DNA of 64,000 nucleotides from an uncultured Pseudomonas sp. (GTDB lineage Bacteria; Pseudomonadota; Gammaproteobacteria; Pseudomonadales; Pseudomonadaceae). The stretch covers positions 36,732-100,731 of the forward strand of contig NZ_CAMPHN010000002.1 of the NCBI RefSeq assembly GCF_946885885.1. Direction: 5' to 3'. Shown here in pieces: positions 1 to 64,000 of this stretch. The translations under genes and the position numbers were made by a program. The notes beneath the pieces are model-generated. The model was not told where the DNA came from. It did no database searches and worked only from the letters and a program-made list of their open reading frames with translations. How positions within the stretch are numbered: the stretch's first letter is position 1; each line of letters starts with the position of its first letter.

Positions 1-1
1 G

Positions 2-1012
2 AAGGGGCTGGTAGTACCTGTTTTGCAGGCGCTGCTGAACCGGCCGTCGCGCTTCTTTGCGGCGCTTGTGCTGGCGCTGCGCATGGGCCGGCGCGCCGAC
101 CGCGCCTGGCCTTACCACTTGGTGTATCTGGCCGAGGCTTGCCGTTTGTTGCCCTGGTTGCGCGGGTTCGGCGCCAGTCATGTGCATGCGCATTTCGGCA
201 CCAATTCTGCCGAGGTGGTGATGCTGGCCCAGGCGCTCGGTGGGCTGGCCTACAGCTTCACCGTGCACGGCCCTGAAGAGTTCGATAAACCACAATTCAT
301 TCACCTGGGCGAAAAGGTACGGCGGGCGGCCTTCGTCGTGGCGATCAGTTCCTATGGGCGCAGCCAGCTGTTTCGTTGGGTCGACCACGCCCATTGGCCA
401 AAGGTGAAGGTGGTGCATTGCGGGCTGGAGCGGGCCTTTCACGATGTGCCGCCGGTCGCTATGCCGGCCGTGCCGCGTCTGGTCTGCGTGGGCCGGCTGT
501 GCGAGCAGAAGGGGCAGCTGTTATTGATGCAGGCCGCCAACCTGTTGGCTGAGCAAGGCCAGGCATTCGAGATCGTGCTGGCCGGCGATGGCGAGATGCG
601 CGCGGAGATCGAGGCCTTGATCGAGCGCTATGGCTTGCAGGGCCGGGTGCGGATTACCGGTTGGATCAGCAGCGAGCAGGTGCGGGCGGAAATCCTCGCG
701 GCGCGCGCCCTGGTGTTGCCGAGTTTTGCCGAGGGTTTGCCGGTGGTGATCATGGAGGCGATGGCGTTGCGTCGTCCGGTGCTTACCACCTATGTGGCGG
801 GTATTCCGGAGCTGGTTTGCCAGGGCGAGAACGGCTGGTTGTTTCCCGCCGGGGCGGTGGAGGAGTTGACCGCGGCGCTGGCGGATTGCCTGGCGCAGCC
901 GCCGGAAGTGCTGCAGCGCATGGGCGAGGCGGCCTATAGCCGCGTGCTGGAGCGCCATGCTATCGATACCGAGGCGGCCAAGTTGGCCGAACTGTTCAGG
1001 GCGCAAGGATGA
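2..1012 (+). CDS. GT4-family glycosyltransferase (5' end outside the window)
   Basis: C-terminal part of a GT-B fold glycosyltransferase, probably retaining and nucleotide-sugar dependent, building a surface polysaccharide at the cytoplasmic face. The frame is open to the left edge, so the true start is upstream; an in-frame TTG at 23 is not a convincing start. The N-terminal acceptor domain has HVHAHFGTNSAE. The C-terminal donor domain has VGRLCEQKG, LAGDGEMR and the EGLPVVIMEAMA region, which holds the E-x7-E motif of GT4 enzymes. It overlaps the next gene by 4 bp (ATGA), so the two are translationally coupled members of an exopolysaccharide operon. The sugar cannot be told from sequence. 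Confidence 0.85.
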   Translation, partial: KGLVVPVLQALLNRPSRFFAALVLALRMGRRADRAWPYHLVYLAEACRLLPWLRGFGASHVHAHFGTNSAEVVMLAQALGGLAYSFTVHGPEEFDKPQFIHLGEKVRRAAFVVAISSYGRSQLFRWVDHAHWPKVKVVHCGLERAFHDVPPVAMPAVPRLVCVGRLCEQKGQLLLMQAANLLAEQGQAFEIVLAGDGEMRAEIEALIERYGLQGRVRITGWISSEQVRAEILAARALVLPSFAEGLPVVIMEAMALRRPVLTTYVAGIPELVCQGENGWLFPAGAVEELTAALADCLAQPPEVLQRMGEAAYSRVLERHAIDTEAAKLAELFRAQG

Positions 1013-2196
1013 TCGATCTAATGAGTTGGCTGCTCTGCGCGCTGCTGCTACCTATCCTGCTGCCGGTACTGGTGTTGTTCGTGCAGGTCGCACTCGCCTG
1101 CCTGCCGGGTCGCGCTCAGCCTGCGTTGGCGGGGGCGCGTCCGCGGGTGGCGGTGTTGGTGCCAGCACACAACGAGTCGACGGTGATAGTCGCGACGCTG
1201 AGTGCATTGCGACAGCAACTGCAGGTGGGTGATCGCCTGCTGGTGGTCGCGGACAACTGCTCCGACGACACGGCAACCCTGGCCCGAACGGCCGGCGCCG
1301 AGGTGATCGAGCGCAGTGATAGCCAGCAGCGCGGCAAGGGCTATGCCCTGGACTTTGGCGTGCGGCACCTGGCGGGCGACGCACCTGAAGTGCTGATCAT
1401 CGTCGATGCCGATTGCCAGGTGGGCGAGGGCGCCATCGAGCGTTTGGCCCTCTGCTGCATCCAGTCCGAGCGCCCGGCCCAGGCGCTGTACCTGATGCAT
1501 GCGCCCGAGGGTTCCGGCTTGAAGGTACGCATCGCGGAGTTCGCCTGGTGTGTGAAGAACCTGCTGCGCCCGACCGGTTGGGTGCGCCTCGGCTGGCCCT
1601 GTCAGCTGATGGGCTCGGGTATGGCCTTTATCTGGCGCGATCTGGCGCTGATCGACCTGGCCAGCAGCCACTTGGTCGAGGACTTGAAGATGGGTTTGGA
1701 CTTTTGCCGCAACGGCAAGCCGCCACTGTTCTGCCCCGATGCCAGGGTCAGCAGTTATTTTCCGCGCAGCGAGGAGGGCTTGAGCAGCCAGCGCACGCGC
1801 TGGGAGCATGGCCACCTTGGCGTCATCCTCGGCGATGCGCCCAAGTTGCTTGTCGAGTCGCTTGGGCAGCGCAACTGGAAGCTGTTGGGCATGACCCTCG
1901 ATCTGCTGGTGCCGCCGCTGGCGTTATTGACCCTGGTGGCCGTTGCCGCTTTCGTCCTGAGCTGGCTGCTGTTCGGTCTGAGCGGGTTGCTGGCGCCAGC
2001 AATGATTGCCACGGTCGGGGTGGCGCTGCTGGGCGTTACCATCCTGCTGGCCTGGGCGCGCTGCGGGCGCGAGATTATTTCGTTTATGTCGCTGCTATAT
2101 GCGCCCTTCTATGCGCTGAAGAAAATACCTCTGTACCTGGGTTTTTTACTGAAGCGCCAAGTCGATTGGGTGCGTTCGAAGCGGGATGACGATTGA
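1009..2196 (+). CDS. GT2-family processive-type glycosyltransferase, membrane bound
   Basis: 395-residue inverting GT2 glycosyltransferase of the cellulose/hyaluronan synthase type. An N-terminal membrane segment precedes a catalytic domain with VLVPAHNES, the DxD-type IIVDADCQ, HLVEDLKMG (the ED that supplies the base) and QRTRW (QxxRW, binding the acceptor end). Two or three hydrophobic segments follow near residues 285-370. It probably polymerises or transfers an exopolysaccharide sugar at the inner membrane. It overlaps both neighbours by 1-4 bp. There is no PilZ domain, so no direct c-di-GMP control is visible. Donor sugar unknown. Confidence 0.85.
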   Translation: MIDLMSWLLCALLLPILLPVLVLFVQVALACLPGRAQPALAGARPRVAVLVPAHNESTVIVATLSALRQQLQVGDRLLVVADNCSDDTATLARTAGAEVIERSDSQQRGKGYALDFGVRHLAGDAPEVLIIVDADCQVGEGAIERLALCCIQSERPAQALYLMHAPEGSGLKVRIAEFAWCVKNLLRPTGWVRLGWPCQLMGSGMAFIWRDLALIDLASSHLVEDLKMGLDFCRNGKPPLFCPDARVSSYFPRSEEGLSSQRTRWEHGHLGVILGDAPKLLVESLGQRNWKLLGMTLDLLVPPLALLTLVAVAAFVLSWLLFGLSGLLAPAMIATVGVALLGVTILLAWARCGREIISFMSLLYAPFYALKKIPLYLGFLLKRQVDWVRSKRDDD

Positions 2197-2933
2197 TGCA
2201 GACCTTGGCTTGGCAGCAACGCTGGCGCGCGCTTGTCGACAAACTTCGGGTGGTAGGCGATCTCGAAGATGAACAGCGCTTGATTGAATGTTTGTCGAAG
2301 CCTGAGTCGGCGACAGTCCTGGGTTTCGTCAATGCCCATGCGATGAATCTGGCCGCGGGTAACGCGGCTTACTACCAGGCATTGGCGGCCGCCGATGTGC
2401 TGTTGCGCGATGGCTCCGGGATGACCATCTTGTTCCGCCGCCGCGGGCTGATGCCGGGGCTGAATATGAACGGCACCGATTTCATCCCCAAGCTGCTCGC
2501 CGCTTACCGGGGTAGGCGCGTCGCGTTCTGGGGCACCCAGGAGCCGTTTCTGGCCAATGCGGTACGCCACAGCGAAGCGCGCTTCGGCGTGCAGGTGGTG
2601 TCTTCCCAGCATGGTTTCGCCGAGCTGGAGGCCTACACCTTGCTTGCCCGGCAATTGCGGCCAGAGCTGATCGTGCTGGGCATGGGCATGCCCAAGCAGG
2701 AACAGCTGGCCGCCAGGATCGTCGCCAGCGGCATGCCCTGTTTGGTGGTGTGCGGCGGGGCGATACTGGACTTTCTCGGTGGCAAGGTCAGCCGCGCGCC
2801 CCGCTGGGTGCGCCGTCTCGGCTGCGAGTGGCTGTTCAGGCTGATGCTCGAACCCAGGCGCTTGTTCCAGCGCTATGTGCTGGGTAATCCGCTGTTTCTG
2901 CTGCGCACGCTGATCTGGCGCGATTCCGCTTAG
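2196..2933 (+). CDS. WecG/TagA/CpsF-family glycosyltransferase (GT26)
   Basis: 245-residue GT26 enzyme. This family transfers an aminosugar residue such as ManNAcA or ManNAc to a lipid-linked acceptor early in polysaccharide repeat-unit assembly. Visible motifs are FVNAHAMNLA (family VTPNxxH region), AADVLLRDGSGM, NMNGTDF (family RVTGxDL) and VLGMGMPKQEQL. I chose the ATG at 2196, which shares one base with the upstream TGA; a TTG at 2193 is the alternative. A C-terminal tail with Arg and hydrophobic residues probably associates with the membrane. Third gene of the polysaccharide operon. Confidence 0.85.
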   Translation: MQTLAWQQRWRALVDKLRVVGDLEDEQRLIECLSKPESATVLGFVNAHAMNLAAGNAAYYQALAAADVLLRDGSGMTILFRRRGLMPGLNMNGTDFIPKLLAAYRGRRVAFWGTQEPFLANAVRHSEARFGVQVVSSQHGFAELEAYTLLARQLRPELIVLGMGMPKQEQLAARIVASGMPCLVVCGGAILDFLGGKVSRAPRWVRRLGCEWLFRLMLEPRRLFQRYVLGNPLFLLRTLIWRDSA

Positions 2934-2989
2934 CGGGCCGCCATGCCGAGCGACTACGCGGCGACTTACATATCAATAGAGTTTTGCAG

Positions 2990-4057
2990 ATGACGCCAAG
3001 CGAGTCCGAGGCAATCAAGATTTGTCGGGTGCTGTGCATATTTTTTATGAGCTACGTGCATGTGAACCCTGGTCTGGACAGTTTTGCCGGCGAGCTGCCC
3101 GCGCATTTGACCCTGCTTAAAGCTGTGCTCGCCGATACCCTGGGGCGGGCCAGCGTGCCTGCACTCAGTGTGTTGGGCGGATTTCTGGCGGTGGCGGCCT
3201 ATGCGCGCCGAAACAACTGGGCGGTCTATGCTCGCGAGCGCTGGCAAACCCTGATGGTGCCGCTGATCAGCTGGAACGCCGTGATCATCCTGCTCTCTGT
3301 GCTGATATGGCTGGCCAGCGGCGCGCAGACGGCGGTGCTGCGCGAACTGCCGCGCCTGCAGTGGGCAGAACTGCCGCTGCTGTTGGACCGGGTGACGGCC
3401 TACAACTATGGCTCGGCGACCACCGCGCTCAACTTCCTCAGGGACATCTTCGTCTGCTCGCTGCTGCTACCTGTGCTGTTGGCGCTGCTGCGGCGTACCG
3501 GTGCGGCCGGCTTGGCGCTGCTCTGGTTGGCGGGGCTTACCCTGGGTTTCGCCCCGGTGGTCATGCGCCCATCTATCCTGATGTTCTTCTGCGCCGGCAT
3601 CTATCTTGGGTTGCAGGGCAGCCTGTACCGGCCAAGCCTGGGCACGCTGAGCAAGTTGGCGGCAGCGCTGCTGGTGCCTTTGGCGGCGGTTGGGCTGGCT
3701 CCGCTGGTCGTCGACGAATACCGTGACAATGCGGCTGACGCGCTGTCGCGCCTGCTGGTGAGTGGCGCCTTCCTGCTGGCGGCCCACGGGCTGAGTCGGC
3801 TGGCAGTGGGCAGCCTGTTGGCGCGGTTGGACCCCATGATCTATCTGATGTTCCTCGCTCACGCGAGCATCATGCTGGTGTTCTGGGGGATTTGGCAGAA
3901 AGCAGTGGGGCCAGGGCTGGAATGGCCGTATGGGCTCTTCTATAGCGGTGCCCCGTTGGCGACCTTGTTTGCCGTAGCGATGCTGCATCGTTGCCTAGCA
4001 TGTACTCCGGCGCTCTTTCAGCGCGCCTTGGCCGGTAAGCCGTCAGCCCGGACGTGA
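2990..4057 (+). CDS. Acyltransferase-3 family membrane protein
   Basis: 355-residue polytopic membrane protein of the acyltransferase 3 (OafA/OpgC-like) family, which adds acetyl, succinyl or similar groups to extracytoplasmic glycans. About ten hydrophobic helices are visible. The conserved His near the N-terminus lies in SYVHVNPG after the first helix (FFMSYVHV). ATG 2990 was chosen; a TTG at 2984 is in frame. It is 56 bp after the wecG-like gene and is probably the last gene of the polysaccharide operon, decorating the product. Acyl group and target unknown. Confidence 0.8.
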   Translation: MTPSESEAIKICRVLCIFFMSYVHVNPGLDSFAGELPAHLTLLKAVLADTLGRASVPALSVLGGFLAVAAYARRNNWAVYARERWQTLMVPLISWNAVIILLSVLIWLASGAQTAVLRELPRLQWAELPLLLDRVTAYNYGSATTALNFLRDIFVCSLLLPVLLALLRRTGAAGLALLWLAGLTLGFAPVVMRPSILMFFCAGIYLGLQGSLYRPSLGTLSKLAAALLVPLAAVGLAPLVVDEYRDNAADALSRLLVSGAFLLAAHGLSRLAVGSLLARLDPMIYLMFLAHASIMLVFWGIWQKAVGPGLEWPYGLFYSGAPLATLFAVAMLHRCLACTPALFQRALAGKPSART

Positions 4058-4600
4058 CGCGGCTTTGATCAGATAGGGGGGGGCGGCTCGCTAGGTTTTT
4101 GCCAGGCAGGACACGCCATCCATAGTCAAAATGACGGCGCTAGCGTTATGCAATCCATTTACGTGAAGCACGTTGCATTTCTTTTAGATCCTCAGCCATT
4201 AGGTGGGATGCAGCTTGCCGCGTCACGGTTCTGGTCATAGCTTGTTGTCACTGTTTCAGCGCGCGACGCCTAAGCGGTGCCGTGCTGGCGGCAGGGAGTG
4301 TGGAGGTCGGCCGACGGGGAGTGAGTTCCCTTCTGCCGGTTCCGTTTTTATGCGCCAACTCCTACATCTCGTCGGATTTCAATCCGCGATTCTCTGCTAA
4401 CGATTTGCCAGCTCACAAAGCTCCGGCAGTCGTTCAGCCTGGCCCCGGGCTTCCGCTTCGGGCCTTACCCTCGAGCGTTACCAATGCTCGCCAGGCGCTC
4501 AAGCCAGAACGGATTCGTCCCGATTTTGGCTGCAGGCGTTCGGCCATGGATTGCTGCATCCGCACAATCTGAACTTGGGGTGGTAAGCAACCAGTCTAAT
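4058..4600 (+). other. Intergenic region between polysaccharide operon and biosynthetic cluster
   Basis: About 540 bp with no convincing gene on either strand. Short open frames (65 and 96 codons around 4203-4572) lack good starts, and I recognise no family in them. A small perfect inverted repeat (ACGTG-aag-CACGT) sits near 4171-4183. The stretch may hold the polysaccharide operon terminator or remnants of the insertion that brought in the cluster, but nothing visible proves either. Confidence 0.5.
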
Positions 4601-4603
4601 TTT

Positions 4604-4649
4604 TTCACAAGAAAATAACGAATGCGTATGTGTACACATGGGCATATGT
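4604..4649 (+). promoter_or_regulatory. Putative promoter and ArsR-type operator of biosynthetic block 1
   Basis: A sigma70-like pair, TTCACA (4604-4609) and TATGTG (4627-4632), is spaced by 17 bp. The -10 box lies in a perfect 12-bp palindrome, ATGTGTACACAT (4628-4639). This is followed by ACATGGGCATATGT (4636-4649), which matches 12 of 14 bases of a site overlapping the promoter of the cluster's arsR gene (21208-21221). Location and match suggest an ArsR operator blocking the block 1 promoter. The -10 box is weak and the true start point is unknown. Confidence 0.5.
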
Positions 4650-4719
4650 TGATGTATGCTGCCGTCCGCTTGTTATTGGCTCAACGAGCCTTCGGATTGT
4701 TTTGTGATGGAGTACAGAC

Positions 4720-6009
4720 ATGGACTGCCTGCCGTTAATCCGCAATAAACGCGCCGATGCCTACGAGGCGCATATCCCCGGTTCCAAATCCTTCACCAAT
4801 CGAGCGCTCATCCTCGCCGCCCATAGGCTGGGTCGCACCACCATTCATAACGCGCTGATCTGCGACGACACCTGCCTCTTGGCGAAGGCGTTGGATGCGT
4901 TCGGCGGTTTGCATGTCGAGCAGCATGCCGATTCCTTTGTGGTGGAGCGCACTTCTGAGCGTCTGACCGCCCCCGAGCTGCCGCTATTCATGGGCGGTGC
5001 CGGCACGCCCGCGCGCCTGATCCTGGCGTTTGCTTCCGGTGTCGAGGGGGAAACGCTGGTCACCGGCAATGCACGGCTTAGCGAGCGGCCGATGCAGGAC
5101 ATTCTGAAAACCCTCGGCGATATCGGCATCCGCTATGAGTGCCTGAAACTCTCCGGCTGCCTGCCCGTGCGGATTCAGGGCGGCAAAATCCGGAAGAGCG
5201 ATTGGCAGGTCAACGGCAGCGTCAGCAGCCAGTTCCTGACCAGTCTGCTGATTCATGCCTCCCAGCAGTCGCAGTTCGCCAGCCTGGACGTTCGGGTCAA
5301 GGGCCATCTGGTCTCCGAGCCTTACGTCAATATGACTCTATCGATGATGAATAGCGTGGGGCTGCGCGCCGAAAAGGTCGCCCAGGGCCACTACCGCGTT
5401 TATCCGGGGGCGGTGAACTGCCGCGATATTCGCGTGGAAGTGGATGCCTCCGGCATGTCCTATCTGTTGGCGGCCGCGGTGCTGACCCAGAGCACGGTGA
5501 GGGTTCCGGGTATCGACCTGGCATCCGCCCAGGGCGATGTCGGGCTGTTGCGCATTTTCGAGCAGATGGGCTGCGAGTTGCGCGAAGAAGACAATGCCGT
5601 GGTGCTGACGGGCAAGCCGCTCAGTGGCCTCGAAGTCGACATGGAAATCATGCCGGATGTGGTACTGACCCTGGCGGTGGTGGCCACGCAGGCGGCCGGC
5701 CCGGTGACCATCAGCAATATCGCCAATTTGCGTATCAAGGAGTGCGATCGCATCGCCGCCTGTTGCGCCGAGCTAGCGCGATTGGGCGTTAAGGTCGATG
5801 AAGGCGAGGATTGGTTGCGCGTCTACCCGGCCGACGTCTTCACGCCGGCGTGTATTCATTGCTACGACGACCATCGCGTCGCCATGGCGTTTTCGTTGCT
5901 GGGGCTGATCGCACCGGGAATTACGGTGGCGGAGCCCGCCTGCGTTTCCAAATCCTTCCCGGGCTACTGGGCCGAGATGCAGCGTTTCGTCGATTTCCAC
6001 GCAGCCTGA
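4720..6009 (+). CDS. AroA-like enolpyruvyl transferase, candidate arsenoenolpyruvate synthase
   Basis: 429 residues, full length for EPSP synthase (two inside-out alpha/beta domains, cytoplasmic). Key residues are present: PGSKS (Lys23), Arg28, S169-S170-Q171, Asp313, Glu341, Arg344, DHR with Arg386, and Lys411. From 169 on, the numbering equals that of E. coli AroA. Both the PEP site and most of the shikimate-3-phosphate contacts are therefore kept; one nearby change is Asn94 to Gly in the LFMGGAGT loop. Pseudomonas housekeeping AroA is normally fused to TyrA, so this free-standing copy is probably not it. In the Streptomyces arseno-polyketide cluster an AroA homologue is proposed to join arsenate to PEP; the neighbours here suggest the same. 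GGAG lies 7 bp before the ATG. First gene of block 1. An extra EPSP synthase remains possible. Confidence 0.75.
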   Translation: MDCLPLIRNKRADAYEAHIPGSKSFTNRALILAAHRLGRTTIHNALICDDTCLLAKALDAFGGLHVEQHADSFVVERTSERLTAPELPLFMGGAGTPARLILAFASGVEGETLVTGNARLSERPMQDILKTLGDIGIRYECLKLSGCLPVRIQGGKIRKSDWQVNGSVSSQFLTSLLIHASQQSQFASLDVRVKGHLVSEPYVNMTLSMMNSVGLRAEKVAQGHYRVYPGAVNCRDIRVEVDASGMSYLLAAAVLTQSTVRVPGIDLASAQGDVGLLRIFEQMGCELREEDNAVVLTGKPLSGLEVDMEIMPDVVLTLAVVATQAAGPVTISNIANLRIKECDRIAACCAELARLGVKVDEGEDWLRVYPADVFTPACIHCYDDHRVAMAFSLLGLIAPGITVAEPACVSKSFPGYWAEMQRFVDFHAA

Positions 6010-6048
6010 GCTGCATCCATTAATTTCAACTGAAAGGGACTTATTGTT

Positions 6049-6825
6049 ATGAAAGTATGGGCAGGATTGTTGATGGCCATGGTTGCCGGATGGGCGAACG
6101 CCGAAACCATCACCTTGGCGGGCAGTAGCACCATCATGCCGCTAATGGAACAAATGATGCCGACGCTGCAAGCGCATGGCATCGATGCACGCATCCAGGG
6201 TGGCGGTTCCGGCGCCGGGATCAAGAGCACCAAGATGGGCATGGCGCAGATCGGCATGGTTTCCCGGGCGTTGACCGAGGACGAAAGCAAGGACTTCGAT
6301 CATCTGGTCATCGCCCGCGATTGGGTGGTGCTGATCGCCAATAAGCAGCGAAACCTCAGCGACATCACAACGCAGCAGGTCGTCGATATCTACAGCGGCA
6401 AAGTCAGCACCTGGGACGACGGCGAGCCGATCCATGCGGTCGGCAAGGAAGCGGGGCGCGCGACCAAGGAAGTGTTCGACGCCCACTTCGATCTGCTCGG
6501 CAAAACGCGCAAGGACCTGATCATCATCGGCGCCAACGGCCAGGCCATCACCTCGGTCGCCAACGACAAAAATGCGCTGGCCTATGTCTCCTATGCCGAT
6601 GCCGAAGAAGCGGTGCTCAACGGCGAAAGTATCCGCATCCTGACCCTCGATGGCGAAAGCGGTACGCCGGAGAACGTCGCCGCGGGCAAGTACCTGCTGG
6701 CGCGCGAGCTTAACCTGGTGTTCCTGCGCAAGAACGCGGCGCTTAAAGAGCGTATGCGCCTGGTTCTGAGCGATGAGGCTGCGCGTAAGGTATTTCTCGA
6801 TCACCACGTGATGCCGGTGCTCTGA
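6049..6825 (+). CDS. PstS-like periplasmic oxyanion-binding protein (candidate arsenate binder)
   Basis: 258 residues with a signal peptide (cleavage after WANA, residue 18). It belongs to the phosphate-binding PstS family: AGSSTIMPL, GGGSGAG and VSRALT are the N-terminal anion-binding elements. The usual second-domain loop R-x-x-G-S-G-T is K133-E-A-G136-R137-A138-T139, so the equivalents of E. coli Arg135, Ser139 and Gly140 are replaced. This points to altered ligand preference. Given the cluster, I infer delivery of arsenate to the permease encoded next. It starts 39 bp after the aroA-like gene. A phosphate or other oxyanion binder is the alternative. Confidence 0.75.
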   Translation: MKVWAGLLMAMVAGWANAETITLAGSSTIMPLMEQMMPTLQAHGIDARIQGGGSGAGIKSTKMGMAQIGMVSRALTEDESKDFDHLVIARDWVVLIANKQRNLSDITTQQVVDIYSGKVSTWDDGEPIHAVGKEAGRATKEVFDAHFDLLGKTRKDLIIIGANGQAITSVANDKNALAYVSYADAEEAVLNGESIRILTLDGESGTPENVAAGKYLLARELNLVFLRKNAALKERMRLVLSDEAARKVFLDHHVMPVL

Positions 6826-6885
6826 CAACGCCCCACCCCGAACTCTCGGCTGGACGGGCCCGCCCGTTGATATGGAAGTCATGTT

Positions 6886-7683
6886 ATGTACTGGATTACG
6901 GTCATATTGGCGCTGCTGCCCGTACTGATTGTGCTGTTCCCGGTCTGGAAGTCCTTGCCGTTCTTCGCCGGCATGCCCGCCACGGCCTGGTTGCAGCTGG
7001 ATTGGGCGCCGGATAACGGCGATTTCGGCATCGGCGTGGCACTGTTCGGTAGCCTCTATATCGTGGCGCTGGCGTTGCCGCTGTGTATCCTGCTGGGCTG
7101 GCTGATGAGCCTGCAGTTGGCGGAAAACCGCAATCACTGGTTGGCCGGTGTGACCGTGTCGGTGCTCGAAGTCTGGGTATCGATACCTTCGGTGGTGGTC
7201 GGTGTCTGGGCTTTGTCCCAGTTGGCGCCGTTGGTCCGCGCCATCGAGGGTTCCGGCTATTGTGTGCTGACCGCGGCCCTGGGGTTGACCCTGTTGATCT
7301 TCCCCACGGCCACGTTGCTGTTCTATCGCAGTTACACGGCGCATCAGTCTCGGTTCCAGGGGCTGGAAAAAACCTTCGCGCTCAATTCACTCGATCGCAC
7401 GCTGTACTTTTTCAAAAGCCAGCCAGCCTTGCTCATGTCCACCATCAGTTACTGTTTCTGCCGGCTGTTCGGCGAAACCCTGGTGGTGTTGATGTTGGCG
7501 GGCAATAGCGTGCAGGTCACCGGTTCGCCGTTCGACAGCGTGCGTACCCTGACCGCGACCATCGCCCTGGAGATGGATTACGCCAGCGGCATGCATGAAA
7601 CGGCGCTGTTCGCCTTGGCCTCGATTTGCCTGGTGGTGATTCTGCTGGTGTTGCTGCCCCAGTTCAGGAGTCGCCATGTTTAG
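6886..7683 (+). CDS. PstC-like ABC permease of the oxyanion importer
   Basis: 265-residue inner-membrane permease with about six helices and the binding-protein-dependent transport fold. The coupling region reads ALNSLDRTLYFF...LMSTISYCFCRLFGET, resembling the PstC EAA-loop segment that ends in GET. It is shorter than the long PstC of Pseudomonas housekeeping pst operons and overlaps the PstA-like gene by 8 bp. Predicted partner of the PstA- and PstB-like proteins in ATP-driven uptake of phosphate or arsenate. Specificity is inferred from context only. Confidence 0.8.
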   Translation: MYWITVILALLPVLIVLFPVWKSLPFFAGMPATAWLQLDWAPDNGDFGIGVALFGSLYIVALALPLCILLGWLMSLQLAENRNHWLAGVTVSVLEVWVSIPSVVVGVWALSQLAPLVRAIEGSGYCVLTAALGLTLLIFPTATLLFYRSYTAHQSRFQGLEKTFALNSLDRTLYFFKSQPALLMSTISYCFCRLFGETLVVLMLAGNSVQVTGSPFDSVRTLTATIALEMDYASGMHETALFALASICLVVILLVLLPQFRSRHV

Positions 7684-8455
7684 ACGGCAATGGCTGCTCT
7701 GGGCTTACCTGGCGCTGACCCTGGTTTTCATTGGTTTCTTCGTCGGACCCGTGGTGATCAAAACCACCACCTTGGGCATCGTCGTGGGTACCTTGGTGGT
7801 GACGGTGGGAGCGGCGCTGATCGCGTTCTTCCCCGCCTATCTGCTGGCCGGGGTGCTGGCCAATATCATGCCCGCGCCGCCCGCGGTGCGGGTCATGGCG
7901 CAGTTGTCTTCGTACATTCTGGCCGCCATGCCTTCGATCATTCTCGGGGTGATCGGCTTTCTGGTGTTCTGCAACCTGTTGGGGCTGGGCTGGTCGATGC
8001 TGTCGGCCATGCTCACGCTGTTGTTGCTGCTCTATCCGACCATGGTGACGGCGTTTCTTCAGGTATTGGCGCCCTTGCGTGAGCGCTACTTGCTGCATGC
8101 GAAAGCCTATGGCGTCGGGCCGCTGGAGTTCCAGTTCCGGCTGATGCTGAAGATGAACCGCAAGCAGTTATTCGAGGTTTTCGTGCTGGGCTGGGCCACG
8201 TCCTTGGGCGACACCGCCGCGGTCATGCTGACCTGCGGCGCCCTGACCGGTTTCCCAAGCAGCCTGCTGGATTCGGTACGGCTGATCAATTACCACATCT
8301 ACATTCTGGCCATGGATACGCCCGGCGGCATGATCGAGGCGAAATCGCTCTCGCTATTGCTGCTGCTCGGGCTGATTTCCATCCTGGTGATCCCCCGCGT
8401 CGCATTGACCCTTTATCAAAAAAGAACCGCACGAACCGCACAAGGATGGGCTTGA
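7676..8455 (+). CDS. PstA-like ABC permease of the oxyanion importer
   Basis: 259-residue second permease. About six hydrophobic segments start with an N-terminal helix (WLLWAYLALTLVFIGFFVG). The cytoplasmic coupling loop contains HAKAYGVGPLEFQFRLML, followed by LGWATSLGDTAAVML, corresponding to the GET-type end of the EAA loop. It begins inside the PstC-like gene and ends one base before the ATPase gene, so the four transporter genes form one translational unit. It would form the channel heterodimer with the PstC-like protein. Confidence 0.8.
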   Translation: MFRRQWLLWAYLALTLVFIGFFVGPVVIKTTTLGIVVGTLVVTVGAALIAFFPAYLLAGVLANIMPAPPAVRVMAQLSSYILAAMPSIILGVIGFLVFCNLLGLGWSMLSAMLTLLLLLYPTMVTAFLQVLAPLRERYLLHAKAYGVGPLEFQFRLMLKMNRKQLFEVFVLGWATSLGDTAAVMLTCGALTGFPSSLLDSVRLINYHIYILAMDTPGGMIEAKSLSLLLLLGLISILVIPRVALTLYQKRTARTAQGWA

Positions 8456-8456
8456 G

Positions 8457-9251
8457 ATGAATAGAGCTATCGATTTCTCGTTCGAACATTTCCTCGATCA
8501 CAGTCCGAACCACGGCATCGAAATCCGTGATTTGCATGTCAGCGCGGGCAGCCGCCGGATTCTCGAAATACCCCAGCTGCGCATCCCGAAAACCGGGGTG
8601 ATCGCCATGATGGGGCCGTCCGGCTGCGGCAAAAGCACGCTGCTCAAGGCGCTGGCCAGCCTGCATGACGACTCCATACGGGTGAATGGCCATATCGATG
8701 TGCGCTGTTGTGCCGAGGAAGTCAGGATTCCCTCCTCGCGCTTCGCCATGATCTGGCAGCAACCCACCGTATTTCCCTGTTCGGTGTACGACAACCTGAA
8801 GATTCCGTTGCGTAAACGCGGTATTTCCCGTGGCGAATGGCCCGCGCAGATGAGTCATGCCCTTGAGCAGACCGGGCTGTTGGCGGAGCTGGGCAGCGCT
8901 TGGATGCGGGTCAATGCGCAAACCCTTTCCGGTGGCCAGCAGCAGCGCCTGTGCATCGCCATGGGGCTGCTGAAGAACGCCGACATCCTGCTGTTCGACG
9001 AGCCCACCTCGGCGCTCGATCCGATTTCCACGGAAAAGATCGAACGCATCATGGCCCGCCTGGGTCGGGAAAAGCTGGTGCTGCTGGTGACCCACAGTGT
9101 CGGCCAGGCCAAGCGTCTAAGCGAATACACCGCGATGTTTTGTTGCGTGGACGGTGTGGGGCAGCTGTGCGAATACGGCGCCACTCAACAGATCTTTAAA
9201 ATGCCGCGCGCGGAACAGAGCCGGCGCTTCATTCAGTTGGAGGTGGGTTGA
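8457..9251 (+). CDS. PstB-like ABC ATPase of the oxyanion importer
   Basis: 264-residue ABC ATPase. Walker A is GPSGCGKST (about residues 57-65), the Q-loop is in MIWQQPTVFP, the signature is LSGGQQQR, Walker B is [13 protein letters not shown] and the switch His is in VTHSVG. It drives the PstC/PstA-like permeases. No phoU follows; the next gene is the mutase-like enzyme, overlapping by one base. This is unlike a Pho-regulon pst operon and implies the importer serves the biosynthetic pathway. Confidence 0.85.
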   Translation: MNRAIDFSFEHFLDHSPNHGIEIRDLHVSAGSRRILEIPQLRIPKTGVIAMMGPSGCGKSTLLKALASLHDDSIRVNGHIDVRCCAEEVRIPSSRFAMIWQQPTVFPCSVYDNLKIPLRKRGISRGEWPAQMSHALEQTGLLAELGSAWMRVNAQTLSGGQQQRLCIAMGLLKNADILLFDEPTSALDPISTEKIERIMARLGREKLVLLVTHSVGQAKRLSEYTAMFCCVDGVGQLCEYGATQQIFKMPRAEQSRRFIQLEVG

Positions 9252-10732
9252 TGAACGCGGAGAAAGGCGTCTTGCTGATTCTCGACGGCATGGGCATGGC
9301 GCCGGAGCAGGGGCGCGCGGCCAGCGCCACCACCGCCGAGCACATGCCCTATGTGCATAGCCTGATGCAGCGGCATGGCCACGCCCTGTTGCAGGCCTCG
9401 GGCAGTGCCATTGGCCTGGATGAAGGCGTTGCCGGCAATTCCGAGGTCGGCCATCTGACCATCGGCTCGGGCGAGGTGTTGCAATCGACCTTGGCGCGGG
9501 TGCGCGAGGGTTATCACAGCGGCGTCTGGCTGCAATCGCCGGTGTGGCAACGGCTGGCGCAGAAACAGGCCGTCCATGTCGTCGGCCTGCTCTCCGACGC
9601 CGGTGTGCACGCCCATTGGCAGACCCTGAGCATGGCCGCGCAAGTCGCGCGCCAGGCGGGTTTCGCCAAGGTCTATCTGCACCTGCTGTTGGACGGCGTG
9701 GACAGCCAGGCCGGCAGTGCACCGGCGATTCTCGATGAGCTGCGAGCGGCCCTCGAAAGCCTGCAGGACTCCTCTGTGGTGCTGTCCAGCGTCATGGGCC
9801 GCAAGTGGGGCATGGACCGCAGCGGTAATTGGGCGCTCACCGACGAATGCTGCCGAGCCCTGATGGATGCCAGTCGCGACAATGTCTTCAGTCCCGACGC
9901 GTTGCGCGAGCACCTGGCCGGCGACAGCGAAGCCAGCTTCCCGCCGGCCTATTGCGCCGGCGGCCAGTCCATCGCTGCGGGCGATACGGTGCTGCTGACC
10001 CTGCACCGCGCGGATCGGATTTCCCAATTGGCCAAGCGCCTGAACGAGCACTGCCGCGTGTTGTCGCTGATCGAACTCAAGCAGGACGCGGTGCCGGTGG
10101 ACGATGTGTTCTTTCCCACCCGTGCCTACGACAACGGCCTGGTCCGGCAGTTGAAGCGCCTGGGCTACCGCACCACGCGTCTGGCCGAACAGTGCAAGTT
10201 CCCCCATGTCACTTATTTCATGGATGGCATGAGCCCGGATAGCGAGGCGGAAACCATCATGATTCCGACCATCAGCGACGATGAAATCCGCCTCAATCCG
10301 CTGATGTCGATCCAACAAATGACCGACACCCTGGAGACCTTGCTGGCCAGCCGCGACGGTTCCCATGCGCTGATCGTCAACATCCCCAACCTCGATCAGG
10401 TGGGGCACACCGGCGATCTTGAATTGACCGCCCGCGCGGCCCGTTGCGTCGATGAGCTGGTGAGCAAGGTGGTGACCTGGTGTGAGCTGCATCAATGGCA
10501 ACTGGCGATCACCGCCGACCACGGCAACGCCGATCGCATGCGCGATGAAAACGGTAAAGCGCTGGGTTCGCACTCCGCCAACCCGGTGCCGCTGTTGCTG
10601 ATCGATCGGCACAAGCCGGTCGAGTGGGCCGCCCACCAAGGCACGCTGGCGAATGTCGCGGCGAGTTTCCTCGGCCTGCTCGGCCACACCGCGCCCAGTC
10701 ATTTCGAGCCGGCACTGATCGCTATCGCTTGA
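9251..10732 (+). CDS. iPGM-like alkaline-phosphatase-superfamily enzyme, candidate arsenoenolpyruvate mutase
   Basis: 493 residues, homologous to cofactor-independent phosphoglycerate mutase (GpmI). Metal and nucleophile residues are kept: Asp12, Ser64 in GNSEVGH, Asp382/His386 (LDQVGH), Asp423-His424 (ADHGN) and His441. The substrate pocket differs. The GRD motif of true iPGM is GVD here (Val150 for the phosphoglycerate-binding Arg), and FFFSGGRE is YFMDGMSP. The housekeeping gpmI is present at the right end of the window with the usual FFFSGGRE, so this is a diverged paralogue. In Streptomyces the equivalent enzyme is proposed to rearrange arsenoenolpyruvate to arsonopyruvate. ATG 9251 overlaps the ATPase stop (TGATG); a TTG at 9248 is the alternative. 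Confidence 0.75.
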   Translation: MNAEKGVLLILDGMGMAPEQGRAASATTAEHMPYVHSLMQRHGHALLQASGSAIGLDEGVAGNSEVGHLTIGSGEVLQSTLARVREGYHSGVWLQSPVWQRLAQKQAVHVVGLLSDAGVHAHWQTLSMAAQVARQAGFAKVYLHLLLDGVDSQAGSAPAILDELRAALESLQDSSVVLSSVMGRKWGMDRSGNWALTDECCRALMDASRDNVFSPDALREHLAGDSEASFPPAYCAGGQSIAAGDTVLLTLHRADRISQLAKRLNEHCRVLSLIELKQDAVPVDDVFFPTRAYDNGLVRQLKRLGYRTTRLAEQCKFPHVTYFMDGMSPDSEAETIMIPTISDDEIRLNPLMSIQQMTDTLETLLASRDGSHALIVNIPNLDQVGHTGDLELTARAARCVDELVSKVVTWCELHQWQLAITADHGNADRMRDENGKALGSHSANPVPLLLIDRHKPVEWAAHQGTLANVAASFLGLLGHTAPSHFEPALIAIA

Positions 10733-10766
10733 TGCCATTAACCGTCATTCACAGGGAAGTTTCGCC

Positions 10767-13700
10767 ATGAATCGCCTTATCCCCCGTCACGCCGACTACC
10801 GCAATATGTTGGAACTGGTAGAGGACCGCGCGAGCGTCCTGGCGGATAAACCGCTGTATACCTTCCTACGCGACAACCTGGACGAAGCCGGGGTGATGAG
10901 CTTCGACGGGTTGCGGGCGCGGGCGATGAGCCTGGCGGCGGAGCTACAGCAGCTGGCGCAGCCGGGCGAGCGCGTACTGCTGTTGTTCCCCGCCGGCTTG
11001 GCCTATATCGAGGCGTTTTTCGCCTGCCTGTATGCTGGCTTGGTAGCGGTGCCGGCCTATGCGATCCAATCGCCGAAGGACCACGACCGGCTGAATTCGA
11101 TCGTCCGCGATGCCGGCGCGAAATTGATTCTGACCACCCAGGAACAGGAGCCGGCCACGGCGGCCTGGTTGGCGCGCGGCGAAATCCATGCGCCGCTGGT
11201 GCTGTGCAGCGACACCCTGGAACGCCGCCATCAATGGCAGCAACCGGATATCGGCCCGGACACCCTGGCGTTTCTGCAATACACCTCAGGCTCCACCGGC
11301 AGCCCCAAGGGCGTGATGGTCAGCCACCGCAACCTGCTGCATAACTCCGAACTGAGTTACCGCGCCTTCAATCACAGCGATGCGACCGTCGGCGCCAGTT
11401 GGTTGCCGCCCTATCACGACATGGGCTTGATCGGCGGCGTTCTGCAACCATTATTCGCCGGGATTCCGGTGTACCTGATGTCGCCGATGACCTTCCTCAA
11501 GCGGCCGATCCGCTGGCTGGAAACCATCAGCCGTTATGGCGTCAGCAGCAGCGGCGCGCCCAACTTCGCCTATGATTTTTGCGTGCGGCGGGTCAGTGAA
11601 GCCCAGCGCGATAGCTTGGATCTGTCGTCCTGGCGGGTCGCCTTCAATGGCGCCGAACCCATTCACCATGAGACCCAGCGCCGTTTCGCCGACTATTTCG
11701 CCTCGGCGGGTTTCCGTCCGCAAGCGATGGTGCCTTGCTACGGCCTGGCGGAAGCCACGCTGCTGGTGTCGGCCAATAGCTTCGATGCCGGCCCGCTGAG
11801 CTGCGCGGTGGATGCCGCAGCGCTCGAGGGCGGCGTGGGGCTGGCGCAGTACCCGCTGGAACCGCTGATGGCCCTGGAGTCGGCCGTCGACAGCGCTCGG
11901 CAGATTCTGATCAGCAGCGGCGAAATCGCCTATGAGCACTGCGCGATCGTCAATCCGGAAACATCGATAGCTTGTCCGGATGGCAGCGTCGGCGAGATCT
12001 GGTTGCAAGGCTCGAGCGTCGCCCAAGGCTATTGGAACAAACCGCAGGAGACCCGCGAAACCTTCGCCGCGCGTATCCAGGGCCAGGACGGCGAGTACCT
12101 GCGCACCGGTGACCTGGGTTACCGGCTCGGCGATCAACTGATCGTCACCGGTCGCCTGAAAGAGCTGATCATCATCAACGGCCGCAACCTCTACCCGCAG
12201 GATCTGGAACGCGGCCTGCAACAAAGCGACGAGCGCCTGCGCGAAGGCCACGGCGCAGCGGTGGGTTTGCTCGATAGCGAATCGGGCACCGAGCGCCTGG
12301 TGATCATTCAGGAAGTGGAGCGCAAGATCGGCGACGAGGAGACCTTGCGCGGCCTGGCGGATGGTATCAACGCCTGTTTGCAGGAGCGTTTCCAGGTCAC
12401 CCCTTATGCGACTCTGCTGATCGCCGCCTCCAGTCTGCCGAAGACCACCAGCGGCAAAATCCAGCGGCGCAAGGCGTTGCAGCAGATGAACGAGGGTAGC
12501 CTCAACCTGCTCTACGACTCGCGCGAGCGCGCCGCGCTGCAGGCGGCCGCGCCGGTGACGACACAAGCGTCGGAGCGGGTTGCGGCACCTTCGCTCGTGT
12601 CCTTCAGCCAGCGCCAATGGGAAGCGCAACTCGCGGTACTGGTCAAAGCCTATATGCCGGAAGGCACCAGCCCGGAACGCGATCAGCCGTTCCAGTCGAT
12701 GGGCCTGGATTCCAAGCAGGCGGTGAGCATCGTCGGCGAACTGGAGGACCTCTACGGGCGCAGCCTCAACGCCACCCTGTTGTTCGATTACCCCTCGATC
12801 GCAGCGCTCGCCGCCTATTTGGCTGGTGTCGACAGCCAGGCAGGCCTAGCGGAAAGTCGGCCCGTCGCCACTGCGGAGCCCCTGGCGATTGTCGGCATGG
12901 CCTGCCGTTTCCCCGGCGCGCAGGACCTGGACGGTTTCTGGCGTCTGCTGCTAGGCAAGGAAAACGCCATCCAGGAAATCCCCGCCGCACGCTGGGATTG
13001 GCGAGCGGTGCAGGGCGAAAACGGCGAAGCGGGCACTTCGCGCTCCGCCTATGGCGGCTTTATCGAGGATGTCGAGGGCTTCGACGCGGCGTTCTTCGGC
13101 ATTACGCCCAAAGAAGCGCGCTTGATGGACCCGCAGCAGCGCATCCTCCTGCAAACCGTTTGGCATGCGCTGGAGGACGCGGGCCTGTCGGTGGACACGC
13201 TGCGCGGCCGACCGGTCGGGGTTTATGTCGGCGCCTCGACCAACGATTACTCGCGACTGCTGGCGAACACCGCGGATGCGGTCTCGCCGTGGTCCGGCAC
13301 CTCCAATGCACTGTGCATCCTGGCCAACCGCGTGTCCTATCTGCTGGGCTTCAACGGCCCGAGCATTACCAGCGATACCGCTTGCTCGTCGTCGCTGACC
13401 TCGTTGCATCTGGCAGCTCAGGGCCTGCGCGCCGGGGAAAGCGAGCTGGCCGTGGTGGCCGGGGTGAATTTGATGCTGATTCCCGAGCTCCATGTGATTT
13501 TCTCCCAGGCCGGGATGCTCGCGCCGGATGGCCAATGCAAGACCTTCGATGACGCCGCCGACGGCTATGTGCGCGGCGAGGGTTGCGGCGTGGTGGTGCT
13601 CAAACCCCTGGCCCAGGCACAACGGGATCGCGACCGTATCTACGGCGTGGTCGACGCCAGCCAGATCAACCAGGACGGCGCCAGCAATGGCCTCACCGCG

Positions 13701-16700
13701 CCCAATGCCTTGTCCCAGCAGATGCTGATGCGCGATGCCCTGGCCAAGGCGGGTAAAGCGGCGGACGCGATTCAGTATGTCGAATGCCACGGCACCGGCA
13801 CCTCCTTGGGCGATCCGATCGAACTGCATTCGCTCGATGCCGTGTATGGCCAACAGCGCAGCGGGACCCTGCGCCTTGGTTCGGTGAAAACCAATATCGG
13901 TCATCTCGAGGCCGCTGCCGGCATCGCCGGGGTGATCAAGGCCGCGCTGATGTTGCACCACCGCGTCTGGATTCCATCGCTGAACGTGCAGACCCCGACC
14001 CGTCATTTCGATTGGGCCGGCTCGCCGTTGCGCATCCAGCAGGAAGTCGAAGCCTTTAGCGACGCCGCCAGCGTGGCGGTATCCGGGTTCGGCTTCGGCG
14101 GCAGCAATGCCCACGTCATCCTTTCCAGCGCGGCGCAACAGGACGCCGACGTCGACAGTGCCGCAGACAGCTGCCAACTGATCACTCTGTCGGCCCGCCA
14201 TCCGGAATCCCTGCGCCTGCTTACCGAGGCTTATTCGCAGCGCGCCCAGGCCGGTTCTGTAGCGGCACTTGCCCGCGCCAGCCGTCGGCGCCGCGGCCAT
14301 CTGGCCTACCGTAATGCGCTGCTGGTGGGGCCGGACCGCACTGTCCGGCTGGCCACTGGCACTGCGGCAGAGCCGGCGCGTCGGGCGCCGACGGCGTGGC
14401 TGTTCACCGGCCAGGGCAGCCAGTATCTGGGCATGGCCCGGCAGCTGTACCAGACGCAGCCGGGTTTTCGCGCCATTCTCGATCGGCTCGCCGCGACCTT
14501 CGACGAGCTGCTGCCGCAACCGCTCCTGTCGATTTTGTGGGAGGAGCCGGCACATCGTCTGGCGGACACCCGTTTTACCCAGCCCGCGCTGTTCGCCTTG
14601 GAAGTCGCCCTGGCGCGGCTGTGGCAATCCTGGGGGCTGCAGCCGGATATGCTGCTAGGCCATTCCGTCGGCGAATTCGCCGCCGCCTGCATCGCTGGCG
14701 TGTTCAGCGAGGCGGACGGGATTCGCTTGATCGCCGCGCGCGGCCGGCTGATGGCGGATCTGTGCACGCCCGGCGCGATGACCGTGGTGATGGCCGCGCA
14801 GAACCAAGTGGAAACCTGGCTGCCGGCTTATCCCGGGCTGTCGATCGCTGCACTCAATGGGCCAAGCGCCCAGGTGGTGGCGGGCGAAGCGAGCGCGATG
14901 CAGGACTTCATCGGCTTTCTCCAGCAGCAGAACATCAAGCACCAAGCCCTGGATGTCAGCCATGCGTTCCACTCGGCGCTGATGACGCCGATGCTCGACG
15001 CCTTTCGCGAAGTCGCATCGACCATCACCTACCAGACGCCGCAGATTCCCCTGGTATCCAATATCAGCGGTCGCTTGGCCGGGGCGGAACTCGCCAGCGC
15101 CGACTACTGGGTGCGTCACGTAATGGCCCCCGTGCAATACCACGCGGCCATCTGCGAGGCGGAACGCCAGGGCATCACCACCTGGCTGGAAATCGGCCCG
15201 GACAGGACCCTGCTGGGGATGGCGCGCATGGCCGTCAGTGGCGATGCCGAGCATCGCTGGTTGAGCAGCTTGAGCCGCAAACAGGAGGATAACCAGACCC
15301 TGCTCGATAGCCTGGCCCAGCTGTATTGCCTGGGGCATGAGGTGGACTGGTGCGCCTTCGACGGGCAAACCGCGGCGGCCCATACGCCTCTGCCGCTGTA
15401 TCCGTTCCGCGCGGTGCCGCACTGGATCGCCAGCGGCGGCGAGCAAACCTGGCTGCAGCAACGCAATCCGCTGGGCCAACGGTATTTCATGGCGCCGAGT
15501 CAGGTGGTCTACCAGCAGAGTTACCAGGGTCAGCAGCCCTACGACCTGGGCCAGCATGCGGTCAATGGCCAAACCCTGTTGGCCGCCGCCAGCCATGTCG
15601 TCGCTTTCCTCGAATTGGCCGTCAGCGAATGCCCGCAGGACGCGGTGCGCCTGAGCGATATCGAAATCGGCGCCACGCTGAGCCTGGCGGAGCACCCCAC
15701 GACGTCCGTTCAATACCAGCTCGACACCGCCAGCGGGCAATTGCAGGCCTACGCGATGGGCGAACAGGGTAGCCGCTGGAATCAACTGGCTGTCGCGCGT
15801 TTGTCCCAAGAGCCTGCGCGTCCCGCTATCGCCCGCCCAGCGGCGCTAACCCTGGATATTCCCGCCAGCGCCTTGTACGACGCCTTGTGGCAAGGCGGCT
15901 ATCACTATGGACCGTCTTTCCGCTGGCTGGAGCGCATCGGCCTGGCGCCGGACGCACAGGAATGGCAGGCATTGGGCGAGTGGCGCGCGCCGCTGGATCT
16001 GGATCAACGGCAGCGCAAGTTCAGCCTGGCGCCAGGCATGCTCGACAGCTTCCTGCACATGGCCTCGGTGCTGCACGGGCCGCTGGCGGAGATCACCCGG
16101 CATGATTTCCTTTACCTACCCGTCGCCATCGAGAGCTTCTGGATCGATACCGCGGCAATGGCCAGCCAGGGGGTGGTCGGCATTCAGCAACACTCGGGCG
16201 TGTTGGGCGATAAATTCCTCAGCTACCGGATCGCCGTATGGAACGACGCTGGCCAGCTTCTGCTGGAACTCGATGGTCTTAAACTGCGGCGGATTTCTAA
16301 GCGCTTGTTGCAGGGTTCGCAAGCGCCGCAGGTGCAGACCTGCGCATTGACTTGGCAGGCCGTTGCTGCGCAGCCGGGCCAAGTGGCGGCCGAGCAGTGG
16401 GCCGTTCAGCTTTTCGGCAACGCCGTGCCCTCCGCCTGGCTGGAGCGGCTGAGCCAAGGTATCGAGCCGGTCGGCGTTCAGCGCGTCGTCGGCGCCTCCG
16501 ACAAACGCTTCGAACGGCACATTCTGCTGCTGGCGGTGGATGCCGGCTTGGCTGACTTGCACGCGCTGTGGCAACAATTGCAGAGCTGGCAAGCGCAAGG
16601 CGCAGATGCACCGCGCGAGGTGATCGTCATTGCCCCGCAGGCATTGCAGGCGCAGGGCGAACCTTGCTTGAGCGCTTTGGTGGCAGGCTGGTTACGCGCA

Positions 16701-18041
16701 CTGAATAACGAAAGCCGCGGAATCAAGGCTCGTCTGATCGACACGCAGTGGGCAACGCTCGATCTGCAGCGACTGGTGCAAGAAGTGTTCTGCCGCAACC
16801 CGGAAGCCGAAGTGCGCCTGGATGGGCTGGAGCGTTGGGTGCCACGTTGGCAAGCCCTGGCGCCGCAAGCACCGGCCTTGGCGGCGGAGGATTGTGCGCT
16901 GGTCACCGGCGCCAGTGGCGACATCGGCCTGCGCCTGATCGAGCGTCTGGCCAGGCGCGGGGTGAAAACCATCGTCGCCGTCAGCCGCCAGGCGCAGCCC
17001 GCTGCCTTGGCGGAAACATTGCGGGGCACCGGCGCGCGTTTGATCTGGCTGCAAGCGGATATCGACGATGCCGCGTCGTTACGCGCAGCCTTTGTCGGCG
17101 TGACCTTGCCGCAACCGATCCAGAGCCTGTACCACGTCGCCGGTAGCACCATCGATGCGGCGTTCGCCGACGCCACTTGGCAGGATTTCGAAAGCATCGC
17201 GCAAGCCAAGGTGACCGGCACCCTGAACCTCCTCCAGCTGGCGCAGGCGTTGCCCGCGCAATTCCAGCTCAGTCGTTGGTTGCTGTTCTCCTCCATTTCG
17301 GCGGTGACCGGCTCCTTCGGTCAAGCCCATTACGCGGCCGCCAATGCCTTCCTCGACCATGCCGCACAAGCGATCCGCGCCAGCGGTATCGAGGCTGTCA
17401 GCATCAACTGGGGCCCCTGGCAGAACACCCGCATGGTGCGGGCGGTGGAGAAGCAACGCGGCCTGCGCGAGCGTGCCGGGCTCTATGCGATGAGCGATGA
17501 CGCAGCCTTTTCGGCCCTCGAACGGTTGCAGGGGCAGAGTGCCAACCTGATGATCGCCGCCGTGGATTGGAGTCTGTTTCAGCAGATGCCCGGCGGCGAC
17601 CAGGCCAAGTTCGAAGGGCTCAGCGGCGCGCCGCTTGGCGCGGCGAGCGAAGCCGAAGCGCTGCTGGCCCAACTGGCCGCCCAGCAAGGCCGCGAGCGTC
17701 AGCGCCTGCTGGTCGAGCTATTGACCGCACGGGTGCGTACGGCCATGGAGTTGGAGGACGACGCTTACATCGATGCCGACAGCCAACTGCAATCCTTGGG
17801 CATGGACTCGTTGATCGCGGTGGATTTGCGCAACCACCTCAACAACATCACCGGCCTGAAGCTGTCGGCGACCCTGCTGTTCGACTACCCGACCATCAAT
17901 GCGATTGCCGAGCACCTGCTGCAGCAGCTGTTCCCGGTGACGCAAGTCGCGGCGGACGAGCCCGCTGCGGTTCCGCCGGAATGGGCCGATTTGAACGAAG
18001 AAAAGCTGGATGCGTTTTTAGCCGATTTGATCGAGGAATGA
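10767..18041 (+). CDS. Type I polyketide synthase FAAL-ACP-KS-AT-DH-KR-ACP
   Basis: 2424-residue modular PKS. In order: fatty acyl-AMP ligase (about 1-585; YTSGSTGSPKG near 172), ACP (Ser649 in GLDS), KS (about 704-1130; Cys873 in TACSSS, His near 1008 in HGTGT, His near 1045 in NIGHLE), AT (about 1210-1500; Ser1300 in GHSVG, HAFH at 1399 indicating malonyl-CoA), DH (about 1575-1850; His1597 and Asp1760, but the HxxxGxxxxP Pro is Ala), structural and catalytic KR (about 1870-2230; GASGDIG, Ser, Tyr2189, Asn) and ACP (Ser2348 in GMDS). No ER, MT or TE. The FAAL should adenylate a free fatty acid, or possibly an arsono-carboxylate, and load the first ACP. One reduced, perhaps dehydrated, extension would follow. 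Good GGGAAG-type RBS; the next PKS gene starts 3 bp downstream. Confidence 0.93.
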   Translation: MNRLIPRHADYRNMLELVEDRASVLADKPLYTFLRDNLDEAGVMSFDGLRARAMSLAAELQQLAQPGERVLLLFPAGLAYIEAFFACLYAGLVAVPAYAIQSPKDHDRLNSIVRDAGAKLILTTQEQEPATAAWLARGEIHAPLVLCSDTLERRHQWQQPDIGPDTLAFLQYTSGSTGSPKGVMVSHRNLLHNSELSYRAFNHSDATVGASWLPPYHDMGLIGGVLQPLFAGIPVYLMSPMTFLKRPIRWLETISRYGVSSSGAPNFAYDFCVRRVSEAQRDSLDLSSWRVAFNGAEPIHHETQRRFADYFASAGFRPQAMVPCYGLAEATLLVSANSFDAGPLSCAVDAAALEGGVGLAQYPLEPLMALESAVDSARQILISSGEIAYEHCAIVNPETSIACPDGSVGEIWLQGSSVAQGYWNKPQETRETFAARIQGQDGEYLRTGDLGYRLGDQLIVTGRLKELIIINGRNLYPQDLERGLQQSDERLREGHGAAVGLLDSESGTERLVIIQEVERKIGDEETLRGLADGINACLQERFQVTPYATLLIAASSLPKTTSGKIQRRKALQQMNEGSLNLLYDSRERAALQAAAPVTTQASERVAAPSLVSFSQRQWEAQLAVLVKAYMPEGTSPERDQPFQSMGLDSKQAVSIVGELEDLYGRSLNATLLFDYPSIAALAAYLAGVDSQAGLAESRPVATAEPLAIVGMACRFPGAQDLDGFWRLLLGKENAIQEIPAARWDWRAVQGENGEAGTSRSAYGGFIEDVEGFDAAFFGITPKEARLMDPQQRILLQTVWHALEDAGLSVDTLRGRPVGVYVGASTNDYSRLLANTADAVSPWSGTSNALCILANRVSYLLGFNGPSITSDTACSSSLTSLHLAAQGLRAGESELAVVAGVNLMLIPELHVIFSQAGMLAPDGQCKTFDDAADGYVRGEGCGVVVLKPLAQAQRDRDRIYGVVDASQINQDGASNGLTAPNALSQQMLMRDALAKAGKAADAIQYVECHGTGTSLGDPIELHSLDAVYGQQRSGTLRLGSVKTNIGHLEAAAGIAGVIKAALMLHHRVWIPSLNVQTPTRHFDWAGSPLRIQQEVEAFSDAASVAVSGFGFGGSNAHVILSSAAQQDADVDSAADSCQLITLSARHPESLRLLTEAYSQRAQAGSVAALARASRRRRGHLAYRNALLVGPDRTVRLATGTAAEPARRAPTAWLFTGQGSQYLGMARQLYQTQPGFRAILDRLAATFDELLPQPLLSILWEEPAHRLADTRFTQPALFALEVALARLWQSWGLQPDMLLGHSVGEFAAACIAGVFSEADGIRLIAARGRLMADLCTPGAMTVVMAAQNQVETWLPAYPGLSIAALNGPSAQVVAGEASAMQDFIGFLQQQNIKHQALDVSHAFHSALMTPMLDAFREVASTITYQTPQIPLVSNISGRLAGAELASADYWVRHVMAPVQYHAAICEAERQGITTWLEIGPDRTLLGMARMAVSGDAEHRWLSSLSRKQEDNQTLLDSLAQLYCLGHEVDWCAFDGQTAAAHTPLPLYPFRAVPHWIASGGEQTWLQQRNPLGQRYFMAPSQVVYQQSYQGQQPYDLGQHAVNGQTLLAAASHVVAFLELAVSECPQDAVRLSDIEIGATLSLAEHPTTSVQYQLDTASGQLQAYAMGEQGSRWNQLAVARLSQEPARPAIARPAALTLDIPASALYDALWQGGYHYGPSFRWLERIGLAPDAQEWQALGEWRAPLDLDQRQRKFSLAPGMLDSFLHMASVLHGPLAEITRHDFLYLPVAIESFWIDTAAMASQGVVGIQQHSGVLGDKFLSYRIAVWNDAGQLLLELDGLKLRRISKRLLQGSQAPQVQTCALTWQAVAAQPGQVAAEQWAVQLFGNAVPSAWLERLSQGIEPVGVQRVVGASDKRFERHILLLAVDAGLADLHALWQQLQSWQAQGADAPREVIVIAPQALQAQGEPCLSALVAGWLRALNNESRGIKARLIDTQWATLDLQRLVQEVFCRNPEAEVRLDGLERWVPRWQALAPQAPALAAEDCALVTGASGDIGLRLIERLARRGVKTIVAVSRQAQPAALAETLRGTGARLIWLQADIDDAASLRAAFVGVTLPQPIQSLYHVAGSTIDAAFADATWQDFESIAQAKVTGTLNLLQLAQALPAQFQLSRWLLFSSISAVTGSFGQAHYAAANAFLDHAAQAIRASGIEAVSINWGPWQNTRMVRAVEKQRGLRERAGLYAMSDDAAFSALERLQGQSANLMIAAVDWSLFQQMPGGDQAKFEGLSGAPLGAASEAEALLAQLAAQQGRERQRLLVELLTARVRTAMELEDDAYIDADSQLQSLGMDSLIAVDLRNHLNNITGLKLSATLLFDYPTINAIAEHLLQQLFPVTQVAADEPAAVPPEWADLNEEKLDAFLADLIEE

Positions 18042-18043
18042 CC

Positions 18044-21000
18044 ATGGAAGCCTTTATTGAGCAACTCAAGAGCATGGACCGCAACCAGCTGATCCTCACC
18101 GCGGCGCAGCTGAAAAAGGCCAGTCTGCCCGAGCCCATCGCCGTGGTTGGCATCGGCTGCCGCTTCCCCGGCGGCGTGCATGATCCCGCGAGCTTCTGGG
18201 ATCTGGTGGTGGAGGGTCGTGATGCGGTCACCGACTTGGACGATCAGCGCTGGCGCAAGGAGCAATTCTTCAGCCCGCGCCAGGACATGCCAGGGCGCAC
18301 CTACGTCAACCATATGGCCCTGGTCGAAGACCCCGATAGATTCGACGCGGAGCTGTTCGGCATCGGTCGTCAGGAAGCCGAACTCATGGACCCGCAGCAG
18401 CGCTGGCTGCTCGAGGTGAGCTGGCATGCCCTGGAAGATGCGGGCATTGCGCCCACTGGCGTCAAAGGCCAGAGCGGCGGGGTGTTCGTCGGGCTGATGA
18501 ACCACGACTACGAGCAGCTGCAGCACATGCGCGGCGACTTCGACACCATCAGCGGCTACACCGCGGTGGGCAACTCCATGGCCGTCGCGGCGGGGCGCTT
18601 GTCCTATTTCTTCGGCCTGCGTGGCCCCAGCCTGGCACTGGATACGGCTTGCTCGTCGTCGCTGGTCAGCGTGCACCTGGCTTGCCAGGCGCTGCGCAAC
18701 AAGGAATGCGAGTTCGCCCTGGCCGGTGGGGTGAACGCCATTTTGTCGCCGACCACCACCATCGCCGAGTCCAAGGCGCTGATGCTGTCGCCGAGCGGGC
18801 ATTGCCACACCTACGACGCCGCCGCCGACGGTTACGTGCGCGGCGAAGGTTGCGGCATGGTCGTGCTCAAGCGCCTGAGCGACGCGCGCAAGGCCGGCGA
18901 CCGCATTTACGCGGTGATCCGCGGCAGCGCGGTGAACCAGGACGGCAACAGCCAGGGGCTGACCGCGCCCAATGGTCTCAGCCAGCAGGCGGTGATAGGC
19001 GCGGCTTTACGCCAGGCCAACGTCAGTCCGGATGCGGTCGGCTTCGTCGAAACCCACGGCACCGGCACTCCGCTGGGCGACCCCATCGAAATCGGCGCCT
19101 TGCTCGGCAGCTACGGTGCGACGCCGCGTGCGGTGCCATTGCAAGTCAGTACGGTGAAGACCAACTTCGGCCATACCGAATCCGCCGCCGGCATCGCCGG
19201 TCTGATCAAACTGGTGCTGGCGCGTCGGCATGGTGTGGTGCCCAAGCTCAACCGCTTTCAGACCCTCAATCCGCATATCCAGCTCGATGCGAACAAATTG
19301 ACCCTGCCGTTGGAAAATCAACCCTGGCCGGTCGAGGCGCCCTTCGGTGGCGTGAGCTCCTTCGGCTTCAGCGGCACCAACGCCCATATCATTGTCGGCA
19401 GCGCCCCGGCGCCCGCCCAGGACACCAGCGCGCCGCCGGCGCAGTCGGAGTACGATCTGATCTGCCTGTCCGCCCAGCATGCACAACCTTTGCAGGAGCT
19501 GGAGCGGCGCTATGCCGATGAGCTGGCGCAGGCTTCCGATAGCGTCGCGTTGGCGGCGGCCAGTCGTAAGCAGCGTGCTCATCTGAAACAGCGCAGCGCC
19601 TGGGTGATCAAGCAGGGGCGCGTCGTCGACAGCTTCAGCGGCGCGCTGACCAGTCGCGTGCCGCTAACCGCCTGGATGTTTTCCGGGCAGGGCTCCCAGC
19701 ATGCGGGGATGGCGAAAGGGCTCTATGACTATAACCAGGTGTTCCGCGCCACCCTGGACGAATGCGCCGCGCACCTGGACAAGCTGATGCCGCACCCTCT
19801 GTATTCGCTGTTGTGGGGCGAGCACATGGCCCTGTTGGACGATGCCCGCTATACCCAGCCGGCGATTTTTGCGGTGGAAGTCGCCCTGTCGCGTATGTGG
19901 CAGGCGCAGGGGGTGAAACCCGATTACCTGCTGGGACACTCGTTCGGCGAATACGCGGCAGCCTGCCTGGCCGAGGTCTTCAGCCTGGAGGATGGCATTC
20001 GTCTGATCTGGGCGCGCGCCAGCAGCGTCGCCGACCACTGCGAGCGGGGCGGCATGGTGGCCATCAAGGGCGATCTGCAAACCGCGCAGTCCTGGCTGGA
20101 GGATTTCCCGCAGCTGCAACTGGCGGCGATCAATACCGCGAACTCCCATGTGCTCGCCGGGCCTCTGGCGGCAATAGAACAATTGCTCGATGCATTGACT
20201 GAGCAAGGCGTGGGGCACAAACGCCTGAGTGTCAGCCATGCCTTCCACACGCCGATGATGCAGGCCATGCAGGAGTCCTTCCTGGCGGTGGCGAGAACGG
20301 TCGAGTACCGCCGCCCGCGTATTCCCTTCGTCTCCACCATGACCGGCAAGGTCGAGACCGATCTGATCACCACGCCCGAATACTGGGCACAGCACATCCT
20401 CAGTCCCGTGCGCTTCGCCTCGGCGGTCGATACCGCGTTGCAGCAACGGGTCAAGTGCTGGTTCGAAGTCGGCCCTAGCGTGACCTTGAACGCCATGGCC
20501 AGGCAGTGCGTCGAGCAGGAAAGTGAACACACCTGGATCTGGAGCATGAAGGAGGAGGTCGACGACGCACGCTCGCTGTTAAGCGCCATGGCACGGCTCT
20601 ATTGCGCCGGCCACGAGGTCGATCTGAGCGGCCTGGATAGCGGCAGCCCAGCGCGCCAGGTGGACCTGCCCAAATACCCTTTCCGCGATACCCGCTACTG
20701 GTTCGAGGCGGAGCGCAGCTTTGCCTATTCCGCATCCGATGTCGCTCTGCGGGCGGACCGTGCAGCGTCGGTCCAGGCCAGTGAAGAGGAGGATACCGCA
20801 TCGCGTGGACAGCAGCTGGCGGCGACCTTGGCGTCCCTGGACACTGAAGAGCAGTGGCTGACGTTGGTCAATATGACGCGCTCGGCATTGGCGCGGGTAT
20901 TGGAAATCGAGGAAGAAGAAATCCCCCTGGATGCCGATTTGTTCGACCTGGGTATCGACTCCATGAAGGCCCTCGACCTGCGGGCCAGCGTGCAGAAAGA

Positions 21001-21142
21001 ATTGGGTTACGAGTTGTCCGCCACCTTGTTGTTCGATTACCCCAATGTGCTGTCGCTGGTGGACTACATGGGCATCGAGCTGCTCCAGTTGTGGAGCGTG
21101 TCGCCGCTGGCCGAGGAGGCTGAAGCGCTTGCGGAAAACTGA
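18044..21142 (+). CDS. Type I polyketide synthase KS-AT-ACP
   Basis: 1032-residue second PKS. A short N-terminal helix (residues 1-27, possible docking element) leads to KS (about 28-450; Cys203 in TACSSS, HGTGT, KTNFGHTE), AT (about 540-830; Ser633 in GHSFG, HAFH at 732, so malonyl-CoA) and a C-terminal ACP (Ser973 in GIDS). No reductive domain and no thioesterase, so a beta-keto thioester would be left on the ACP for another enzyme to release. ATG 18044 has GAGG 7 bp upstream; ATG 18038 overlapping the PKS1 stop is in frame but has no spacing for an RBS. Last gene of block 1. Confidence 0.92.
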   Translation: MEAFIEQLKSMDRNQLILTAAQLKKASLPEPIAVVGIGCRFPGGVHDPASFWDLVVEGRDAVTDLDDQRWRKEQFFSPRQDMPGRTYVNHMALVEDPDRFDAELFGIGRQEAELMDPQQRWLLEVSWHALEDAGIAPTGVKGQSGGVFVGLMNHDYEQLQHMRGDFDTISGYTAVGNSMAVAAGRLSYFFGLRGPSLALDTACSSSLVSVHLACQALRNKECEFALAGGVNAILSPTTTIAESKALMLSPSGHCHTYDAAADGYVRGEGCGMVVLKRLSDARKAGDRIYAVIRGSAVNQDGNSQGLTAPNGLSQQAVIGAALRQANVSPDAVGFVETHGTGTPLGDPIEIGALLGSYGATPRAVPLQVSTVKTNFGHTESAAGIAGLIKLVLARRHGVVPKLNRFQTLNPHIQLDANKLTLPLENQPWPVEAPFGGVSSFGFSGTNAHIIVGSAPAPAQDTSAPPAQSEYDLICLSAQHAQPLQELERRYADELAQASDSVALAAASRKQRAHLKQRSAWVIKQGRVVDSFSGALTSRVPLTAWMFSGQGSQHAGMAKGLYDYNQVFRATLDECAAHLDKLMPHPLYSLLWGEHMALLDDARYTQPAIFAVEVALSRMWQAQGVKPDYLLGHSFGEYAAACLAEVFSLEDGIRLIWARASSVADHCERGGMVAIKGDLQTAQSWLEDFPQLQLAAINTANSHVLAGPLAAIEQLLDALTEQGVGHKRLSVSHAFHTPMMQAMQESFLAVARTVEYRRPRIPFVSTMTGKVETDLITTPEYWAQHILSPVRFASAVDTALQQRVKCWFEVGPSVTLNAMARQCVEQESEHTWIWSMKEEVDDARSLLSAMARLYCAGHEVDLSGLDSGSPARQVDLPKYPFRDTRYWFEAERSFAYSASDVALRADRAASVQASEEEDTASRGQQLAATLASLDTEEQWLTLVNMTRSALARVLEIEEEEIPLDADLFDLGIDSMKALDLRASVQKELGYELSATLLFDYPNVLSLVDYMGIELLQLWSVSPLAEEAEALAEN

Positions 21143-21177
21143 CCGATAAGCCAATTAGTTGCCAATTTGTTTATGGG

Positions 21178-21191
21178 CGATGCTAGCATCG
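21178..21191. promoter_or_regulatory. 14-bp perfect palindrome upstream of arsR1
   Basis: CGATGCTAGCATCG is a perfect 14-bp palindrome in the 109-bp gap between the second PKS gene and arsR, 14 bp upstream of the putative -35 box. It could be a second regulator site or a weak hairpin; no T-run follows, so it is not a standard terminator. Confidence 0.35.
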
Positions 21192-21204
21192 ATCTCAATA
21201 TATA

Positions 21205-21234
21205 TTGACATGTGCATGTGTGTGCATGAATAAT
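21205..21234 (+). promoter_or_regulatory. Putative promoter and operator of arsR1 / export-tailoring block
   Basis: TTGACA (21205-21210) and AATAAT (21229-21234), spaced by 18 bp, form a good sigma70 promoter 18 bp before the arsR ATG. The spacer contains ACATGTGCATGTGT (21208-21221), matching 12 of 14 bases of the site at 4636-4649 in front of block 1. Overlap of operator and promoter fits ArsR-type autorepression relieved by As(III) or an organoarsenical. Confidence 0.55.
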
Positions 21235-21251
21235 CGATATGGAGAGCCCAT

Positions 21252-21575
21252 ATGAGCGAATTGCACCAGATTTTCGATTCAAAGTTGTTCAAGGTCCTTA
21301 GCGAGCCGGTGCGCATCGACATTCTCAAGGTGTTGGCGCAGCACGGCCAGATGGACATCGCAGAGATCACCGGCTACTTGCCGCAGGATCGCTCCGTGGT
21401 TTCGCGGCACCTCAGCGTCATGCACGACGTGGGGGTGCTGAAGGCGGAAAAGCGCGGCAGGCACATATTTTACGAACTCGACGGGCTGGCAATTTTGCAC
21501 CGTTTGGAAGGCATCGCTAAAGCGATAAGGCATTATTTCGAGAGCTGCTGCCCCGAAGCGCTCAAGGACGAGTAA
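21252..21575 (+). CDS. ArsR/SmtB-family repressor, cluster regulator
   Basis: 107-residue winged-helix repressor: FKVLSEPVRIDILKVL (helices 1-2), recognition helix region DRSVVSRHLSVMHDVGVL, and the wing RGRHIFYEL. It lacks the ELCVCDL arsenite site of classical ArsR but ends with an adjacent Cys pair (Cys99-Cys100, FESCCPE) that could bind trivalent arsenic. Family members dissociate from DNA on metalloid binding. Its position at the head of block 2 and the shared operator-like sites suggest it controls both blocks. RBS GGAGAG lies just before the ATG. Confidence 0.85.
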   Translation: MSELHQIFDSKLFKVLSEPVRIDILKVLAQHGQMDIAEITGYLPQDRSVVSRHLSVMHDVGVLKAEKRGRHIFYELDGLAILHRLEGIAKAIRHYFESCCPEALKDE

Positions 21576-21630
21576 TGGTTTAGCGCCGCCCCAAACGCGC
21601 CAGTTCGTCCTGACAGGCTCAGGAGGACGG

Positions 21631-24024
21631 ATGTTCAACGGACTGGTTGTATTTTCGGTAAAGCGGCCCTGGTGGGTCATTCTCGTATCGCTGATCGTCT
21701 TCGGGCTTTTCGCCAGCCAACTGCCGAAGTTGCAGGTCGATGGCCGGGTCGAGGCGCTGGTTCCCGAGCACAACGCCCATGTGACCCTGCGCAATGAAAT
21801 GGAGAAGGTGTTCGGCGCGGCCGGCTTCATCATTATCAGCGTCAGCGAAGACGAAGTGTTCAGCCAGCCGGTGCTCGCTTCGGCCTACGCGCTAAGCAAG
21901 CAACTGAGCCAATCGCCTCACGTTCGTGAGGTGCATTCGATTTTCTCCAAGCAATATCTCCAGGGCGGTGGCGGTACCTTCGAGGTCGGCCAGATCGTCG
22001 ATGACCCCGACTCCGGGCGCTTCAATCCCGTGCTCATTGAGCAACGCCTGGCGAGCGACCCGGTATACAGCGGCAACCTGCTCAGCCTCGACGGCAAGGG
22101 ATTGGCGTTGCTGGTGGAGTTCAATACCGGCACCGCCGACCAGGTCGCCACCGAACTGGTCGAGCAAGCACTGGAACAGGCTGGCCTGCAAGGACGCTGG
22201 CCGATCGCCGGGCTGGCGGTGATTCAGCATGAAATGAAGCGCTATATGGACCGCGACATGGGGGTGCTGATGCCCCTGTTTCTGGTGGTGCTGGCCGCTT
22301 TGTTGTTCTTGTCTTTCCATACCGCTCGCGGCGTGCTGGTGCCCTTCGCGCCCATCCTGCTGGCGGTGGTGGCGAGCACCGGTTTGATGAGCATGCTGGG
22401 CATCAAGATCACCATGATCACCAATCTGGTGCCCATGCTGATCATCGCGGTGGGCTCGTCCTATTCGATCCACTTCCTGAACGAATACTACCGACAAGTC
22501 GGTATGGCCCCGGAGGCATCCTCGGCGGCGATTCTGCGCGCAACCGGCCAACATATCGGGCCGATCATTCTGTTGGCCGCGGCCACGACCTTTCTCGGTT
22601 TCATCTCCAATATCTTCAATCCGATAGTCGCCATTCGCGATTTCGCCACCACCCTGGGCTTTGCCGTGGTGGTGTTGTGGTTGGCCAACCTGACGCTGCT
22701 GCCGGCCATCGTCAGCCTGCTGAAACCGGTCACGGGCGTACTTAACGGCCACGCCAAGGGCCGCTTCAACCGCCTGCTCGATCGTGTGCTGGAACTGCTG
22801 GGGCACGGTATCGTCAACCGGCGCTGGTGGGTGCTGGGCCTGGGAGCGCTGCTGGTCGGCAGCTCGGCGTACTACCTGCAACAGGTGAAAGTGGAATCGT
22901 CGGGGCTGAGCTTCTTCAAGGAAGACTCGAACCTGGTGCGTTCGTCCCGGGCGATCTCGCAATCATTCGGCGGCGTGGTGGGTTTCAACTTCGTCATCGA
23001 TACCGGCAAGGTGGATGGCGCCAAGGATCCCGCGGTACTGAGCACTTTGGCCGCATTCAAGGATTGGCTGCACAGCGAGTATGGGGACCAGGTCAAGGTA
23101 ACCCTGTCGCTGGCCGACTACATCAAGCAAATGAGCGGTGCCTACAACGGCGACAAGAGCTATCACCGGATTCCCGAATCCGCCGGGGAAGTGGCCCAGT
23201 ACATCGAGATCTTCAGCTGGGGCGCCGACGTGCGTGAAAGCCTGCGCAACGTGGTCGACGAGGACTTCCGCTTGCTCAGCTTCGGCGGCCGCTTCGCCTT
23301 GATCGAATACCCGGACGGCAGCTACCGGGAAGAAAGCCTGCAGAACCAGAAACGCATCATCGATGCCGCCAGCGCCTGGCTGAAGGCGAACTTGCCGGCA
23401 GGGGTGGAAGCCAAGCCCTACGGCGACATCATGATCGTCTCGGATATCAACGACAGCATCATCCGCGGCCAGATCATCTCCGTAGTGTTGGCGCTGATCT
23501 GCGTGCTGGTCGTCACCACCCTGGTATTCCGTTCGCTGCTGGGCGGCATCATCAGCCTGATTCCGGTATCCCTGGCGGTGGTGGTGAACTTCGGTTTCAT
23601 GGGGCTGTTCGGGATTCCGCTGAACATCGCCACCGCGCTGGTCTCGGCGATGGCGATCGGTATCGGCATCGACGACACCATTCATTTCCTGATGACCTTC
23701 CAGCAGCAGGTTCGCCAGCACGGCAATTATCAGCGTGCCTTTGTCGACACCCTGCAGCAAAGCGGCCGGGCGATCATCTACACCTCCCTGGCCTTGATCG
23801 GCGGTTACCTGGTGCTGATGGTCTCGCCCTTCACCCCGATCATCTACTTCGGTGTGTTGAACATCGTCACCATCCTGTTCGCCACGCTCGGCACCTTGCT
23901 GTTGCTGGGGGCGGTGATTCTGGTGCTACAGCCGCGTTTTCTGTTGCGCGGCGCGGCGCTAAGCCAAACGCCGCTGCCGGAGCTGCAGCCGCGCGCCGTT
24001 AAATCCGATGCCCAGGAGGCTTGA
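21631..24024 (+). CDS. MMPL/RND-superfamily lipid-type exporter
   Basis: 797-residue RND-superfamily protein with about 12 transmembrane segments in two repeats: an N-terminal helix, periplasmic loop about 35-205, helices about 210-400, loop about 430-600, helices about 605-780. Two sterol-sensing-like blocks are visible (NLVPMLIIAVGSSYSIHFLNEY and SAMAIGIGIDDTIHFLMTF). Such single-polypeptide RND pumps (MmpL, HpnN and relatives) move lipids or polyketides from the inner membrane and need no separate adaptor. The LolA-like and barrel genes follow within 10 bp, giving a full envelope-crossing route. Predicted to export the PKS-derived product. Confidence 0.85.
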   Translation: MFNGLVVFSVKRPWWVILVSLIVFGLFASQLPKLQVDGRVEALVPEHNAHVTLRNEMEKVFGAAGFIIISVSEDEVFSQPVLASAYALSKQLSQSPHVREVHSIFSKQYLQGGGGTFEVGQIVDDPDSGRFNPVLIEQRLASDPVYSGNLLSLDGKGLALLVEFNTGTADQVATELVEQALEQAGLQGRWPIAGLAVIQHEMKRYMDRDMGVLMPLFLVVLAALLFLSFHTARGVLVPFAPILLAVVASTGLMSMLGIKITMITNLVPMLIIAVGSSYSIHFLNEYYRQVGMAPEASSAAILRATGQHIGPIILLAAATTFLGFISNIFNPIVAIRDFATTLGFAVVVLWLANLTLLPAIVSLLKPVTGVLNGHAKGRFNRLLDRVLELLGHGIVNRRWWVLGLGALLVGSSAYYLQQVKVESSGLSFFKEDSNLVRSSRAISQSFGGVVGFNFVIDTGKVDGAKDPAVLSTLAAFKDWLHSEYGDQVKVTLSLADYIKQMSGAYNGDKSYHRIPESAGEVAQYIEIFSWGADVRESLRNVVDEDFRLLSFGGRFALIEYPDGSYREESLQNQKRIIDAASAWLKANLPAGVEAKPYGDIMIVSDINDSIIRGQIISVVLALICVLVVTTLVFRSLLGGIISLIPVSLAVVVNFGFMGLFGIPLNIATALVSAMAIGIGIDDTIHFLMTFQQQVRQHGNYQRAFVDTLQQSGRAIIYTSLALIGGYLVLMVSPFTPIIYFGVLNIVTILFATLGTLLLLGAVILVLQPRFLLRGAALSQTPLPELQPRAVKSDAQEA

Positions 24025-24027
24025 GCC

Positions 24028-24792
24028 ATGAAAAGCGTTCTCTCCGTATTACTGATGCTCGCACTGCCCGCTGTGGCCAGTGCGCAGGACGCCCGGGAAC
24101 TGATGGACAAGGTCAACAACCGCTATGTCGGCGATGACGCGCTCAGCGAAGTCACCCTCGAGTACACCAGCAAAAGCGGCAGCAGCAAGGAATACCAGCT
24201 GCGCATCTGGAACATCGAGGAAAGCGCCGGCAACAAGACGCTGCTCAAATACACCGCGCCGAACTTCATGCGCGGCAGTGGCGTGCTGGTGCATGGCGAG
24301 GACAAACAAGAGACCTTGCAGTGGTTGTATCTGTCGCAGGCGGCGAAGAAGGAAGCGCGCAAAATCGCCAGTTCCGAGCGCGGTAGGCCACTGTTCGGCA
24401 CCGACATCTTCTACGTGGATATCGAAGCCAAAGCCACTGCGGATTTCACCTACCAACACCTGCGCGATGAAGTGCTCGACGGCATCGCCTCGGTCGTGGT
24501 CCAGGCCGTGCCGAACAAGCCGGACTATCCCTACGAGCGGACGATTTCCTGGGTCGACCCCGAGCGCTTGCTGGAGCTGAAAGTCGAGTACTACCAGGAC
24601 GGCAAATTGCTCAAGACCCTGATCGCCGAACAGACCGAACAGATCGAAGACGTCTGGACCGTGACGCGCTCCAAGGTGGTGAATGCCAAGCAAGGCTCCA
24701 GCACGGTGATGAACATCGACAAGATCGATTACAACCTCGGGTTGCAGGTCGATCAATTCAGCTTCAAGGCGTTAACGGCCAGAGAGATTTGA
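24028..24792 (+). CDS. Outer-membrane lipoprotein-sorting (LolA-like) periplasmic protein
   Basis: 254 residues with a signal peptide (about residues 1-20, ending VASAQ). It resembles the LolA-like 'outer membrane lipoprotein-sorting protein' family often encoded next to MMPL pumps: RELMDKVNNRYVGDDALSE start, LRIWNIEESAGNKTLLKY, and FMRGSGVLVHGED strands of a half-barrel. Predicted to shield a lipid moiety while carrying it across the periplasm. Three bases separate it from the exporter gene. It is not the housekeeping LolA, which is shorter and encoded elsewhere. Confidence 0.8.
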   Translation: MKSVLSVLLMLALPAVASAQDARELMDKVNNRYVGDDALSEVTLEYTSKSGSSKEYQLRIWNIEESAGNKTLLKYTAPNFMRGSGVLVHGEDKQETLQWLYLSQAAKKEARKIASSERGRPLFGTDIFYVDIEAKATADFTYQHLRDEVLDGIASVVVQAVPNKPDYPYERTISWVDPERLLELKVEYYQDGKLLKTLIAEQTEQIEDVWTVTRSKVVNAKQGSSTVMNIDKIDYNLGLQVDQFSFKALTAREI

Positions 24793-24795
24793 TTC

Positions 24796-26055
24796 GTGTC
24801 GATGAGAGAGGGATTGCTCGCACTGCTGTTATCGGCACCTGTATTGGCCAGTGCCGGATGGAATCACACCGGCACCGTCAGTCTGCGCCTGGATGGACGC
24901 GAGGCGGGCGAATCCGCTTTGCTGGGCCGCGCCGCCGTGGAAACCTCGGGCGAACTGTCCGAGCGTTTGACCTTGCAAATGGAAGTCGAAGGCAACGGCG
25001 AAACCTCGGTGGAGGGTGCCAGTGCTGAGCTGCGCACGCTGCTGTTGAACTGGCAGGTACACGACGCCGTGCACCTGTTCGCCGGTTGGCAGCAGCAGGT
25101 ATGGGGGCGGGCCGATGAAGTGAATCCGCTGGATTTCGCCTTCGCCGAGGACACCCGCTGGTATTACCTGGAGCCACGTGCGCAACGCAAATTGTCGCGC
25201 TTGTCCGCCGGCACGCGCATCGAGTGGGGCGATTCCAGCCTGGCGCTGTTTTATTTCCCGGAGTCCTCGCGCAACCACTTGGCCGACGACGATAGCATCT
25301 GGTGCGAGCGGGCCTGCGATTTTGCCGACCCCGATTTTCAGCGTGAGCAATTCGCCGCGTTGGGCTTTGCCGTCAATACCTCCAAGGCATCCGCGCCGCG
25401 GCACGAGTGGGCGGGACGCTTCACCAGTCGCGCGGGCGGGCTGGACTACGGCGCCGCGGTGTATTACGGCACCGACCACCGCCAGCGGGTGGAACGGACA
25501 TTCGTCGCGCCCGGCGTGGTGGCGCTGGAGACCAAGGAATACCAAAGCCTGTCTTATGGTCTCGATGCGGCCTACGCGCTCGGCGATGTCGTGGCCCGCG
25601 CCGAGCTGGCGCGTTACCAGGACGTGAAGCTGTATATCGATCCCGAGTTGCCACGCTATCTGGCCGACGACGACGGCCTGACGGAAACCGATGCGACCGC
25701 GGCGATCCTGTCGTTGGATTACACCGCCCCTGGCGATATTTATCTGAACGTCCAATACCAGGATGTCTGGCTGGGCGAGCCCGAAGACGAGGTGATCCTG
25801 CCGCGGGAGTTGAATCTGGCCACGTTTCAGATCGCCAAAACCTTCTATGAGCCGGAGGTCAAGATCGAATGGACCACGCTTTACGACATAGGCAAAGAAG
25901 GCGGTTTCAGCAAGCTGGAAGCGCGTTGGCAGATGGACATGCAATGGTTGTTATCCGTCGGCTGCCTGGTTTTCGACGGTGAGGACGGTGCCGAGGATTA
26001 CGGCGCCTTTCGAAAAAACAACAGCGTTTATCTAGCGACGCAATATCAATTCTAG
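24796..26055 (+). CDS. Predicted outer-membrane beta-barrel protein
   Basis: 419 residues, function not recognised with certainty. A signal peptide is visible (cleavage after PVLASA). The mature protein is rich in alternating aromatic strands, and the last residues are YLATQYQF with a C-terminal Phe, typical of BAM-assembled barrels. It resembles DUF1302-type proteins often found with MMPL and LolA-like genes. GTG 24796 was chosen for its spacing to AGAGAG; ATG 24802 is the alternative. Likely the outer-membrane station of the export route. Confidence 0.7.
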   Translation: MSMREGLLALLLSAPVLASAGWNHTGTVSLRLDGREAGESALLGRAAVETSGELSERLTLQMEVEGNGETSVEGASAELRTLLLNWQVHDAVHLFAGWQQQVWGRADEVNPLDFAFAEDTRWYYLEPRAQRKLSRLSAGTRIEWGDSSLALFYFPESSRNHLADDDSIWCERACDFADPDFQREQFAALGFAVNTSKASAPRHEWAGRFTSRAGGLDYGAAVYYGTDHRQRVERTFVAPGVVALETKEYQSLSYGLDAAYALGDVVARAELARYQDVKLYIDPELPRYLADDDGLTETDATAAILSLDYTAPGDIYLNVQYQDVWLGEPEDEVILPRELNLATFQIAKTFYEPEVKIEWTTLYDIGKEGGFSKLEARWQMDMQWLLSVGCLVFDGEDGAEDYGAFRKNNSVYLATQYQF

Positions 26056-26064
26056 GGTGGGGTC

Positions 26065-26973
26065 ATGGCCAGTTTATTGTCGAAAGTCTATGTGAAGATG
26101 AAAGAGCTACCGCGCAAGCAATCGGCCCGATTGCTGCCGCTGAAACGCCGTGAACTGCGCGCCGTATTGAAACTGTTCTATGAAGAAGGCTGGGTGGATT
26201 TCACCCTGGCGGATCTGGAGTTCATGTACAACATGAGCCCGGATACCTGCTTCAAGTTCGCCATGGACGATGGCGTGATGATCGGCGTTACCTTCGCGCT
26301 GCTGCTGGATAACGGCGTGTGTTACCCGAATTCCAGCGTGATCGCGGAGAAGTACCGTAACCAGGTCAAGTTTCACGGCGAGGTGCTGAAGTACGCCGAT
26401 GCACTGAAGAAAATCGCCAAGTACGAAATCATGTACGCGGCCCATTGGCTGGTCGACCTGTACAAGGATGGTATGGGGTATCGGCCGGCGGGCAAGATCA
26501 AACGTCTGCTGTTGACCCGCGTGGCTAACGCCAGCGCTGAAACCTTCGAGCCGCTCAATCAGGGCAACCTCGAGCAAATCGCCGAGTTTCTGCAGCCGGT
26601 CTATAACAGCGAGCGCCGCTCCATTCTGCGGCATGCCCTGGAACTGGAGTTCAAGACCGCATGCGTAGTGCGCGACGGCCAAGTCGCAGGCTTCGCCATG
26701 CGCCGCGCCTTGCCCAAATACGACCAGATCGGGCCGGTGGTCAGTGCCGACCCGGCGCTGGCAGCCGCGCTGATCGCCCAGCTGCTCGAGCCCGATAACC
26801 AGCGTCCGGTGATCATCGACGGCGATATCCAGCGCTTGCCCGCCTTGTTACGCCAAGCCGGTATCGACTTTACCGAGAGCGAAGTCGAGATGACCAAAAT
26901 GGTGCGCGGCGACGAATCGTTCCACGAGAACGAAAACATGATCCACGCGATTTACTCCCATTACCTGAGTTGA
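26065..26973 (+). CDS. GNAT-superfamily acyltransferase-like protein
   Basis: 302 residues, resembling two-domain GNAT proteins: an N-terminal region with FTLADLEFMYNMSPDTCFKFAMDDGVMIGVTFALLL and a C-terminal GNAT-like half with ACVVRDGQVAGFAMRR and GPVVSADPALAAALIAQLL (as in Acetyltransf_18-type domains). No signal peptide. In this cluster it could N-acylate an amine such as 2-aminoethylarsonate or accept an acyl chain from a PKS ACP; this is inference. It lies 9 bp after the barrel gene and overlaps the region of the next start. Confidence 0.6.
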   Translation: MASLLSKVYVKMKELPRKQSARLLPLKRRELRAVLKLFYEEGWVDFTLADLEFMYNMSPDTCFKFAMDDGVMIGVTFALLLDNGVCYPNSSVIAEKYRNQVKFHGEVLKYADALKKIAKYEIMYAAHWLVDLYKDGMGYRPAGKIKRLLLTRVANASAETFEPLNQGNLEQIAEFLQPVYNSERRSILRHALELEFKTACVVRDGQVAGFAMRRALPKYDQIGPVVSADPALAAALIAQLLEPDNQRPVIIDGDIQRLPALLRQAGIDFTESEVEMTKMVRGDESFHENENMIHAIYSHYLS

Positions 26974-26978
26974 ATGTC

Positions 26979-27821
26979 ATGGAACGGTTTCAACTTAGCG
27001 TGGAAGAGCCGGCGCCTGCCGGAGCGATTGGATTATTGCTCCCGGTGCCTCCCGAAACGCACTTTCAGCAACCGATTGCCGCGCGCTTATTACACGGCGG
27101 CGATGAAGTAACGCTGCTACACGAGGCGCGCCAAGGGCAAGCCGCTTTTGTCCTGAAGGTGCGGGGCGATTCGCGTATCGAACAGCCGCTGGTGGAATAC
27201 CGCATGGCGTTGCAGAGCGCCGCCGCCAATCCCCGGCACTATGGGCTCGCCAATGGCGCCAGTCTGGCCATTACCGAAGATGTACTGGGTTGCGACGAGC
27301 GCATCTTCGCCGGCATGTCGCATGTCAGTCAGCTCGAGCGTTTGCGTATCGTCGTCGACTATCTGACTGAGCACTTCGACTATATCCACCACGAAGATGA
27401 ACTGAACCGCGGGGTACTCAGTTGCACGCACTTGCGTGGCGACTGTCTGGATATCAATACCGCTTTGATGAAGTTGCTCGGCCTGCATGACGTGGAGTCC
27501 GCGTACTACATCGGCTGCTACTTCGAGCGCGGTAGCGCGCCCAGGGTGGACGACTGGCATTGCTGGGTCTCGACCCGGATCGACGGCATCCAGGATTGGG
27601 ATATCGCCCATCACATCAAGCGCCGCCTGGGCCAGGTCGAGCCGGCATTGAATCCGGTCGCGGGTACGCGTTTCGCCTTGAGCTGCGGCCGCGATCTGGC
27701 ATTCGAATACGACGAGCGACTCTGGCGCATTTCACACCTGGGCGCGCCTATCTGGCTGCTCGCCGACGGTAGCCACCGGCAAGCTGTTTTCACCGCCCAA
27801 CACCTGATGAAGGACATCTGA
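26979..27821 (+). CDS. Transglutaminase-fold protein, candidate acyl-release or amide-forming enzyme
   Basis: 280 residues with the core of the transglutaminase-like superfamily. The triad candidates are Cys156 (GDCLDINTA), His194 (DWHCWV) and Asp208 (WDIAHH). No signal peptide. Transglutaminase homologues form amides from ACP-bound acyl chains in some polyketide pathways (AdmF in andrimid synthesis). Both PKSs here lack a thioesterase and a transaminase-like gene is nearby, so I infer a possible role in condensing the acyl chain with an amine. ATG 26979 preferred; a TTG at 26970 would overlap the GNAT stop. A protease role is also possible. Confidence 0.65.
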   Translation: MERFQLSVEEPAPAGAIGLLLPVPPETHFQQPIAARLLHGGDEVTLLHEARQGQAAFVLKVRGDSRIEQPLVEYRMALQSAAANPRHYGLANGASLAITEDVLGCDERIFAGMSHVSQLERLRIVVDYLTEHFDYIHHEDELNRGVLSCTHLRGDCLDINTALMKLLGLHDVESAYYIGCYFERGSAPRVDDWHCWVSTRIDGIQDWDIAHHIKRRLGQVEPALNPVAGTRFALSCGRDLAFEYDERLWRISHLGAPIWLLADGSHRQAVFTAQHLMKDI

Positions 27822-27836
27822 CTAAGGAGTAGTGCC

Positions 27837-28979
27837 GTGCTCGATACGGAGTGGTTTGGAAATGTGTTGGCGGAACAAGGCTTTGCTTTTTACAGCGGGG
27901 TTCCCTGTTCCCTGCTGAAGCCGCTGATCAATTACGGGATGTCGCGGCAACGCTACCTGGCGGCGGTGAACGAAGGCGATGCCATCGCCCATTGTGCGGG
28001 CGCCTGGATCGGCGGCAGCAAAGCCGTGGTGATGATGCAGAACTCGGGTTTGGGCAATGCGGTGTCGCCGCTGACTTCGCTGAACTTCCCGTTTCGGATT
28101 CCCGTGCTCGGCTTCGTCAGTTTGCGTGGCGAGCCAGGTGTGGCCGATGAGCCGCAGCACGAGCTGATGGGCCAGATCACCGGCGAGTTGTTATCGACGA
28201 TGCGGGTTCGCTGGGACTTTCTCAGCAATGAGCGCGAAGAGTGTCTCGAGCAGGTTCGCACCGCTAATGCCTGCATCGAGGCTGGGGAGAGTTTTTTCTT
28301 CGTGGTCCGTAAGGGCGCGTTCGCGCCTTTCGAACTGGATGCCAAAGCGCTGCCGACAGGTGCCCACCAGCGCGTCGAAAAAAGTCTCGGCGGCGAGCTG
28401 CATAAGCGCATGGACGTATTGGCGCAACTGCGCGAGGCGGTGGACCACCGCACCGTGCTGCTGGCGACCACCGGCGTCACCGGGCGCGAGCTGTATCAAC
28501 TGGGCCATCAGGCCAACCAGTTTTACATGGTCGGCTCCATGGGCTGTATCAGCGCATTGGCCCTGGGCCTGGCACAGGTGCGGCCCGATCTCAAGGTGAT
28601 CGCCATCGACGGCGACGGCGCCCTGCTGATGCGTATGGGCAACCTGGCGACACTCGGCTCCTACGCCGCGCCGAACCTGATGCACCTGCTGCTGGACAAC
28701 GGCGTGCACGAGTCCACCGGTAACCAGCAGACGGTATCGAAACACATCGATTTCGCGGGTATAGCGGCCGCATGTGGCTACGCGTCGGTGTTGACCACCG
28801 ATGACCCCGCCGAGCTGGTGCGTTATTGCTCGGCTTGGCGCACGCAGCCGTCGAGCAGTTTTATCCATCTGAAAATCAAGCACGGTCATCCGCACGACTT
28901 GGTGCGGCCGGTGGAAAAGCCGGCGGTGCTGTTGCAGCAGTTCATGGCCAATCTCGACCACTTGAGGCATTTATCCTAA
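27837..28979 (+). CDS. Phosphonopyruvate-decarboxylase-like ThDP enzyme, candidate arsonopyruvate decarboxylase
   Basis: 380 residues, full length for Ppd. The N-terminal pyrimidine-binding half has the ThDP-activating Glu near 46 (VNEGDAIAHCAG) and QNSGLGNAVSPLTSLN. The C-terminal half has the cofactor motif GDGALLMRMGN (about 259) running to LLLDNG (near 286), the GDG-N pattern. Ppd turns phosphonopyruvate into phosphonoacetaldehyde, but the window has no PEP phosphonomutase to supply it. With the AroA- and iPGM-like enzymes, the arsenic analogue arsonopyruvate is the likely substrate, as proposed for Streptomyces. GTG start at 27837 preceded by AAGGAG. Confidence 0.82.
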   Translation: MLDTEWFGNVLAEQGFAFYSGVPCSLLKPLINYGMSRQRYLAAVNEGDAIAHCAGAWIGGSKAVVMMQNSGLGNAVSPLTSLNFPFRIPVLGFVSLRGEPGVADEPQHELMGQITGELLSTMRVRWDFLSNEREECLEQVRTANACIEAGESFFFVVRKGAFAPFELDAKALPTGAHQRVEKSLGGELHKRMDVLAQLREAVDHRTVLLATTGVTGRELYQLGHQANQFYMVGSMGCISALALGLAQVRPDLKVIAIDGDGALLMRMGNLATLGSYAAPNLMHLLLDNGVHESTGNQQTVSKHIDFAGIAAACGYASVLTTDDPAELVRYCSAWRTQPSSSFIHLKIKHGHPHDLVRPVEKPAVLLQQFMANLDHLRHLS

Positions 28980-30139
28980 TGGACGCCCCTATCAAGAATC
29001 CCTGTTTGCCCCTGCGCCGTCTGCTGTTCACCCCAGGGCCCGCGACCACCACCGACAACGTGAAACTGGCGTTGATCACCGAAGACATGAGCCCGCGCGA
29101 TCCGCGTTTCGTGAAAACGCTGAGCGCTTTGCGCGAACGCATCACAGCGATTGCCGGCTCGCCCGAGCGCTATGCCACGGTATTGCTCAGCAGTTCGGGC
29201 ACCGGCGCGGTGGAAGCCATGTTGCTCGCCGCTGCGCGTCAGCCCGGTAAAATCCTGATCATCGATAACGGCGCCTATGGCCAACGCATGGCCGAAATGG
29301 CGCGGACTTTCGGCATCGCCCACGCCGTTTGGACATCCGCGCCTACCGCGCCGCTCGACTTGCAGGCATTGCGCGCATACTTGGCGGCGCAGACGGAATC
29401 CTTCGCCTACCTGGCCGTGGTGCACCATGAAACCACCACCGGGTTGCTCAACGACATTCACGCCCTCGGCGACCTGGCGAGCGAGCACGGCACGCGCTTG
29501 CTGGTCGACGCCATGAGTTCCTTCGCGGCGTTGCCCACCGACATGGACGCTGTGCACTGCGACATGCTCGCCTCGAGCGCCAACAAGAACCTGCAAGGCA
29601 TGGCCGGCGCAGCCTTCGTGATAGTGCGACGTGCTCTGGTCGACGAACTGATGGCCTTCCCCGCGCGCGCGTTCTATCTGGATATCCTCGCCGAATTCAA
29701 AGCCGTGGAAGCCAGCGGGCAGGGCCGTTTCACCCTGCCGGTGCAAATTCTGGCGGCGCTGGATCGGGCGTTGAGCGAGTTCGAAGAGGAAAGCCGCGCG
29801 CTGCGCTTGCAACGTTATCAAGCCCATTGGGGCGTGCTGTACGAGCGTCTGGCCGCATTGGGCTTCAGCTTTCTGCTCGAACCCGGAATCCAGAGTCGCC
29901 TGCTGCTGGCGGTGGTCGAGCCGCAATGGCCGGGCTTCGACTTCGAGGAACTGGTCGGCCGCTTGAAACGATCCGGTATCGATATCTATCCGGGCAAGCT
30001 GCCCAATGTCCGCTATTTCCGTCTTTGCACGGTGGGCGATCTGACGCCCGCGGACATTCAATTCACCCTGGCGCGGATCGAGGAATACCTCGAGTCCCTG
30101 GCTGTCGAAGCCGCGCTGCCCAACATGGAGGTTGTGTAA
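28979..30139 (+). CDS. 2-aminoethylphosphonate-transaminase-like enzyme, candidate arsonoacetaldehyde aminotransferase
   Basis: 386-residue class V PLP aminotransferase related to PhnW. Near the N-terminus is LLFTPGPATTTDNVK, then LSSSGTGAVEAM (phosphate-cup region), VVHHETTTGLLND, LVDAMSSFAALP and the PLP lysine in SSANKNLQG (Lys203). PhnW interconverts phosphonoacetaldehyde and 2-aminoethylphosphonate. Directly coupled to the decarboxylase (TAATG overlap), it would convert arsonoacetaldehyde to 2-aminoethylarsonate, providing an amine for amide formation. The true phosphonate reaction cannot be excluded by sequence. The frame is open upstream, but 28979 is the start consistent with the coupling. 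Confidence 0.8.
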   Translation: MDAPIKNPCLPLRRLLFTPGPATTTDNVKLALITEDMSPRDPRFVKTLSALRERITAIAGSPERYATVLLSSSGTGAVEAMLLAAARQPGKILIIDNGAYGQRMAEMARTFGIAHAVWTSAPTAPLDLQALRAYLAAQTESFAYLAVVHHETTTGLLNDIHALGDLASEHGTRLLVDAMSSFAALPTDMDAVHCDMLASSANKNLQGMAGAAFVIVRRALVDELMAFPARAFYLDILAEFKAVEASGQGRFTLPVQILAALDRALSEFEEESRALRLQRYQAHWGVLYERLAALGFSFLLEPGIQSRLLLAVVEPQWPGFDFEELVGRLKRSGIDIYPGKLPNVRYFRLCTVGDLTPADIQFTLARIEEYLESLAVEAALPNMEVV

Positions 30140-31180
30140 ATGATCAAGCCGGAAATCGCCCTGAAACCGGAACCGAGCAATCTGCTCAGGGTCGTCGCCA
30201 CCGATACCGCTTTGTTGTTGATCGCCGGCACCTTGCTGATCGTTGGCCTGGTGTCCTTCGAGCAACTGACCAAGACCCTGGCGTTCACCTTCGAAACCGT
30301 CACCTTCCTCCTGCCGTTCCTGCTGTTCGCCTTCGCCCTGGCCGGCTTTATGAAGGCCAGCAGCGCCGAGGTGATCATCACCCAGGTGTTCCGCGGCCGG
30401 GCCATCGCCATGGTGTTCGCCGCGGCCTTCTTCGGCGCCTGGTCGCCGCTGTGCTCCTGCACCGTAATCGCGATGATCGCCGTGTTGCTGCGTGCCGGTA
30501 TGCCGCTGTCCGCGGTGATGGCGTTCTGGATCTCGTCGCCGATCATCAGCCCGGACATGTACATCTATACCGCTGCGCTGCTGGGCACCGAATTCGCCAC
30601 GGCGAAGCTGGTCGCGGCGATGCTGATGGGCATCTTCGCCGGTTTCACGGTGCTGTTCCTGGAGAAACTGGGCGGCTTCAAGAATCCCTTGAAGCACCAC
30701 GACTCGAAGAAGATGAGCCTGGGCGATGCGAAGAAACCGGTGTGGAAATTCTGGCGCGAGCCGGCCCGCGTCGAAGCCTTCTGGGCGGAGGTCAAGGACG
30801 TTACCTGGCGCCTCGGCAAGTGGATGATCTTCGCCTTTATTTTGGAGAGCCTGATGATCGCCTATATACCCGCCGGCCAAGTTGGCGAATGGGTGGGCAA
30901 TAGTACCTGGGCCATTCCTCTGGCCGTGATCGTCGGCATGCCCGCGTACGTGAACGGCGTCGCCGCGGTGCCGCTGATTCAAGGGCTGTTGTCGATGGGC
31001 ATGAGTCAACCGGCGGCCATGGCGTTTCTGGTCGGCGGTTCGGTGACCAGCATTCCGGCGATGATGGCCGTGTTCCCGTTGGTCAAGTTCAGGGTCTTTA
31101 TGACCTACATCGCCATCGCATTGATCTCGTCGATGCTGATCGGCTACCTCTACCAGTTGTACCTGCTGTCATTCAACTGA
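30140..31180 (+). CDS. ArsP-type (DUF318) permease, candidate organoarsenical exporter
   Basis: 346-residue inner-membrane permease with about 8-10 helices in two halves joined by a hydrophilic loop (about 185-225). The family hallmark GAWSPLCSCTVIAM contains Cys105 and Cys107; the second half has GMPAYVNGVAAVPLIQGLL and LVGGSVTSIPAMMAVFP. This permease family includes ArsP, which exports trivalent organoarsenicals such as methylarsenite and reduced roxarsone. It begins immediately after the transaminase stop. Predicted to protect the producer by removing reduced intermediates. Cys-dependent substrate binding is inferred from the family. Confidence 0.8.
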   Translation: MIKPEIALKPEPSNLLRVVATDTALLLIAGTLLIVGLVSFEQLTKTLAFTFETVTFLLPFLLFAFALAGFMKASSAEVIITQVFRGRAIAMVFAAAFFGAWSPLCSCTVIAMIAVLLRAGMPLSAVMAFWISSPIISPDMYIYTAALLGTEFATAKLVAAMLMGIFAGFTVLFLEKLGGFKNPLKHHDSKKMSLGDAKKPVWKFWREPARVEAFWAEVKDVTWRLGKWMIFAFILESLMIAYIPAGQVGEWVGNSTWAIPLAVIVGMPAYVNGVAAVPLIQGLLSMGMSQPAAMAFLVGGSVTSIPAMMAVFPLVKFRVFMTYIAIALISSMLIGYLYQLYLLSFN

Positions 31181-31217
31181 ACCTGGCATAGGCCAGACAC
31201 AAGGAAAGGAGAAATTC

Positions 31218-31469
31218 ATGGGACTCGTATTCAAATTGGAAGGCTTGTCGGAGCGCGAAAACCTGATCGCCCAACTGGTCGCTTGCGTGGTGCTGGAAGG
31301 CCAGGACAGCGGCGTTTTCGGCGAAACCCGCGATGCCCTGAAACTACCGGCCAACTGCGTGGGCGATATCGAGAAGGCGCTGTCGAAACTGGAGAACCAC
31401 CTCGCCAGCACCGATGACAGCTTGTCCGATTTATTGGCCAACGCCTCGAAGTCGACCTGCTGCTCCTAG
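31218..31469 (+). CDS. Small CC-tailed protein of unknown function
   Basis: 83 residues, not recognised. It is acidic and helical with no signal peptide. Cys occurs at 23, 47 and as an adjacent pair Cys81-Cys82 at the extreme C-terminus (KSTCCS), echoing the CC pair near the end of the cluster's ArsR. A strong GGAAAGGAG RBS precedes the ATG, so it is probably expressed. Position as last gene of block 2, after the ArsP-like permease, suggests a role linked to arsenic, for example binding As(III); this is a guess from position and Cys content. Confidence 0.6.
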   Translation: MGLVFKLEGLSERENLIAQLVACVVLEGQDSGVFGETRDALKLPANCVGDIEKALSKLENHLASTDDSLSDLLANASKSTCCS

Positions 31470-31484
31470 GTCCGTGAAGCGCCA

Positions 31485-31502
31485 TGCTCGATGATTCGAG
31501 CA
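31485..31502. terminator. Hairpin downstream of biosynthetic block 2
   Basis: TGCTCGA-TGAT-TCGAGCA forms a 7-bp perfect stem with a 4-nt loop 15 bp after the small CC gene. It lacks a U-run, so it may be a weak terminator or transcript-stabilising hairpin. The rest of the gap to 31787 (about 290 bp) shows no gene; the promoter of the second arsR must lie there, but I see no clear boxes. Confidence 0.35.
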
Positions 31503-31787
31503 ATGGCACCGATTATTCGGGGCTTTGCGTATCGGTTATCCCTGCGCCCGCCGGCGCTCTAGTGTCGGCGGTGCGGCCCCCTGCGATTTTGCTCGGCCGG
31601 TGTCCCGCACATCGCTCGGCAATGCGTTAAAACAACCCTGAAATAGCGAAGCCTGATGTCCCGGCAATCACAGCTATAAAGGTCGACGAACCAGCGGCGA
31701 GCTACAGACCCGGTATCGGTTCTGCTATCGATGAACGCGCGAGCTATGCCGTTCTTCAACTCCCCAAGCGCTGAGAGTTGCTATGCC

Positions 31788-32153
31788 ATGGCCAATTACC
31801 CGACACCTACGACCCTCTTCAAGTGCCTGGCCGATGAGACCCGGCTGCGTATGGTCCTGCTGATTACCCGTGAGAGAGAGCTGTGCGTCTGCGATCTGAT
31901 GTGCGCTCTGGATGAGAATCAACCGAAGATTTCCCGCCATCTGGCGCAGCTGCGCGGTTACGGGCTGCTGTCCGACCGCCGGCAAGGCCAGTGGGTTTAC
32001 TACCGCCTGCACCCCGGCCTGCCGGTATGGATGCATGACGTATTGAGTTCGGTACTCGATGCCCAGCACCATTGGCTCGGCCCGGACATGAGGCGGCTCG
32101 AGAGCCGTCTGCTGAACGGTTTGCGCTCTGTTGCCGAGCCCGCTACCGCTTGA
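31788..32153 (+). CDS. arsR: Classical ArsR arsenite-responsive repressor
   Basis: 121-residue ArsR with the canonical As(III)/Sb(III) site ELCVCDLMCAL (Cys33, Cys35, with Cys39 nearby) at the start of the DNA-binding helix region, KISRHLAQLRGYGLL as recognition helix and QGQWVYYRL as wing. It represses a promoter until arsenite binds. Start at ATG 31788 (MANYP), matching usual ArsR length; ATGs at 31731 and 31746 would add an unlikely N-terminus. Unlike ordinary ars operons no acr3/arsB, arsC or arsH follows, only a phosphatase gene 114 bp downstream. Confidence 0.88.
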   Translation: MANYPTPTTLFKCLADETRLRMVLLITRERELCVCDLMCALDENQPKISRHLAQLRGYGLLSDRRQGQWVYYRLHPGLPVWMHDVLSSVLDAQHHWLGPDMRRLESRLLNGLRSVAEPATA

Positions 32154-32267
32154 GGCATCGCGCCCAGTGCCGTTCTGGCGTCCGAGAGGATCGGCCGCGC
32201 AAAGCCGGGGCGCCCGGCAAATCGCTTTAAAACCGCAATCGACCTATTCGCCAAGGAAGCTTTAGTT

Positions 32268-32771
32268 ATGCAACAACACCCTTACTCCGTCCTCGCCGCT
32301 GCCGATGTGCAGGGCAAACTGATCCTCACGCCATGCCCCGGTACGCAGAACAGCACGGTAGGTGCCGCGCTGGACACCCTCAAGCAAGCCGGCGCCAGCG
32401 CCCTACTGACACTGATGCCTGCCGACGAGTTGCAACGGCATGCGATCGAACAATTGCCGGAGCACTGCCAGCAACGCGGCATCCAGTGGTTCCATCTGCC
32501 CGTCGAAGACGATCAAGCACCGGGGGAGCCATTCCAAACGGCCTGGGAATCGAACAGCGAGCAAATCAAGCGATTGCTCGCCCAAGGCGAAACCATCGCC
32601 ATCCACTGCAAGGGCGGTTCCGGTCGTACCGGATTGATCGCTGCGCAGTTGCTGATCGAGAGCGGGGTAGGCTTCCAGGACGCCGTGAACGAGGTGCAGG
32701 CGTTACGCCCCCGCGCCATCCAGCACCCGCAGCATGTGCAGTACATCGCGCAATTCGACCTGGATAGCTAA
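32268..32771 (+). CDS. Dual-specificity / tyrosine phosphatase-like protein
   Basis: 167-residue cysteine phosphatase of the CDKN3/DSP type: the P-loop HCKGGSGRTG contains Cys114 and Arg120 (HCx5R), and the general acid is probably the Asp in LPVEDDQAPG. Preceded by AAGGAAG RBS. It follows arsR. The Cys-phosphatase fold has given rise to arsenate reductases in other lineages (LMW-PTP-type ArsC, Cdc25-type Acr2), so arsenate reduction or hydrolysis of an arsenate/phosphate ester are possible roles; neither is shown by sequence. Confidence 0.75.
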   Translation: MQQHPYSVLAAADVQGKLILTPCPGTQNSTVGAALDTLKQAGASALLTLMPADELQRHAIEQLPEHCQQRGIQWFHLPVEDDQAPGEPFQTAWESNSEQIKRLLAQGETIAIHCKGGSGRTGLIAAQLLIESGVGFQDAVNEVQALRPRAIQHPQHVQYIAQFDLDS

Positions 32772-32780
32772 CGGCGCTAA

Positions 32781-32811
32781 GGCGGCAACCGATATTCCAT
32801 CGATTGCCGCC
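32781..32811. terminator. Hairpin between convergent phosphatase gene and hglS
   Basis: GGCGGCAA (32781-32788) pairs with TTGCCGCC (32804-32811), with a partly paired interior, in the 48-bp gap between two convergent genes. Probably a bidirectional transcription stop, though without long T-runs. Confidence 0.5.
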
Positions 32812-32819
32812 CGCCGTCG

Positions 32820-34217
32820 CTATACGAGCGCAGGCAGGTCGAGGGTTGCGCAGCAGTCGAGGATGGAGCGGCGCTGGGTATCGGCGTAAAGCTCGAGCTC
32901 GTTCAACACCGAGGCCCCCAGTGCCGCGTGGAAGTCGGATTGGTTGGAGCTGATGTCGTAATGGGCTTGGGCGTTGTCGCCGAGGTTGGACTGGAATATC
33001 CCCGCAGCGCTCACCGGCAGGAAATCTTCGTAAACCAGCGGTTCGAAGTGGACGTGGCCGGCTTCGATCAGCTCGTCGAGCGTCGAGGTCCGGGCGAGGT
33101 TGCCGCGTGCCGCAATGCCCTGCTCGGTGACGAAGTAGCGGAAGTAGGCGAGGTCCTGTTTGCGCATGTCCTCGTAGCTGTCCGGGAACTCAGCGAAGTT
33201 CCTCGCGAGCAGTTCGCTGTAGCGCTCGGCATTGTCTTCGCTCGGGAACTCGTTCAGCTCTACCCGGGTGGCGTTCAGCAGCCGGTCGTATAGCGCCCGC
33301 CCCTTGGGCGTCAGGGCTGCGCCGCGTTGCTCTATCTCGCCGAAGCGGGCGGTATGGCTGCCCGGGGCGTCGTGCGGGCCGGCAAAGGCGACTTTTTCCT
33401 GAAGGGCCTTGAAGCTGGTCTGGCGCAACAGAATCGGACAGCGCCGCCGCGGCGGCCCTTCCACGACCGCTTTAGGGGGGATGCCGCGTTTCGGCATACC
33501 GGCCTGGATCCGGTCGATATCCAGTGTTCTGGGGGTCAGGTGGTTGATATGCGGGCCTTTGAAAGCCACCACGTCGGCGATGAGCCGATGCTGATCGTGC
33601 AATTGCTGGTACACCTGCGCGGTCACGGTGGCCCGGGTGTGCCAGCGGAAGGTTTCCAAAGCCTGCTCCACGAACTCATGGGCGTCCGTTTCGTTCAGGC
33701 CTCCTTCGGCTTCGTATTTCGCGATCAGCTCCAGCGCACGGGCGGTGAAGATATTGCGCTGCGAGAGGATCGACGACGCCAGCTCGCGCAGCGCTATGTC
33801 GTCGATCAGCTCGAGACGCAGTAGCGAGGTGAAGACGCGAAAGGGGCTGATTTGTAAGGCGTTTTCGTGAACCGCGCGGAATGCGGTCGAATGCACGGGC
33901 ACGCCGGCCGGGGTGAGGTCGTAGTAGCCCACCGGCTGCATGCCCATCACGGCGAAAAGGCGGCGAATGGTCGAGAGCTCTTCGGCCGTGCCCACGCGTA
34001 TGGCGCCGTGCCGTTCCATCGAGAGACGGCTGATTTCGCCGGTCCAGCGCAATTGCGTGGCAACTTCGGGGATCTCTTCCATCACGTCCTCGTTGGTCTG
34101 CGCGACGAGATCCAGCAGCGTGCCGTAGAGGGGGACTTCCAATTTGTACATCTCGGACATGGCATTCGAGAAAAACGCGCGAATGGCGTCCGGGCTGACG
34201 AATCCCTGGTTGTTCAT
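32820..34217 (-). CDS. hglS: 2-oxoadipate dioxygenase/decarboxylase HglS (DUF1338)
   Basis: 465 residues, closely resembling Pseudomonas putida HglS (PP_5260/YdcJ). This Fe(II) enzyme of the VOC-type DUF1338 family converts 2-oxoadipate to D-2-hydroxyglutarate in lysine catabolism. Recognisable segments include FVSPDAIRAFFSNAMSEMY, ERHGAIRVGTAEE and FKGPHINHLTPR (metal His candidates), RFGEIEQRGAALT (Glu) and VYEDFLPVSAAGIFQSNLG. The start at 34217 (MNNQGF) matches the family; upstream in-frame ATGs would add 15 residues. AGGAGA lies upstream. An inverted repeat at 34336-34356 probably binds the regulator encoded at 35.9-36.8 kb. Confidence 0.92.
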   Translation of the reverse strand: MNNQGFVSPDAIRAFFSNAMSEMYKLEVPLYGTLLDLVAQTNEDVMEEIPEVATQLRWTGEISRLSMERHGAIRVGTAEELSTIRRLFAVMGMQPVGYYDLTPAGVPVHSTAFRAVHENALQISPFRVFTSLLRLELIDDIALRELASSILSQRNIFTARALELIAKYEAEGGLNETDAHEFVEQALETFRWHTRATVTAQVYQQLHDQHRLIADVVAFKGPHINHLTPRTLDIDRIQAGMPKRGIPPKAVVEGPPRRRCPILLRQTSFKALQEKVAFAGPHDAPGSHTARFGEIEQRGAALTPKGRALYDRLLNATRVELNEFPSEDNAERYSELLARNFAEFPDSYEDMRKQDLAYFRYFVTEQGIAARGNLARTSTLDELIEAGHVHFEPLVYEDFLPVSAAGIFQSNLGDNAQAHYDISSNQSDFHAALGASVLNELELYADTQRRSILDCCATLDLPALV

Positions 34218-34335
34218 GATGAAACGATCTCCTGCACGCATGAGTTCGAACGGATGGGCCAAGCGCCAGGTGCGGCGGCATGCTCAGGATTCTGCTCAGC
34301 TTCGAACCGGCTTACAAACGACATCTCCTCAGCAC

Positions 34336-34356
34336 TTCATTCTCAAAAGGAATGAA
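34336..34356. promoter_or_regulatory. Inverted repeat upstream of hglS, putative LysR-family operator
   Basis: TTCATTC-TCAAAAG-GAATGAA is a perfect 7-bp inverted repeat with a 7-bp spacer, 119 bp upstream of the hglS start. It nearly matches the repeat at 36845-36863 between the LysR gene and amaB, making both likely targets of the same regulator. Confidence 0.65.
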
Positions 34357-34491
34357 GCTCGATCCCGGCCGCGATGTTTTGTAGGAGGCCGCGCCCGTTC
34401 CCGACGGGCTTGCGGCATTTCCCACATCCATGTGGGTCGCGCGCGCCCGCGGCGAATGCAGCCCGAAGGACCTCTGGCTTACGGCGGGCGG

Positions 34492-35742
34492 TCAACGGAT
34501 AGCGGCCAGGCATTCTTCGAAGATGTCCAGGCCTTGCTCGAAAAGTTCGGGCTCGATGGTGAGCGGCGCCAGAAGCCGGACGATGTGCCGGCTCTTGCCG
34601 CTCGGCATCAGTAGCAATCCCTTGTTCCGGGCGGTTTCCAGCAGCGCGGAAAGTTGCTGGGTGCCGGGTTTGCCGCCCGCCGTTCTCAGTTCGATGCCGC
34701 GCATGGCGCCGGTGCCCGTGAGCCGGCCCAGGCAGGGGGAGATCGCCTGCTTACGCCAGCGCTCGTAGCGACGCAGAATCGCTTGTTCCTGCGCCTCTCC
34801 CCAGGATGCCAGGTTGCTGTCCGTCATTGTTTGCAGGCTGGCGAGGGCGGCCGCGCAGGCCAGGGGGTTGCCCGAATAGGTGCCGCCCAGCCCGCCTTTC
34901 GGCAGGGCGTTGATCAGGGCCTCGCGCCCGACCACCGCGCCAAGCGGCAGACCGCCGGCGATGCTTTTGCCCAGCAGCAGGAGGTCCGGCTCGATGCCCA
35001 GGCGTTGGAAGGCGAACCGTTGCCCGGTGCGGCCAAAGCCGGATTGGATTTCATCCGCGATCAGCAGGATGCCATTGGTATCGCAGAAGCTGCGCAACCC
35101 TCGAGCGAACGACGGATCCATGGCCAGGAAACCGCCTTCGCCTTGCACCGGTTCGAAGATGAAACACGCCACTTCGGCGATGTCGATCTCGACGCTGAAA
35201 AGTCGCTCGATCGCTTCGAAGGCTTCGTCCGCGGTCACCCCGGTATCCGGGCTGGGGTAGGGGGTATGGTACACCGGGCCTGGCAGCGTGCCCAGCCGTT
35301 GCTTGTAGGGCGCGACCTTGCCGTTCAGGTTGAGCGTCGCCAGGGTGCGGCCGTGAAAGCCGCCGTCGAAGGCGATCACCGCGCTGCGGCCGGTGGCGGC
35401 CCGGACCATCTTCAGGGCGTTCTCCGCGGCTTCCGCGCCACTGTTGGTCAGCATGCCCGCCAGCGGATAGCTGAGCGGGATAAAGGCTGCCAATGCGCTC
35501 ATCAACTGGCGGTAGCCCTCATGGGGCACGGCATTGAAGGCCGAGTGGGTGAGCTTCTGCGCTTGCGCGGTAATGGCTGCGACCACCGCGGGGTGGCAGT
35601 GGCCCAGGTTGAGGACGCCGATGCCGCCGACGAAGTCGATGTACTGCTTACCTTCAGTGTCCCAGACCAGAGCATTTCGCCCATGGCTCAGGGTGATCGG
35701 ATGGACGATCGAAAGCGCATTGCTGATAGGCGACGGGGTCAT
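34492..35742 (-). CDS. amaC: Class III aminotransferase, 2-aminoadipate aminotransferase AmaC
   Basis: 416-residue PLP aminotransferase of the 4-aminobutyrate aminotransferase group, very like P. putida PP_4108 (AmaC), which deaminates L-2-aminoadipate to 2-oxoadipate. Visible are TNSGAEAAENALK, FDGGFHGRTLATLN, EPVQGEGGF, ADEIQSGFGRTG and the PLP lysine in LLLLGKSIAGG. It supplies the substrate of HglS, whose gene lies downstream on the same strand but with its own putative operator 230 bp away. Side activity on GABA or 5-aminovalerate is likely from the family. Confidence 0.85.
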   Translation of the reverse strand: MTPSPISNALSIVHPITLSHGRNALVWDTEGKQYIDFVGGIGVLNLGHCHPAVVAAITAQAQKLTHSAFNAVPHEGYRQLMSALAAFIPLSYPLAGMLTNSGAEAAENALKMVRAATGRSAVIAFDGGFHGRTLATLNLNGKVAPYKQRLGTLPGPVYHTPYPSPDTGVTADEAFEAIERLFSVEIDIAEVACFIFEPVQGEGGFLAMDPSFARGLRSFCDTNGILLIADEIQSGFGRTGQRFAFQRLGIEPDLLLLGKSIAGGLPLGAVVGREALINALPKGGLGGTYSGNPLACAAALASLQTMTDSNLASWGEAQEQAILRRYERWRKQAISPCLGRLTGTGAMRGIELRTAGGKPGTQQLSALLETARNKGLLLMPSGKSRHIVRLLAPLTIEPELFEQGLDIFEECLAAIR

Positions 35743-35903
35743 AGCTGAAGCGCCTTGCCGGCTGCGTTGGGCATCCTCTCATGCAAGGCAAAGGCACGAA
35801 ATGGCATCGGGGGTATTCCTCTTCGACAGGGATTTCTTTCTATCAAAACGAGGAACGCCGCTCCGTCACAAGCGAAAAAAACTTACTCAGTCATTCCTAA
35901 TAT

Positions 35904-36818
35904 TCAGGACCCCGTTTCGGCGCTGCTTTCTACTTTGGCCTTTTCGAGGATCCAGTCGACGAAACTTCTGACTTTCGGAATATCCAGGGTCTGCTCTGCA
36001 TGGGCCATGAAGTGGGAGCCCTGGCTTTTCTTGTAGTGCGTCCAGGGGATTACCAGTTTGCCCTCGGCGAGTTCGTCCTCGACCAGGAAGCGTGGCACCA
36101 GGGCGACCCCGCAGCCGGCCTGGGCCGCGCTGATGCACATGTAAAACGTATCGAAGCGGGGGCCGTGGTAGCTGTGGTCCGTGTTGATTCCTTGCTCGTC
36201 GAACCACTCGTGCCAGGCCTCCGGCCGCGAGGTGCATTGCAGAAGTACCAGGTCGGCCAACTCGCCCGCGCTGGCAAAGGGCTTGTCGGCGAGCAACCCC
36301 GGCGCGCAGACGGCAACCACATCCTCGCCGAACAGCTCGATACAGGTAGCGCCGGGCCAGGTCCCCTGGCCGTAGAAGAAGGCGATGTCGGCTTTGTCCT
36401 GCACCAGGTCGAAGGGCTCCAGCTCGTTCCTGATATCGAGGTGGATGTTGGGGTAGCGCTTGGAAAACCCTTTGAGGTTCGGGATCAGCCAGCGCGCTCC
36501 GAAGGTGGGTTGCGTGGCCACCCTCAACACTTCGGTTTCGCCGCCATAGGACAGGATATAGCGGCTGGAGATATCCACCTGGGTGAGGATCTTATTGACC
36601 TCCGCTTGGTACAGCTCGCCCGCCGGGGTCAGCTGGAGACGGCGACGTACCCGATGGAACAGCAGGTGCTGGAGCATCTCCTCGAGCTGGGCGACCTGCT
36701 TGCTCACCGCGCTCTGGGTCAAGTGCAGCTCTTCCGCCGCGCGGGTGAAGCTCATGTGCCGGGCGGCCGATTCGAAGCATTGCAGGGCGGCGATGGTGGG
36801 TAGCAATCGTTTGGACAT
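35904..36818 (-). CDS. LysR-type regulator of lysine catabolic genes
   Basis: 304-residue LysR regulator, positional equivalent of P. putida PP_5259 between hglS and amaB. The N-terminal winged helix is ALQCFESAARHMSFTRAAEELHLTQSAVSKQV; the effector domain starts near residue 90 (GGETEVLRVATQPTF) in the GcvA-like style. ATG 36818 is used; the same frame stays open upstream but overlaps amaB. Divergent from amaB across 123 bp that hold a LysR-type inverted repeat, so it likely controls amaB and, through the matching site, hglS. Effector probably a lysine catabolite; not provable here. Confidence 0.88.
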   Translation of the reverse strand: MSKRLLPTIAALQCFESAARHMSFTRAAEELHLTQSAVSKQVAQLEEMLQHLLFHRVRRRLQLTPAGELYQAEVNKILTQVDISSRYILSYGGETEVLRVATQPTFGARWLIPNLKGFSKRYPNIHLDIRNELEPFDLVQDKADIAFFYGQGTWPGATCIELFGEDVVAVCAPGLLADKPFASAGELADLVLLQCTSRPEAWHEWFDEQGINTDHSYHGPRFDTFYMCISAAQAGCGVALVPRFLVEDELAEGKLVIPWTHYKKSQGSHFMAHAEQTLDIPKVRSFVDWILEKAKVESSAETGS

Positions 36819-36844
36819 GGCGAGCTCTGCTAGGCGTGAGAGCG

Positions 36845-36863
36845 TCATTCTCCAAGGGAATGA
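36845..36863. promoter_or_regulatory. Inverted repeat between LysR gene and amaB
   Basis: TCATTC-TCCAAGG-GAATGA is a 6-bp perfect inverted repeat with a 7-bp spacer, containing the T-N11-A type pattern of LysR sites. It lies 26 bp from the LysR start and 78 bp from the amaB start, and agrees with the site before hglS in both half-sites and 5 of 7 spacer bases. Confidence 0.65.
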
Positions 36864-36941
36864 TGTGGTGCGTAAAGGTCGTTTGTCCGTCCAGGGCATT
36901 CGGATTAATACTGATTCAGTTAATGAACTCAGGAGAAAGAC

Positions 36942-38432
36942 ATGGTTGACGAGCTGCTCAAAAACCTTGGTGTAAGTGCCAGTGCATACCAAGGGGGCAA
37001 CCATAGCGTTCATACCCCGATCGACGGCAGCCAGATCGCCTCGGTTACCCTGGAGAGCCCGGCCGCCGTGCCCGGCAAGGTCGAGGCGGCCCATCAGGCG
37101 TACCTGGCGTGGCGCGATGTGCCCGCCCCCCGTCGCGGCGAGTTGGTTCGCCTGTATGGCGAGGTTTTGCGTAAGCACAAGGCCGAACTGGGCGAGCTGG
37201 TCTCCATCGAGGCCGGCAAGATCACCCAGGAAGGCTTGGGCGAAGTGCAGGAAATGATCGACATCTGCGACTTCGCGGTCGGCTTGTCGCGCCAACTCTA
37301 CGGCCTGACCATCGCCTCCGAGCGCCCCGGCCACCACATGCGTGAAACCTGGCATCCGCTGGGTGTGGTGGGGGTGATCAGCGCGTTCAATTTCCCTGTC
37401 GCGGTATGGGCCTGGAACACCGCCCTGGCCCTGGTCTGCGGCAATGCCGTGATCTGGAAACCGTCCGAGAAAACCCCGCTCACCGCCCTGGCTTGCCAAG
37501 CGCTTTTCGAGGTGGCCTTGCGCCAATTCGGCGATGCCCCGGCTGGCTTGAGCCAGTTGATCATCGGCGATCGCGAGGCGGGCGAGGTTCTGGTCGACGA
37601 TCCGCGCGTGCCGCTGATCAGCGCCACCGGCAGCACCCGCATGGGCCGCGAAGTCGCGCCTCGCGTGGCTGCCCGTTTCGCTCGCAGCATTCTCGAGCTG
37701 GGCGGCAACAACGCGATGATCCTGACGCCCAGCGCCGATCTCGATCTGGCCGTGCGCGGCATCCTGTTCAGCGCCGTCGGTACCGCGGGCCAGCGTTGCA
37801 CCAGCCTGCGCCGCCTGATCGTGCATCGTTCGGTGAAGGACGAAGTGGTTGCCCGGGTCAAGGCGGCCTACGCCAAGGTGCGGATCGGCGACCCGCGCAA
37901 GGACAACCTGATCGGCCCGCTGATGGACAAGCAGGCATTCCTGTCGATGCAGGATGCGCTGGTAAAAGCGCGCGACGAAGGCGGTACGGTATTCGGTGGC
38001 GAACGCCAGTTGCAGGAGCAGTACCCGAATGCGTACTACGTCGCTCCGGCAATCGTCGAGATGCCTGGCCAGACCGCGGTCGTACGTCACGAGACCTTCG
38101 CGCCTATCCTCTATGTCCTCGCCTACGATGACTTCGAGCAAGCGCTACGGCTGAACAACGAAGTTCCGCAAGGCTTGTCGTCCTGCATCTTCACCACCGA
38201 TGTGCGCGAGGCCGAGCGCTTCCAAAGCGCTTCCGGCAGCGACTGCGGCATCGCCAACGTCAATATCGGCACCAGTGGCGCCGAGATCGGCGGTGCGTTC
38301 GGTGGTGAGAAGGAAACCGGCGGCGGCCGCGAGTCCGGTTCGGATTCCTGGAGGGCCTACATGCGCCGTCAGACCAACACCATCAACTACTCCCGTGAAC
38401 TTCCCCTGGCGCAGGGCATCGTCTTCGATTGA
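36942..38432 (+). CDS. amaB: L-aminoadipate-semialdehyde dehydrogenase AmaB
   Basis: 496-residue aldehyde dehydrogenase (ALDH7-like), oxidising L-2-aminoadipate 6-semialdehyde/piperideine-6-carboxylate to L-2-aminoadipate with NAD(P). Motifs: VISAFNFPVAVWAWN, WKPSEKTPL, SATGSTRMGREV, ILELGGNNA (catalytic Glu) and TAGQRCTSLRR (catalytic Cys). Feeds AmaC then HglS. Preceded by CAGGAG and by the LysR-type site. A strong terminator follows, separating it from amaA. Confidence 0.93.
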   Translation: MVDELLKNLGVSASAYQGGNHSVHTPIDGSQIASVTLESPAAVPGKVEAAHQAYLAWRDVPAPRRGELVRLYGEVLRKHKAELGELVSIEAGKITQEGLGEVQEMIDICDFAVGLSRQLYGLTIASERPGHHMRETWHPLGVVGVISAFNFPVAVWAWNTALALVCGNAVIWKPSEKTPLTALACQALFEVALRQFGDAPAGLSQLIIGDREAGEVLVDDPRVPLISATGSTRMGREVAPRVAARFARSILELGGNNAMILTPSADLDLAVRGILFSAVGTAGQRCTSLRRLIVHRSVKDEVVARVKAAYAKVRIGDPRKDNLIGPLMDKQAFLSMQDALVKARDEGGTVFGGERQLQEQYPNAYYVAPAIVEMPGQTAVVRHETFAPILYVLAYDDFEQALRLNNEVPQGLSSCIFTTDVREAERFQSASGSDCGIANVNIGTSGAEIGGAFGGEKETGGGRESGSDSWRAYMRRQTNTINYSRELPLAQGIVFD

Positions 38433-38440
38433 TCCTGTGC

Positions 38441-38480
38441 TGCGCCAAGCCGGGTATTGGATACCCGGCTTGGCGCATTT
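38441..38480 (+). terminator. Strong rho-independent terminator between amaB and amaA
   Basis: A perfect 17-bp stem (38441-38457 paired with 38461-38477) closes a 3-nt TGG loop and is followed by TTT. It begins 8 bp after the amaB stop. It implies that amaA, 117 bp further on, depends on read-through or its own promoter. Confidence 0.85.
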
Positions 38481-38597
38481 CAGGGACGCTTCGCTTCGTC
38501 GTTTGGCAAGACCCACGTACTCCTTCCCATACCGGCCGTCGCCATCGCGCCGTGCTGGAAACACCAGCAAGCCCAGCTGTTCGAAGAGGTAGGTTTC

Positions 38598-39884
38598 ATG
38601 AGTGCTTTTCGTCAAGAGTGCCTCTGGGAGAAGGTGACCTCCACCCAGGTCGAATCCGCTGCCCTGGCCGGTCAGGTCAAGTTCGACGTCTGCGTCATCG
38701 GTGGCGGCATCACTGGCCTTTGCGCTGCGCTGCATCTCCTGGAGCAGGGCAAGACGGTGTGCGTGCTCGAGGCGTATCGGGTCGGTCATGGCGGCTCCGG
38801 ACGTAACGTCGGTCTGGTCAATGCCGGCACCTGGATCAAGCCCGATGAGGTCGAGTCGACGCTAGGCGAGCAACACGGCAAACGTCTGAACGAGGTGCTG
38901 GGGCAGGCGCCGGCCGAGGTGTTCGCACTCATCCAGCGCTACGGCATCGACTGCCAGGCGCGTAACGACGGCACTCTGCATATGGCGCACAACGCGGCGG
39001 GCCTGTCTGATCTCGAATCCCGCGAAGAACAGTGGCGCAGACGCGGGGCGGACGTCGAGCTGCTGACCGGCTCAACCTGTGAGGCGTATTGCGGGACAAG
39101 CAAGATCACCGCAGCCCTGCTCGATCGCCGGGCGGGCACCATCAACCCGATGGGTTACACGATAGGGTTGGCGTTGGCGGTGATCCGCTTGGGCGGGACG
39201 ATTTACCAGCACTCGCCGGTCAACGCCCTCAATCGTCAGGCCGACGCTTGGCTGGTGGGCACCGGGCAAGGCGCCGTTGTCGCCGAGAAGGTGGTGATTT
39301 CGACCGGTGCGTACACCGAGGGCCAGTGGACCGAACTGCAGCGCAATTACTTCCGCGGTCACTATTATCAGGTCGCCTCCGTGCCCTTGGCAGGACCGGC
39401 AGCGGAGAAGATTCTCCAGCACGGCCAAGGCTCCTGGGATACCAGAACCGTACTGAGCAGTATTCGCCGCGACGCCGAGGGCCGGCTGGTGCTCGGCAGC
39501 CTCGGCAAGGCGAGCAACAAGCCGGATTGGTTCATCCGCAGTTGGGCGGACCGCATCCAGCGCCACTATTTCCCCGAGCTCGGCAAGGTCGCGTGGGAGC
39601 TGCATTGGACCGGCTGCATCGATTTCACCCCGGATCATCTGATGCGCATCTTCGAACCCGCGCCGGGCATCGTTGCGGTCACCGGCTATAACGGCCGCGG
39701 CAATACCACGGGAACCGTGATAGGGCGGGCGTTTGCCGAGTTCTTGCTGAAAGACGATCCGGACAGGCTACCCATCCCGTTTACGCGGATGAGGGCCTTG
39801 CATACGGCGGGTTTGAGAAGTTGTGCCTATGAAGTGGGCTTCTCTCTCTATCACGCGGGGCAGTGCTTGAGGGTCGTTCTGTAG
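38598..39884 (+). CDS. amaA: L-pipecolate oxidase AmaA
   Basis: 428-residue FAD-dependent DAO-fold amino acid oxidase, same length as P. putida AmaA, oxidising L-pipecolate to piperideine-6-carboxylate. The N-terminal dinucleotide motif is CVIGGGITGLCAA (about residues 33-45), followed by the GGSGRNVGLVNAG segment; near the C-terminus are GYNGRGNTTGT and the conserved tail FSLYHAGQCLR. The ATG at 38598 has GAGG 9 bp upstream. Delivers the substrate of AmaB in the D-lysine branch. Confidence 0.92.
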   Translation: MSAFRQECLWEKVTSTQVESAALAGQVKFDVCVIGGGITGLCAALHLLEQGKTVCVLEAYRVGHGGSGRNVGLVNAGTWIKPDEVESTLGEQHGKRLNEVLGQAPAEVFALIQRYGIDCQARNDGTLHMAHNAAGLSDLESREEQWRRRGADVELLTGSTCEAYCGTSKITAALLDRRAGTINPMGYTIGLALAVIRLGGTIYQHSPVNALNRQADAWLVGTGQGAVVAEKVVISTGAYTEGQWTELQRNYFRGHYYQVASVPLAGPAAEKILQHGQGSWDTRTVLSSIRRDAEGRLVLGSLGKASNKPDWFIRSWADRIQRHYFPELGKVAWELHWTGCIDFTPDHLMRIFEPAPGIVAVTGYNGRGNTTGTVIGRAFAEFLLKDDPDRLPIPFTRMRALHTAGLRSCAYEVGFSLYHAGQCLRVVL

Positions 39885-40014
39885 CCTGATCCCATCCCGA
39901 AAACATACGCATAACCCGCAATTTCGAGATGGGGCAGGTGGAATCATGCTGGCCAGCAGCGCTGGCTGACCAGAACAGCTGTTGCGTGTTTATACGCCTT
40001 TCGGCGACATCCGC

Positions 40015-41175
40015 TTAACGTAAATCGGGCGCGTACGCATTGTTCTTGTACGCCTGGCAGAAGCTCGCCTCATCGCCAGCAAATGTGGGATCCAGCTTGA
40101 CCAATGCCGGACGTACCGCGTTCCACACGTTGTTGTGCCCCTCGTTGGTCCAATCGTCCCTGACCACCATCACCAGATCGAGACCGGGGTGGATGACCAC
40201 CTTCTGCCCGCCGACCCCCGCCGCCCACTTGGTGCCCACATCGTACTGCTGGCTACAGGTGGCGCTGCCGCCGTTGCAGTTCTTCGCTTCGTAGAACGGG
40301 CGATGGGGATATTCGTTCCACAGCGATACCGGCGTGCAGTTGGTATCGTTACTGCCGGACGAGTATTTCCAGTTATCTCGGGCGTTCATCATGAAAAGAT
40401 ACCCATAACCGGTATTGGTATCCGGAAAGGCGGGATGCCCCATCCGGTAGACGTACTCCTCGCTGAGGATACGATTGCCGTTCCACATGCCTTTGCGCAG
40501 CACCAACAACCCTAGACGGGCCATGTCCCGCACGTTGCTGAACATACTGTAGGCCGTCGTAAGGCCAGCCCAACTGGTGTTATGCATACCGATCTTCTCG
40601 AACAGCTGCGTTCTCGCCAGCTTCCCCATGCTGCTGACGCCCGGGAAGGCTTTCGGTTCCCGTGCCAGCGCGCGCCTGACGATCGGGATCAGCTTGTCGA
40701 TTTCGCGCCAGCCGAAGGCATCGTAGTACCAGTTGCCTTTCTCCCCCCATGACAGATCGCGCTTGGTGGACGTCATCGCCAGGATGTGCGCGACCTTTGC
40801 CTGGGGGTTAATGCTATGCAGCTCCCACCAGTTCAGATACTCGGTCACCGGCGATTCGTCGGAGAGTCGGGTCTTGGTGGTGGCGATGCCAACGGTCAGG
40901 CTGGCCGCAAGCTTGGTGATCGACGCGACATGATAGACGCCGGTCGTATTGCGATATTCATGACACAACTTCCCATACCGCACGACCGCATAGGGGTTGT
41001 TACCCATTCTTTTGTCGGCTTCCTTGAGCAACTCCGGGTCCAGGCCGCATTCGCTGGCAACCCTCGTCGGGGCGACAGGCACCCACTCCTTCAGGCCTGG
41101 ATCTGATGCATGCGCCAGGCCGGAGCAGTAAATAAAAGCCGCCCCGGTAGCGGCTGCTAAGAATCCCTTTTTCAT
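40015..41175 (-). CDS. Beta-lactamase-fold serine hydrolase, secreted
   Basis: 386 residues with a signal peptide (cleavage after LAHAS, about residue 24). It belongs to the class C beta-lactamase/esterase-like family: nucleophile in VASITKLAAS (SxxK) and a late AAGVGGQKVVIHP segment as in family C-termini. A clear YxN second motif is not seen (WYYDAFGW is the candidate region). Four Cys in the C-terminal third may form periplasmic disulfides. Convergent with amaA; no visible partner genes. Substrate unknown (esterase, peptidase or amidase). Confidence 0.75.
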   Translation of the reverse strand: MKKGFLAAATGAAFIYCSGLAHASDPGLKEWVPVAPTRVASECGLDPELLKEADKRMGNNPYAVVRYGKLCHEYRNTTGVYHVASITKLAASLTVGIATTKTRLSDESPVTEYLNWWELHSINPQAKVAHILAMTSTKRDLSWGEKGNWYYDAFGWREIDKLIPIVRRALAREPKAFPGVSSMGKLARTQLFEKIGMHNTSWAGLTTAYSMFSNVRDMARLGLLVLRKGMWNGNRILSEEYVYRMGHPAFPDTNTGYGYLFMMNARDNWKYSSGSNDTNCTPVSLWNEYPHRPFYEAKNCNGGSATCSQQYDVGTKWAAGVGGQKVVIHPGLDLVMVVRDDWTNEGHNNVWNAVRPALVKLDPTFAGDEASFCQAYKNNAYAPDLR

Positions 41176-41912
41176 GTATCCACCCTCAATATTTCTCTTG
41201 TAAGTATTAGGTTTTCGATGCCGTGCAATCCTCTGCTCTTCTAATACGATTCCCGCCAGGCAGGGATTCCCACTGAGCGTCTATTTTTACGGCGCACGCT
41301 CCTGCTTCTCGTCTCTTCTGCAAGCGGGGCTGGCCGGATGTAGTCGAGTTCTGGAACCACTCGTCGGCAGCGCTTGAAGCCGAATGCGTCGCAACAGGCA
41401 AGCGAAGCGCGTTGGCGCTTACGCACAGGCGTAGCGACCATCGAGGGGGGTCAGTGCTCGTCTTGAGTCGATGTCGATGAGTTCGGACGATTCCGGTAAG
41501 CGCACCAGAACCGGGGTGGCCCGCTAAGGCACCTGCGTGGCTTTGATCGAGCCTTCCTTTGCCATAGGTCAGGAGCGTTCGCGCGGCATCACGCGGCTTG
41601 CTGGCGATGGCCGATGTCACGGCGGGATAGGCGCCGGAGGGGAGTGAAGCACGCGACATGGGAGACGCTCGCTTTATTTATTGTCAGGTAACGACCCCTA
41701 GAATGTGTGGAAATTAATTGATTCCGACGGAAGGCAACGCAATCGAAGACATTCGCGGTTTTTATCGGATGGGTTGCTGGTTTGGGCGCGTTCAGACGCC
41801 AACGTGCGTGGAAATGTAAAGATCGTGGTTAGGCCCCCCGGAGATCGGCGTTCACCGGAAGTGGGTCGCCAAGCCCAGCTGCTGTTTGGGGAATGCCGCA
41901 GAAAGGGGAGGG
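41176..41912. other. Long intergenic region without a convincing gene
   Basis: About 740 bp upstream of the serine hydrolase. A 150-codon frame on the minus strand (41207-41659) is Arg/Ser-rich, with no recognisable domain, RBS or family pattern, and looks like chance. I see no repeat, tRNA or mobile-element end. It could hold degraded sequence or an undetected small RNA. Confidence 0.4.
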
Positions 41913-42950
41913 CTAAACGCGGACGAAATCCGGGATGCGAAAGCGCTTGCGATAGGCCCCCGGGGTCATTCCAGTCCTGCGCTTGAACAGGCGCCGGAAG
42001 AAAGCCGGATCCTCGTAGCCGACCTGCCAACTGATCTCGTCGATGCTGGTTTCTGTGCGCTCCAGCCTGCGCTTGCCATCCTCGACCCGCAGGCGCTGGA
42101 CGTACTCGATCGGCGTTAGGCCGGTGGCGCGGGTAAAGCGCCGCTTGAAGGTGCGCTCGGCAAGCCGCGAGTGCTCGATCATTTGCTCCAGCGGGTTGGC
42201 GACGGAGAAGTGCGTGTCCAGCCAACGCTGCGCGGCCTGGATCTCGGCGTCGCCGTGGTCGCTTCTGCCCTCGAAAACGATGTACGGCGTAAGCCCATCC
42301 TGATGCCACTGCAGCGCGAACATGCGTGCGACCTCCTGTGCGGCGGTCGCGCCGGCATAGCGCGCAATCAAATAAAGCACCAGGTCGTGCCAGGTCGTCG
42401 ATGCGCCTGAACACACCAGTTCTTCGCGTAGGCCGGAAATGACCAGCACACGTTCCGGATGAATTGGCACGTCTGGATAGGCGGCCGCGAATGGGCGCGC
42501 GTAGCCAAAGTGCAGCGTCGCATCCTTACCATCGAACAGCCCTGTCTCAGCCAGCAGAAAGATCCCCGAGCAAGCCGAGCAAAGTACCGCACCGCGCTTA
42601 TGCATCGAGCGGACCCACTCAACCAGTTCTGGATAACGCCCCTTTTCCCAGCCACCGGGGCGCAGTAGCACCGAAGGAACGATCACGATATCCGTGGTTT
42701 CGATATCGGCGACAGCACGCTGCACATGGATCGGCATACCGCTGGCCAGATCGAGAGAACCCACCGCCTCGCCCACGATCTCGATGTGAAAGGGTCCACG
42801 CGCGCCTTCGCTCGCCCCGAATATGTCCATGAGCGCGAACGCATTCATGACATCGAAGATGCCGGTCAGCGTGGAGATTACCGCATCGGGCAGCGCGACC
42901 AGACTCACATGTCGCGGGGTGGGGCCGGCGGAGGACAATGATCTGGCCAT
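41913..42950 (-). CDS. GlxA-type AraC-family transcriptional regulator
   Basis: 345 residues: an N-terminal DJ-1/PfpI-like domain (about 15-210, with the nucleophile-elbow-like VLCSACSGIFLLAETG) and a C-terminal AraC double helix-turn-helix (about 235-335, AERTFKRRFTRATGLTPIEYVQRLRV and SIDEISWQVGYEDPAFFRRLFKRRTGMTP). Such regulators usually activate nearby catabolic or stress genes. Divergent from the methyltransferase gene across 148 bp containing a small palindrome, so that gene is the likely target. Ligand unknown. Confidence 0.88.
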   Translation of the reverse strand: MARSLSSAGPTPRHVSLVALPDAVISTLTGIFDVMNAFALMDIFGASEGARGPFHIEIVGEAVGSLDLASGMPIHVQRAVADIETTDIVIVPSVLLRPGGWEKGRYPELVEWVRSMHKRGAVLCSACSGIFLLAETGLFDGKDATLHFGYARPFAAAYPDVPIHPERVLVISGLREELVCSGASTTWHDLVLYLIARYAGATAAQEVARMFALQWHQDGLTPYIVFEGRSDHGDAEIQAAQRWLDTHFSVANPLEQMIEHSRLAERTFKRRFTRATGLTPIEYVQRLRVEDGKRRLERTETSIDEISWQVGYEDPAFFRRLFKRRTGMTPGAYRKRFRIPDFVRV

Positions 42951-42977
42951 GGCGGCTTACCCTCTGCAGAGTCACGC

Positions 42978-42990
42978 GCCACGGCGTGGC
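42978..42990. promoter_or_regulatory. 13-bp palindrome between GlxA-type regulator and methyltransferase
   Basis: GCCACG-g-CGTGGC lies 27 bp upstream of the regulator start in the divergent intergenic region. A candidate regulator site from position and symmetry only. Confidence 0.35.
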
Positions 42991-43098
42991 ACAAATGAAC
43001 CGATTCAAGGCGATTACGGCTCTGGAGTCTAACAGGCGCCCTTGCAATCCTGTGTACGTTGTTCGTAACCCATCAACCGCACGAAGGAGTCAAAGGCC

Positions 43099-44166
43099 AT
43101 GAACACAGCCGTCATCGATCAAACGAAGCTGAATGATTTTTTCACGCGCGCTATCGGCGACCTGTCCGCAGGCTACGGCGGCGTGATGGTCAGCCTAGGC
43201 AGCAAGCTCGGGCTCTACAAGGCCATGGCGGGCGCAGGCCCGATCAGCGCGAAGGAACTGGCGGTGCGAGCCGGCTGCGCCGAGCGCTACGTGAGTGAAT
43301 GGCTGAATTCGCAGGCTGCGGGCGGCTACGTCGACTATCACGCCGTCAGCCAAACCTACGAACTCTCTGCCGAGCAGGCAGTGGTGCTGGCCGACGAAAA
43401 CAGCCCGGTGTACATCCCCCATGCGTGGAACGTGCCGGCCTCGATGTGGTTCGACGAGGCAAAAGCTATCGAGGCATTTCGCACCGGCCAAGGCGTGCCT
43501 TGGGGCGAGCACGACAGCCGCCTCTCCTGCGGCTCGGCGGCGTTCTTCCGCAACGGCTATCGCGGCAGTCTCGTGCAGGAGTGGCTGCCGGCGCTCGACG
43601 GCATGGTGCAACGACTCGAAGCCGGCATCGACGTGGCCGACATCGGCTGCGGTCATGGCCACTCGACGCTGCTGATGGCCGAGGCCTTTCCGCGCTCCCG
43701 CTTTCACGGCTTCGACACGCACGCGGCTTCGATTACGGAGGCGCGGCGTCTCGCCGACGAGGCCGGCCTGGGCAAGCGGGTCACCTTCGAGGTGTCACGG
43801 GCCGCGGACTACCCCGGCAAGAACTACGGGCTCATCTGCTTCTTCGATGCCCTGCACGATATGGGCGACCCGGATGCCGTCGCCCGGCACGCGGCCAGCG
43901 CCCTTGCATCCGATGGCACTGTAATGCTCGTCGAGCCCTTCGCCAACGACCGTGTCGAGGACAACATTTCGCCCGTGGCGCGGTTGTATTACGCCGCCTC
44001 GACCACGATTTGCTGCGCCCATGCCATCTCCGATGGCGGGCATCTCGTTCTCGGCGCTCAGGCGGGGCAGGCGCGCCTGGCAGAGGTATTTCACAAGGCG
44101 GGCTTCACCCACACTCGGCGCGCGACCGAGACGCCCTTCAATCTGATCCTGGAGGTGCGACGCTGA
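43099..44166 (+). CDS. SAM-dependent methyltransferase with N-terminal winged helix
   Basis: 355 residues. An N-terminal helical/winged-helix dimerisation domain (about 15-100, SLGSKLGLYKAMAGAGPISAKELA) precedes a class I Rossmann methyltransferase domain with motif I VADIGCGHGHST (about 178-189), acidic FHGFD and post-I IC-FFDALHDMGDP. The layout is like small-molecule O-methyltransferases and Rv2258c-type proteins. It lacks the Cys arrangement of the arsenite methyltransferase ArsM. AAGGAG RBS before the ATG. Substrate unknown; probably controlled by the divergent GlxA-type regulator. Confidence 0.8.
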   Translation: MNTAVIDQTKLNDFFTRAIGDLSAGYGGVMVSLGSKLGLYKAMAGAGPISAKELAVRAGCAERYVSEWLNSQAAGGYVDYHAVSQTYELSAEQAVVLADENSPVYIPHAWNVPASMWFDEAKAIEAFRTGQGVPWGEHDSRLSCGSAAFFRNGYRGSLVQEWLPALDGMVQRLEAGIDVADIGCGHGHSTLLMAEAFPRSRFHGFDTHAASITEARRLADEAGLGKRVTFEVSRAADYPGKNYGLICFFDALHDMGDPDAVARHAASALASDGTVMLVEPFANDRVEDNISPVARLYYAASTTICCAHAISDGGHLVLGAQAGQARLAEVFHKAGFTHTRRATETPFNLILEVRR

Positions 44167-44323
44167 TGACTTGAGGGCGCAGCCGGAGGCGGACGACGTA
44201 TCGACATTCCAGCGCTAGACAAGGCAGGTTCTTTGGTGGTCTTGAACTGTGGATAAGGGCGGGTAGTCGGGCAATTGCTTCGTTATATGAATGGGGTCCG
44301 GAAAACGACGGAACGGCAAAACG

Positions 44324-44350
44324 AAAAAACCTGCCAGAAGGCAGGTTTTT
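44324..44350 (-). terminator. Rho-independent terminator of tRNA-Thr (bidirectional shape)
   Basis: CCTGCC-AGAA-GGCAGG stem-loop flanked by A6 on the left and T5 on the right. On the minus strand it lies 44 nt after the tRNA-Thr 3' end with a U-run; it can also stop the + strand methyltransferase transcript. Confidence 0.85.
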
Positions 44351-44393
44351 CGGGGGTTACAGAGAATTTGTTGGCCTTCTCTGGAACTTCAAA

Positions 44394-44469
<76 letters not shown>

Positions 44470-44760
44470 ATTTGAGGGCGGCCATTATATCCATTCGGAG
44501 GCTCGAGTAAAGCCATCCGGGCATAGTTCTGCGCTGCTTGGGCTATCAGCAGCGAAATCCTTATGCACAAGTCGATGGTTGCCGCTCGGCGCTGGTTTTG
44601 GAAATGTGCGGTTCGTCACGTAATTTTATAAGTGGCTGTTCTGCTTGATATTTATTGACTGGTTAAAAAGCCAGTGGCTGTTTTGCCGGCATGCGGAGGC
44701 AGCTTTGCCTGGGCTTTCCAGAAATCTATCAACAAAGTTATCCACAGATTTTCGGGCGGT

Positions 44761-45978
44761 TTACGGGCGTTCGGCGAGCAATAACAGGTTGCGTGGGGTG
44801 AGTTGGCTGGGGCAGAAGAGGCCCAGGTGCACGCTATATCCCTGCTCTTGCAGGTAGAGCGCGCGGTCGAGCAGCAGCCAGAGTTCCAATGGGCGGCGAA
44901 ACAGGCTGCGCACCAGCTCCAGATTGCGCACTTCGGCCAGGCGTTGCCAGCCTTGGCTTTCGAGCGCGTGCCAATCCTGGGCTCCTGGGGCGGGCAGTTG
45001 TTTGAGGGCTGCCAGATGGCGGCAGTAGTCGGCGAGGTTGGCGTTGAGCCAGGTGGGCGCCAGCGAAGGGGTGGGCAGGTAGTCGTCGATGCCGCGCAGT
45101 TGTCGTTGCAGCAGGTCGAATGCCAGGCGCCAGGCCATCGACTGGTCGCGCTGGCGGCGCACGCGGGCGCCGGCGGTGACGGTTTCGCTAAGCGGCAAGC
45201 CGAGATCGTCGAGCGACAGCTGCAATGTCGAGGCTTTTGCGGTTTCGGAGAGCGCCTGGTAGCTCGGCGTGCCGATGCGGTTATAGCAGCAGGGCGCCAC
45301 GGCCAGTTGTTGGCAGCCCCTCTGGCTGGCCAGTTGCAGCAGGCGTACATGTAGGTCGCCGCAGGCGTGCAGGGCGATCGGGGTGTGTTCGCTGAGCAGC
45401 TGCGCCGCAGCGCTGTCGGCCATTACATCCTGCTGTATGTGCGCGGCGTTCAGGCCCGTGCGTTCGCTTAAGCGCTGGCCGGCCTCGATCAGGTCGCCGT
45501 CGTGTTCCAGGCAGGTCAGCGCGCCGCCGTCGTGCGCCAGCAGGCGTCCCAGGTGACCTTTGCCGGCGCACCAGTCGAGCCAATGGTGCGGTTGCCGGGC
45601 GAATTGCAGGCAACTGGCGAAGGCCTCTATCTGTTGCCATTTACGCCCCGGCACGCCGGCATTGAGGCGCGTGGGTCGCTTCGCCAATGCGCTTTGCGGT
45701 AGTTCGCCGACGGCGCTCAGTTCGGCGGTTTGCGCTGCCAACTCGCTATAAGGCCAGGGCGCCTGGAGCAGTTCGGGCTGATTGTGCACGGCTTCGGCTT
45801 CGGCCAGGGAGCGCCCGCGCAGCCAGGTCGACAGTTGCGGGTGCTCGGCTTCCCACGGCAGTTGCCGCTGGGTGAAGGGTCGTGGCCGCCAGAGCTGCTG
45901 ATGTTCCAGGAGCAAGGCGTCGAGCGCTTCGAAGCGTGCGAGCAATTGCGGGCCGCTAAGGGTGTCGGGCATGGACAT
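44761..45978 (-). CDS. SAM-dependent methyltransferase, METTL25/RRNAD1-like
   Basis: 405 residues. The central Rossmann domain has motif I LDWCAGKGHLGRLLA (about 137-151), acidic ALTCLEHD and the motif VAPCCYNRIG (near 225), a PCC-type motif seen in proteins annotated as Methyltransf_32. N-terminal region rich in Gln, Leu and Trp; C-terminal helical domain. No signal peptide. Target (RNA, protein or other) unknown. Downstream of the amino acid transporter genes with a 114-bp gap, possibly a separate unit. Confidence 0.75.
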   Translation of the reverse strand: MSMPDTLSGPQLLARFEALDALLLEHQQLWRPRPFTQRQLPWEAEHPQLSTWLRGRSLAEAEAVHNQPELLQAPWPYSELAAQTAELSAVGELPQSALAKRPTRLNAGVPGRKWQQIEAFASCLQFARQPHHWLDWCAGKGHLGRLLAHDGGALTCLEHDGDLIEAGQRLSERTGLNAAHIQQDVMADSAAAQLLSEHTPIALHACGDLHVRLLQLASQRGCQQLAVAPCCYNRIGTPSYQALSETAKASTLQLSLDDLGLPLSETVTAGARVRRQRDQSMAWRLAFDLLQRQLRGIDDYLPTPSLAPTWLNANLADYCRHLAALKQLPAPGAQDWHALESQGWQRLAEVRNLELVRSLFRRPLELWLLLDRALYLQEQGYSVHLGLFCPSQLTPRNLLLLAERP

Positions 45979-46092
45979 GGTTGATGGGGGCGATGAGAGC
46001 GAGGCCTGAGTATATCGTCGCCGGTCTGCGGTGGGCAGGCGGCGTTATGGGCTCGCCAGCTGCCTTGGGGCCGCCGGCGAGCGCCGCGGTTG

Positions 46093-46782
46093 CTAACGGC
46101 CCTGGCAGGCGTCGACCCTGAGCCAGCGTTCCAGCAGCTTGAAGCCGCGTACCAGGATGAACGCTATCAGCAGATAGAACATCCCGGCGGCGAAGAATAT
46201 CTCCACCGGCAAATAGGTGCGCGCGATGATGGTGCGCGCCATGCCGGTCAGCTCCAGCAAGGTGACGGTACTGGCCAGGGAGCTGGCCTTGAGCATCAGG
46301 ATCACTTCGTTGCTGTAGGCCGGCAGGCCGATACGCGCGGCGCGCGGCAGGACGATGTAGAACATGGTCTGCGCCCGCGACATGCCCAGCGCGCGCGCGG
46401 CTTCGACCTCGCCCTGGGGCACGGCCTGAATCGCGCCCCGCAGAATCTCGGCGATATAGGCTGCGGTGTGCAGGGTCATGGTGATGATGGCGCACCAGTA
46501 AGGCGAGCGCAGGTAAGGCCACAGCGGCCCCTCGCGTACCGCGTCGAACTGCGCCAGGCCGTAATAGACCAGAAACAATTGCACCAGCAGCGGAGTGCCA
46601 CGGAAAAAGAAGATGTAGCCGTAAGGCAGTGCGCGCACGTACCAATGCTTGGAGGCGCGGGCGATGCCCATGGGAAGCGCCAGAATCAAGCCGGCGACCA
46701 CGGCGATGGCCACCAGCTCCAGGGTCAGCAGCGCGCCTTCGGCCAGGCGCGGCAGCCACTTGATAATGATTTCCCAGTTCAT
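46093..46782 (-). CDS. Basic amino acid ABC transporter permease, HisM-like
   Basis: 229-residue inner-membrane permease of the polar amino acid family: five or so helices, FFFRGTPLLVQLFLVYYG and the EAA loop GEVEAARALGMSRAQTMFYIVLPRA. ATG 46782 (MNWEII) preceded by AGGAG is clearly the start, overlapping the HisQ-like stop (ATGA); the longer open frame upstream is the other gene read out of frame. Pairs with the HisQ-like protein. Confidence 0.9.
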   Translation of the reverse strand: MNWEIIIKWLPRLAEGALLTLELVAIAVVAGLILALPMGIARASKHWYVRALPYGYIFFFRGTPLLVQLFLVYYGLAQFDAVREGPLWPYLRSPYWCAIITMTLHTAAYIAEILRGAIQAVPQGEVEAARALGMSRAQTMFYIVLPRAARIGLPAYSNEVILMLKASSLASTVTLLELTGMARTIIARTYLPVEIFFAAGMFYLLIAFILVRGFKLLERWLRVDACQGR

Positions 46783-47474
46783 GTCGTGCTCCTGATGAAA
46801 CCACGGCTGGCGCGCTTCTCGAGGAAATACAGGCCGATCATGGCGAGCACGGTCAGGCCCAGGTAGATAAAGGCCGCCACCAGGAAGAAGGTGAAGGGCT
46901 CTTTGCTCGAGGTCACGGCGATTTGCGAGCGGCGCATGATTTCTTCCAGGCCGATCACCGAGACCAGCGCGGTGTCCTTCATCAGAATCATGAACAGGTT
47001 GCCCAAACCGGGCAGGGCGATGCGCCACATTTGCGGCAGTATCAGTCGCCAAAAAATTCGTATTTTGGACAGGCCCAGGGCTTGGCCGGCTTCGCGGTGG
47101 CCCTTGGGAATGGCCAGGATGGCGCCGCGGAACACCTCGGTCGCGTAAGCGCCGAAGCAGAGACCCAGGGCGATGGTGCCGGCGGCGAACGCGCTCAGTT
47201 CAAGGCTTTCGATGCCCAGCAAGTCGGCCAGGTTGCGCATCAATTGCACGGTGCCGAAATAGATCAGCAACACCCAAAGCAGCTCGGGGACGCCACGCAC
47301 GATGGTCGAGTAAGTGCCGCCCAGCCATTGCAGCGGCTTGTACGGCGAGGTTTTCGCCAAAGCTCCGAGCAGGCCGAGCACCAGACCCAGCGAGAGCGCG
47401 CTAAGCGCCAGCTTGATGGTCATCAAGGTGCCCGCGGCCAGGGCCGGGCCGAATCCGTAGAGGTCGAAAGTCAT
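46779..47474 (-). CDS. Basic amino acid ABC transporter permease, HisQ-like
   Basis: 231-residue permease with RGVPELLWVLLIYFG near the first third and the EAA loop GHREAGQALGLSKIRIFWRLILPQM. Forms the membrane heterodimer with the HisM-like protein. Transcribed after the binding protein gene (52-bp gap). The set fits a lysine/arginine/ornithine/histidine-type importer. Confidence 0.9.
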   Translation of the reverse strand: MTFDLYGFGPALAAGTLMTIKLALSALSLGLVLGLLGALAKTSPYKPLQWLGGTYSTIVRGVPELLWVLLIYFGTVQLMRNLADLLGIESLELSAFAAGTIALGLCFGAYATEVFRGAILAIPKGHREAGQALGLSKIRIFWRLILPQMWRIALPGLGNLFMILMKDTALVSVIGLEEIMRRSQIAVTSSKEPFTFFLVAAFIYLGLTVLAMIGLYFLEKRASRGFIRSTT

Positions 47475-47526
47475 GAGGGGCGCTCAGAAGCCTGCGCCGC
47501 CCGAGGGGCGACGCAGTGCCGGCTGC

Positions 47527-48279
47527 TTAGTAGATGCTGAAGGGGAAGTACTTGTCGTTGATCTTCTTGTAGGTACCGTCGGCGACGATTTCTTTCAGTG
47601 CGGCGTTCAGCTTCTCGCGCAGTGGATCGCCCTTGCGTACGGCGATGCCGATCTTGTCGTTGTCGAACACCGGCTCGCCCTTGAATTCGAAGTCTTTGCC
47701 GGCGTCGCTCTTCAGCCATTCCCAGTTGACGAAGCTATCGGCCAGCACGCCATCGAGGCGGCCCGAGGACAGGTCGAGGTAGGCGTTTTCCTGGGTGTCG
47801 TAGAGCTTGATATCGACCACGCCATCCAGGTTGTCTTCCAGCCAGGTGCCGGCGATGGTCGCGCGTTGGGCACCGATGACCTTGCCTTTGAGGCTGGCTT
47901 TATCGGTCTTGAAGTCCGCGCCTTTGGGGGCGATGAACTGCAGCTTGTTGGTGTAGTAGGGCTCGGTGAAGTCGACGGCCGCCTGGCGTTCTTCGGTGAT
48001 CGACATCGAGGCGATCAGGAAGTCGAACTTCTTCGCGTTGAGGGCCGGGATGATGCCGTCCCAGTCGGAGGTGACCACTTCGCATTCGGCCTGCATCTTG
48101 GCGCACAGGGCCTGGCCGATTTCCACGTCGAAGCCGCCGACCTGGCCGTTGGCGTCGATCAGGTTGAACGGTGGGTAGGCGCCCTCGGTGCCGAGTTTGA
48201 GTTTGTCAGCAGCGACGGCGCTGGTGCCGAATGCCAAGGTGGCGGCAGCGGCCAGCAGGATCTTCTTATAGCTCTGCAT
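47527..48279 (-). CDS. Periplasmic basic amino acid-binding protein (ArgT/HisJ-like)
   Basis: 250 residues, signal peptide cleaved near SAVAAD (about residue 23). Family 3 solute-binding protein: LGTEGAYPPFNLIDANGQVGGFDVEIG, SDWDGIIPAL, the ligand segment IASMSITEERQAAVDFTEPYY and AQRATIAGTWLE with the carboxylate-binding Arg. Closest in pattern to lysine/arginine/ornithine or histidine binders. Second gene of the four-gene transporter operon. Confidence 0.9.
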   Translation of the reverse strand: MQSYKKILLAAAATLAFGTSAVAADKLKLGTEGAYPPFNLIDANGQVGGFDVEIGQALCAKMQAECEVVTSDWDGIIPALNAKKFDFLIASMSITEERQAAVDFTEPYYTNKLQFIAPKGADFKTDKASLKGKVIGAQRATIAGTWLEDNLDGVVDIKLYDTQENAYLDLSSGRLDGVLADSFVNWEWLKSDAGKDFEFKGEPVFDNDKIGIAVRKGDPLREKLNAALKEIVADGTYKKINDKYFPFSIY

Positions 48280-48296
48280 GCGTTGTTGCTCCGTGT

Positions 48297-49070
48297 TTAG
48301 TGATTGCTGGACATGAATTGTTTGCAGCGCGCCGAGCTCGGGTTGTCGAACACCTGCTCGGGCGAGCCTTGTTCCTCGATCAAGCCTTGGTGGAGAAACA
48401 CCACTTCGCTGGAAACCTGACGGGCGAAGCCCATCTCGTGGGTGACCAGCAGCATGGTGCGGCCTTCCTCGGCGAGCGCGCGGATGACATTAAGCACTTC
48501 TTGTACCATCTCCGGGTCGAGAGCCGAAGTCGGCTCGTCGAACAGGATCACCTTGGGCTCCATGCACAGGGTGCGGGCGATCGCCGCGCGCTGTTGCTGG
48601 CCGCCGGACAACTGGTTGGGATAGACGTGGCGCTTGTCGCCGATGCCGACCTTGGCCAACAGCGCCTCGGCACGTTCGATGGCCTCGGCTTTGCTCAAAC
48701 CGAGCACGCGGCGCGGCGCCTCGATGATGTTATCGAGCACGCTCATGTGCGGCCATAGATTGAAATTCTGAAAAACGAAACCCAGCTCGCTGCGCAAACG
48801 GTTGATCTGTTTGCCGTCGGCGGCCACCAGTTCGCCGTTCTTCGCGGGCTTCAGCTTGAGCTCTTCGCCGGCGACGACGATCTGCCCCTTGTGCGGGTTC
48901 TCCAGCAGGTTGATGCAACGTAGGAAGGTCGATTTGCCGGAGCCGGAAGAACCGAGGATGGAAATGACATCGCCGTCGCGCGCGGTAAGGGAGATGCCTT
49001 TGAGCACCTCGAGATCGCCGTAGCGTTTATGCAAATCGCGAATTTCCAGCGCGGGCGTAGCCTCGGCCAT
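48297..49070 (-). CDS. Basic amino acid ABC transporter ATPase, HisP-like
   Basis: 257-residue ABC ATPase: Walker [13 protein letters not shown]-loop [10 protein letters not shown], signature [13 protein letters not shown], Walker [15 protein letters not shown] and switch His VTHEMGFA. First gene of the operon, followed by binding protein and two permeases. The order ATPase-binding protein-permease-permease upstream of yggX/mutY is as I know it in P. aeruginosa. Confidence 0.92.
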
Positions 49071-49344
49071 GGGATGTTTTCCTCTTATTCGAATGCGCTC
49101 AGGCTGTGCTGGTGTGGCGCCAAGCTAGCATAGCGTTTCAGTGACCGCCAAGCCGTTTGGTACGAGCGTATGGCTTGTCTGGTCAGGGTTGTCGCCTCGC
49201 GGAAGTTGCTTGTCGCGCTGACGCAATATTGCGCCCGCGACGCGACAATCGCTGGCTTCGCCATTGCCGATGGCGAGGGCGGTGGCGAACAGCCGTTGGC
49301 CTGGCCATGCCTTCGCGCCTTGTCGAATAGGGTTTATTCGACGT

Positions 49345-49376
49345 AAAAAAAAGCCCGCCGGTAAGGGCGGGCTTTT
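49345..49376 (-). terminator. Rho-independent terminator of tRNA-Phe
   Basis: GCCCGCC (49353-49359) pairs with GGCGGGC (49366-49372). On the minus strand the stem is followed by eight U. Directly downstream of tRNA-Phe. The stretch 49071-49344 beyond it shows no gene. Confidence 0.9.
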
Positions 49377-49385
49377 CGGTATTAG

Positions 49386-49461
49386 TGGTGCCCAGGGACG
49401 GAATCGAACCGCCGACACGGGGATTTTCAATCCCCTGCTCTACCGACTGAGCTACCTGGGC
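49386..49461 (-). tRNA. tRNA-Phe (anticodon GAA)
   Basis: 76-nt cloverleaf on the minus strand beginning GCCCAGGTAGCTCAGTC, anticodon loop TTGAAAA with GAA, T-arm GGTTCGATTCC and encoded CCA. Confidence 0.96.
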
Positions 49462-49574
49462 AACGGGGCGCTATTAGACGGATTTGAAGGGTAGGTGTCA
49501 AGCGCGAGTTGGAAAATATTTAGCGATTACGGGTGTTTAGGTTCAAGCAGGGGAAATTGGGGCGGTGCTGACCT

Positions 49575-49650
49575 GTAGCCCGGATGAAATCCGGGAGCGT
49601 TGTTGGATCGAATATCGCTCCCGGATTGCGCCTAGGTTTATTCGGGCTAC
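49575..49650. repeat. Palindromic intergenic repeat, GTAGCCCGGAT type
   Basis: Begins GTAGCCCGGATGAAATCCGGGAGCG and ends with the complementary GGGCTAC, with an internal CTCCCGGATT arm. A second copy is at 62828-62893, so this is a dispersed Pseudomonas intergenic repeat. No coding potential. Confidence 0.75.
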
Positions 49651-49725
49651 GAACGTGGGAGGCGCTTTAGCGGCGAACTTGCCGCGGCTGAAGCGGAGCG
49701 CCGTCCGGCCCCTCCCGGCATTGGC

Positions 49726-49998
49726 TCACTCGCTCGGCGGCACGTAGCCTTCGGCCTGGGCGTATTCCTCGCCGGAGAGGAATTTGTCCATCTCGGTCTG
49801 GAGGAATTTGCGGTCCTCGGCGTTCATCATGTTCAGGCGGCGTTCGTTGATCAGCAGGGTCTGGTGTTTCTGCCATTCGTCCCAGGCTTGCTTGGAGACG
49901 TTGTTGTAGATGTCTTCGCCTTTGGCGCCGGGGTAGGGCGGGCGGTCGAGGCCGGGCAGTTCCTGTTTGTGTTTGCGGCAGAGTACGGTGCGGGTCAT
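49726..49998 (-). CDS. yggX: Fe(2+)-trafficking protein YggX
   Basis: 90 residues, full family length, cytoplasmic. Conserved start [22 protein letters not shown] with the single Cys, and [21 protein letters not shown]. It limits damage to Fe-S proteins under oxidative stress. Its ATG overlaps the mutY stop (ATGA), a linkage common in gammaproteobacteria and sensible since MutY carries an Fe-S cluster. Confidence 0.95.
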
Positions 49999-51074
49999 GG
50001 GGTTTCTCCTGCGTTCGGTCGAGCATTCAGGGCGTCGGCCGCGCGCTTCAGCAGTTTCTTCACCGGGGCGGCGAGGCCCAGGCGCGGCGGGGTGGCGAGG
50101 TTATACCAGAGCCAGTCGGCCTCGGCCACGCTGCTCGGCGCGGCCTCGACCTGGATCAGCCAGGGTTCGATGGCCAGTTGGAAGTGGCTGAAGGTATGGG
50201 TCAGCCCGGCCAGTTCATGGCGCGCGCCCAGCTCCAATGTATGGCGGTTGGCGAGCGGTTCCAGGCCGTCCAGGTCGTCCAGTTCCGGCAGGCTCCAGAG
50301 TCCGCCCCAGAGGCCGCTGGAGGGGCGCCGGTAGAGCAGTACTTCGCCCGCGTGGCTGGCGAGGATCGGCATCAGCGTGCGTTTTTGCGGCAGCGCTTTG
50401 CGCGGCTTGGCGATCGGGTAGCGGATCTCCAGGCCGAGCAGGTGCGCCTGGCACCCCTGTCTGAGCGGGCAGAGCAGGCAGCTGGGTTTGCTGCGGGTGC
50501 AGAGGGTGGCGCCGAGGTCCATCATCGCCTGGGTGTAGTTGTTCACCCGCGCGTGCGGGGTGAAGCGCTCGGCGATGTCCCAGAGCTGTTTGGCGACTTT
50601 CGGCTCGCCCGGATAGCCTTCCTGGGCCACGTAGCGCGCCAGCACGCGTTTGACATTGCCATCGAGGATCGGTGCGCGTAGGCCCATGCTCAGGCTGGCG
50701 ATTGCGCCGGCGGTGGAGCGGCCGATGCCGGGCAACGCGGTGAGCGCTTCGACATCGCGGGGGAATTCGCCGCCGTATTCGGCCATGACGATCTGCGCGG
50801 TCTTCTGCAGGTTGCGCGCGCGGGTGTAGTAACCCAGGCCGGTCCACAGATGCAGCACTTCGTCTTCAGGCGCCTCAGCTAGCGCCTGTACGCTTGGCAG
50901 GGCCGTCATAAAACGGTCGAAATAGCCGAGCACGGTGCTGACCTGGGTCTGTTGCAGCATGATTTCCGAAACCCAGACCCGGTACGGCGTGATGTCCTGC
51001 TGCCAGGGCAGGTCCTTGCGCCCGTGGCGGTCGTACCAGTCGAGCACCGCGGCGGAAAACTGCTCGGGGCTCAT
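49995..51074 (-). CDS. mutY: A/G-specific adenine glycosylase MutY
   Basis: 359 residues. N-terminal HhH-GPD glycosylase ([15 protein letters not shown] with catalytic Asp in [13 protein letters not shown]), the 4Fe-4S motif C-x6-C-x2-C-x5-C ([17 protein letters not shown]) and a C-terminal NUDIX-like domain recognising 8-oxoG (from about 235). Removes A opposite 8-oxoguanine. Coupled to yggX downstream and to the asmA-family gene upstream by 4-bp overlaps. Confidence 0.95.
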
Positions 51075-53302
51075 CGGTTGAACAGGCCCTTGAGCGCGTC
51101 TTTGAGTTCAGGGCTGACCTTGTCGCCGAATTTTTCTTCGAGCTTTTCGGTGAGCTTGGTGCCGGCCAATTTGGCGGCGACCTTGCCCATACCGTCCTGG
51201 TCCAGGCGGCAGGCCTTACCGCCCATTTCCAGTGGGCCGCGGCAGCGCAGCGGCCACTCGATGCCGACATAGCGCTCGTTGACCTGGCAGGCCGGGTCGG
51301 GCATTTCGCTCTGGTCGCCGAGCAGGGTGATGCCGACACGGTAGTCGAGGCTCAGCACGCGCAGGTCGACATCGCCGTTGCCGCTGACCGCGAGGCCGGG
51401 AATGCTCGCCCGCAGGTCGGGGTTGTGCGCCACGCCATTGGTCACCTTGAGGTTGCCTTGCAGGGTCTCGAAGGGTGTGTCCTTGCCGCGCGGGTCGCTG
51501 GTCAGGGCCTTGCGGTTGAGGGTGGCGATGCCGCGGCACAGTTGCTGTTCGAGGTTGGCGTCGACCAGTACGCCGTCTTTCAGGGCGAAGCCGATAACCC
51601 CGTTAAGGCCTTCGATCCAGGCTTTCTGGCTGTTGCCGCTGGTGCTCAGGTTAGCCTTGAGGTCCAGCTTGCCTTTGAGCGGCGAGGGTTGGTCGGGCTT
51701 TTTCAGGAAGGGTTCGACGGCGATCCGGTTGAGGTTTTTCTGCACTTTGAGCAGCGGGATGGCTGGGCGCACGTCGATGCTCGCGGTGGCATCGAAGTTG
51801 CCGCCGCCGAGGTTGCCACGTACTTCTTCCAGGGTCAGCAGGCCGGCACTGCTTTTCGCGCGGAGTTTGAAACTGTCGATCGCCTGCTTATTGGCGGTCA
51901 GTTGGCCAAGGCTCAGCGTCAGTTGCAGGTCGAGCTTGCGCAGCAGGTCGATCGGCAGCACCGGCTCGGCGCTCCAGGCTTGCTGGGTCGGCGCGTCGGG
52001 CAGTGGCGTGGTGCCGCTTTGCCCGGCGTTGGCGACACTTTCCTTGACCTCGGCGGTGCGCGCGCTAGTGGCGTCTTTTCCGGCCTGGGTCGGTGCGGGC
52101 AGATAACGGTCGAGGTCGAGTTGGTCGCCTTGCAGTTGCACGCGCAGGGCTTGCTTGGCGAAGTCGGCAATGGCGACCTGCCCGGTAAAGCTGCTGTCGT
52201 CGAGTTTCAGCTTGAGGTCTTCGAAGCTCAGGCTGTTCGCGTTGCCGCTGAGCCGGGTGACCAGTTCGAATTGGCCGAGGGTGGTCTCGTCGCTCATCGG
52301 CGGCAGCTTCTGGCCGATGGTGGCGAGGAATTGACGCAGGTTGAGCGGGGCGATGGACAGGCCGCCGCTGAGTTTGGGTTCCGTGCCCAAGTCGCGCACT
52401 TTCAGTTCGCCGATGGCGCGCAACTGGTTGCCGGAGAGCTTCAGGCTGTTCCACTCGGCGACCTGGGCGGCCAGATCGACCAGCAGTTGGCCTTGCGCCG
52501 AGTAGGTGAGGGTCTGGCCGTCGAAAGGTTCGCCGGAGATTTCCCCGGACAGCTTGGCGTCTTCCAATTGATAGCGCTTGAGCACGCGGTCGAAACGCAG
52601 CTCGCCCTGTAGCTCGCTGCGCGCGCGCAGTACTGGCTGGTTGGTGCCGAAGAAGGCGCTGAGCTTGAGCGGGATATTGCTGCCTTCGCGGATGGCGCCG
52701 GTGGTCAGTTGAATGCTTTCGGCGCTGAATTGCTGGCCTTTCTGCGCGTCGTGGTAGTCGATGCGCGCGCTGTTGACGATCAGACTGTCGATATCCAGCT
52801 TCATCGGCTGCGGTTTGCTAACGGGGCTGGCGGGTGCGCTGTCGGGCGTGGTCGCCGACGCATCGGCACTGGCGGGCGGCTGCTCGCCGGCGGCTTGCGC
52901 CGGGCGGCCGAGGTCTTCCCAGTTGCTGCGGCCTTTTTCGTCGCGCTGCAGGTTGAGGTTGAGGCCGTCGATGCGGATATCGCTCATCTGCACTTCTTTG
53001 CGCAGCAGCGGCAGCACCCGTACCGACAGGCCGAGCAGGCGAAGATCGGCGAACGGCTTATCGGGCGTGCTGGCGCTGGCCAGGGTGGCGTCGGTCAGTT
53101 CCAGGCCGAGCCAGGGGAACAGGCTCCAGCCGATATCGCCTTTGAGGGTCAATTCCAGGTTGGCCTTGTCGCGGGCCAGTTGGCGGATTTCGTCTTTATA
53201 GTCGTTGGGATCGAACAGGTGGGTCAGGGCGAAGCCCAGCGCCACTATGATCAGCAACAGCCCGAGGAACACCAGACCCAGGATTTTGCCGAGCGCTTTC
53301 AT
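51071..53302 (-). CDS. AsmA-family envelope protein
   Basis: 743 residues. An N-terminal membrane anchor ([23 protein letters not shown]) and a long periplasmic beta-rich body, with [20 protein letters not shown] typical of AsmA N-termini and [18 protein letters not shown] near the end. AsmA-like proteins are bridge-like phospholipid transporters or outer-membrane assembly factors. A low-complexity Ala/Pro/Ser linker lies near 140-165 and another near 415-445. First gene of the asmA-mutY-yggX operon. Confidence 0.88.
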
Positions 53303-53360
53303 GTGCGAGTCCTTGTTTTGGATAACTTAAATAAGTCGCCGAGTATAGCGCCGACCGTCT

Positions 53361-54473
53361 TTACAGATCATGTAAATGGGCCACGCGCTCGGCAATCGCC
53401 AGACTGGCCGTCAACCCGGGCGATTCGATACCGAACAGATTGATCAGGCCGGGCAGGCCGTGATCCTCGGCCGTTTGGATGTGGAAGTCGGCAGCCGGTT
53501 CCCCGGGGCCCGAGAGTTTCGGTCGGATACCGCTGTAGCCCGGTAGCAGGCGTGTGCTGTCGAGGCTCGGGAAGTAGCGGCGGATGGCGCGGGCGAAGGG
53601 TTCGCGCAGGCCCTCGTCGAGCCGGTAATCGACGCGCTCGAGGTATTCGGTATCCGGTCCGAAGCGCAGCTGGCCACCGAGGTCCAGGGTGGCGTGGACG
53701 CCGAGGCCGGCGGTATTGGCTTCGGGCATTGGATAAATCAGGTGTTGGAAGGGCGTGCGGCCGCTGTAACTGAAGTAGTGGCCCCGGCACAGGTGCAACG
53801 GCGGGATATGTTCGCTGGCCAGGCCCTCGGTGCATTGCGCCAGCTGCTGGGCGAACAGGCCGCCGGCATTGATCACCCGCTCGGCCCTGAGCTGGAACGG
53901 CTCGCCGCTGCTGATGCCGCTGGCGATCCAGCCGTCGGCGCTCGGTTCCAGGCGCTCGACGCGCGTCTTTAGCACAAGCTGCGCGCCCTGGTTCTCGGCG
54001 GCGGCCAGCAGCGATTGCAGGTAAGCGTGGCTGTCGATGATTCCGGTGCTGGGGGAGAGCAGGGCGGCGACCCCGCGCACCGCGGGTTCGAGTTCGGCGA
54101 GTCGCGCCTGCTCGATCGGTTGCAAATCATGCACGCCGCACGCCTCGGCATTGCTCAGCAGGGCGTCGAGTTTGCCGAGCTCGGCCGTGCTGACCGCCAC
54201 CAGTAATTTGCCGATCCGCCGATGCGCCACCCGATGCTCGCGGCACCAGGCATACAGGCGCTCGCGGCCCTCCAGGCACAACTCGGCCTTCAACGAGCCG
54301 GGCGCGTAGTAGATACCGGCATGGATCACTTCCGAATTGCGGCTGGAGGTGTGGTTGCCGATCAGGCTTTCCGCCTCGACTATCAGGGTGCTGCGCCCGG
54401 GGCGCGCCAGGCTCGCGGCGCAGGCCAGGCCAAGGGCGCCGGCGCCGATGATCAGGGTGTCGATGCTGTCCAT
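53361..54473 (-). CDS. FAD-dependent oxidoreductase, L-2-hydroxyglutarate oxidase (LhgO)-like
   Basis: 370 residues of the DAO fold: DTLIIGAGALGLACAASLA at the N-terminus, SSRNSEVIHAGIYYAPGSLKAELCLEGR and HLCRGHYFSYSG as in LhgO/YgaF-type enzymes that oxidise L-2-hydroxyglutarate. ATG 54473 (MDSIDT) is used; the open frame upstream runs through hisB antisense and is not coding. A link to the 2-hydroxyglutarate made by HglS is unlikely, since that is the D isomer. Confidence 0.8.
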   Translation of the reverse strand: MDSIDTLIIGAGALGLACAASLARPGRSTLIVEAESLIGNHTSSRNSEVIHAGIYYAPGSLKAELCLEGRERLYAWCREHRVAHRRIGKLLVAVSTAELGKLDALLSNAEACGVHDLQPIEQARLAELEPAVRGVAALLSPSTGIIDSHAYLQSLLAAAENQGAQLVLKTRVERLEPSADGWIASGISSGEPFQLRAERVINAGGLFAQQLAQCTEGLASEHIPPLHLCRGHYFSYSGRTPFQHLIYPMPEANTAGLGVHATLDLGGQLRFGPDTEYLERVDYRLDEGLREPFARAIRRYFPSLDSTRLLPGYSGIRPKLSGPGEPAADFHIQTAEDHGLPGLINLFGIESPGLTASLAIAERVAHLHDL

Positions 54474-54683
54474 GGTGTTTCCGGGTGAGCTCGATCGATA
54501 AGTCGATATTGGCCTGGGAGCATAACAAGCCAGGGTGTCGGGCGGCGGCGGTCTGTGGATTTGCGCCGGCCCGCGGCAAAGGCTTAGCGGATAGTCCATC
54601 CATGCGCACGGCGCCGGTAGCCGCCCAGGGGTAGGCCCGCCTATAATGACAGCCTTTTTCGCGAGTAATTTCTGGAGCTGGTG

Positions 54684-55277
54684 ATGGCCGAACGTACGGC
54701 ATTCGTCGAGCGCAACACCCTGGAGACCCAGATCAAGGTCTCGATCAATCTGGATGGCACCGGCAAGGCCAAGTTCGATATCGGCGTGCCCTTTCTCGAG
54801 CACATGCTCGACCAGATCGCCCGCCATGGCCTGATCGACCTGGATATCGAGTGCAAGGGCGACCTGCATATCGACGACCACCACACCGTGGAAGACGTCG
54901 GTATCACCCTCGGCCAGGCGTTCACCAAGGCCATCGGCGACAAGAAAGGCATGACCCGCTACGGCCATTCCTATGTGCCGCTGGACGAAGCGCTGTCGCG
55001 CGTGGTGATCGACTTCTCCGGGCGTCCCGGCCTGCAGATGCATGTGCCTTTTACCCGTGCAGTGGTCGGCGGCTTCGATGTCGATCTGTTCCAGGAGTTC
55101 TTCCAGGGCTTCGTCAACCACGCCCTGGTCAGCCTGCATATCGATAACCTGCGCGGCACCAACACCCATCATCAGATTGAGACGGTGTTCAAGGCCTTCG
55201 GCCGCGCACTGCGCATGGCCATCGAGCTGGACCCGCGCATGGCCGGGCAGATGCCGTCGACCAAGGGTTGCCTCTGA
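54684..55277 (+). CDS. hisB: Imidazoleglycerol-phosphate dehydratase HisB
   Basis: 197 residues, monofunctional IGPD. Metal-binding motifs [13 protein letters not shown] and [20 protein letters not shown]. Catalyses dehydration of imidazole glycerol phosphate in histidine synthesis. ATG 54684 chosen; a GTG directly before it is in frame. One-base overlap with hisH. Confidence 0.97.
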
Positions 55278-55915
55278 TGCAAACGGTTGCAGTGATCGAC
55301 TACGGCATGGGTAACCTGCACTCGGTGGCCAAGGCCCTCGAACACGTCGGCGCCGGCAAGGTGCTGGTGACCAGCGACGCCCAGGTGATTCGCGAGGCGG
55401 ACCGCGTGGTGTTTCCCGGGGTCGGCGCGATTCGCGATTGTATGGCTGAAATCAAGCGCCTGGGCTTCGATGAGCTGGTCCGCGAAGTCAGCCAGGATCG
55501 GCCGTTTCTCGGCATTTGCGTCGGCATGCAGGCCTTGCTCGAGCGCAGCGAAGAGAACGACGGCGTCGACTGCATCGGCCTGTTTCCCGGCCAGGTGCGT
55601 TTTTTCGGCAAGGGCATGGTCGAAGACGGTGAGCCGCTGAAGGTGCCGCATATGGGCTGGAACGAGGTGCAGCAAAGCGTGGCGCATCCGCTTTGGCACA
55701 ATATCCCCGACTTGGCGCGCTTCTACTTTGTGCACAGTTATTACATCGAGGCCGGCAAGCCGCAGCAGGTGGTCGGGCGCGGTCATTACGGCAAGGACTT
55801 CGCCGCGGCGCTGGCTGACGGTTCGCGCTTCGCCGTGCAGTTCCACCCGGAGAAAAGCCATACCCACGGCCTGCAATTGCTGCAGAACTTCGCCGCCTGG
55901 GATGGGCGTTGGTGA
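55277..55915 (+). CDS. hisH: Imidazole glycerol phosphate synthase, glutaminase subunit HisH
   Basis: 212 residues, class I glutamine amidotransferase: nucleophile Cys in [11 protein letters not shown], His/Glu in [12 protein letters not shown], plus [12 protein letters not shown] start. Passes ammonia to HisF. ATG 55277 overlaps the hisB stop. Confidence 0.97.
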
Positions 55916-55918
55916 GCC

Positions 55919-55992
55919 GCAAGCTTCAAGCGGCAAGCCACAAGTTTGATGCGTGCGTGCTTGCAGCTTGAGGCTTGCAGCTTGCCGCTCTT
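55919..55992. repeat. Intergenic repeat with AGCGGCAAGC/GCTTGCCGCT inverted arms
   Basis: Between hisH and hisA, AGCTTCAAGCGGCAAGC faces GCTTGAGGCTTGCAGCTTGCCGCT. A related AGCTGCAAG-rich string lies at about 62690-62720 after envC. This sequence family recurs between Pseudomonas genes; function unknown, perhaps mRNA-end stability. Confidence 0.6.
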
Positions 55993-56013
55993 TTTGACGT
56001 TAGGAAAAAAGAC

Positions 56014-56757
56014 ATGCTGATTATCCCCGCTATCGATCTTAAAGACGGTGCCTGCGTGCGCTTGCGCCAGGGCCGTATGGACGATTCCACGGTGTTTTCC
56101 GACGATCCGGTGAGCATGGCCGCCAAATGGGTCGAAGGTGGCTGTCGCCGCCTGCACCTGGTCGACCTCAACGGCGCCTTCGAAGGTCAGCCGGTCAACG
56201 GCGAAGTGGTCACCGCGATCGCCAAGTGCTATCCGAACCTGCCGATCCAGATCGGTGGCGGCATCCGCTCGCTGGAAACCATCGAGCATTACGTCAAGGC
56301 CGGGGTCAGCTATGTGATCATCGGCACCAAGGCGGTCAAGCAACCGGAATTCGTCGCCGAAGCCTGCAAGGCGTTCCCCGGTAAGGTGATCGTCGGTCTG
56401 GATGCCAAAGACGGTTTCGTCGCCACCGACGGCTGGGCCGAAGTCAGCTCGGTGCAGGCGATCGACCTGGCCAAGCGCTTCGAAGCCGACGGTGTGTCCG
56501 CCATCGTTTATACCGATATCGCCAAAGACGGCATGATGCAGGGCTGCAACATCCCTTACACCGTGGCCCTGGCCAACGCCACGCGGATTCCGGTGATCGC
56601 CTCCGGCGGCATCCACAATATCGGCGATATCCAGGCGCTGCTGGACACCAACACGCCGGGCATTATCGGCGCTATCACCGGGCGGGCGATCTACGAAGGC
56701 ACCCTGGACGTGGCGGAAGCCCAGGCGCTGTGCGACCTGAAGTTCAAAGACGAATAA
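56014..56757 (+). CDS. hisA: ProFAR isomerase HisA
   Basis: 247-residue TIM barrel. [12 protein letters not shown] with the catalytic Asp, the phosphate loop GGGIRS and second half [13 protein letters not shown] with the second Asp. Performs the Amadori rearrangement in histidine synthesis. ATG 56014 gives the family N-terminus. Confidence 0.97.
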
Positions 56758-56777
56758 ACCAGCCGCAAACAGCTGAG

Positions 56778-56832
56778 GTAGGGTGCGCCAGGCGCACCCG
56801 TGACGGTTTTCGGTGCGCGCGGCGCACCCTAC
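56778..56832. repeat. 12-bp inverted repeat between hisA and hisF
   Basis: GTAGGGTGCGCC (56778-56789) and its exact complement GGCGCACCCTAC (56821-56832) enclose a 31-nt loop with further GCGCACC repeats. A common style of Pseudomonas intergenic repeat; could fold in the hisA-hisF mRNA. Confidence 0.7.
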
Positions 56833-56845
56833 GAGAGAGATTGCC

Positions 56846-57616
56846 ATGGCCCTCGCCAAACGCATCATCCCCTGCCTCGACGTGGACAACGGCCGCGTGG
56901 TCAAGGGCGTGCAGTTCGAGAACATCCGCGATGCCGGCGACCCGGTGGAAATCGCCCGCCGTTACGACGAGCAGGGTGCCGACGAGATTACTTTTCTCGA
57001 TATCACCGCCAGCGTCGACGGCCGCGACACCACGCTGCATACGGTCGAGCGCATGGCCAGCCAAGTGTTCATTCCGCTGACCGTGGGCGGCGGCGTGCGC
57101 ACCGTGCAGGACATCCGCAACTTGCTGAATGCCGGTGCCGACAAGGTCTCGATCAACACCGCCGCGGTGTTCACCCCCGAGTTCGTCGGCGAGGCCGCTT
57201 CGCGCTTCGGCGCGCAGTGCATAGTCGTGGCCATCGACGCCAAGCGCGTATCCGGCCCCGGCGAAGCGCCGCGCTGGGAAATCTTCACCCATGGCGGGCG
57301 CAAACCCACCGGCCTGGATGCCGTGCTCTGGGCGAAAAAGATGGAAGAACTTGGCGCCGGCGAAATCCTCCTGACCAGCATGGACCAGGACGGCGTGAAG
57401 AGCGGTTACGACCTGGGCGTTACCCGTGCGATCAGCGAAGCGGTCGGGATTCCGGTGATCGCTTCCGGCGGCGTCGGCAATCTCGAACACCTGGCTGCCG
57501 GCATTCTCGAAGGCAAAGCCGCTGCGGTATTGGCCGCGAGCATCTTCCACTTCGGCGAATACACCGTGCCGGAAGCCAAGGCCTACCTGGCCAGCCGCGG
57601 TATCGTGGTGCGCTGA
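56846..57616 (+). CDS. hisF: Imidazole glycerol phosphate synthase, cyclase subunit HisF
   Basis: 256-residue TIM barrel, exact family length. [21 protein letters not shown] with catalytic Asp11, TVGGGVRT, and [15 protein letters not shown] with the second Asp. With HisH makes IGP and AICAR. ATG 56846 chosen over an upstream in-frame start. Confidence 0.97.
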
Positions 57617-57849
57617 ACCACCGCGGCCGGCGTTCTGCCGGCCGAAGCAGGGAACGGGGCCGCAGTATCCGCTGCCGCTCCGGGATACCCTTGCCCTCCG
57701 CTCGGCCTTCGGCCGTTTTAAATACAGATATGCGTCATTCCTGTGCTTGCAGTGGACTGGCAAGGGCGCATTGCCCTGGCCAAGTCTGGCGCAATCGGGC
57801 GGGCTGAGTATGCTGCGGCGACCTGCCACCACAAAAAAGAGACCTCAAC

Positions 57850-58605
57850 ATGTGCAAACGCTTGCTGTTCGCGTTGGCCGGCACCCTTATGGTGTTGGCC
57901 GGTAGCGCCCGTGCCGACGTGACTGCCAATTACCGCATGGTGTTGCTGACCGAGAATTTTCCGCCCTACAACATGGCGGTCAACGGCAAGAATTTCGCCC
58001 ATGAAGACAAGATCGAAGGCATCGCCGCGGATGTCGTCCGCGAGATGTTCAAGCGTGCCGGTATTCACTATCACATGACCCTGCGTTTCCCTTGGGAGCG
58101 CATCTATAAGCTGGCGCTGGAAAAGCCGGGCTATGGTGTATTCGTGGCGGCGCGTCTGCCGGAGCGTGAAGAGCTGTTCAAGTGGGTCGGTCCAATCGGT
58201 CCGGACGACTGGGTGCTACTCGCTCGCAGCGACAGCAACATCGTGTTGAACAGCCTGGAGGAGGCCAAGCAGTACAAGGTCGGTGCCTACAAAGGCGATG
58301 CCATCGCCGAGCACCTGGTCGAACAGGGCTTGCAGCCGATCACTGCGTTGCGCGATCAGCTCAATGCCAGCAAGCTGATGGCCGGGCAGATCGATCTGTG
58401 GGCCACCGGCGATCCGGCGGGGCGTTACCTGGCCAAGCAGGAAGGTGTTTCCGGGCTGAAAACCATTCTGCGTTTCGATAGCGCCGAACTGTATTTGGCG
58501 CTCAACAAGCAAGTGCCGGATGAGGTGGTACGGAAGCTGCAAGGTGAATTGGACAAGATGCGCGCAGAGGGTGTTGTTGACACGATGACCAAGCGCTATC
58601 TGTAG
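57850..58605 (+). CDS. Periplasmic family-3 solute-binding protein, copy 1
   Basis: 251 residues with signal peptide (cleavage near SARADV, about 23). MVLLTENFPPYNMAV start, EGIAADVVREMFKRAGI, RFPWERIYKLALEKPGYGVF. It lacks permease or ATPase neighbours, so it may be an orphan binding protein or sensor. Its paralogue starts 119 bp downstream. Confidence 0.85.
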   Translation: MCKRLLFALAGTLMVLAGSARADVTANYRMVLLTENFPPYNMAVNGKNFAHEDKIEGIAADVVREMFKRAGIHYHMTLRFPWERIYKLALEKPGYGVFVAARLPEREELFKWVGPIGPDDWVLLARSDSNIVLNSLEEAKQYKVGAYKGDAIAEHLVEQGLQPITALRDQLNASKLMAGQIDLWATGDPAGRYLAKQEGVSGLKTILRFDSAELYLALNKQVPDEVVRKLQGELDKMRAEGVVDTMTKRYL

Positions 58606-58723
58606 AACCGAAACCAGCGTACCGCCTCCTGGGTTGGCCGCTGTCATGGATGGTGATTCAATGAACACGCAATGGGCGGAGTGCCACCAGCCATAATCAC
58701 AACAACAAGCGAGCGGATGACCT

Positions 58724-59479
58724 ATGTTGAAATTTCTGAAATCCAGTTTGGTGTTCGGGCTTCTATTCAGCAGCTTCGCGGCTCAGGCCGAATTACCGTC
58801 TTACTACAAGGTGGTGTTGCTGACGGAGAATTTCCCGCCGTTCAATATGGCGGTGGACGACAAGAACTTCGCCCGCGACGACGGTATCGATGGCATCAGC
58901 ACCGAGATCGTGCGCGAGATGTTCAAACGGGCCGGTATCGGCTACAACCTGAGCCTGCGTTTTCCCTGGGATCGCCTGTACAAGCTGACCCTGGACAAGC
59001 CCAGCTACGGCCTGTTTTCCACCACCAGAACCCCCGAGCGTGAGCCTCTGTTCAAATGGGTCGGGCCGCTGGCCAAGACTGGCTGGGTGCTGCTCTCGGC
59101 GCCGGGCAACAACATTAGCGTGGCCAGCTTGGAAGAAGCGGGTAAGTATCAGATTGGTGCCTATAAGAACGACGCGGTTAGCCAGCACCTGGAAAGCCAG
59201 GGTTTGAAGCCAATCAACGCGCTGCGCGATCAGGAAAATATCAAGAAATTGCTCAGCGGCAAGATCGACCTGTGGGCGACCACCGATCCGGTCGGCCGCT
59301 ACTTGGCTAAGCAGGAAGGTGTGACCGGACTCAATACGGTATTGCGCTTCAACGATGCCGAACTCTACCTGGCAATGAACAAGGACACCCCGGACGAGGT
59401 GATCCAGCGCCTGCAAAAAGCCCTGGACGAACTGCGCGCCGAGGGCTTCGTCGACGAGATGACCAACAACTATCTGTAA
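58724..59479 (+). CDS. Periplasmic family-3 solute-binding protein, copy 2
   Basis: 251 residues, signal peptide to about residue 22 (SFAAQAEL). Same length as the previous protein and nearly colinear with it (VVLLTENFPPFNMAV, RFPWDRLYKLTLDKPSYGLF, KIDLWATTDPVGRYLAKQEG), clearly a tandem duplication. A terminator follows at 59507-59541. Ligand unknown. Confidence 0.85.
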   Translation: MLKFLKSSLVFGLLFSSFAAQAELPSYYKVVLLTENFPPFNMAVDDKNFARDDGIDGISTEIVREMFKRAGIGYNLSLRFPWDRLYKLTLDKPSYGLFSTTRTPEREPLFKWVGPLAKTGWVLLSAPGNNISVASLEEAGKYQIGAYKNDAVSQHLESQGLKPINALRDQENIKKLLSGKIDLWATTDPVGRYLAKQEGVTGLNTVLRFNDAELYLAMNKDTPDEVIQRLQKALDELRAEGFVDEMTNNYL

Positions 59480-59506
59480 CGGATAACTCTGTAACGGATG
59501 GAAACA

Positions 59507-59541
59507 AGCCCGACCGCAGGGTGACTGCAGTCGGGCTTTTT
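59507..59541 (+). terminator. Rho-independent terminator after the tandem binding proteins
   Basis: AGCCCGAC (59507-59514) pairs with GTCGGGCT (59530-59537), followed by a T-run to 59541. Confidence 0.85.
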
Positions 59542-59544
59542 ATT

Positions 59545-59888
59545 GGCTATGTATCCGTTATGTGTTGCGGTGTGTGGGCCGGATAAGCATTGTCTGGGTA
59601 CGGCAATTCGTAGGGTGGGTCGGGCCGCGCAGGTTAGTGGCGCGGAACCGGGATGGCGAAGCAACTGCAATATCTGTGCGCCACGTAACCCACCAAGCGG
59701 TCTTCGGCCTGGCCCCGCTGGTGGGTTACGGCGCAACTGATTTAGGGGCATCGACAGATAGCCCGTGGTCATGCGCCTAACCCACCCTACGAATTGCCGT
59801 ACCCAGACAATGCTTATCCGGCCCACACACTGCAACACCTAACGGGGACATAGCCTTTTTATTGGCTATGTCCCCGTTAGGTGTTGCA
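59545..59888. repeat. Nested long inverted-repeat element
   Basis: Two 76-bp arms (59545-59620 and 59780-59855) are inverted copies with four mismatches. They enclose about 160 bp holding another imperfect palindrome (GTAACCCACC...GGTGGGTTAC). The outer 25 bp of the right arm is repeated in perfect inversion at 59864-59888, across an 8-nt spacer. TTTTTATT before the left arm recurs before the third copy. No coding content. Looks like a MITE-like or rearranged palindromic element sitting beside a terminator. Confidence 0.8.
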
Positions 59889-59909
59889 TGCAATGGGTAG
59901 GTTGGCGCT

Positions 59910-59967
59910 GAGCGCAGCGAAGCCCAACAGGCATCGGCATGTCTCGTTGGGCTTCGTCGCTGCGCTC
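59910..59967. repeat. Inverted repeat of GTTGGGCTTCG type
   Basis: GAGCGCAGCGAAGCCCAAC (59910-59928) faces GTTGGGCTTCGTCGCTGCGCTC (59946-59967), complementary apart from one short bulge. An intergenic palindromic repeat upstream of the ctpA 3' end; the remaining sequence to 60055 has no gene. Confidence 0.7.
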
Positions 59968-60055
59968 CTCAACGGAGCGCCGCCCGACCCGAGCTACGGC
60001 TTATCTCCGTGCAACATGTGGCAGGGTCCGTTACAGGGTTGCCCTGTCGCTATTC

Positions 60056-61351
60056 TTAACCGCCGCGGGTAACGTTCAGGCCTTTGAGCAGATTCAGCGC
60101 CTGGCTCAACTGATAGTCGTTGTCCTGCGGGCGCTCCGGCCGTGCGGTTTTGCCTGCGCTCGGTTTATCCGCGCCGCCGTTGCCGTTGTTCAAATGGCCG
60201 AGCAGGTCGGCTTCCTTGATCGTGCCGTCGTCCTGCTCGCGGGTCAGCTTGGCCCGCGCCACTTCGATATCCGGGACTATGCCCTGGGCCTGGATCGAGC
60301 GCCCGTTGGGGGTGAAATAGAGCGCGGTGGTGAGTTTCAGCGCGCGGTCGTTGTTCAGCGGCAATACCGTCTGTACCGAACCTTTACCGAAGCTGTCGGT
60401 GCCCATCAGCACGCCGCGTTTATGGTCTTGCAGGGCGCCGGCGACGATTTCCGAAGCCGAGGCGCTGCCGCCGTTGATCAATACCACCAGAGGCACGCCT
60501 TCGCTGGCATCGGCCGGGTCGGCGGAGAAACGCAGCTCGGAATTGGCGATGCGTCCTTCGGTGTAAACGATCAGGCCTTTCTTGAGGAAGTGGTCGGAAA
60601 CCTCGACCGCCGCCTGCAACACCCCGCCTGGGTTGTTGCGCAAATCCAGCACCAGACCGCTCAGCTTCTTGCCGTTGTCCTTGCGCAGCTTGTTCAGGGC
60701 CTTGCCGACTTCTTCGCCGGTATTGACCTGGAACTGGGTGACACGCACATAACCGTAATTGTCTTCGAGCAGTTGGCTCTTGACGCTTCTGACCTTGATC
60801 ACCGCGCGGGTCAGCACCACATCGAACGGCTTGCCGCCTTCGCGCACCAGGCTGAGTTCGATTTTGCTGCCGGCCTTGCCGCGCATCTTGTCCACGGCCT
60901 CGATCATCGACAGACCCTTGGTCGGCTGGCCGTCGATCTTGACGATCAGGTCGCCCGGCTGAATCCCCGCGGCCGAAGCCGGGGTGTCGTCGATCGGCGA
61001 GATCACCTTGATGAAACCGTCCTCGGTGCCGACTTCGATGCCCAGGCCGCCGAACTCGCCGCTGGTGCTTTCCTGCAGGTCGCGGAAGTCCTCGGGCTCT
61101 AGATAGGCGGAGTGCGGGTCGAGGTTGCTGAGCATGCCCTTGATCGCGTTCTCCAGCAGGACCTTGTCGCTGATCGGCTCGACATAGGCGGCCTTGATGC
61201 GGTCCATGACCTCGGCGAAGGTGCGCAGCTCATCGAGCGGCAGTGGCGCCTGCGGCGCAGTGCTGGGCGCCGTTTCGGCCCACGTCAGCGCGCTGCTGCC
61301 GATCAGGGCGATAGCCAAGGCCAGAGAAGTGAGGCGAGACAAATGCGGCAT
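60056..61351 (-). CDS. ctpA: Carboxyl-terminal processing protease (S41)
   Basis: 431 residues: signal sequence (residues 1-25), PDZ domain (about 90-175, GLGIEVGTEDGFIKVISPIDDTPA) and S41 protease domain with catalytic Ser in NGGSASASEIVAGAL and Lys in GTDSFGKGSVQT. Periplasmic protease trimming C-termini. Follows envC on the same strand with a 37-bp gap, the usual envC-ctpA pairing. Confidence 0.95.
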   Translation of the reverse strand: MPHLSRLTSLALAIALIGSSALTWAETAPSTAPQAPLPLDELRTFAEVMDRIKAAYVEPISDKVLLENAIKGMLSNLDPHSAYLEPEDFRDLQESTSGEFGGLGIEVGTEDGFIKVISPIDDTPASAAGIQPGDLIVKIDGQPTKGLSMIEAVDKMRGKAGSKIELSLVREGGKPFDVVLTRAVIKVRSVKSQLLEDNYGYVRVTQFQVNTGEEVGKALNKLRKDNGKKLSGLVLDLRNNPGGVLQAAVEVSDHFLKKGLIVYTEGRIANSELRFSADPADASEGVPLVVLINGGSASASEIVAGALQDHKRGVLMGTDSFGKGSVQTVLPLNNDRALKLTTALYFTPNGRSIQAQGIVPDIEVARAKLTREQDDGTIKEADLLGHLNNGNGGADKPSAGKTARPERPQDNDYQLSQALNLLKGLNVTRGG

Positions 61352-61388
61352 ACGAACGAGCTCCTAACCGAAAAGGTATGTGCGCCGC

Positions 61389-62636
61389 TTATCCTTGCGT
61401 GCGGCACCATTGCGCGGGGTCGCTGGGGCGGCCCTGCTGACGAATCGCAAAATACAGCGCCGGCATCTCTTGCCCACCGCTGGTACCGACGGTGGCAATC
61501 GCCTCGCCGGCATCGACCATGTCGCCGGCGTCTTTAAGCAGGCTTTGATTGTGCCCGTAAAGGCTCAGATAGCCGTTGCCATGGTCGAGGATGACCAGAA
61601 GCCCGGCGCCGCGCAACCAGTCGGCGAACACCACGCGGCCACCGTGCACGGCGCGCACCTGGCTGCCGGCGGAGGCGCCGATCAGCACGCCGTCCCATTT
61701 GGTACGAGCGTCGCCCCCGCGTGGGGTTCCATAAGCTGCCAGCAGGCGGCCATCGACCGGCCAGGGTAACTTGCCGCGGGCTTTGGCGAACGGGCCACCG
61801 ACACTGGCCCCGGCGCTGACCAGAGGGCCGCTGCTGGTCGCATTGCTAGCGGCACCGGGTTTGGCCTGCTCGCGGGCGACGAGCAAGGCACGCTGGCGCG
61901 CGGCTTCGGCTTCGCGGGCCTGGCGGGCGAGGGTCGCTTCGATGGTTTTCAGCACCTGGGCCAGCTGGGCCTGATCCTGCTGGCGGGCTTTGAGTTTCTT
62001 GTCGCGGGCGGAATATTCGTTATTCAGCTTGGCCAGCGCCAATTGCCGCTCTTTGCGCACCTCGGCCAATTGCTGGTGGCGCTCGTCGAGCTGAGTTTTC
62101 TGATGCTGCAACTGCTCTTGTTGCGCGGCGATTTCCTGTTCGATGTTATCCAGCTGGCGCAAGGTTTCGTTGAAGGTATCCAACTGCGCCATCCGCGCTT
62201 CGCTGAGGTAGTCGTAGTAAGTCAGGGTGCGCGAGAATTTTTCCGGGTTCTGCTGATTGAGCAGCAGCTTCAGATATTCCTGGCGGCCGCTCTGGTAGGC
62301 GGCGCGGGCCTGGATGCCGATCAGTCGTTGCTGTTCAAGGCGCGCGCCCTGGAGTTTTTTTTTCTCCTGGTCGAGGCGCTGGATTTCCTCTTCGCTCCGC
62401 TTGAGCTCCTGCTGCAGGTCCTTGACCTGGTTTTCCAGCTCGCCCAGTTCGCTTTCGGTGGTTTTCAGCGCCTTCTGCACGCCGGATTTTTCCTGCTGCA
62501 GTTTATCCAGCAGTTTCTTCAGCTCGGCGACATCGGCACGCGCGGCTTCCAGTTGCTGTTGGGCATCGGCCTTCTCGTCGGCAAAGGCCGGCGCGAGCAG
62601 GCAGGTCAGAAAGATAAGGGCGAGGGCGCGGAACAT
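61389..62636 (-). CDS. envC: EnvC-like murein hydrolase activator
   Basis: 415 residues: signal peptide (LTCLLAPAFA), long coiled coil (about 22-255, heptads rich in Glu, Lys and Gln) and a C-terminal LytM/M23 domain (about 290-410). Zinc ligands are degenerate, as in EnvC: KWDGVLIG replaces the HxxxD motif and ALYFAIR replaces HxH. So it should activate AmiA/B-type amidases at division rather than cut peptidoglycan. Upstream of ctpA and downstream of gpmI. Confidence 0.92.
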   Translation of the reverse strand: MFRALALIFLTCLLAPAFADEKADAQQQLEAARADVAELKKLLDKLQQEKSGVQKALKTTESELGELENQVKDLQQELKRSEEEIQRLDQEKKKLQGARLEQQRLIGIQARAAYQSGRQEYLKLLLNQQNPEKFSRTLTYYDYLSEARMAQLDTFNETLRQLDNIEQEIAAQQEQLQHQKTQLDERHQQLAEVRKERQLALAKLNNEYSARDKKLKARQQDQAQLAQVLKTIEATLARQAREAEAARQRALLVAREQAKPGAASNATSSGPLVSAGASVGGPFAKARGKLPWPVDGRLLAAYGTPRGGDARTKWDGVLIGASAGSQVRAVHGGRVVFADWLRGAGLLVILDHGNGYLSLYGHNQSLLKDAGDMVDAGEAIATVGTSGGQEMPALYFAIRQQGRPSDPAQWCRTQG

Positions 62637-62735
62637 GGGACGGGCGATACCTGGGGCAAGGACGCGCCTAGTATGCCCAAAAAAGCAGCTGCAAGCTGCA
62701 AGTTATCAGCTGCAAGCCGCGGGGTTGTCAGTCCC

Positions 62736-62804
62736 GTAGGGTGGATGACGCTTCACCCATCCACCAACTGCGATGGTGGAAGATAAAAGCGTCTTCCACC
62801 CTAC
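62736..62804. repeat. Inverted repeat of GTAGGGTGGA type
   Basis: GTAGGGTGGATGACGCTT pairs with AAGCGTCTTCCACCCTAC, enclosing CACCCATCCACC and GATGGTGGAAG. Intergenic palindrome in the envC-gpmI gap. Confidence 0.7.
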
Positions 62805-62827
62805 TCAGCTTGCAACGCGCGGTATTT

Positions 62828-62893
62828 GTAGCCCGGATGCAATCCGGGAGCGGAGTTGCCGGCGCCAAAGCCCCCGGATTTCATCCGGGCTAC
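62828..62893. repeat. Second copy of the GTAGCCCGGAT-type repeat
   Basis: Starts GTAGCCCGGATGCAATCCGGGAGCG and ends CATCCGGGCTAC. Shares about 24 bp at its left end with the element at 49575-49650, with one difference. Confidence 0.75.
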
Positions 62894-62948
62894 CAGAGCC
62901 AATGTGTCCGCCGTTGGCAAACCTGGATATTCATCCCGGTCGATCGGT

Positions 62949-64000
62949 TCAGTCCAGCTCGACGATGCTGGTGCCGGTCATTTCCGCCGGGACCGGCAGG
63001 CCCATCAGGGTCAGCAGGGTCGGCGCCACGTCGGCCAGAACGCCGCCTGCGCGGATGCGCGCCGGGCGTTTGCCGACATAGATGAAGGGCACCGGTTCGC
63101 AAGTGTGCGCGGTGTGCGCCTGGCCGGTGCTCTGGTCTTCCATCTGCTCGACGTTGCCGTGGTCGGCGGTGATCAGGGCTTCGCCGCCGACTTTGTCGAG
63201 CGCCTCGACGATGCGGCCGACGCAGCTGTCCAGGCATTCCACGGCCTTCACCGCGGCGCTGAACACGCCGGTATGGCCGACCATATCGCCGTTGGCGTAG
63301 TTGACCACGATCACGTCGTAACGCTGCTGCTCGATGGCTTCGACGATGCGATCGGTGACTTGCGGCGCGCTCATTTCCGGCTGCAGGTCGTAGGTGGCGA
63401 CGTCCGGCGAGGGGATCAGAATCCGTTCCTCGCCCGGGAACGGCTCTTCGCGGCCACCGGAGAAGAAGAAGGTGACGTGGGCGTATTTCTCGGTTTCGGC
63501 GATGCGCAGCTGGGTTTTGCCGTTGTTCGCCAGGTATTCGCCGAGCACATTGGTCAGGCTGGCTGGAGGGAAGGCGCAAGGCGCCGGAATGCTCGCGGCG
63601 TATTGGGTCAGAGTGACGAAGCCGGCCAGTTGCGGAACCCGGGAACGGGGGAATTCCTTGAAGTCGGGCTCGACGAAGCAGCGGCTCAGTTCGCGCGCGC
63701 GGTCGGCGCGGAAGTTCATGAATACCACGGCGTCGCCGTCTTCGACTTTCACCGGCTCGCCGAGGGTAGTGGCTTTGACGAATTCGTCGTTCTCGCCGCG
63801 CGCGTAGGCCGCTTCGAGGGCGGCCTGGGCGTTGGCTGCGTTGAATTCGCCAACACCGTCGACGATCAGTTTGTAGGCTTGTTCGACCCGGTCCCAGCGG
63901 TTGTCGCGGTCCATCGCGAAGTAGCGGCCGATCAGGCTGGCGATGCGCCCTTTGCCGAGTTTGGCGAAGGTCGCATCGAGGGTTTCGATAAAGCTTTGCG
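62949..64000 (-). CDS. gpmI: 2,3-bisphosphoglycerate-independent phosphoglycerate mutase (5' end outside window)
   Basis: C-terminal 350 residues of the glycolytic iPGM; the frame is open to the right edge (upstream of an internal ATG at 63914, in [13 protein letters not shown]). Conserved features include [51 protein letters not shown] and TADHGN. It interconverts 3- and 2-phosphoglycerate. It is the housekeeping copy and the reference for judging the diverged paralogue at 9.25-10.7 kb. Confidence 0.95.

Follow-up and report, generated by a model that had tools for sequence, protein, structure and literature searches.

A Pseudomonas gene cluster predicted to build an arsenic-containing lipid

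Does a compact, one-strand gene block in an uncultured Pseudomonas sp. encode the assembly of an arsenic-containing lipid? The block lies in a stretch of 64,000 nucleotides, here called the window, in which ORF calls place 18 genes at 4720-31469, all on the + strand. Intergenic distances range from -8 to 60 nt, except for 109 nt before ArsR1. The genes named in the original prediction were all recovered as long + strand ORFs in the order it gave, and most have Pfam matches; the PstC-like and barrel-like proteins have none, and the transglutaminase core scores below its Pfam cut-off (20.6 vs 23 bits). The features are as follows.

4720..6009, + strand: AroA/EPSP-synthase-like protein, predicted arsenoenolpyruvate synthase of the BsnM type (PF00275; clade; EPSP-site residues)
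6049..6825, + strand: PstS-like binding protein with GRAT replacing the usual SGT loop, predicted to bind arsenate (Pfam PBP_like_2; motif)
6886..7683, + strand: PstC-like permease (no Pfam match; same-place permeases in relatives)
7676..8455, + strand: PstA-like permease (Pfam BPD_transp_1)
8457..9251, + strand: PstB-like ATPase (Pfam ABC_tran)
9251..10732, + strand: iPGM-like mutase, type A, predicted to convert arsenoenolpyruvate to arsonopyruvate (Pfam iPGM_N and Metalloenzyme; subfamily signature)
10767..18041, + strand: FAAL-ACP-KS-AT-DH-KR-ACP polyketide synthase (Pfam AMP-binding, KS, AT, DH, KR and PP-binding; catalytic motifs)
18038..21142, + strand: KS-AT-ACP polyketide synthase (Pfam; scanned as the longer ORF 17567-21142, start taken from a 4-nt overlap)
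21205..21234, + strand: TTGACA-18-AATAAT ahead of ArsR1, promoter-like by consensus match only (11/12 positions)
21252..21575, + strand: ArsR-family regulator ArsR1, with Cys-Cys near the C-terminus (Pfam HTH_5; sequence)
21631..24024, + strand: MMPL/RND-type exporter (Pfam MMPL)
24028..24792, + strand: LolA-like periplasmic protein (Pfam LolA_like)
24796..26055, + strand: putative outer-membrane barrel, weakly indicated (signal-like N-terminus and C-terminal YQF alone)
26065..26973, + strand: tandem GNAT of NMT-like predicted fold, predicted N-acyltransferase for chain release (PF18014; model; fold matches)
26979..27821, + strand: transglutaminase/NAT-fold Cys-His-Asp enzyme (model, fold matches, residues; searched as 26970-27821)
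27837..28979, + strand: phosphonopyruvate-decarboxylase (Ppd)-like protein, predicted arsonopyruvate decarboxylase (TIGR03297 over cut-off; Pfam TPP_enzyme_C)
28979..30139, + strand: 2-AEP-transaminase-like protein, predicted to make 2-aminoethylarsonate (NCBIfam; nearest solved sequence 6pd1; searched as 28982-30139)
30140..31180, + strand: ArsP-like permease (PF03773, ArsP_1)
31218..31469, + strand: small 83-aa protein with a C-terminal STCCS, the last gene of the block as first predicted (sequence)
31731..32153, + strand: ArsR2, with an ELCVCDL motif (Pfam HTH_5)
32268..32771, + strand: DSP/PTP-type small phosphatase with HCKGGSGRTG, probably part of the unit (domain match and relatives)

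ArsP and ArsR2 are separated by 550 nt, inside which lies the small ORF 31218-31469; its Cys-ending product has no convincing homologue among the loci examined. The unit probably reaches 32771 and takes in ArsR2 and the small phosphatase, for about 20 genes, because this phosphatase also flanks the AroA-mutase pair in four relatives. It shares 35-36% identity with the gene directly after the mutase in L001, L002 and L009, which are close kin of one another, and 31% over 80 residues with the gene preceding AroA in L031.

The reading we favor, at a probability of roughly 65%, is that arsenate is imported and converted to 2-aminoethylarsonate, which is likely N-acylated with a polyketide-extended fatty acid and exported to the envelope. 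Arsenate would enter through the Pst-type importer with its altered anion loop. The AroA-like enzyme, whose retained EPSP site fits this role, would then move the enolpyruvyl group from EPSP onto arsenate and so yield arsenoenolpyruvate. The type A mutase would shift the arsono group from oxygen to carbon and so make the C-As bond of arsonopyruvate, which the Ppd-like enzyme may decarboxylate to arsonoacetaldehyde and the PLP enzyme may aminate to 2-aminoethylarsonate. The FAAL is predicted to load a fatty acid that two malonyl-type modules extend, and the myristoyltransferase-like GNAT to transfer the acyl chain to the amine, so that a thioesterase would be unneeded. The MMPL, LolA-like and putative barrel proteins would carry the product outward; the ArsR proteins would sense arsenite, and the ArsP-like permease would remove organoarsenicals. 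What the analysis shows directly is the gene content, the family assignments, the co-localization, the conservation of residues and the modeled folds. We infer both the arsenic in the product and its lipid nature, and the substrates proposed throughout are predictions drawn partly from published Streptomyces knockouts.

The acyl end of this pathway is where the best-surviving alternative applies. The AT of the first polyketide synthase carries HAFH, and the catalytic motifs are present; no thioesterase was found in the second. The sole family match of the GNAT is Acetyltransf_18 (PF18014, E 0.001), and no NMT sequence family was matched in Pfam. Its model (pLDDT 87) has fold matches to N-myristoyltransferase, the family is small, and the modeled fold makes it a candidate for producing N-acyl-2-aminoethylarsonate. 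An unlikely rival reading keeps the arsenic head group but has release occur through ester formation or by the transglutaminase/NAT-fold enzyme (as with geldanamycin amide synthase), the GNAT doing something else. The start of that enzyme was set by the length of its close homologue P0121. Its Cys-His-Asp core, the model and the fold matches support membership of the transglutaminase/NAT superfamily, and C159, H197 and D211 are invariant in 27 sequences (P0145, which is 233 aa long, carries an ArsR-type HTH domain and matches 33% of the query, was excluded from this set, A3). The enzyme is not specific to polyketide assembly: it also adjoins the pair in two loci, L005 and L016, whose examined DNA contains nothing matching the window polyketide synthases.

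The next alternative concerns the head group itself. The Ppd-like protein scores 401.7 bits with NCBIfam TIGR03297 (cut-off 312.5). The aminotransferase (start corrected to ATG 28979; Pfam Aminotran_5) falls just below the cut-off of the PhnW-type TIGR03301, at 344.9 vs 360.8. Its closest solved sequence is 6pd1 (275 bits), matched in the aminotransferase portion of a chain that also holds a nucleotidyl transferase. The 2-AEP aminotransferase 1m32 follows (250 bits), a ranking that fits the making of 2-aminoethylarsonate. The nucleotidyl transferase/2-AEP transaminase of the phosphonolipid route is of the PntC type. Ppd and AEP transaminase are the standard phosphonate pair. With both present beside an importer of the phosphate type, the block could be a phosphonate cluster, in which the iPGM-like protein is a non-homologous PEP mutase forming phosphonopyruvate and the product is an N-acyl 2-aminoethylphosphonate lipid. 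We consider this quite unlikely: a route starting from PEP has no use for a dedicated AroA, yet AroA adjoins the mutase in 8 of the 10 type A loci among the matches listed; the window AroA-like protein keeps its EPSP-site residues by residue comparison; and genes for ArsR, ArsP-like proteins, ArsC, ACR3 and a predicted arsenite oxidase turn up repeatedly, the last adjoining the pair in one relative. A PEP mutase was not found among the cluster genes scanned with Pfam. None exceeded the cut-off in the 15 pair-bearing genomes or in the 14 controls, and weaker matches occur in 11 of the 15 (best 137.5 bits vs a cut-off of 319.55).

The Ser-to-Arg change in the PstS loop is common to 15 of 16 linked PstS proteins; among the 30 of 41 matches examined, G009, G010 and G012 showed no PstS of the GR type. 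The PstC-like permease is 41-56% identical to the same-position permeases of L001, L002, L003, L005 and L009. The importer had been proposed as an addition not known from Streptomyces; in fact, AroA-mutase pairs of Streptomyces and Actinomadura likewise have Pst-type genes nearby. The mutase, most likely starting at ATG 9251, is by sequence a distinct subfamily, type A. It falls in clade A of the mutase tree with support of 100/100, scores 295.8 bits against the housekeeping iPGM equivalog cut-off of 330.65 (NCBIfam TIGR01307), and has Val in place of the Arg of the DGRD motif. The housekeeping set of this tree is 18 of 62 other loci; L058 was placed in neither type A nor type B, and in A1 P0094 and others beyond 17 rows were left out or retained as listed. 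A mutase scan of viral contigs gave no match. Type A and the Streptomyces-type B mutases separate in the tree, and a single clade is not rejected (p-AU 0.424). The idea that two mutase lineages were recruited independently, which that separation invites, was for this reason set aside.

The AroA-like protein is matched by Pfam EPSP_synthase (346.5 bits) and NCBIfam aroA (377.8; cut-off 287.25). In an AroA tree without S. lividans BsnM, it forms one clade with 16 other mutase-linked AroAs (support 100/99), its partners coming from Actinomycetota, Bacillota and Chloroflexota; L107-L109, without a match at 1e-5, stand outside the tree. The EPSP-site residues are mostly kept in ordinary AroAs too and therefore do not single out this clade. 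EPSPS position 101 was discarded as a sign of glyphosate tolerance, since the residue at this position is L, F or I in the linked AroAs and in most others L or F as well. That the AroA-like protein is a drug-tolerant spare EPSP synthase, with the other genes forming a lipid cluster of no relation to it next to an ars operon, is very improbable: NCBIfam assigns AroA and spare aroA genes are found on plasmids, but against this stand the single AroA clade, a mutase partnership in at least 15 loci and a Ppd in 8 of 15 genomes.

The original prediction had proposed looking for co-occurrence of the AroA-like, iPGM-like and Ppd-like genes, and this is borne out: in the 15 pair-bearing genomes listed, each of the eight Ppd genes that exceed the cut-off is no more than ~11 kb from the pair. 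The genomes that carry L002, L005, L009 and L016, like those of L047, L053 and L057, gave no Ppd above this threshold, so the downstream route varies. PKS, GNAT, MMPL, LolA-like and barrel matches were absent from the examined DNA of type A relatives; the sole PKS match among relatives lies beside a type B pair, in L049. P0002, P0124 and P0148 seem to lie on one 717-kb contig. Relatives of the pair occur in genome records of at least five bacterial phyla, which suggests that the production of arsenic metabolites extends beyond the example in Streptomyces. L003, titled Omnitrophota, was rejected as an extra phylum, its mutase being nearly gammaproteobacterial and the record probably mis-binned. 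Among 369 genomes sampled from the class of G001, G001 alone clears the gap in scores, with 773 bits against 374 for the next match. The 343 sampled from the phylum of G002 gave three matches, G002, the known G004 and the new G902, and the 337 from the class of G008 gave G008 itself as the sole match. The family of G180 gave none at E 1e-115 among 345 genomes, in a search without a positive control. Comparisons meant to place the host were not informative: 194 plasmid records shared short stretches of DNA, the closest useful one being hisB of Stutzerimonas stutzeri at 88.6%, and a class sample reached 70% identity at best.

The putative barrel has no family match in Pfam or NCBIfam, the ArsP-like permease reaches no NCBIfam cut-off, and a search for a common ArsR operator, by eye and by computation, found nothing firm. 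The families behind the permease and exporter matches, PF03773 and MMPL, are both broad.

The cluster and its relatives in at least five phyla supply ready gene sets, a mutase residue signature and a candidate arsenate-selective binding protein. These make testable the mode of C-As bond formation, whether transport can discriminate arsenate from phosphate, and the origin of some bacterial arsenolipids. Tentatively, and at somewhat under even odds, bacteria may possess a complete arsenic parallel to phosphonate metabolism, with an importer dedicated to arsenate, a C-As bond mutase driven by EPSP and tailoring to 2-aminoethylarsonate; in this Gram-negative lineage, arsenic would be deliberately built into an envelope lipid by an NMT-like acyltransferase and a PKS primed with a fatty acid.

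In PMC12159101, bacterial C-As formation in the arsinothricin and arsenosugar pathways is attributed to SAM-dependent or radical SAM enzymes. The same paper describes the bsn cluster of Streptomyces lividans and S. coelicolor, which makes bisenarsan, as having EPSP-synthase, phosphoglycerate-mutase and phosphonopyruvate-decarboxylase homologues and a PKS. The window cluster shares these genes and the arsenic-regulation logic. Like bsn as described there, and unlike the arsinothricin and arsenosugar pathways, it has no SAM-dependent or radical SAM enzyme among the genes scanned. In the literature surveyed, the Streptomyces route is the sole SAM-independent C-As route; Gram-negative homologues may already be in print. 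The assignment of AroA-like, iPGM-like, Ppd-like, PKS and ArsR genes to an arsonopyruvate route is supported by this bisenarsan logic as set out in PMC12159101, together with co-localization, the trees and the residue tests. The window cluster differs from bsn in its Gram-negative host, its separate mutase subfamily, its NMT-like GNAT and its envelope export set. Its head group is predicted to be an amine formed by the aminotransferase, whereas PMC12159101 gives 2-hydroxyethylarsonate for bsn, and its chain is predicted from a FAAL starter with malonyl-type extension rather than the 2,4,6-trimethyl-2-nonenoyl chain reported there. The Ppd-like and then AEP-transaminase-like steps resemble the 2-aminoethylphosphonate (phosphonolipid) route; in place of that route's PEP mutase and cytidylyltransferase, both absent among the window genes scanned, stand AroA and the mutase. 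The window GNAT shares ~12% identity with N-myristoyltransferase and other tandem GNATs, and its predicted donor is a PKS-bound acyl chain.

The core AroA-mutase pair is a real unit. Mutase relatives at E up to 1e-60 show 41-98% identity to the window's mutase (best 120 of 385), and the top identity to iPGM on plasmid records is 33.5% among the best 20 of 39 matches. The mutase has a separate family of its own. At least 79 loci with mutase relatives were found in a reference-genome scan, and ten belong to the window's own subfamily, type A. Eight of these have AroA in their flanking DNA; the contigs of the remaining two, L001 and L003, end before reaching the AroA position. PstS, PstC and PstA matches are present at 8/10 type A loci. 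AroA adjoins the mutase at seven of the other 69 loci (Paenibacillus, one Chloroflexota record and five Actinomycetota), which were labeled type B on that ground, and no AroA match at 1e-8 was seen in the flanking DNA examined at the remaining 62. By record titles and one phylum search, the pair occurs in Pseudomonadota, Planctomycetota, Actinomycetota, Bacillota and Chloroflexota, where single placements may be wrong because several records are metagenome bins.

The original prediction called for a search for co-occurring AroA-like, iPGM-like and Ppd-like genes, and these do occur together. Genome G902, found via the mutase model only, encodes PstSCAB-like genes, AroA, the mutase, an aminotransferase and Ppd in one place. 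Ppd scores above the cut-off in 8/15 genomes with the pair, always within about 11 kb of it, and in 0/14 controls.

All 17 mutase-linked AroAs, the window's included, are split from 19 others by a 100/99 branch, and a common origin for the AroA partners of types A and B is therefore well supported by the tree. This clade divides into Gram-negative/planctomycete AroAs (100/100) and those of Actinomycetota/Bacillota/Chloroflexota (99/95). A second AroA above the cut-off is encoded in 10/15 genomes. Mutases of type A (100/100) and of type B (100/99) each come out as a single group in their own tree, where a common clade for the two is not rejected (p-AU 0.424).

Sixteen of the 17 EPSPS active-site positions (E. 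coli numbering) are kept in 17/17 linked AroAs; at the other, N336, 13 carry N and four carry S. Most are kept in unlinked AroAs too, and the site alone is no marker of the clade. It fits EPSP as enolpyruvyl donor to arsenate, a role proposed for EPSP in the bisenarsan report (PMC12159101). In type A mutases the Ser nucleophile, the metal ligands and the remaining Arg residues examined are retained (incomplete L003 is unreadable at the last three), and Cys316 is invariant. The DGRD Arg is replaced by V, T or I at 10/10 type A loci, and R occupies this position in 0/121 aligned sequences. Type B mutases retain it (7/7).

In linked PstS proteins, GR replaces the canonical loop xS before G/A in 13/14, the exception being L004; loci L174 and L203 provide further examples. 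The comparison covered 30 of 41 matches in the pair-bearing genomes; of 22 PstS-family proteins encoded elsewhere in them, 20 lack the GR loop. The two that carry it are in the genomes of L004 and L008, where no good PstS adjoins the pair. Among the matches covered, no GR-type PstS was seen for genomes G009, G010 and G012.

The window is arranged as follows.

Left flank: glycosyltransferase-like genes and an acyltransferase
4617-4650: imperfect 17-nt inverted repeat (76%) ahead of AroA, a possible regulator site
4720-31469, + strand: eighteen genes in unbroken succession
Right flank, beyond ArsR2 and the small phosphatase: HglS and 2-aminoadipate transaminase (- strand); AmaA (+ strand)

The host is probably a member of the Pseudomonadaceae: the HglS, 2-aminoadipate transaminase and AmaA set is typical of Pseudomonas, and hisB matches a Stutzerimonas record at 88.6%. 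Gaps within the block are -8 to 60 nt, apart from one of 109 nt ahead of the first ArsR. Family searches bore out nearly all gene names first assigned from sequence; the PstC-like and barrel-like proteins matched no family, and the transglutaminase core scored below its cut-off. The transglutaminase-fold family (window 26979-27821) has three invariant cysteines, one adjoining the catalytic His, and its relative P0145 is fused to an ArsR-type HTH domain. The small DSP-type phosphatase (32268-32771) is a recurrent neighbor of the pair (L001, L002, L009, L031).

Related loci carry the following genes.

L016, 9192-15880: AroA, methyltransferase, mutase, transglutaminase-fold gene, ArsR, two genes with arsenite oxidase (AioAB) subunit domains
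L005: ArsP-like gene (49%), transglutaminase-fold gene, AroA, Pst, mutase, ATP-grasp ligase, class I aminotransferase
L122 (stretch of the L005 locus), 1627-4143: ATP-grasp of L-amino acid ligase type and the class I aminotransferase, beyond the mutase
L112 (linear plasmid, Streptomyces sp. NBC_01708): aroA-gpmI amid Pst, six ArsR-family, ArsC, ACR3, ArsO and permease genes
Paenibacillus, before AroA: ArsB, ArsC-type LMW phosphatase fold, glyoxalase-fold gene, small phosphatase
Paenibacillus, AroA onward: AroA, mutase, PHO4 transporter, ATP-grasp gene, aminotransferase, Ppd
L049 (Saccharomonospora): PKS directly after the pair; Ppd-like gene

L016 may hold an arsenite-to-organoarsenical route in one locus. 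The L005 product might be an arsonoalanine peptide; its genome has no Ppd above the cut-off. The L112 pair carries housekeeping-enzyme annotation. A conjugative Caballeronia plasmid of the IncP type carries an unlinked aroA (L113, 5929-7242) close to the transposases of IS1071 and ISPps1. In Streptomyces, L058 (10001-14410) has an iPGM-like gene, outside both mutase clades, near a Ppd-like gene and without an AroA match, perhaps another C-P or C-As route.

The block very probably leads to an organoarsenical, which is well supported by context. The main rival, a phosphonate product with the mutase an unusual PEP mutase, leaves the constant AroA partner unexplained. PEP mutase is above the cut-off in 0/15 genomes with the pair, but no control passed it either, and weaker matches occur in 11/15. 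The best account (probability roughly 0.65) is an arsonopyruvate pathway, in which arsonopyruvate would be made first and converted to 2-aminoethylarsonate, which would end up in an N-acyl lipid. The exact lipid is a prediction at about even odds.

SAM-independent arsonate biosynthesis as such is already known from Streptomyces, and L049, with its pair, PKS and Ppd-like gene, follows the bsn (bisenarsan) pattern. As far as the literature searched showed, the Gram-negative and planctomycete branch with its own mutase subfamily appears new, as do the signature in PstS, the predicted amine head group and the set of genes for lipid export.
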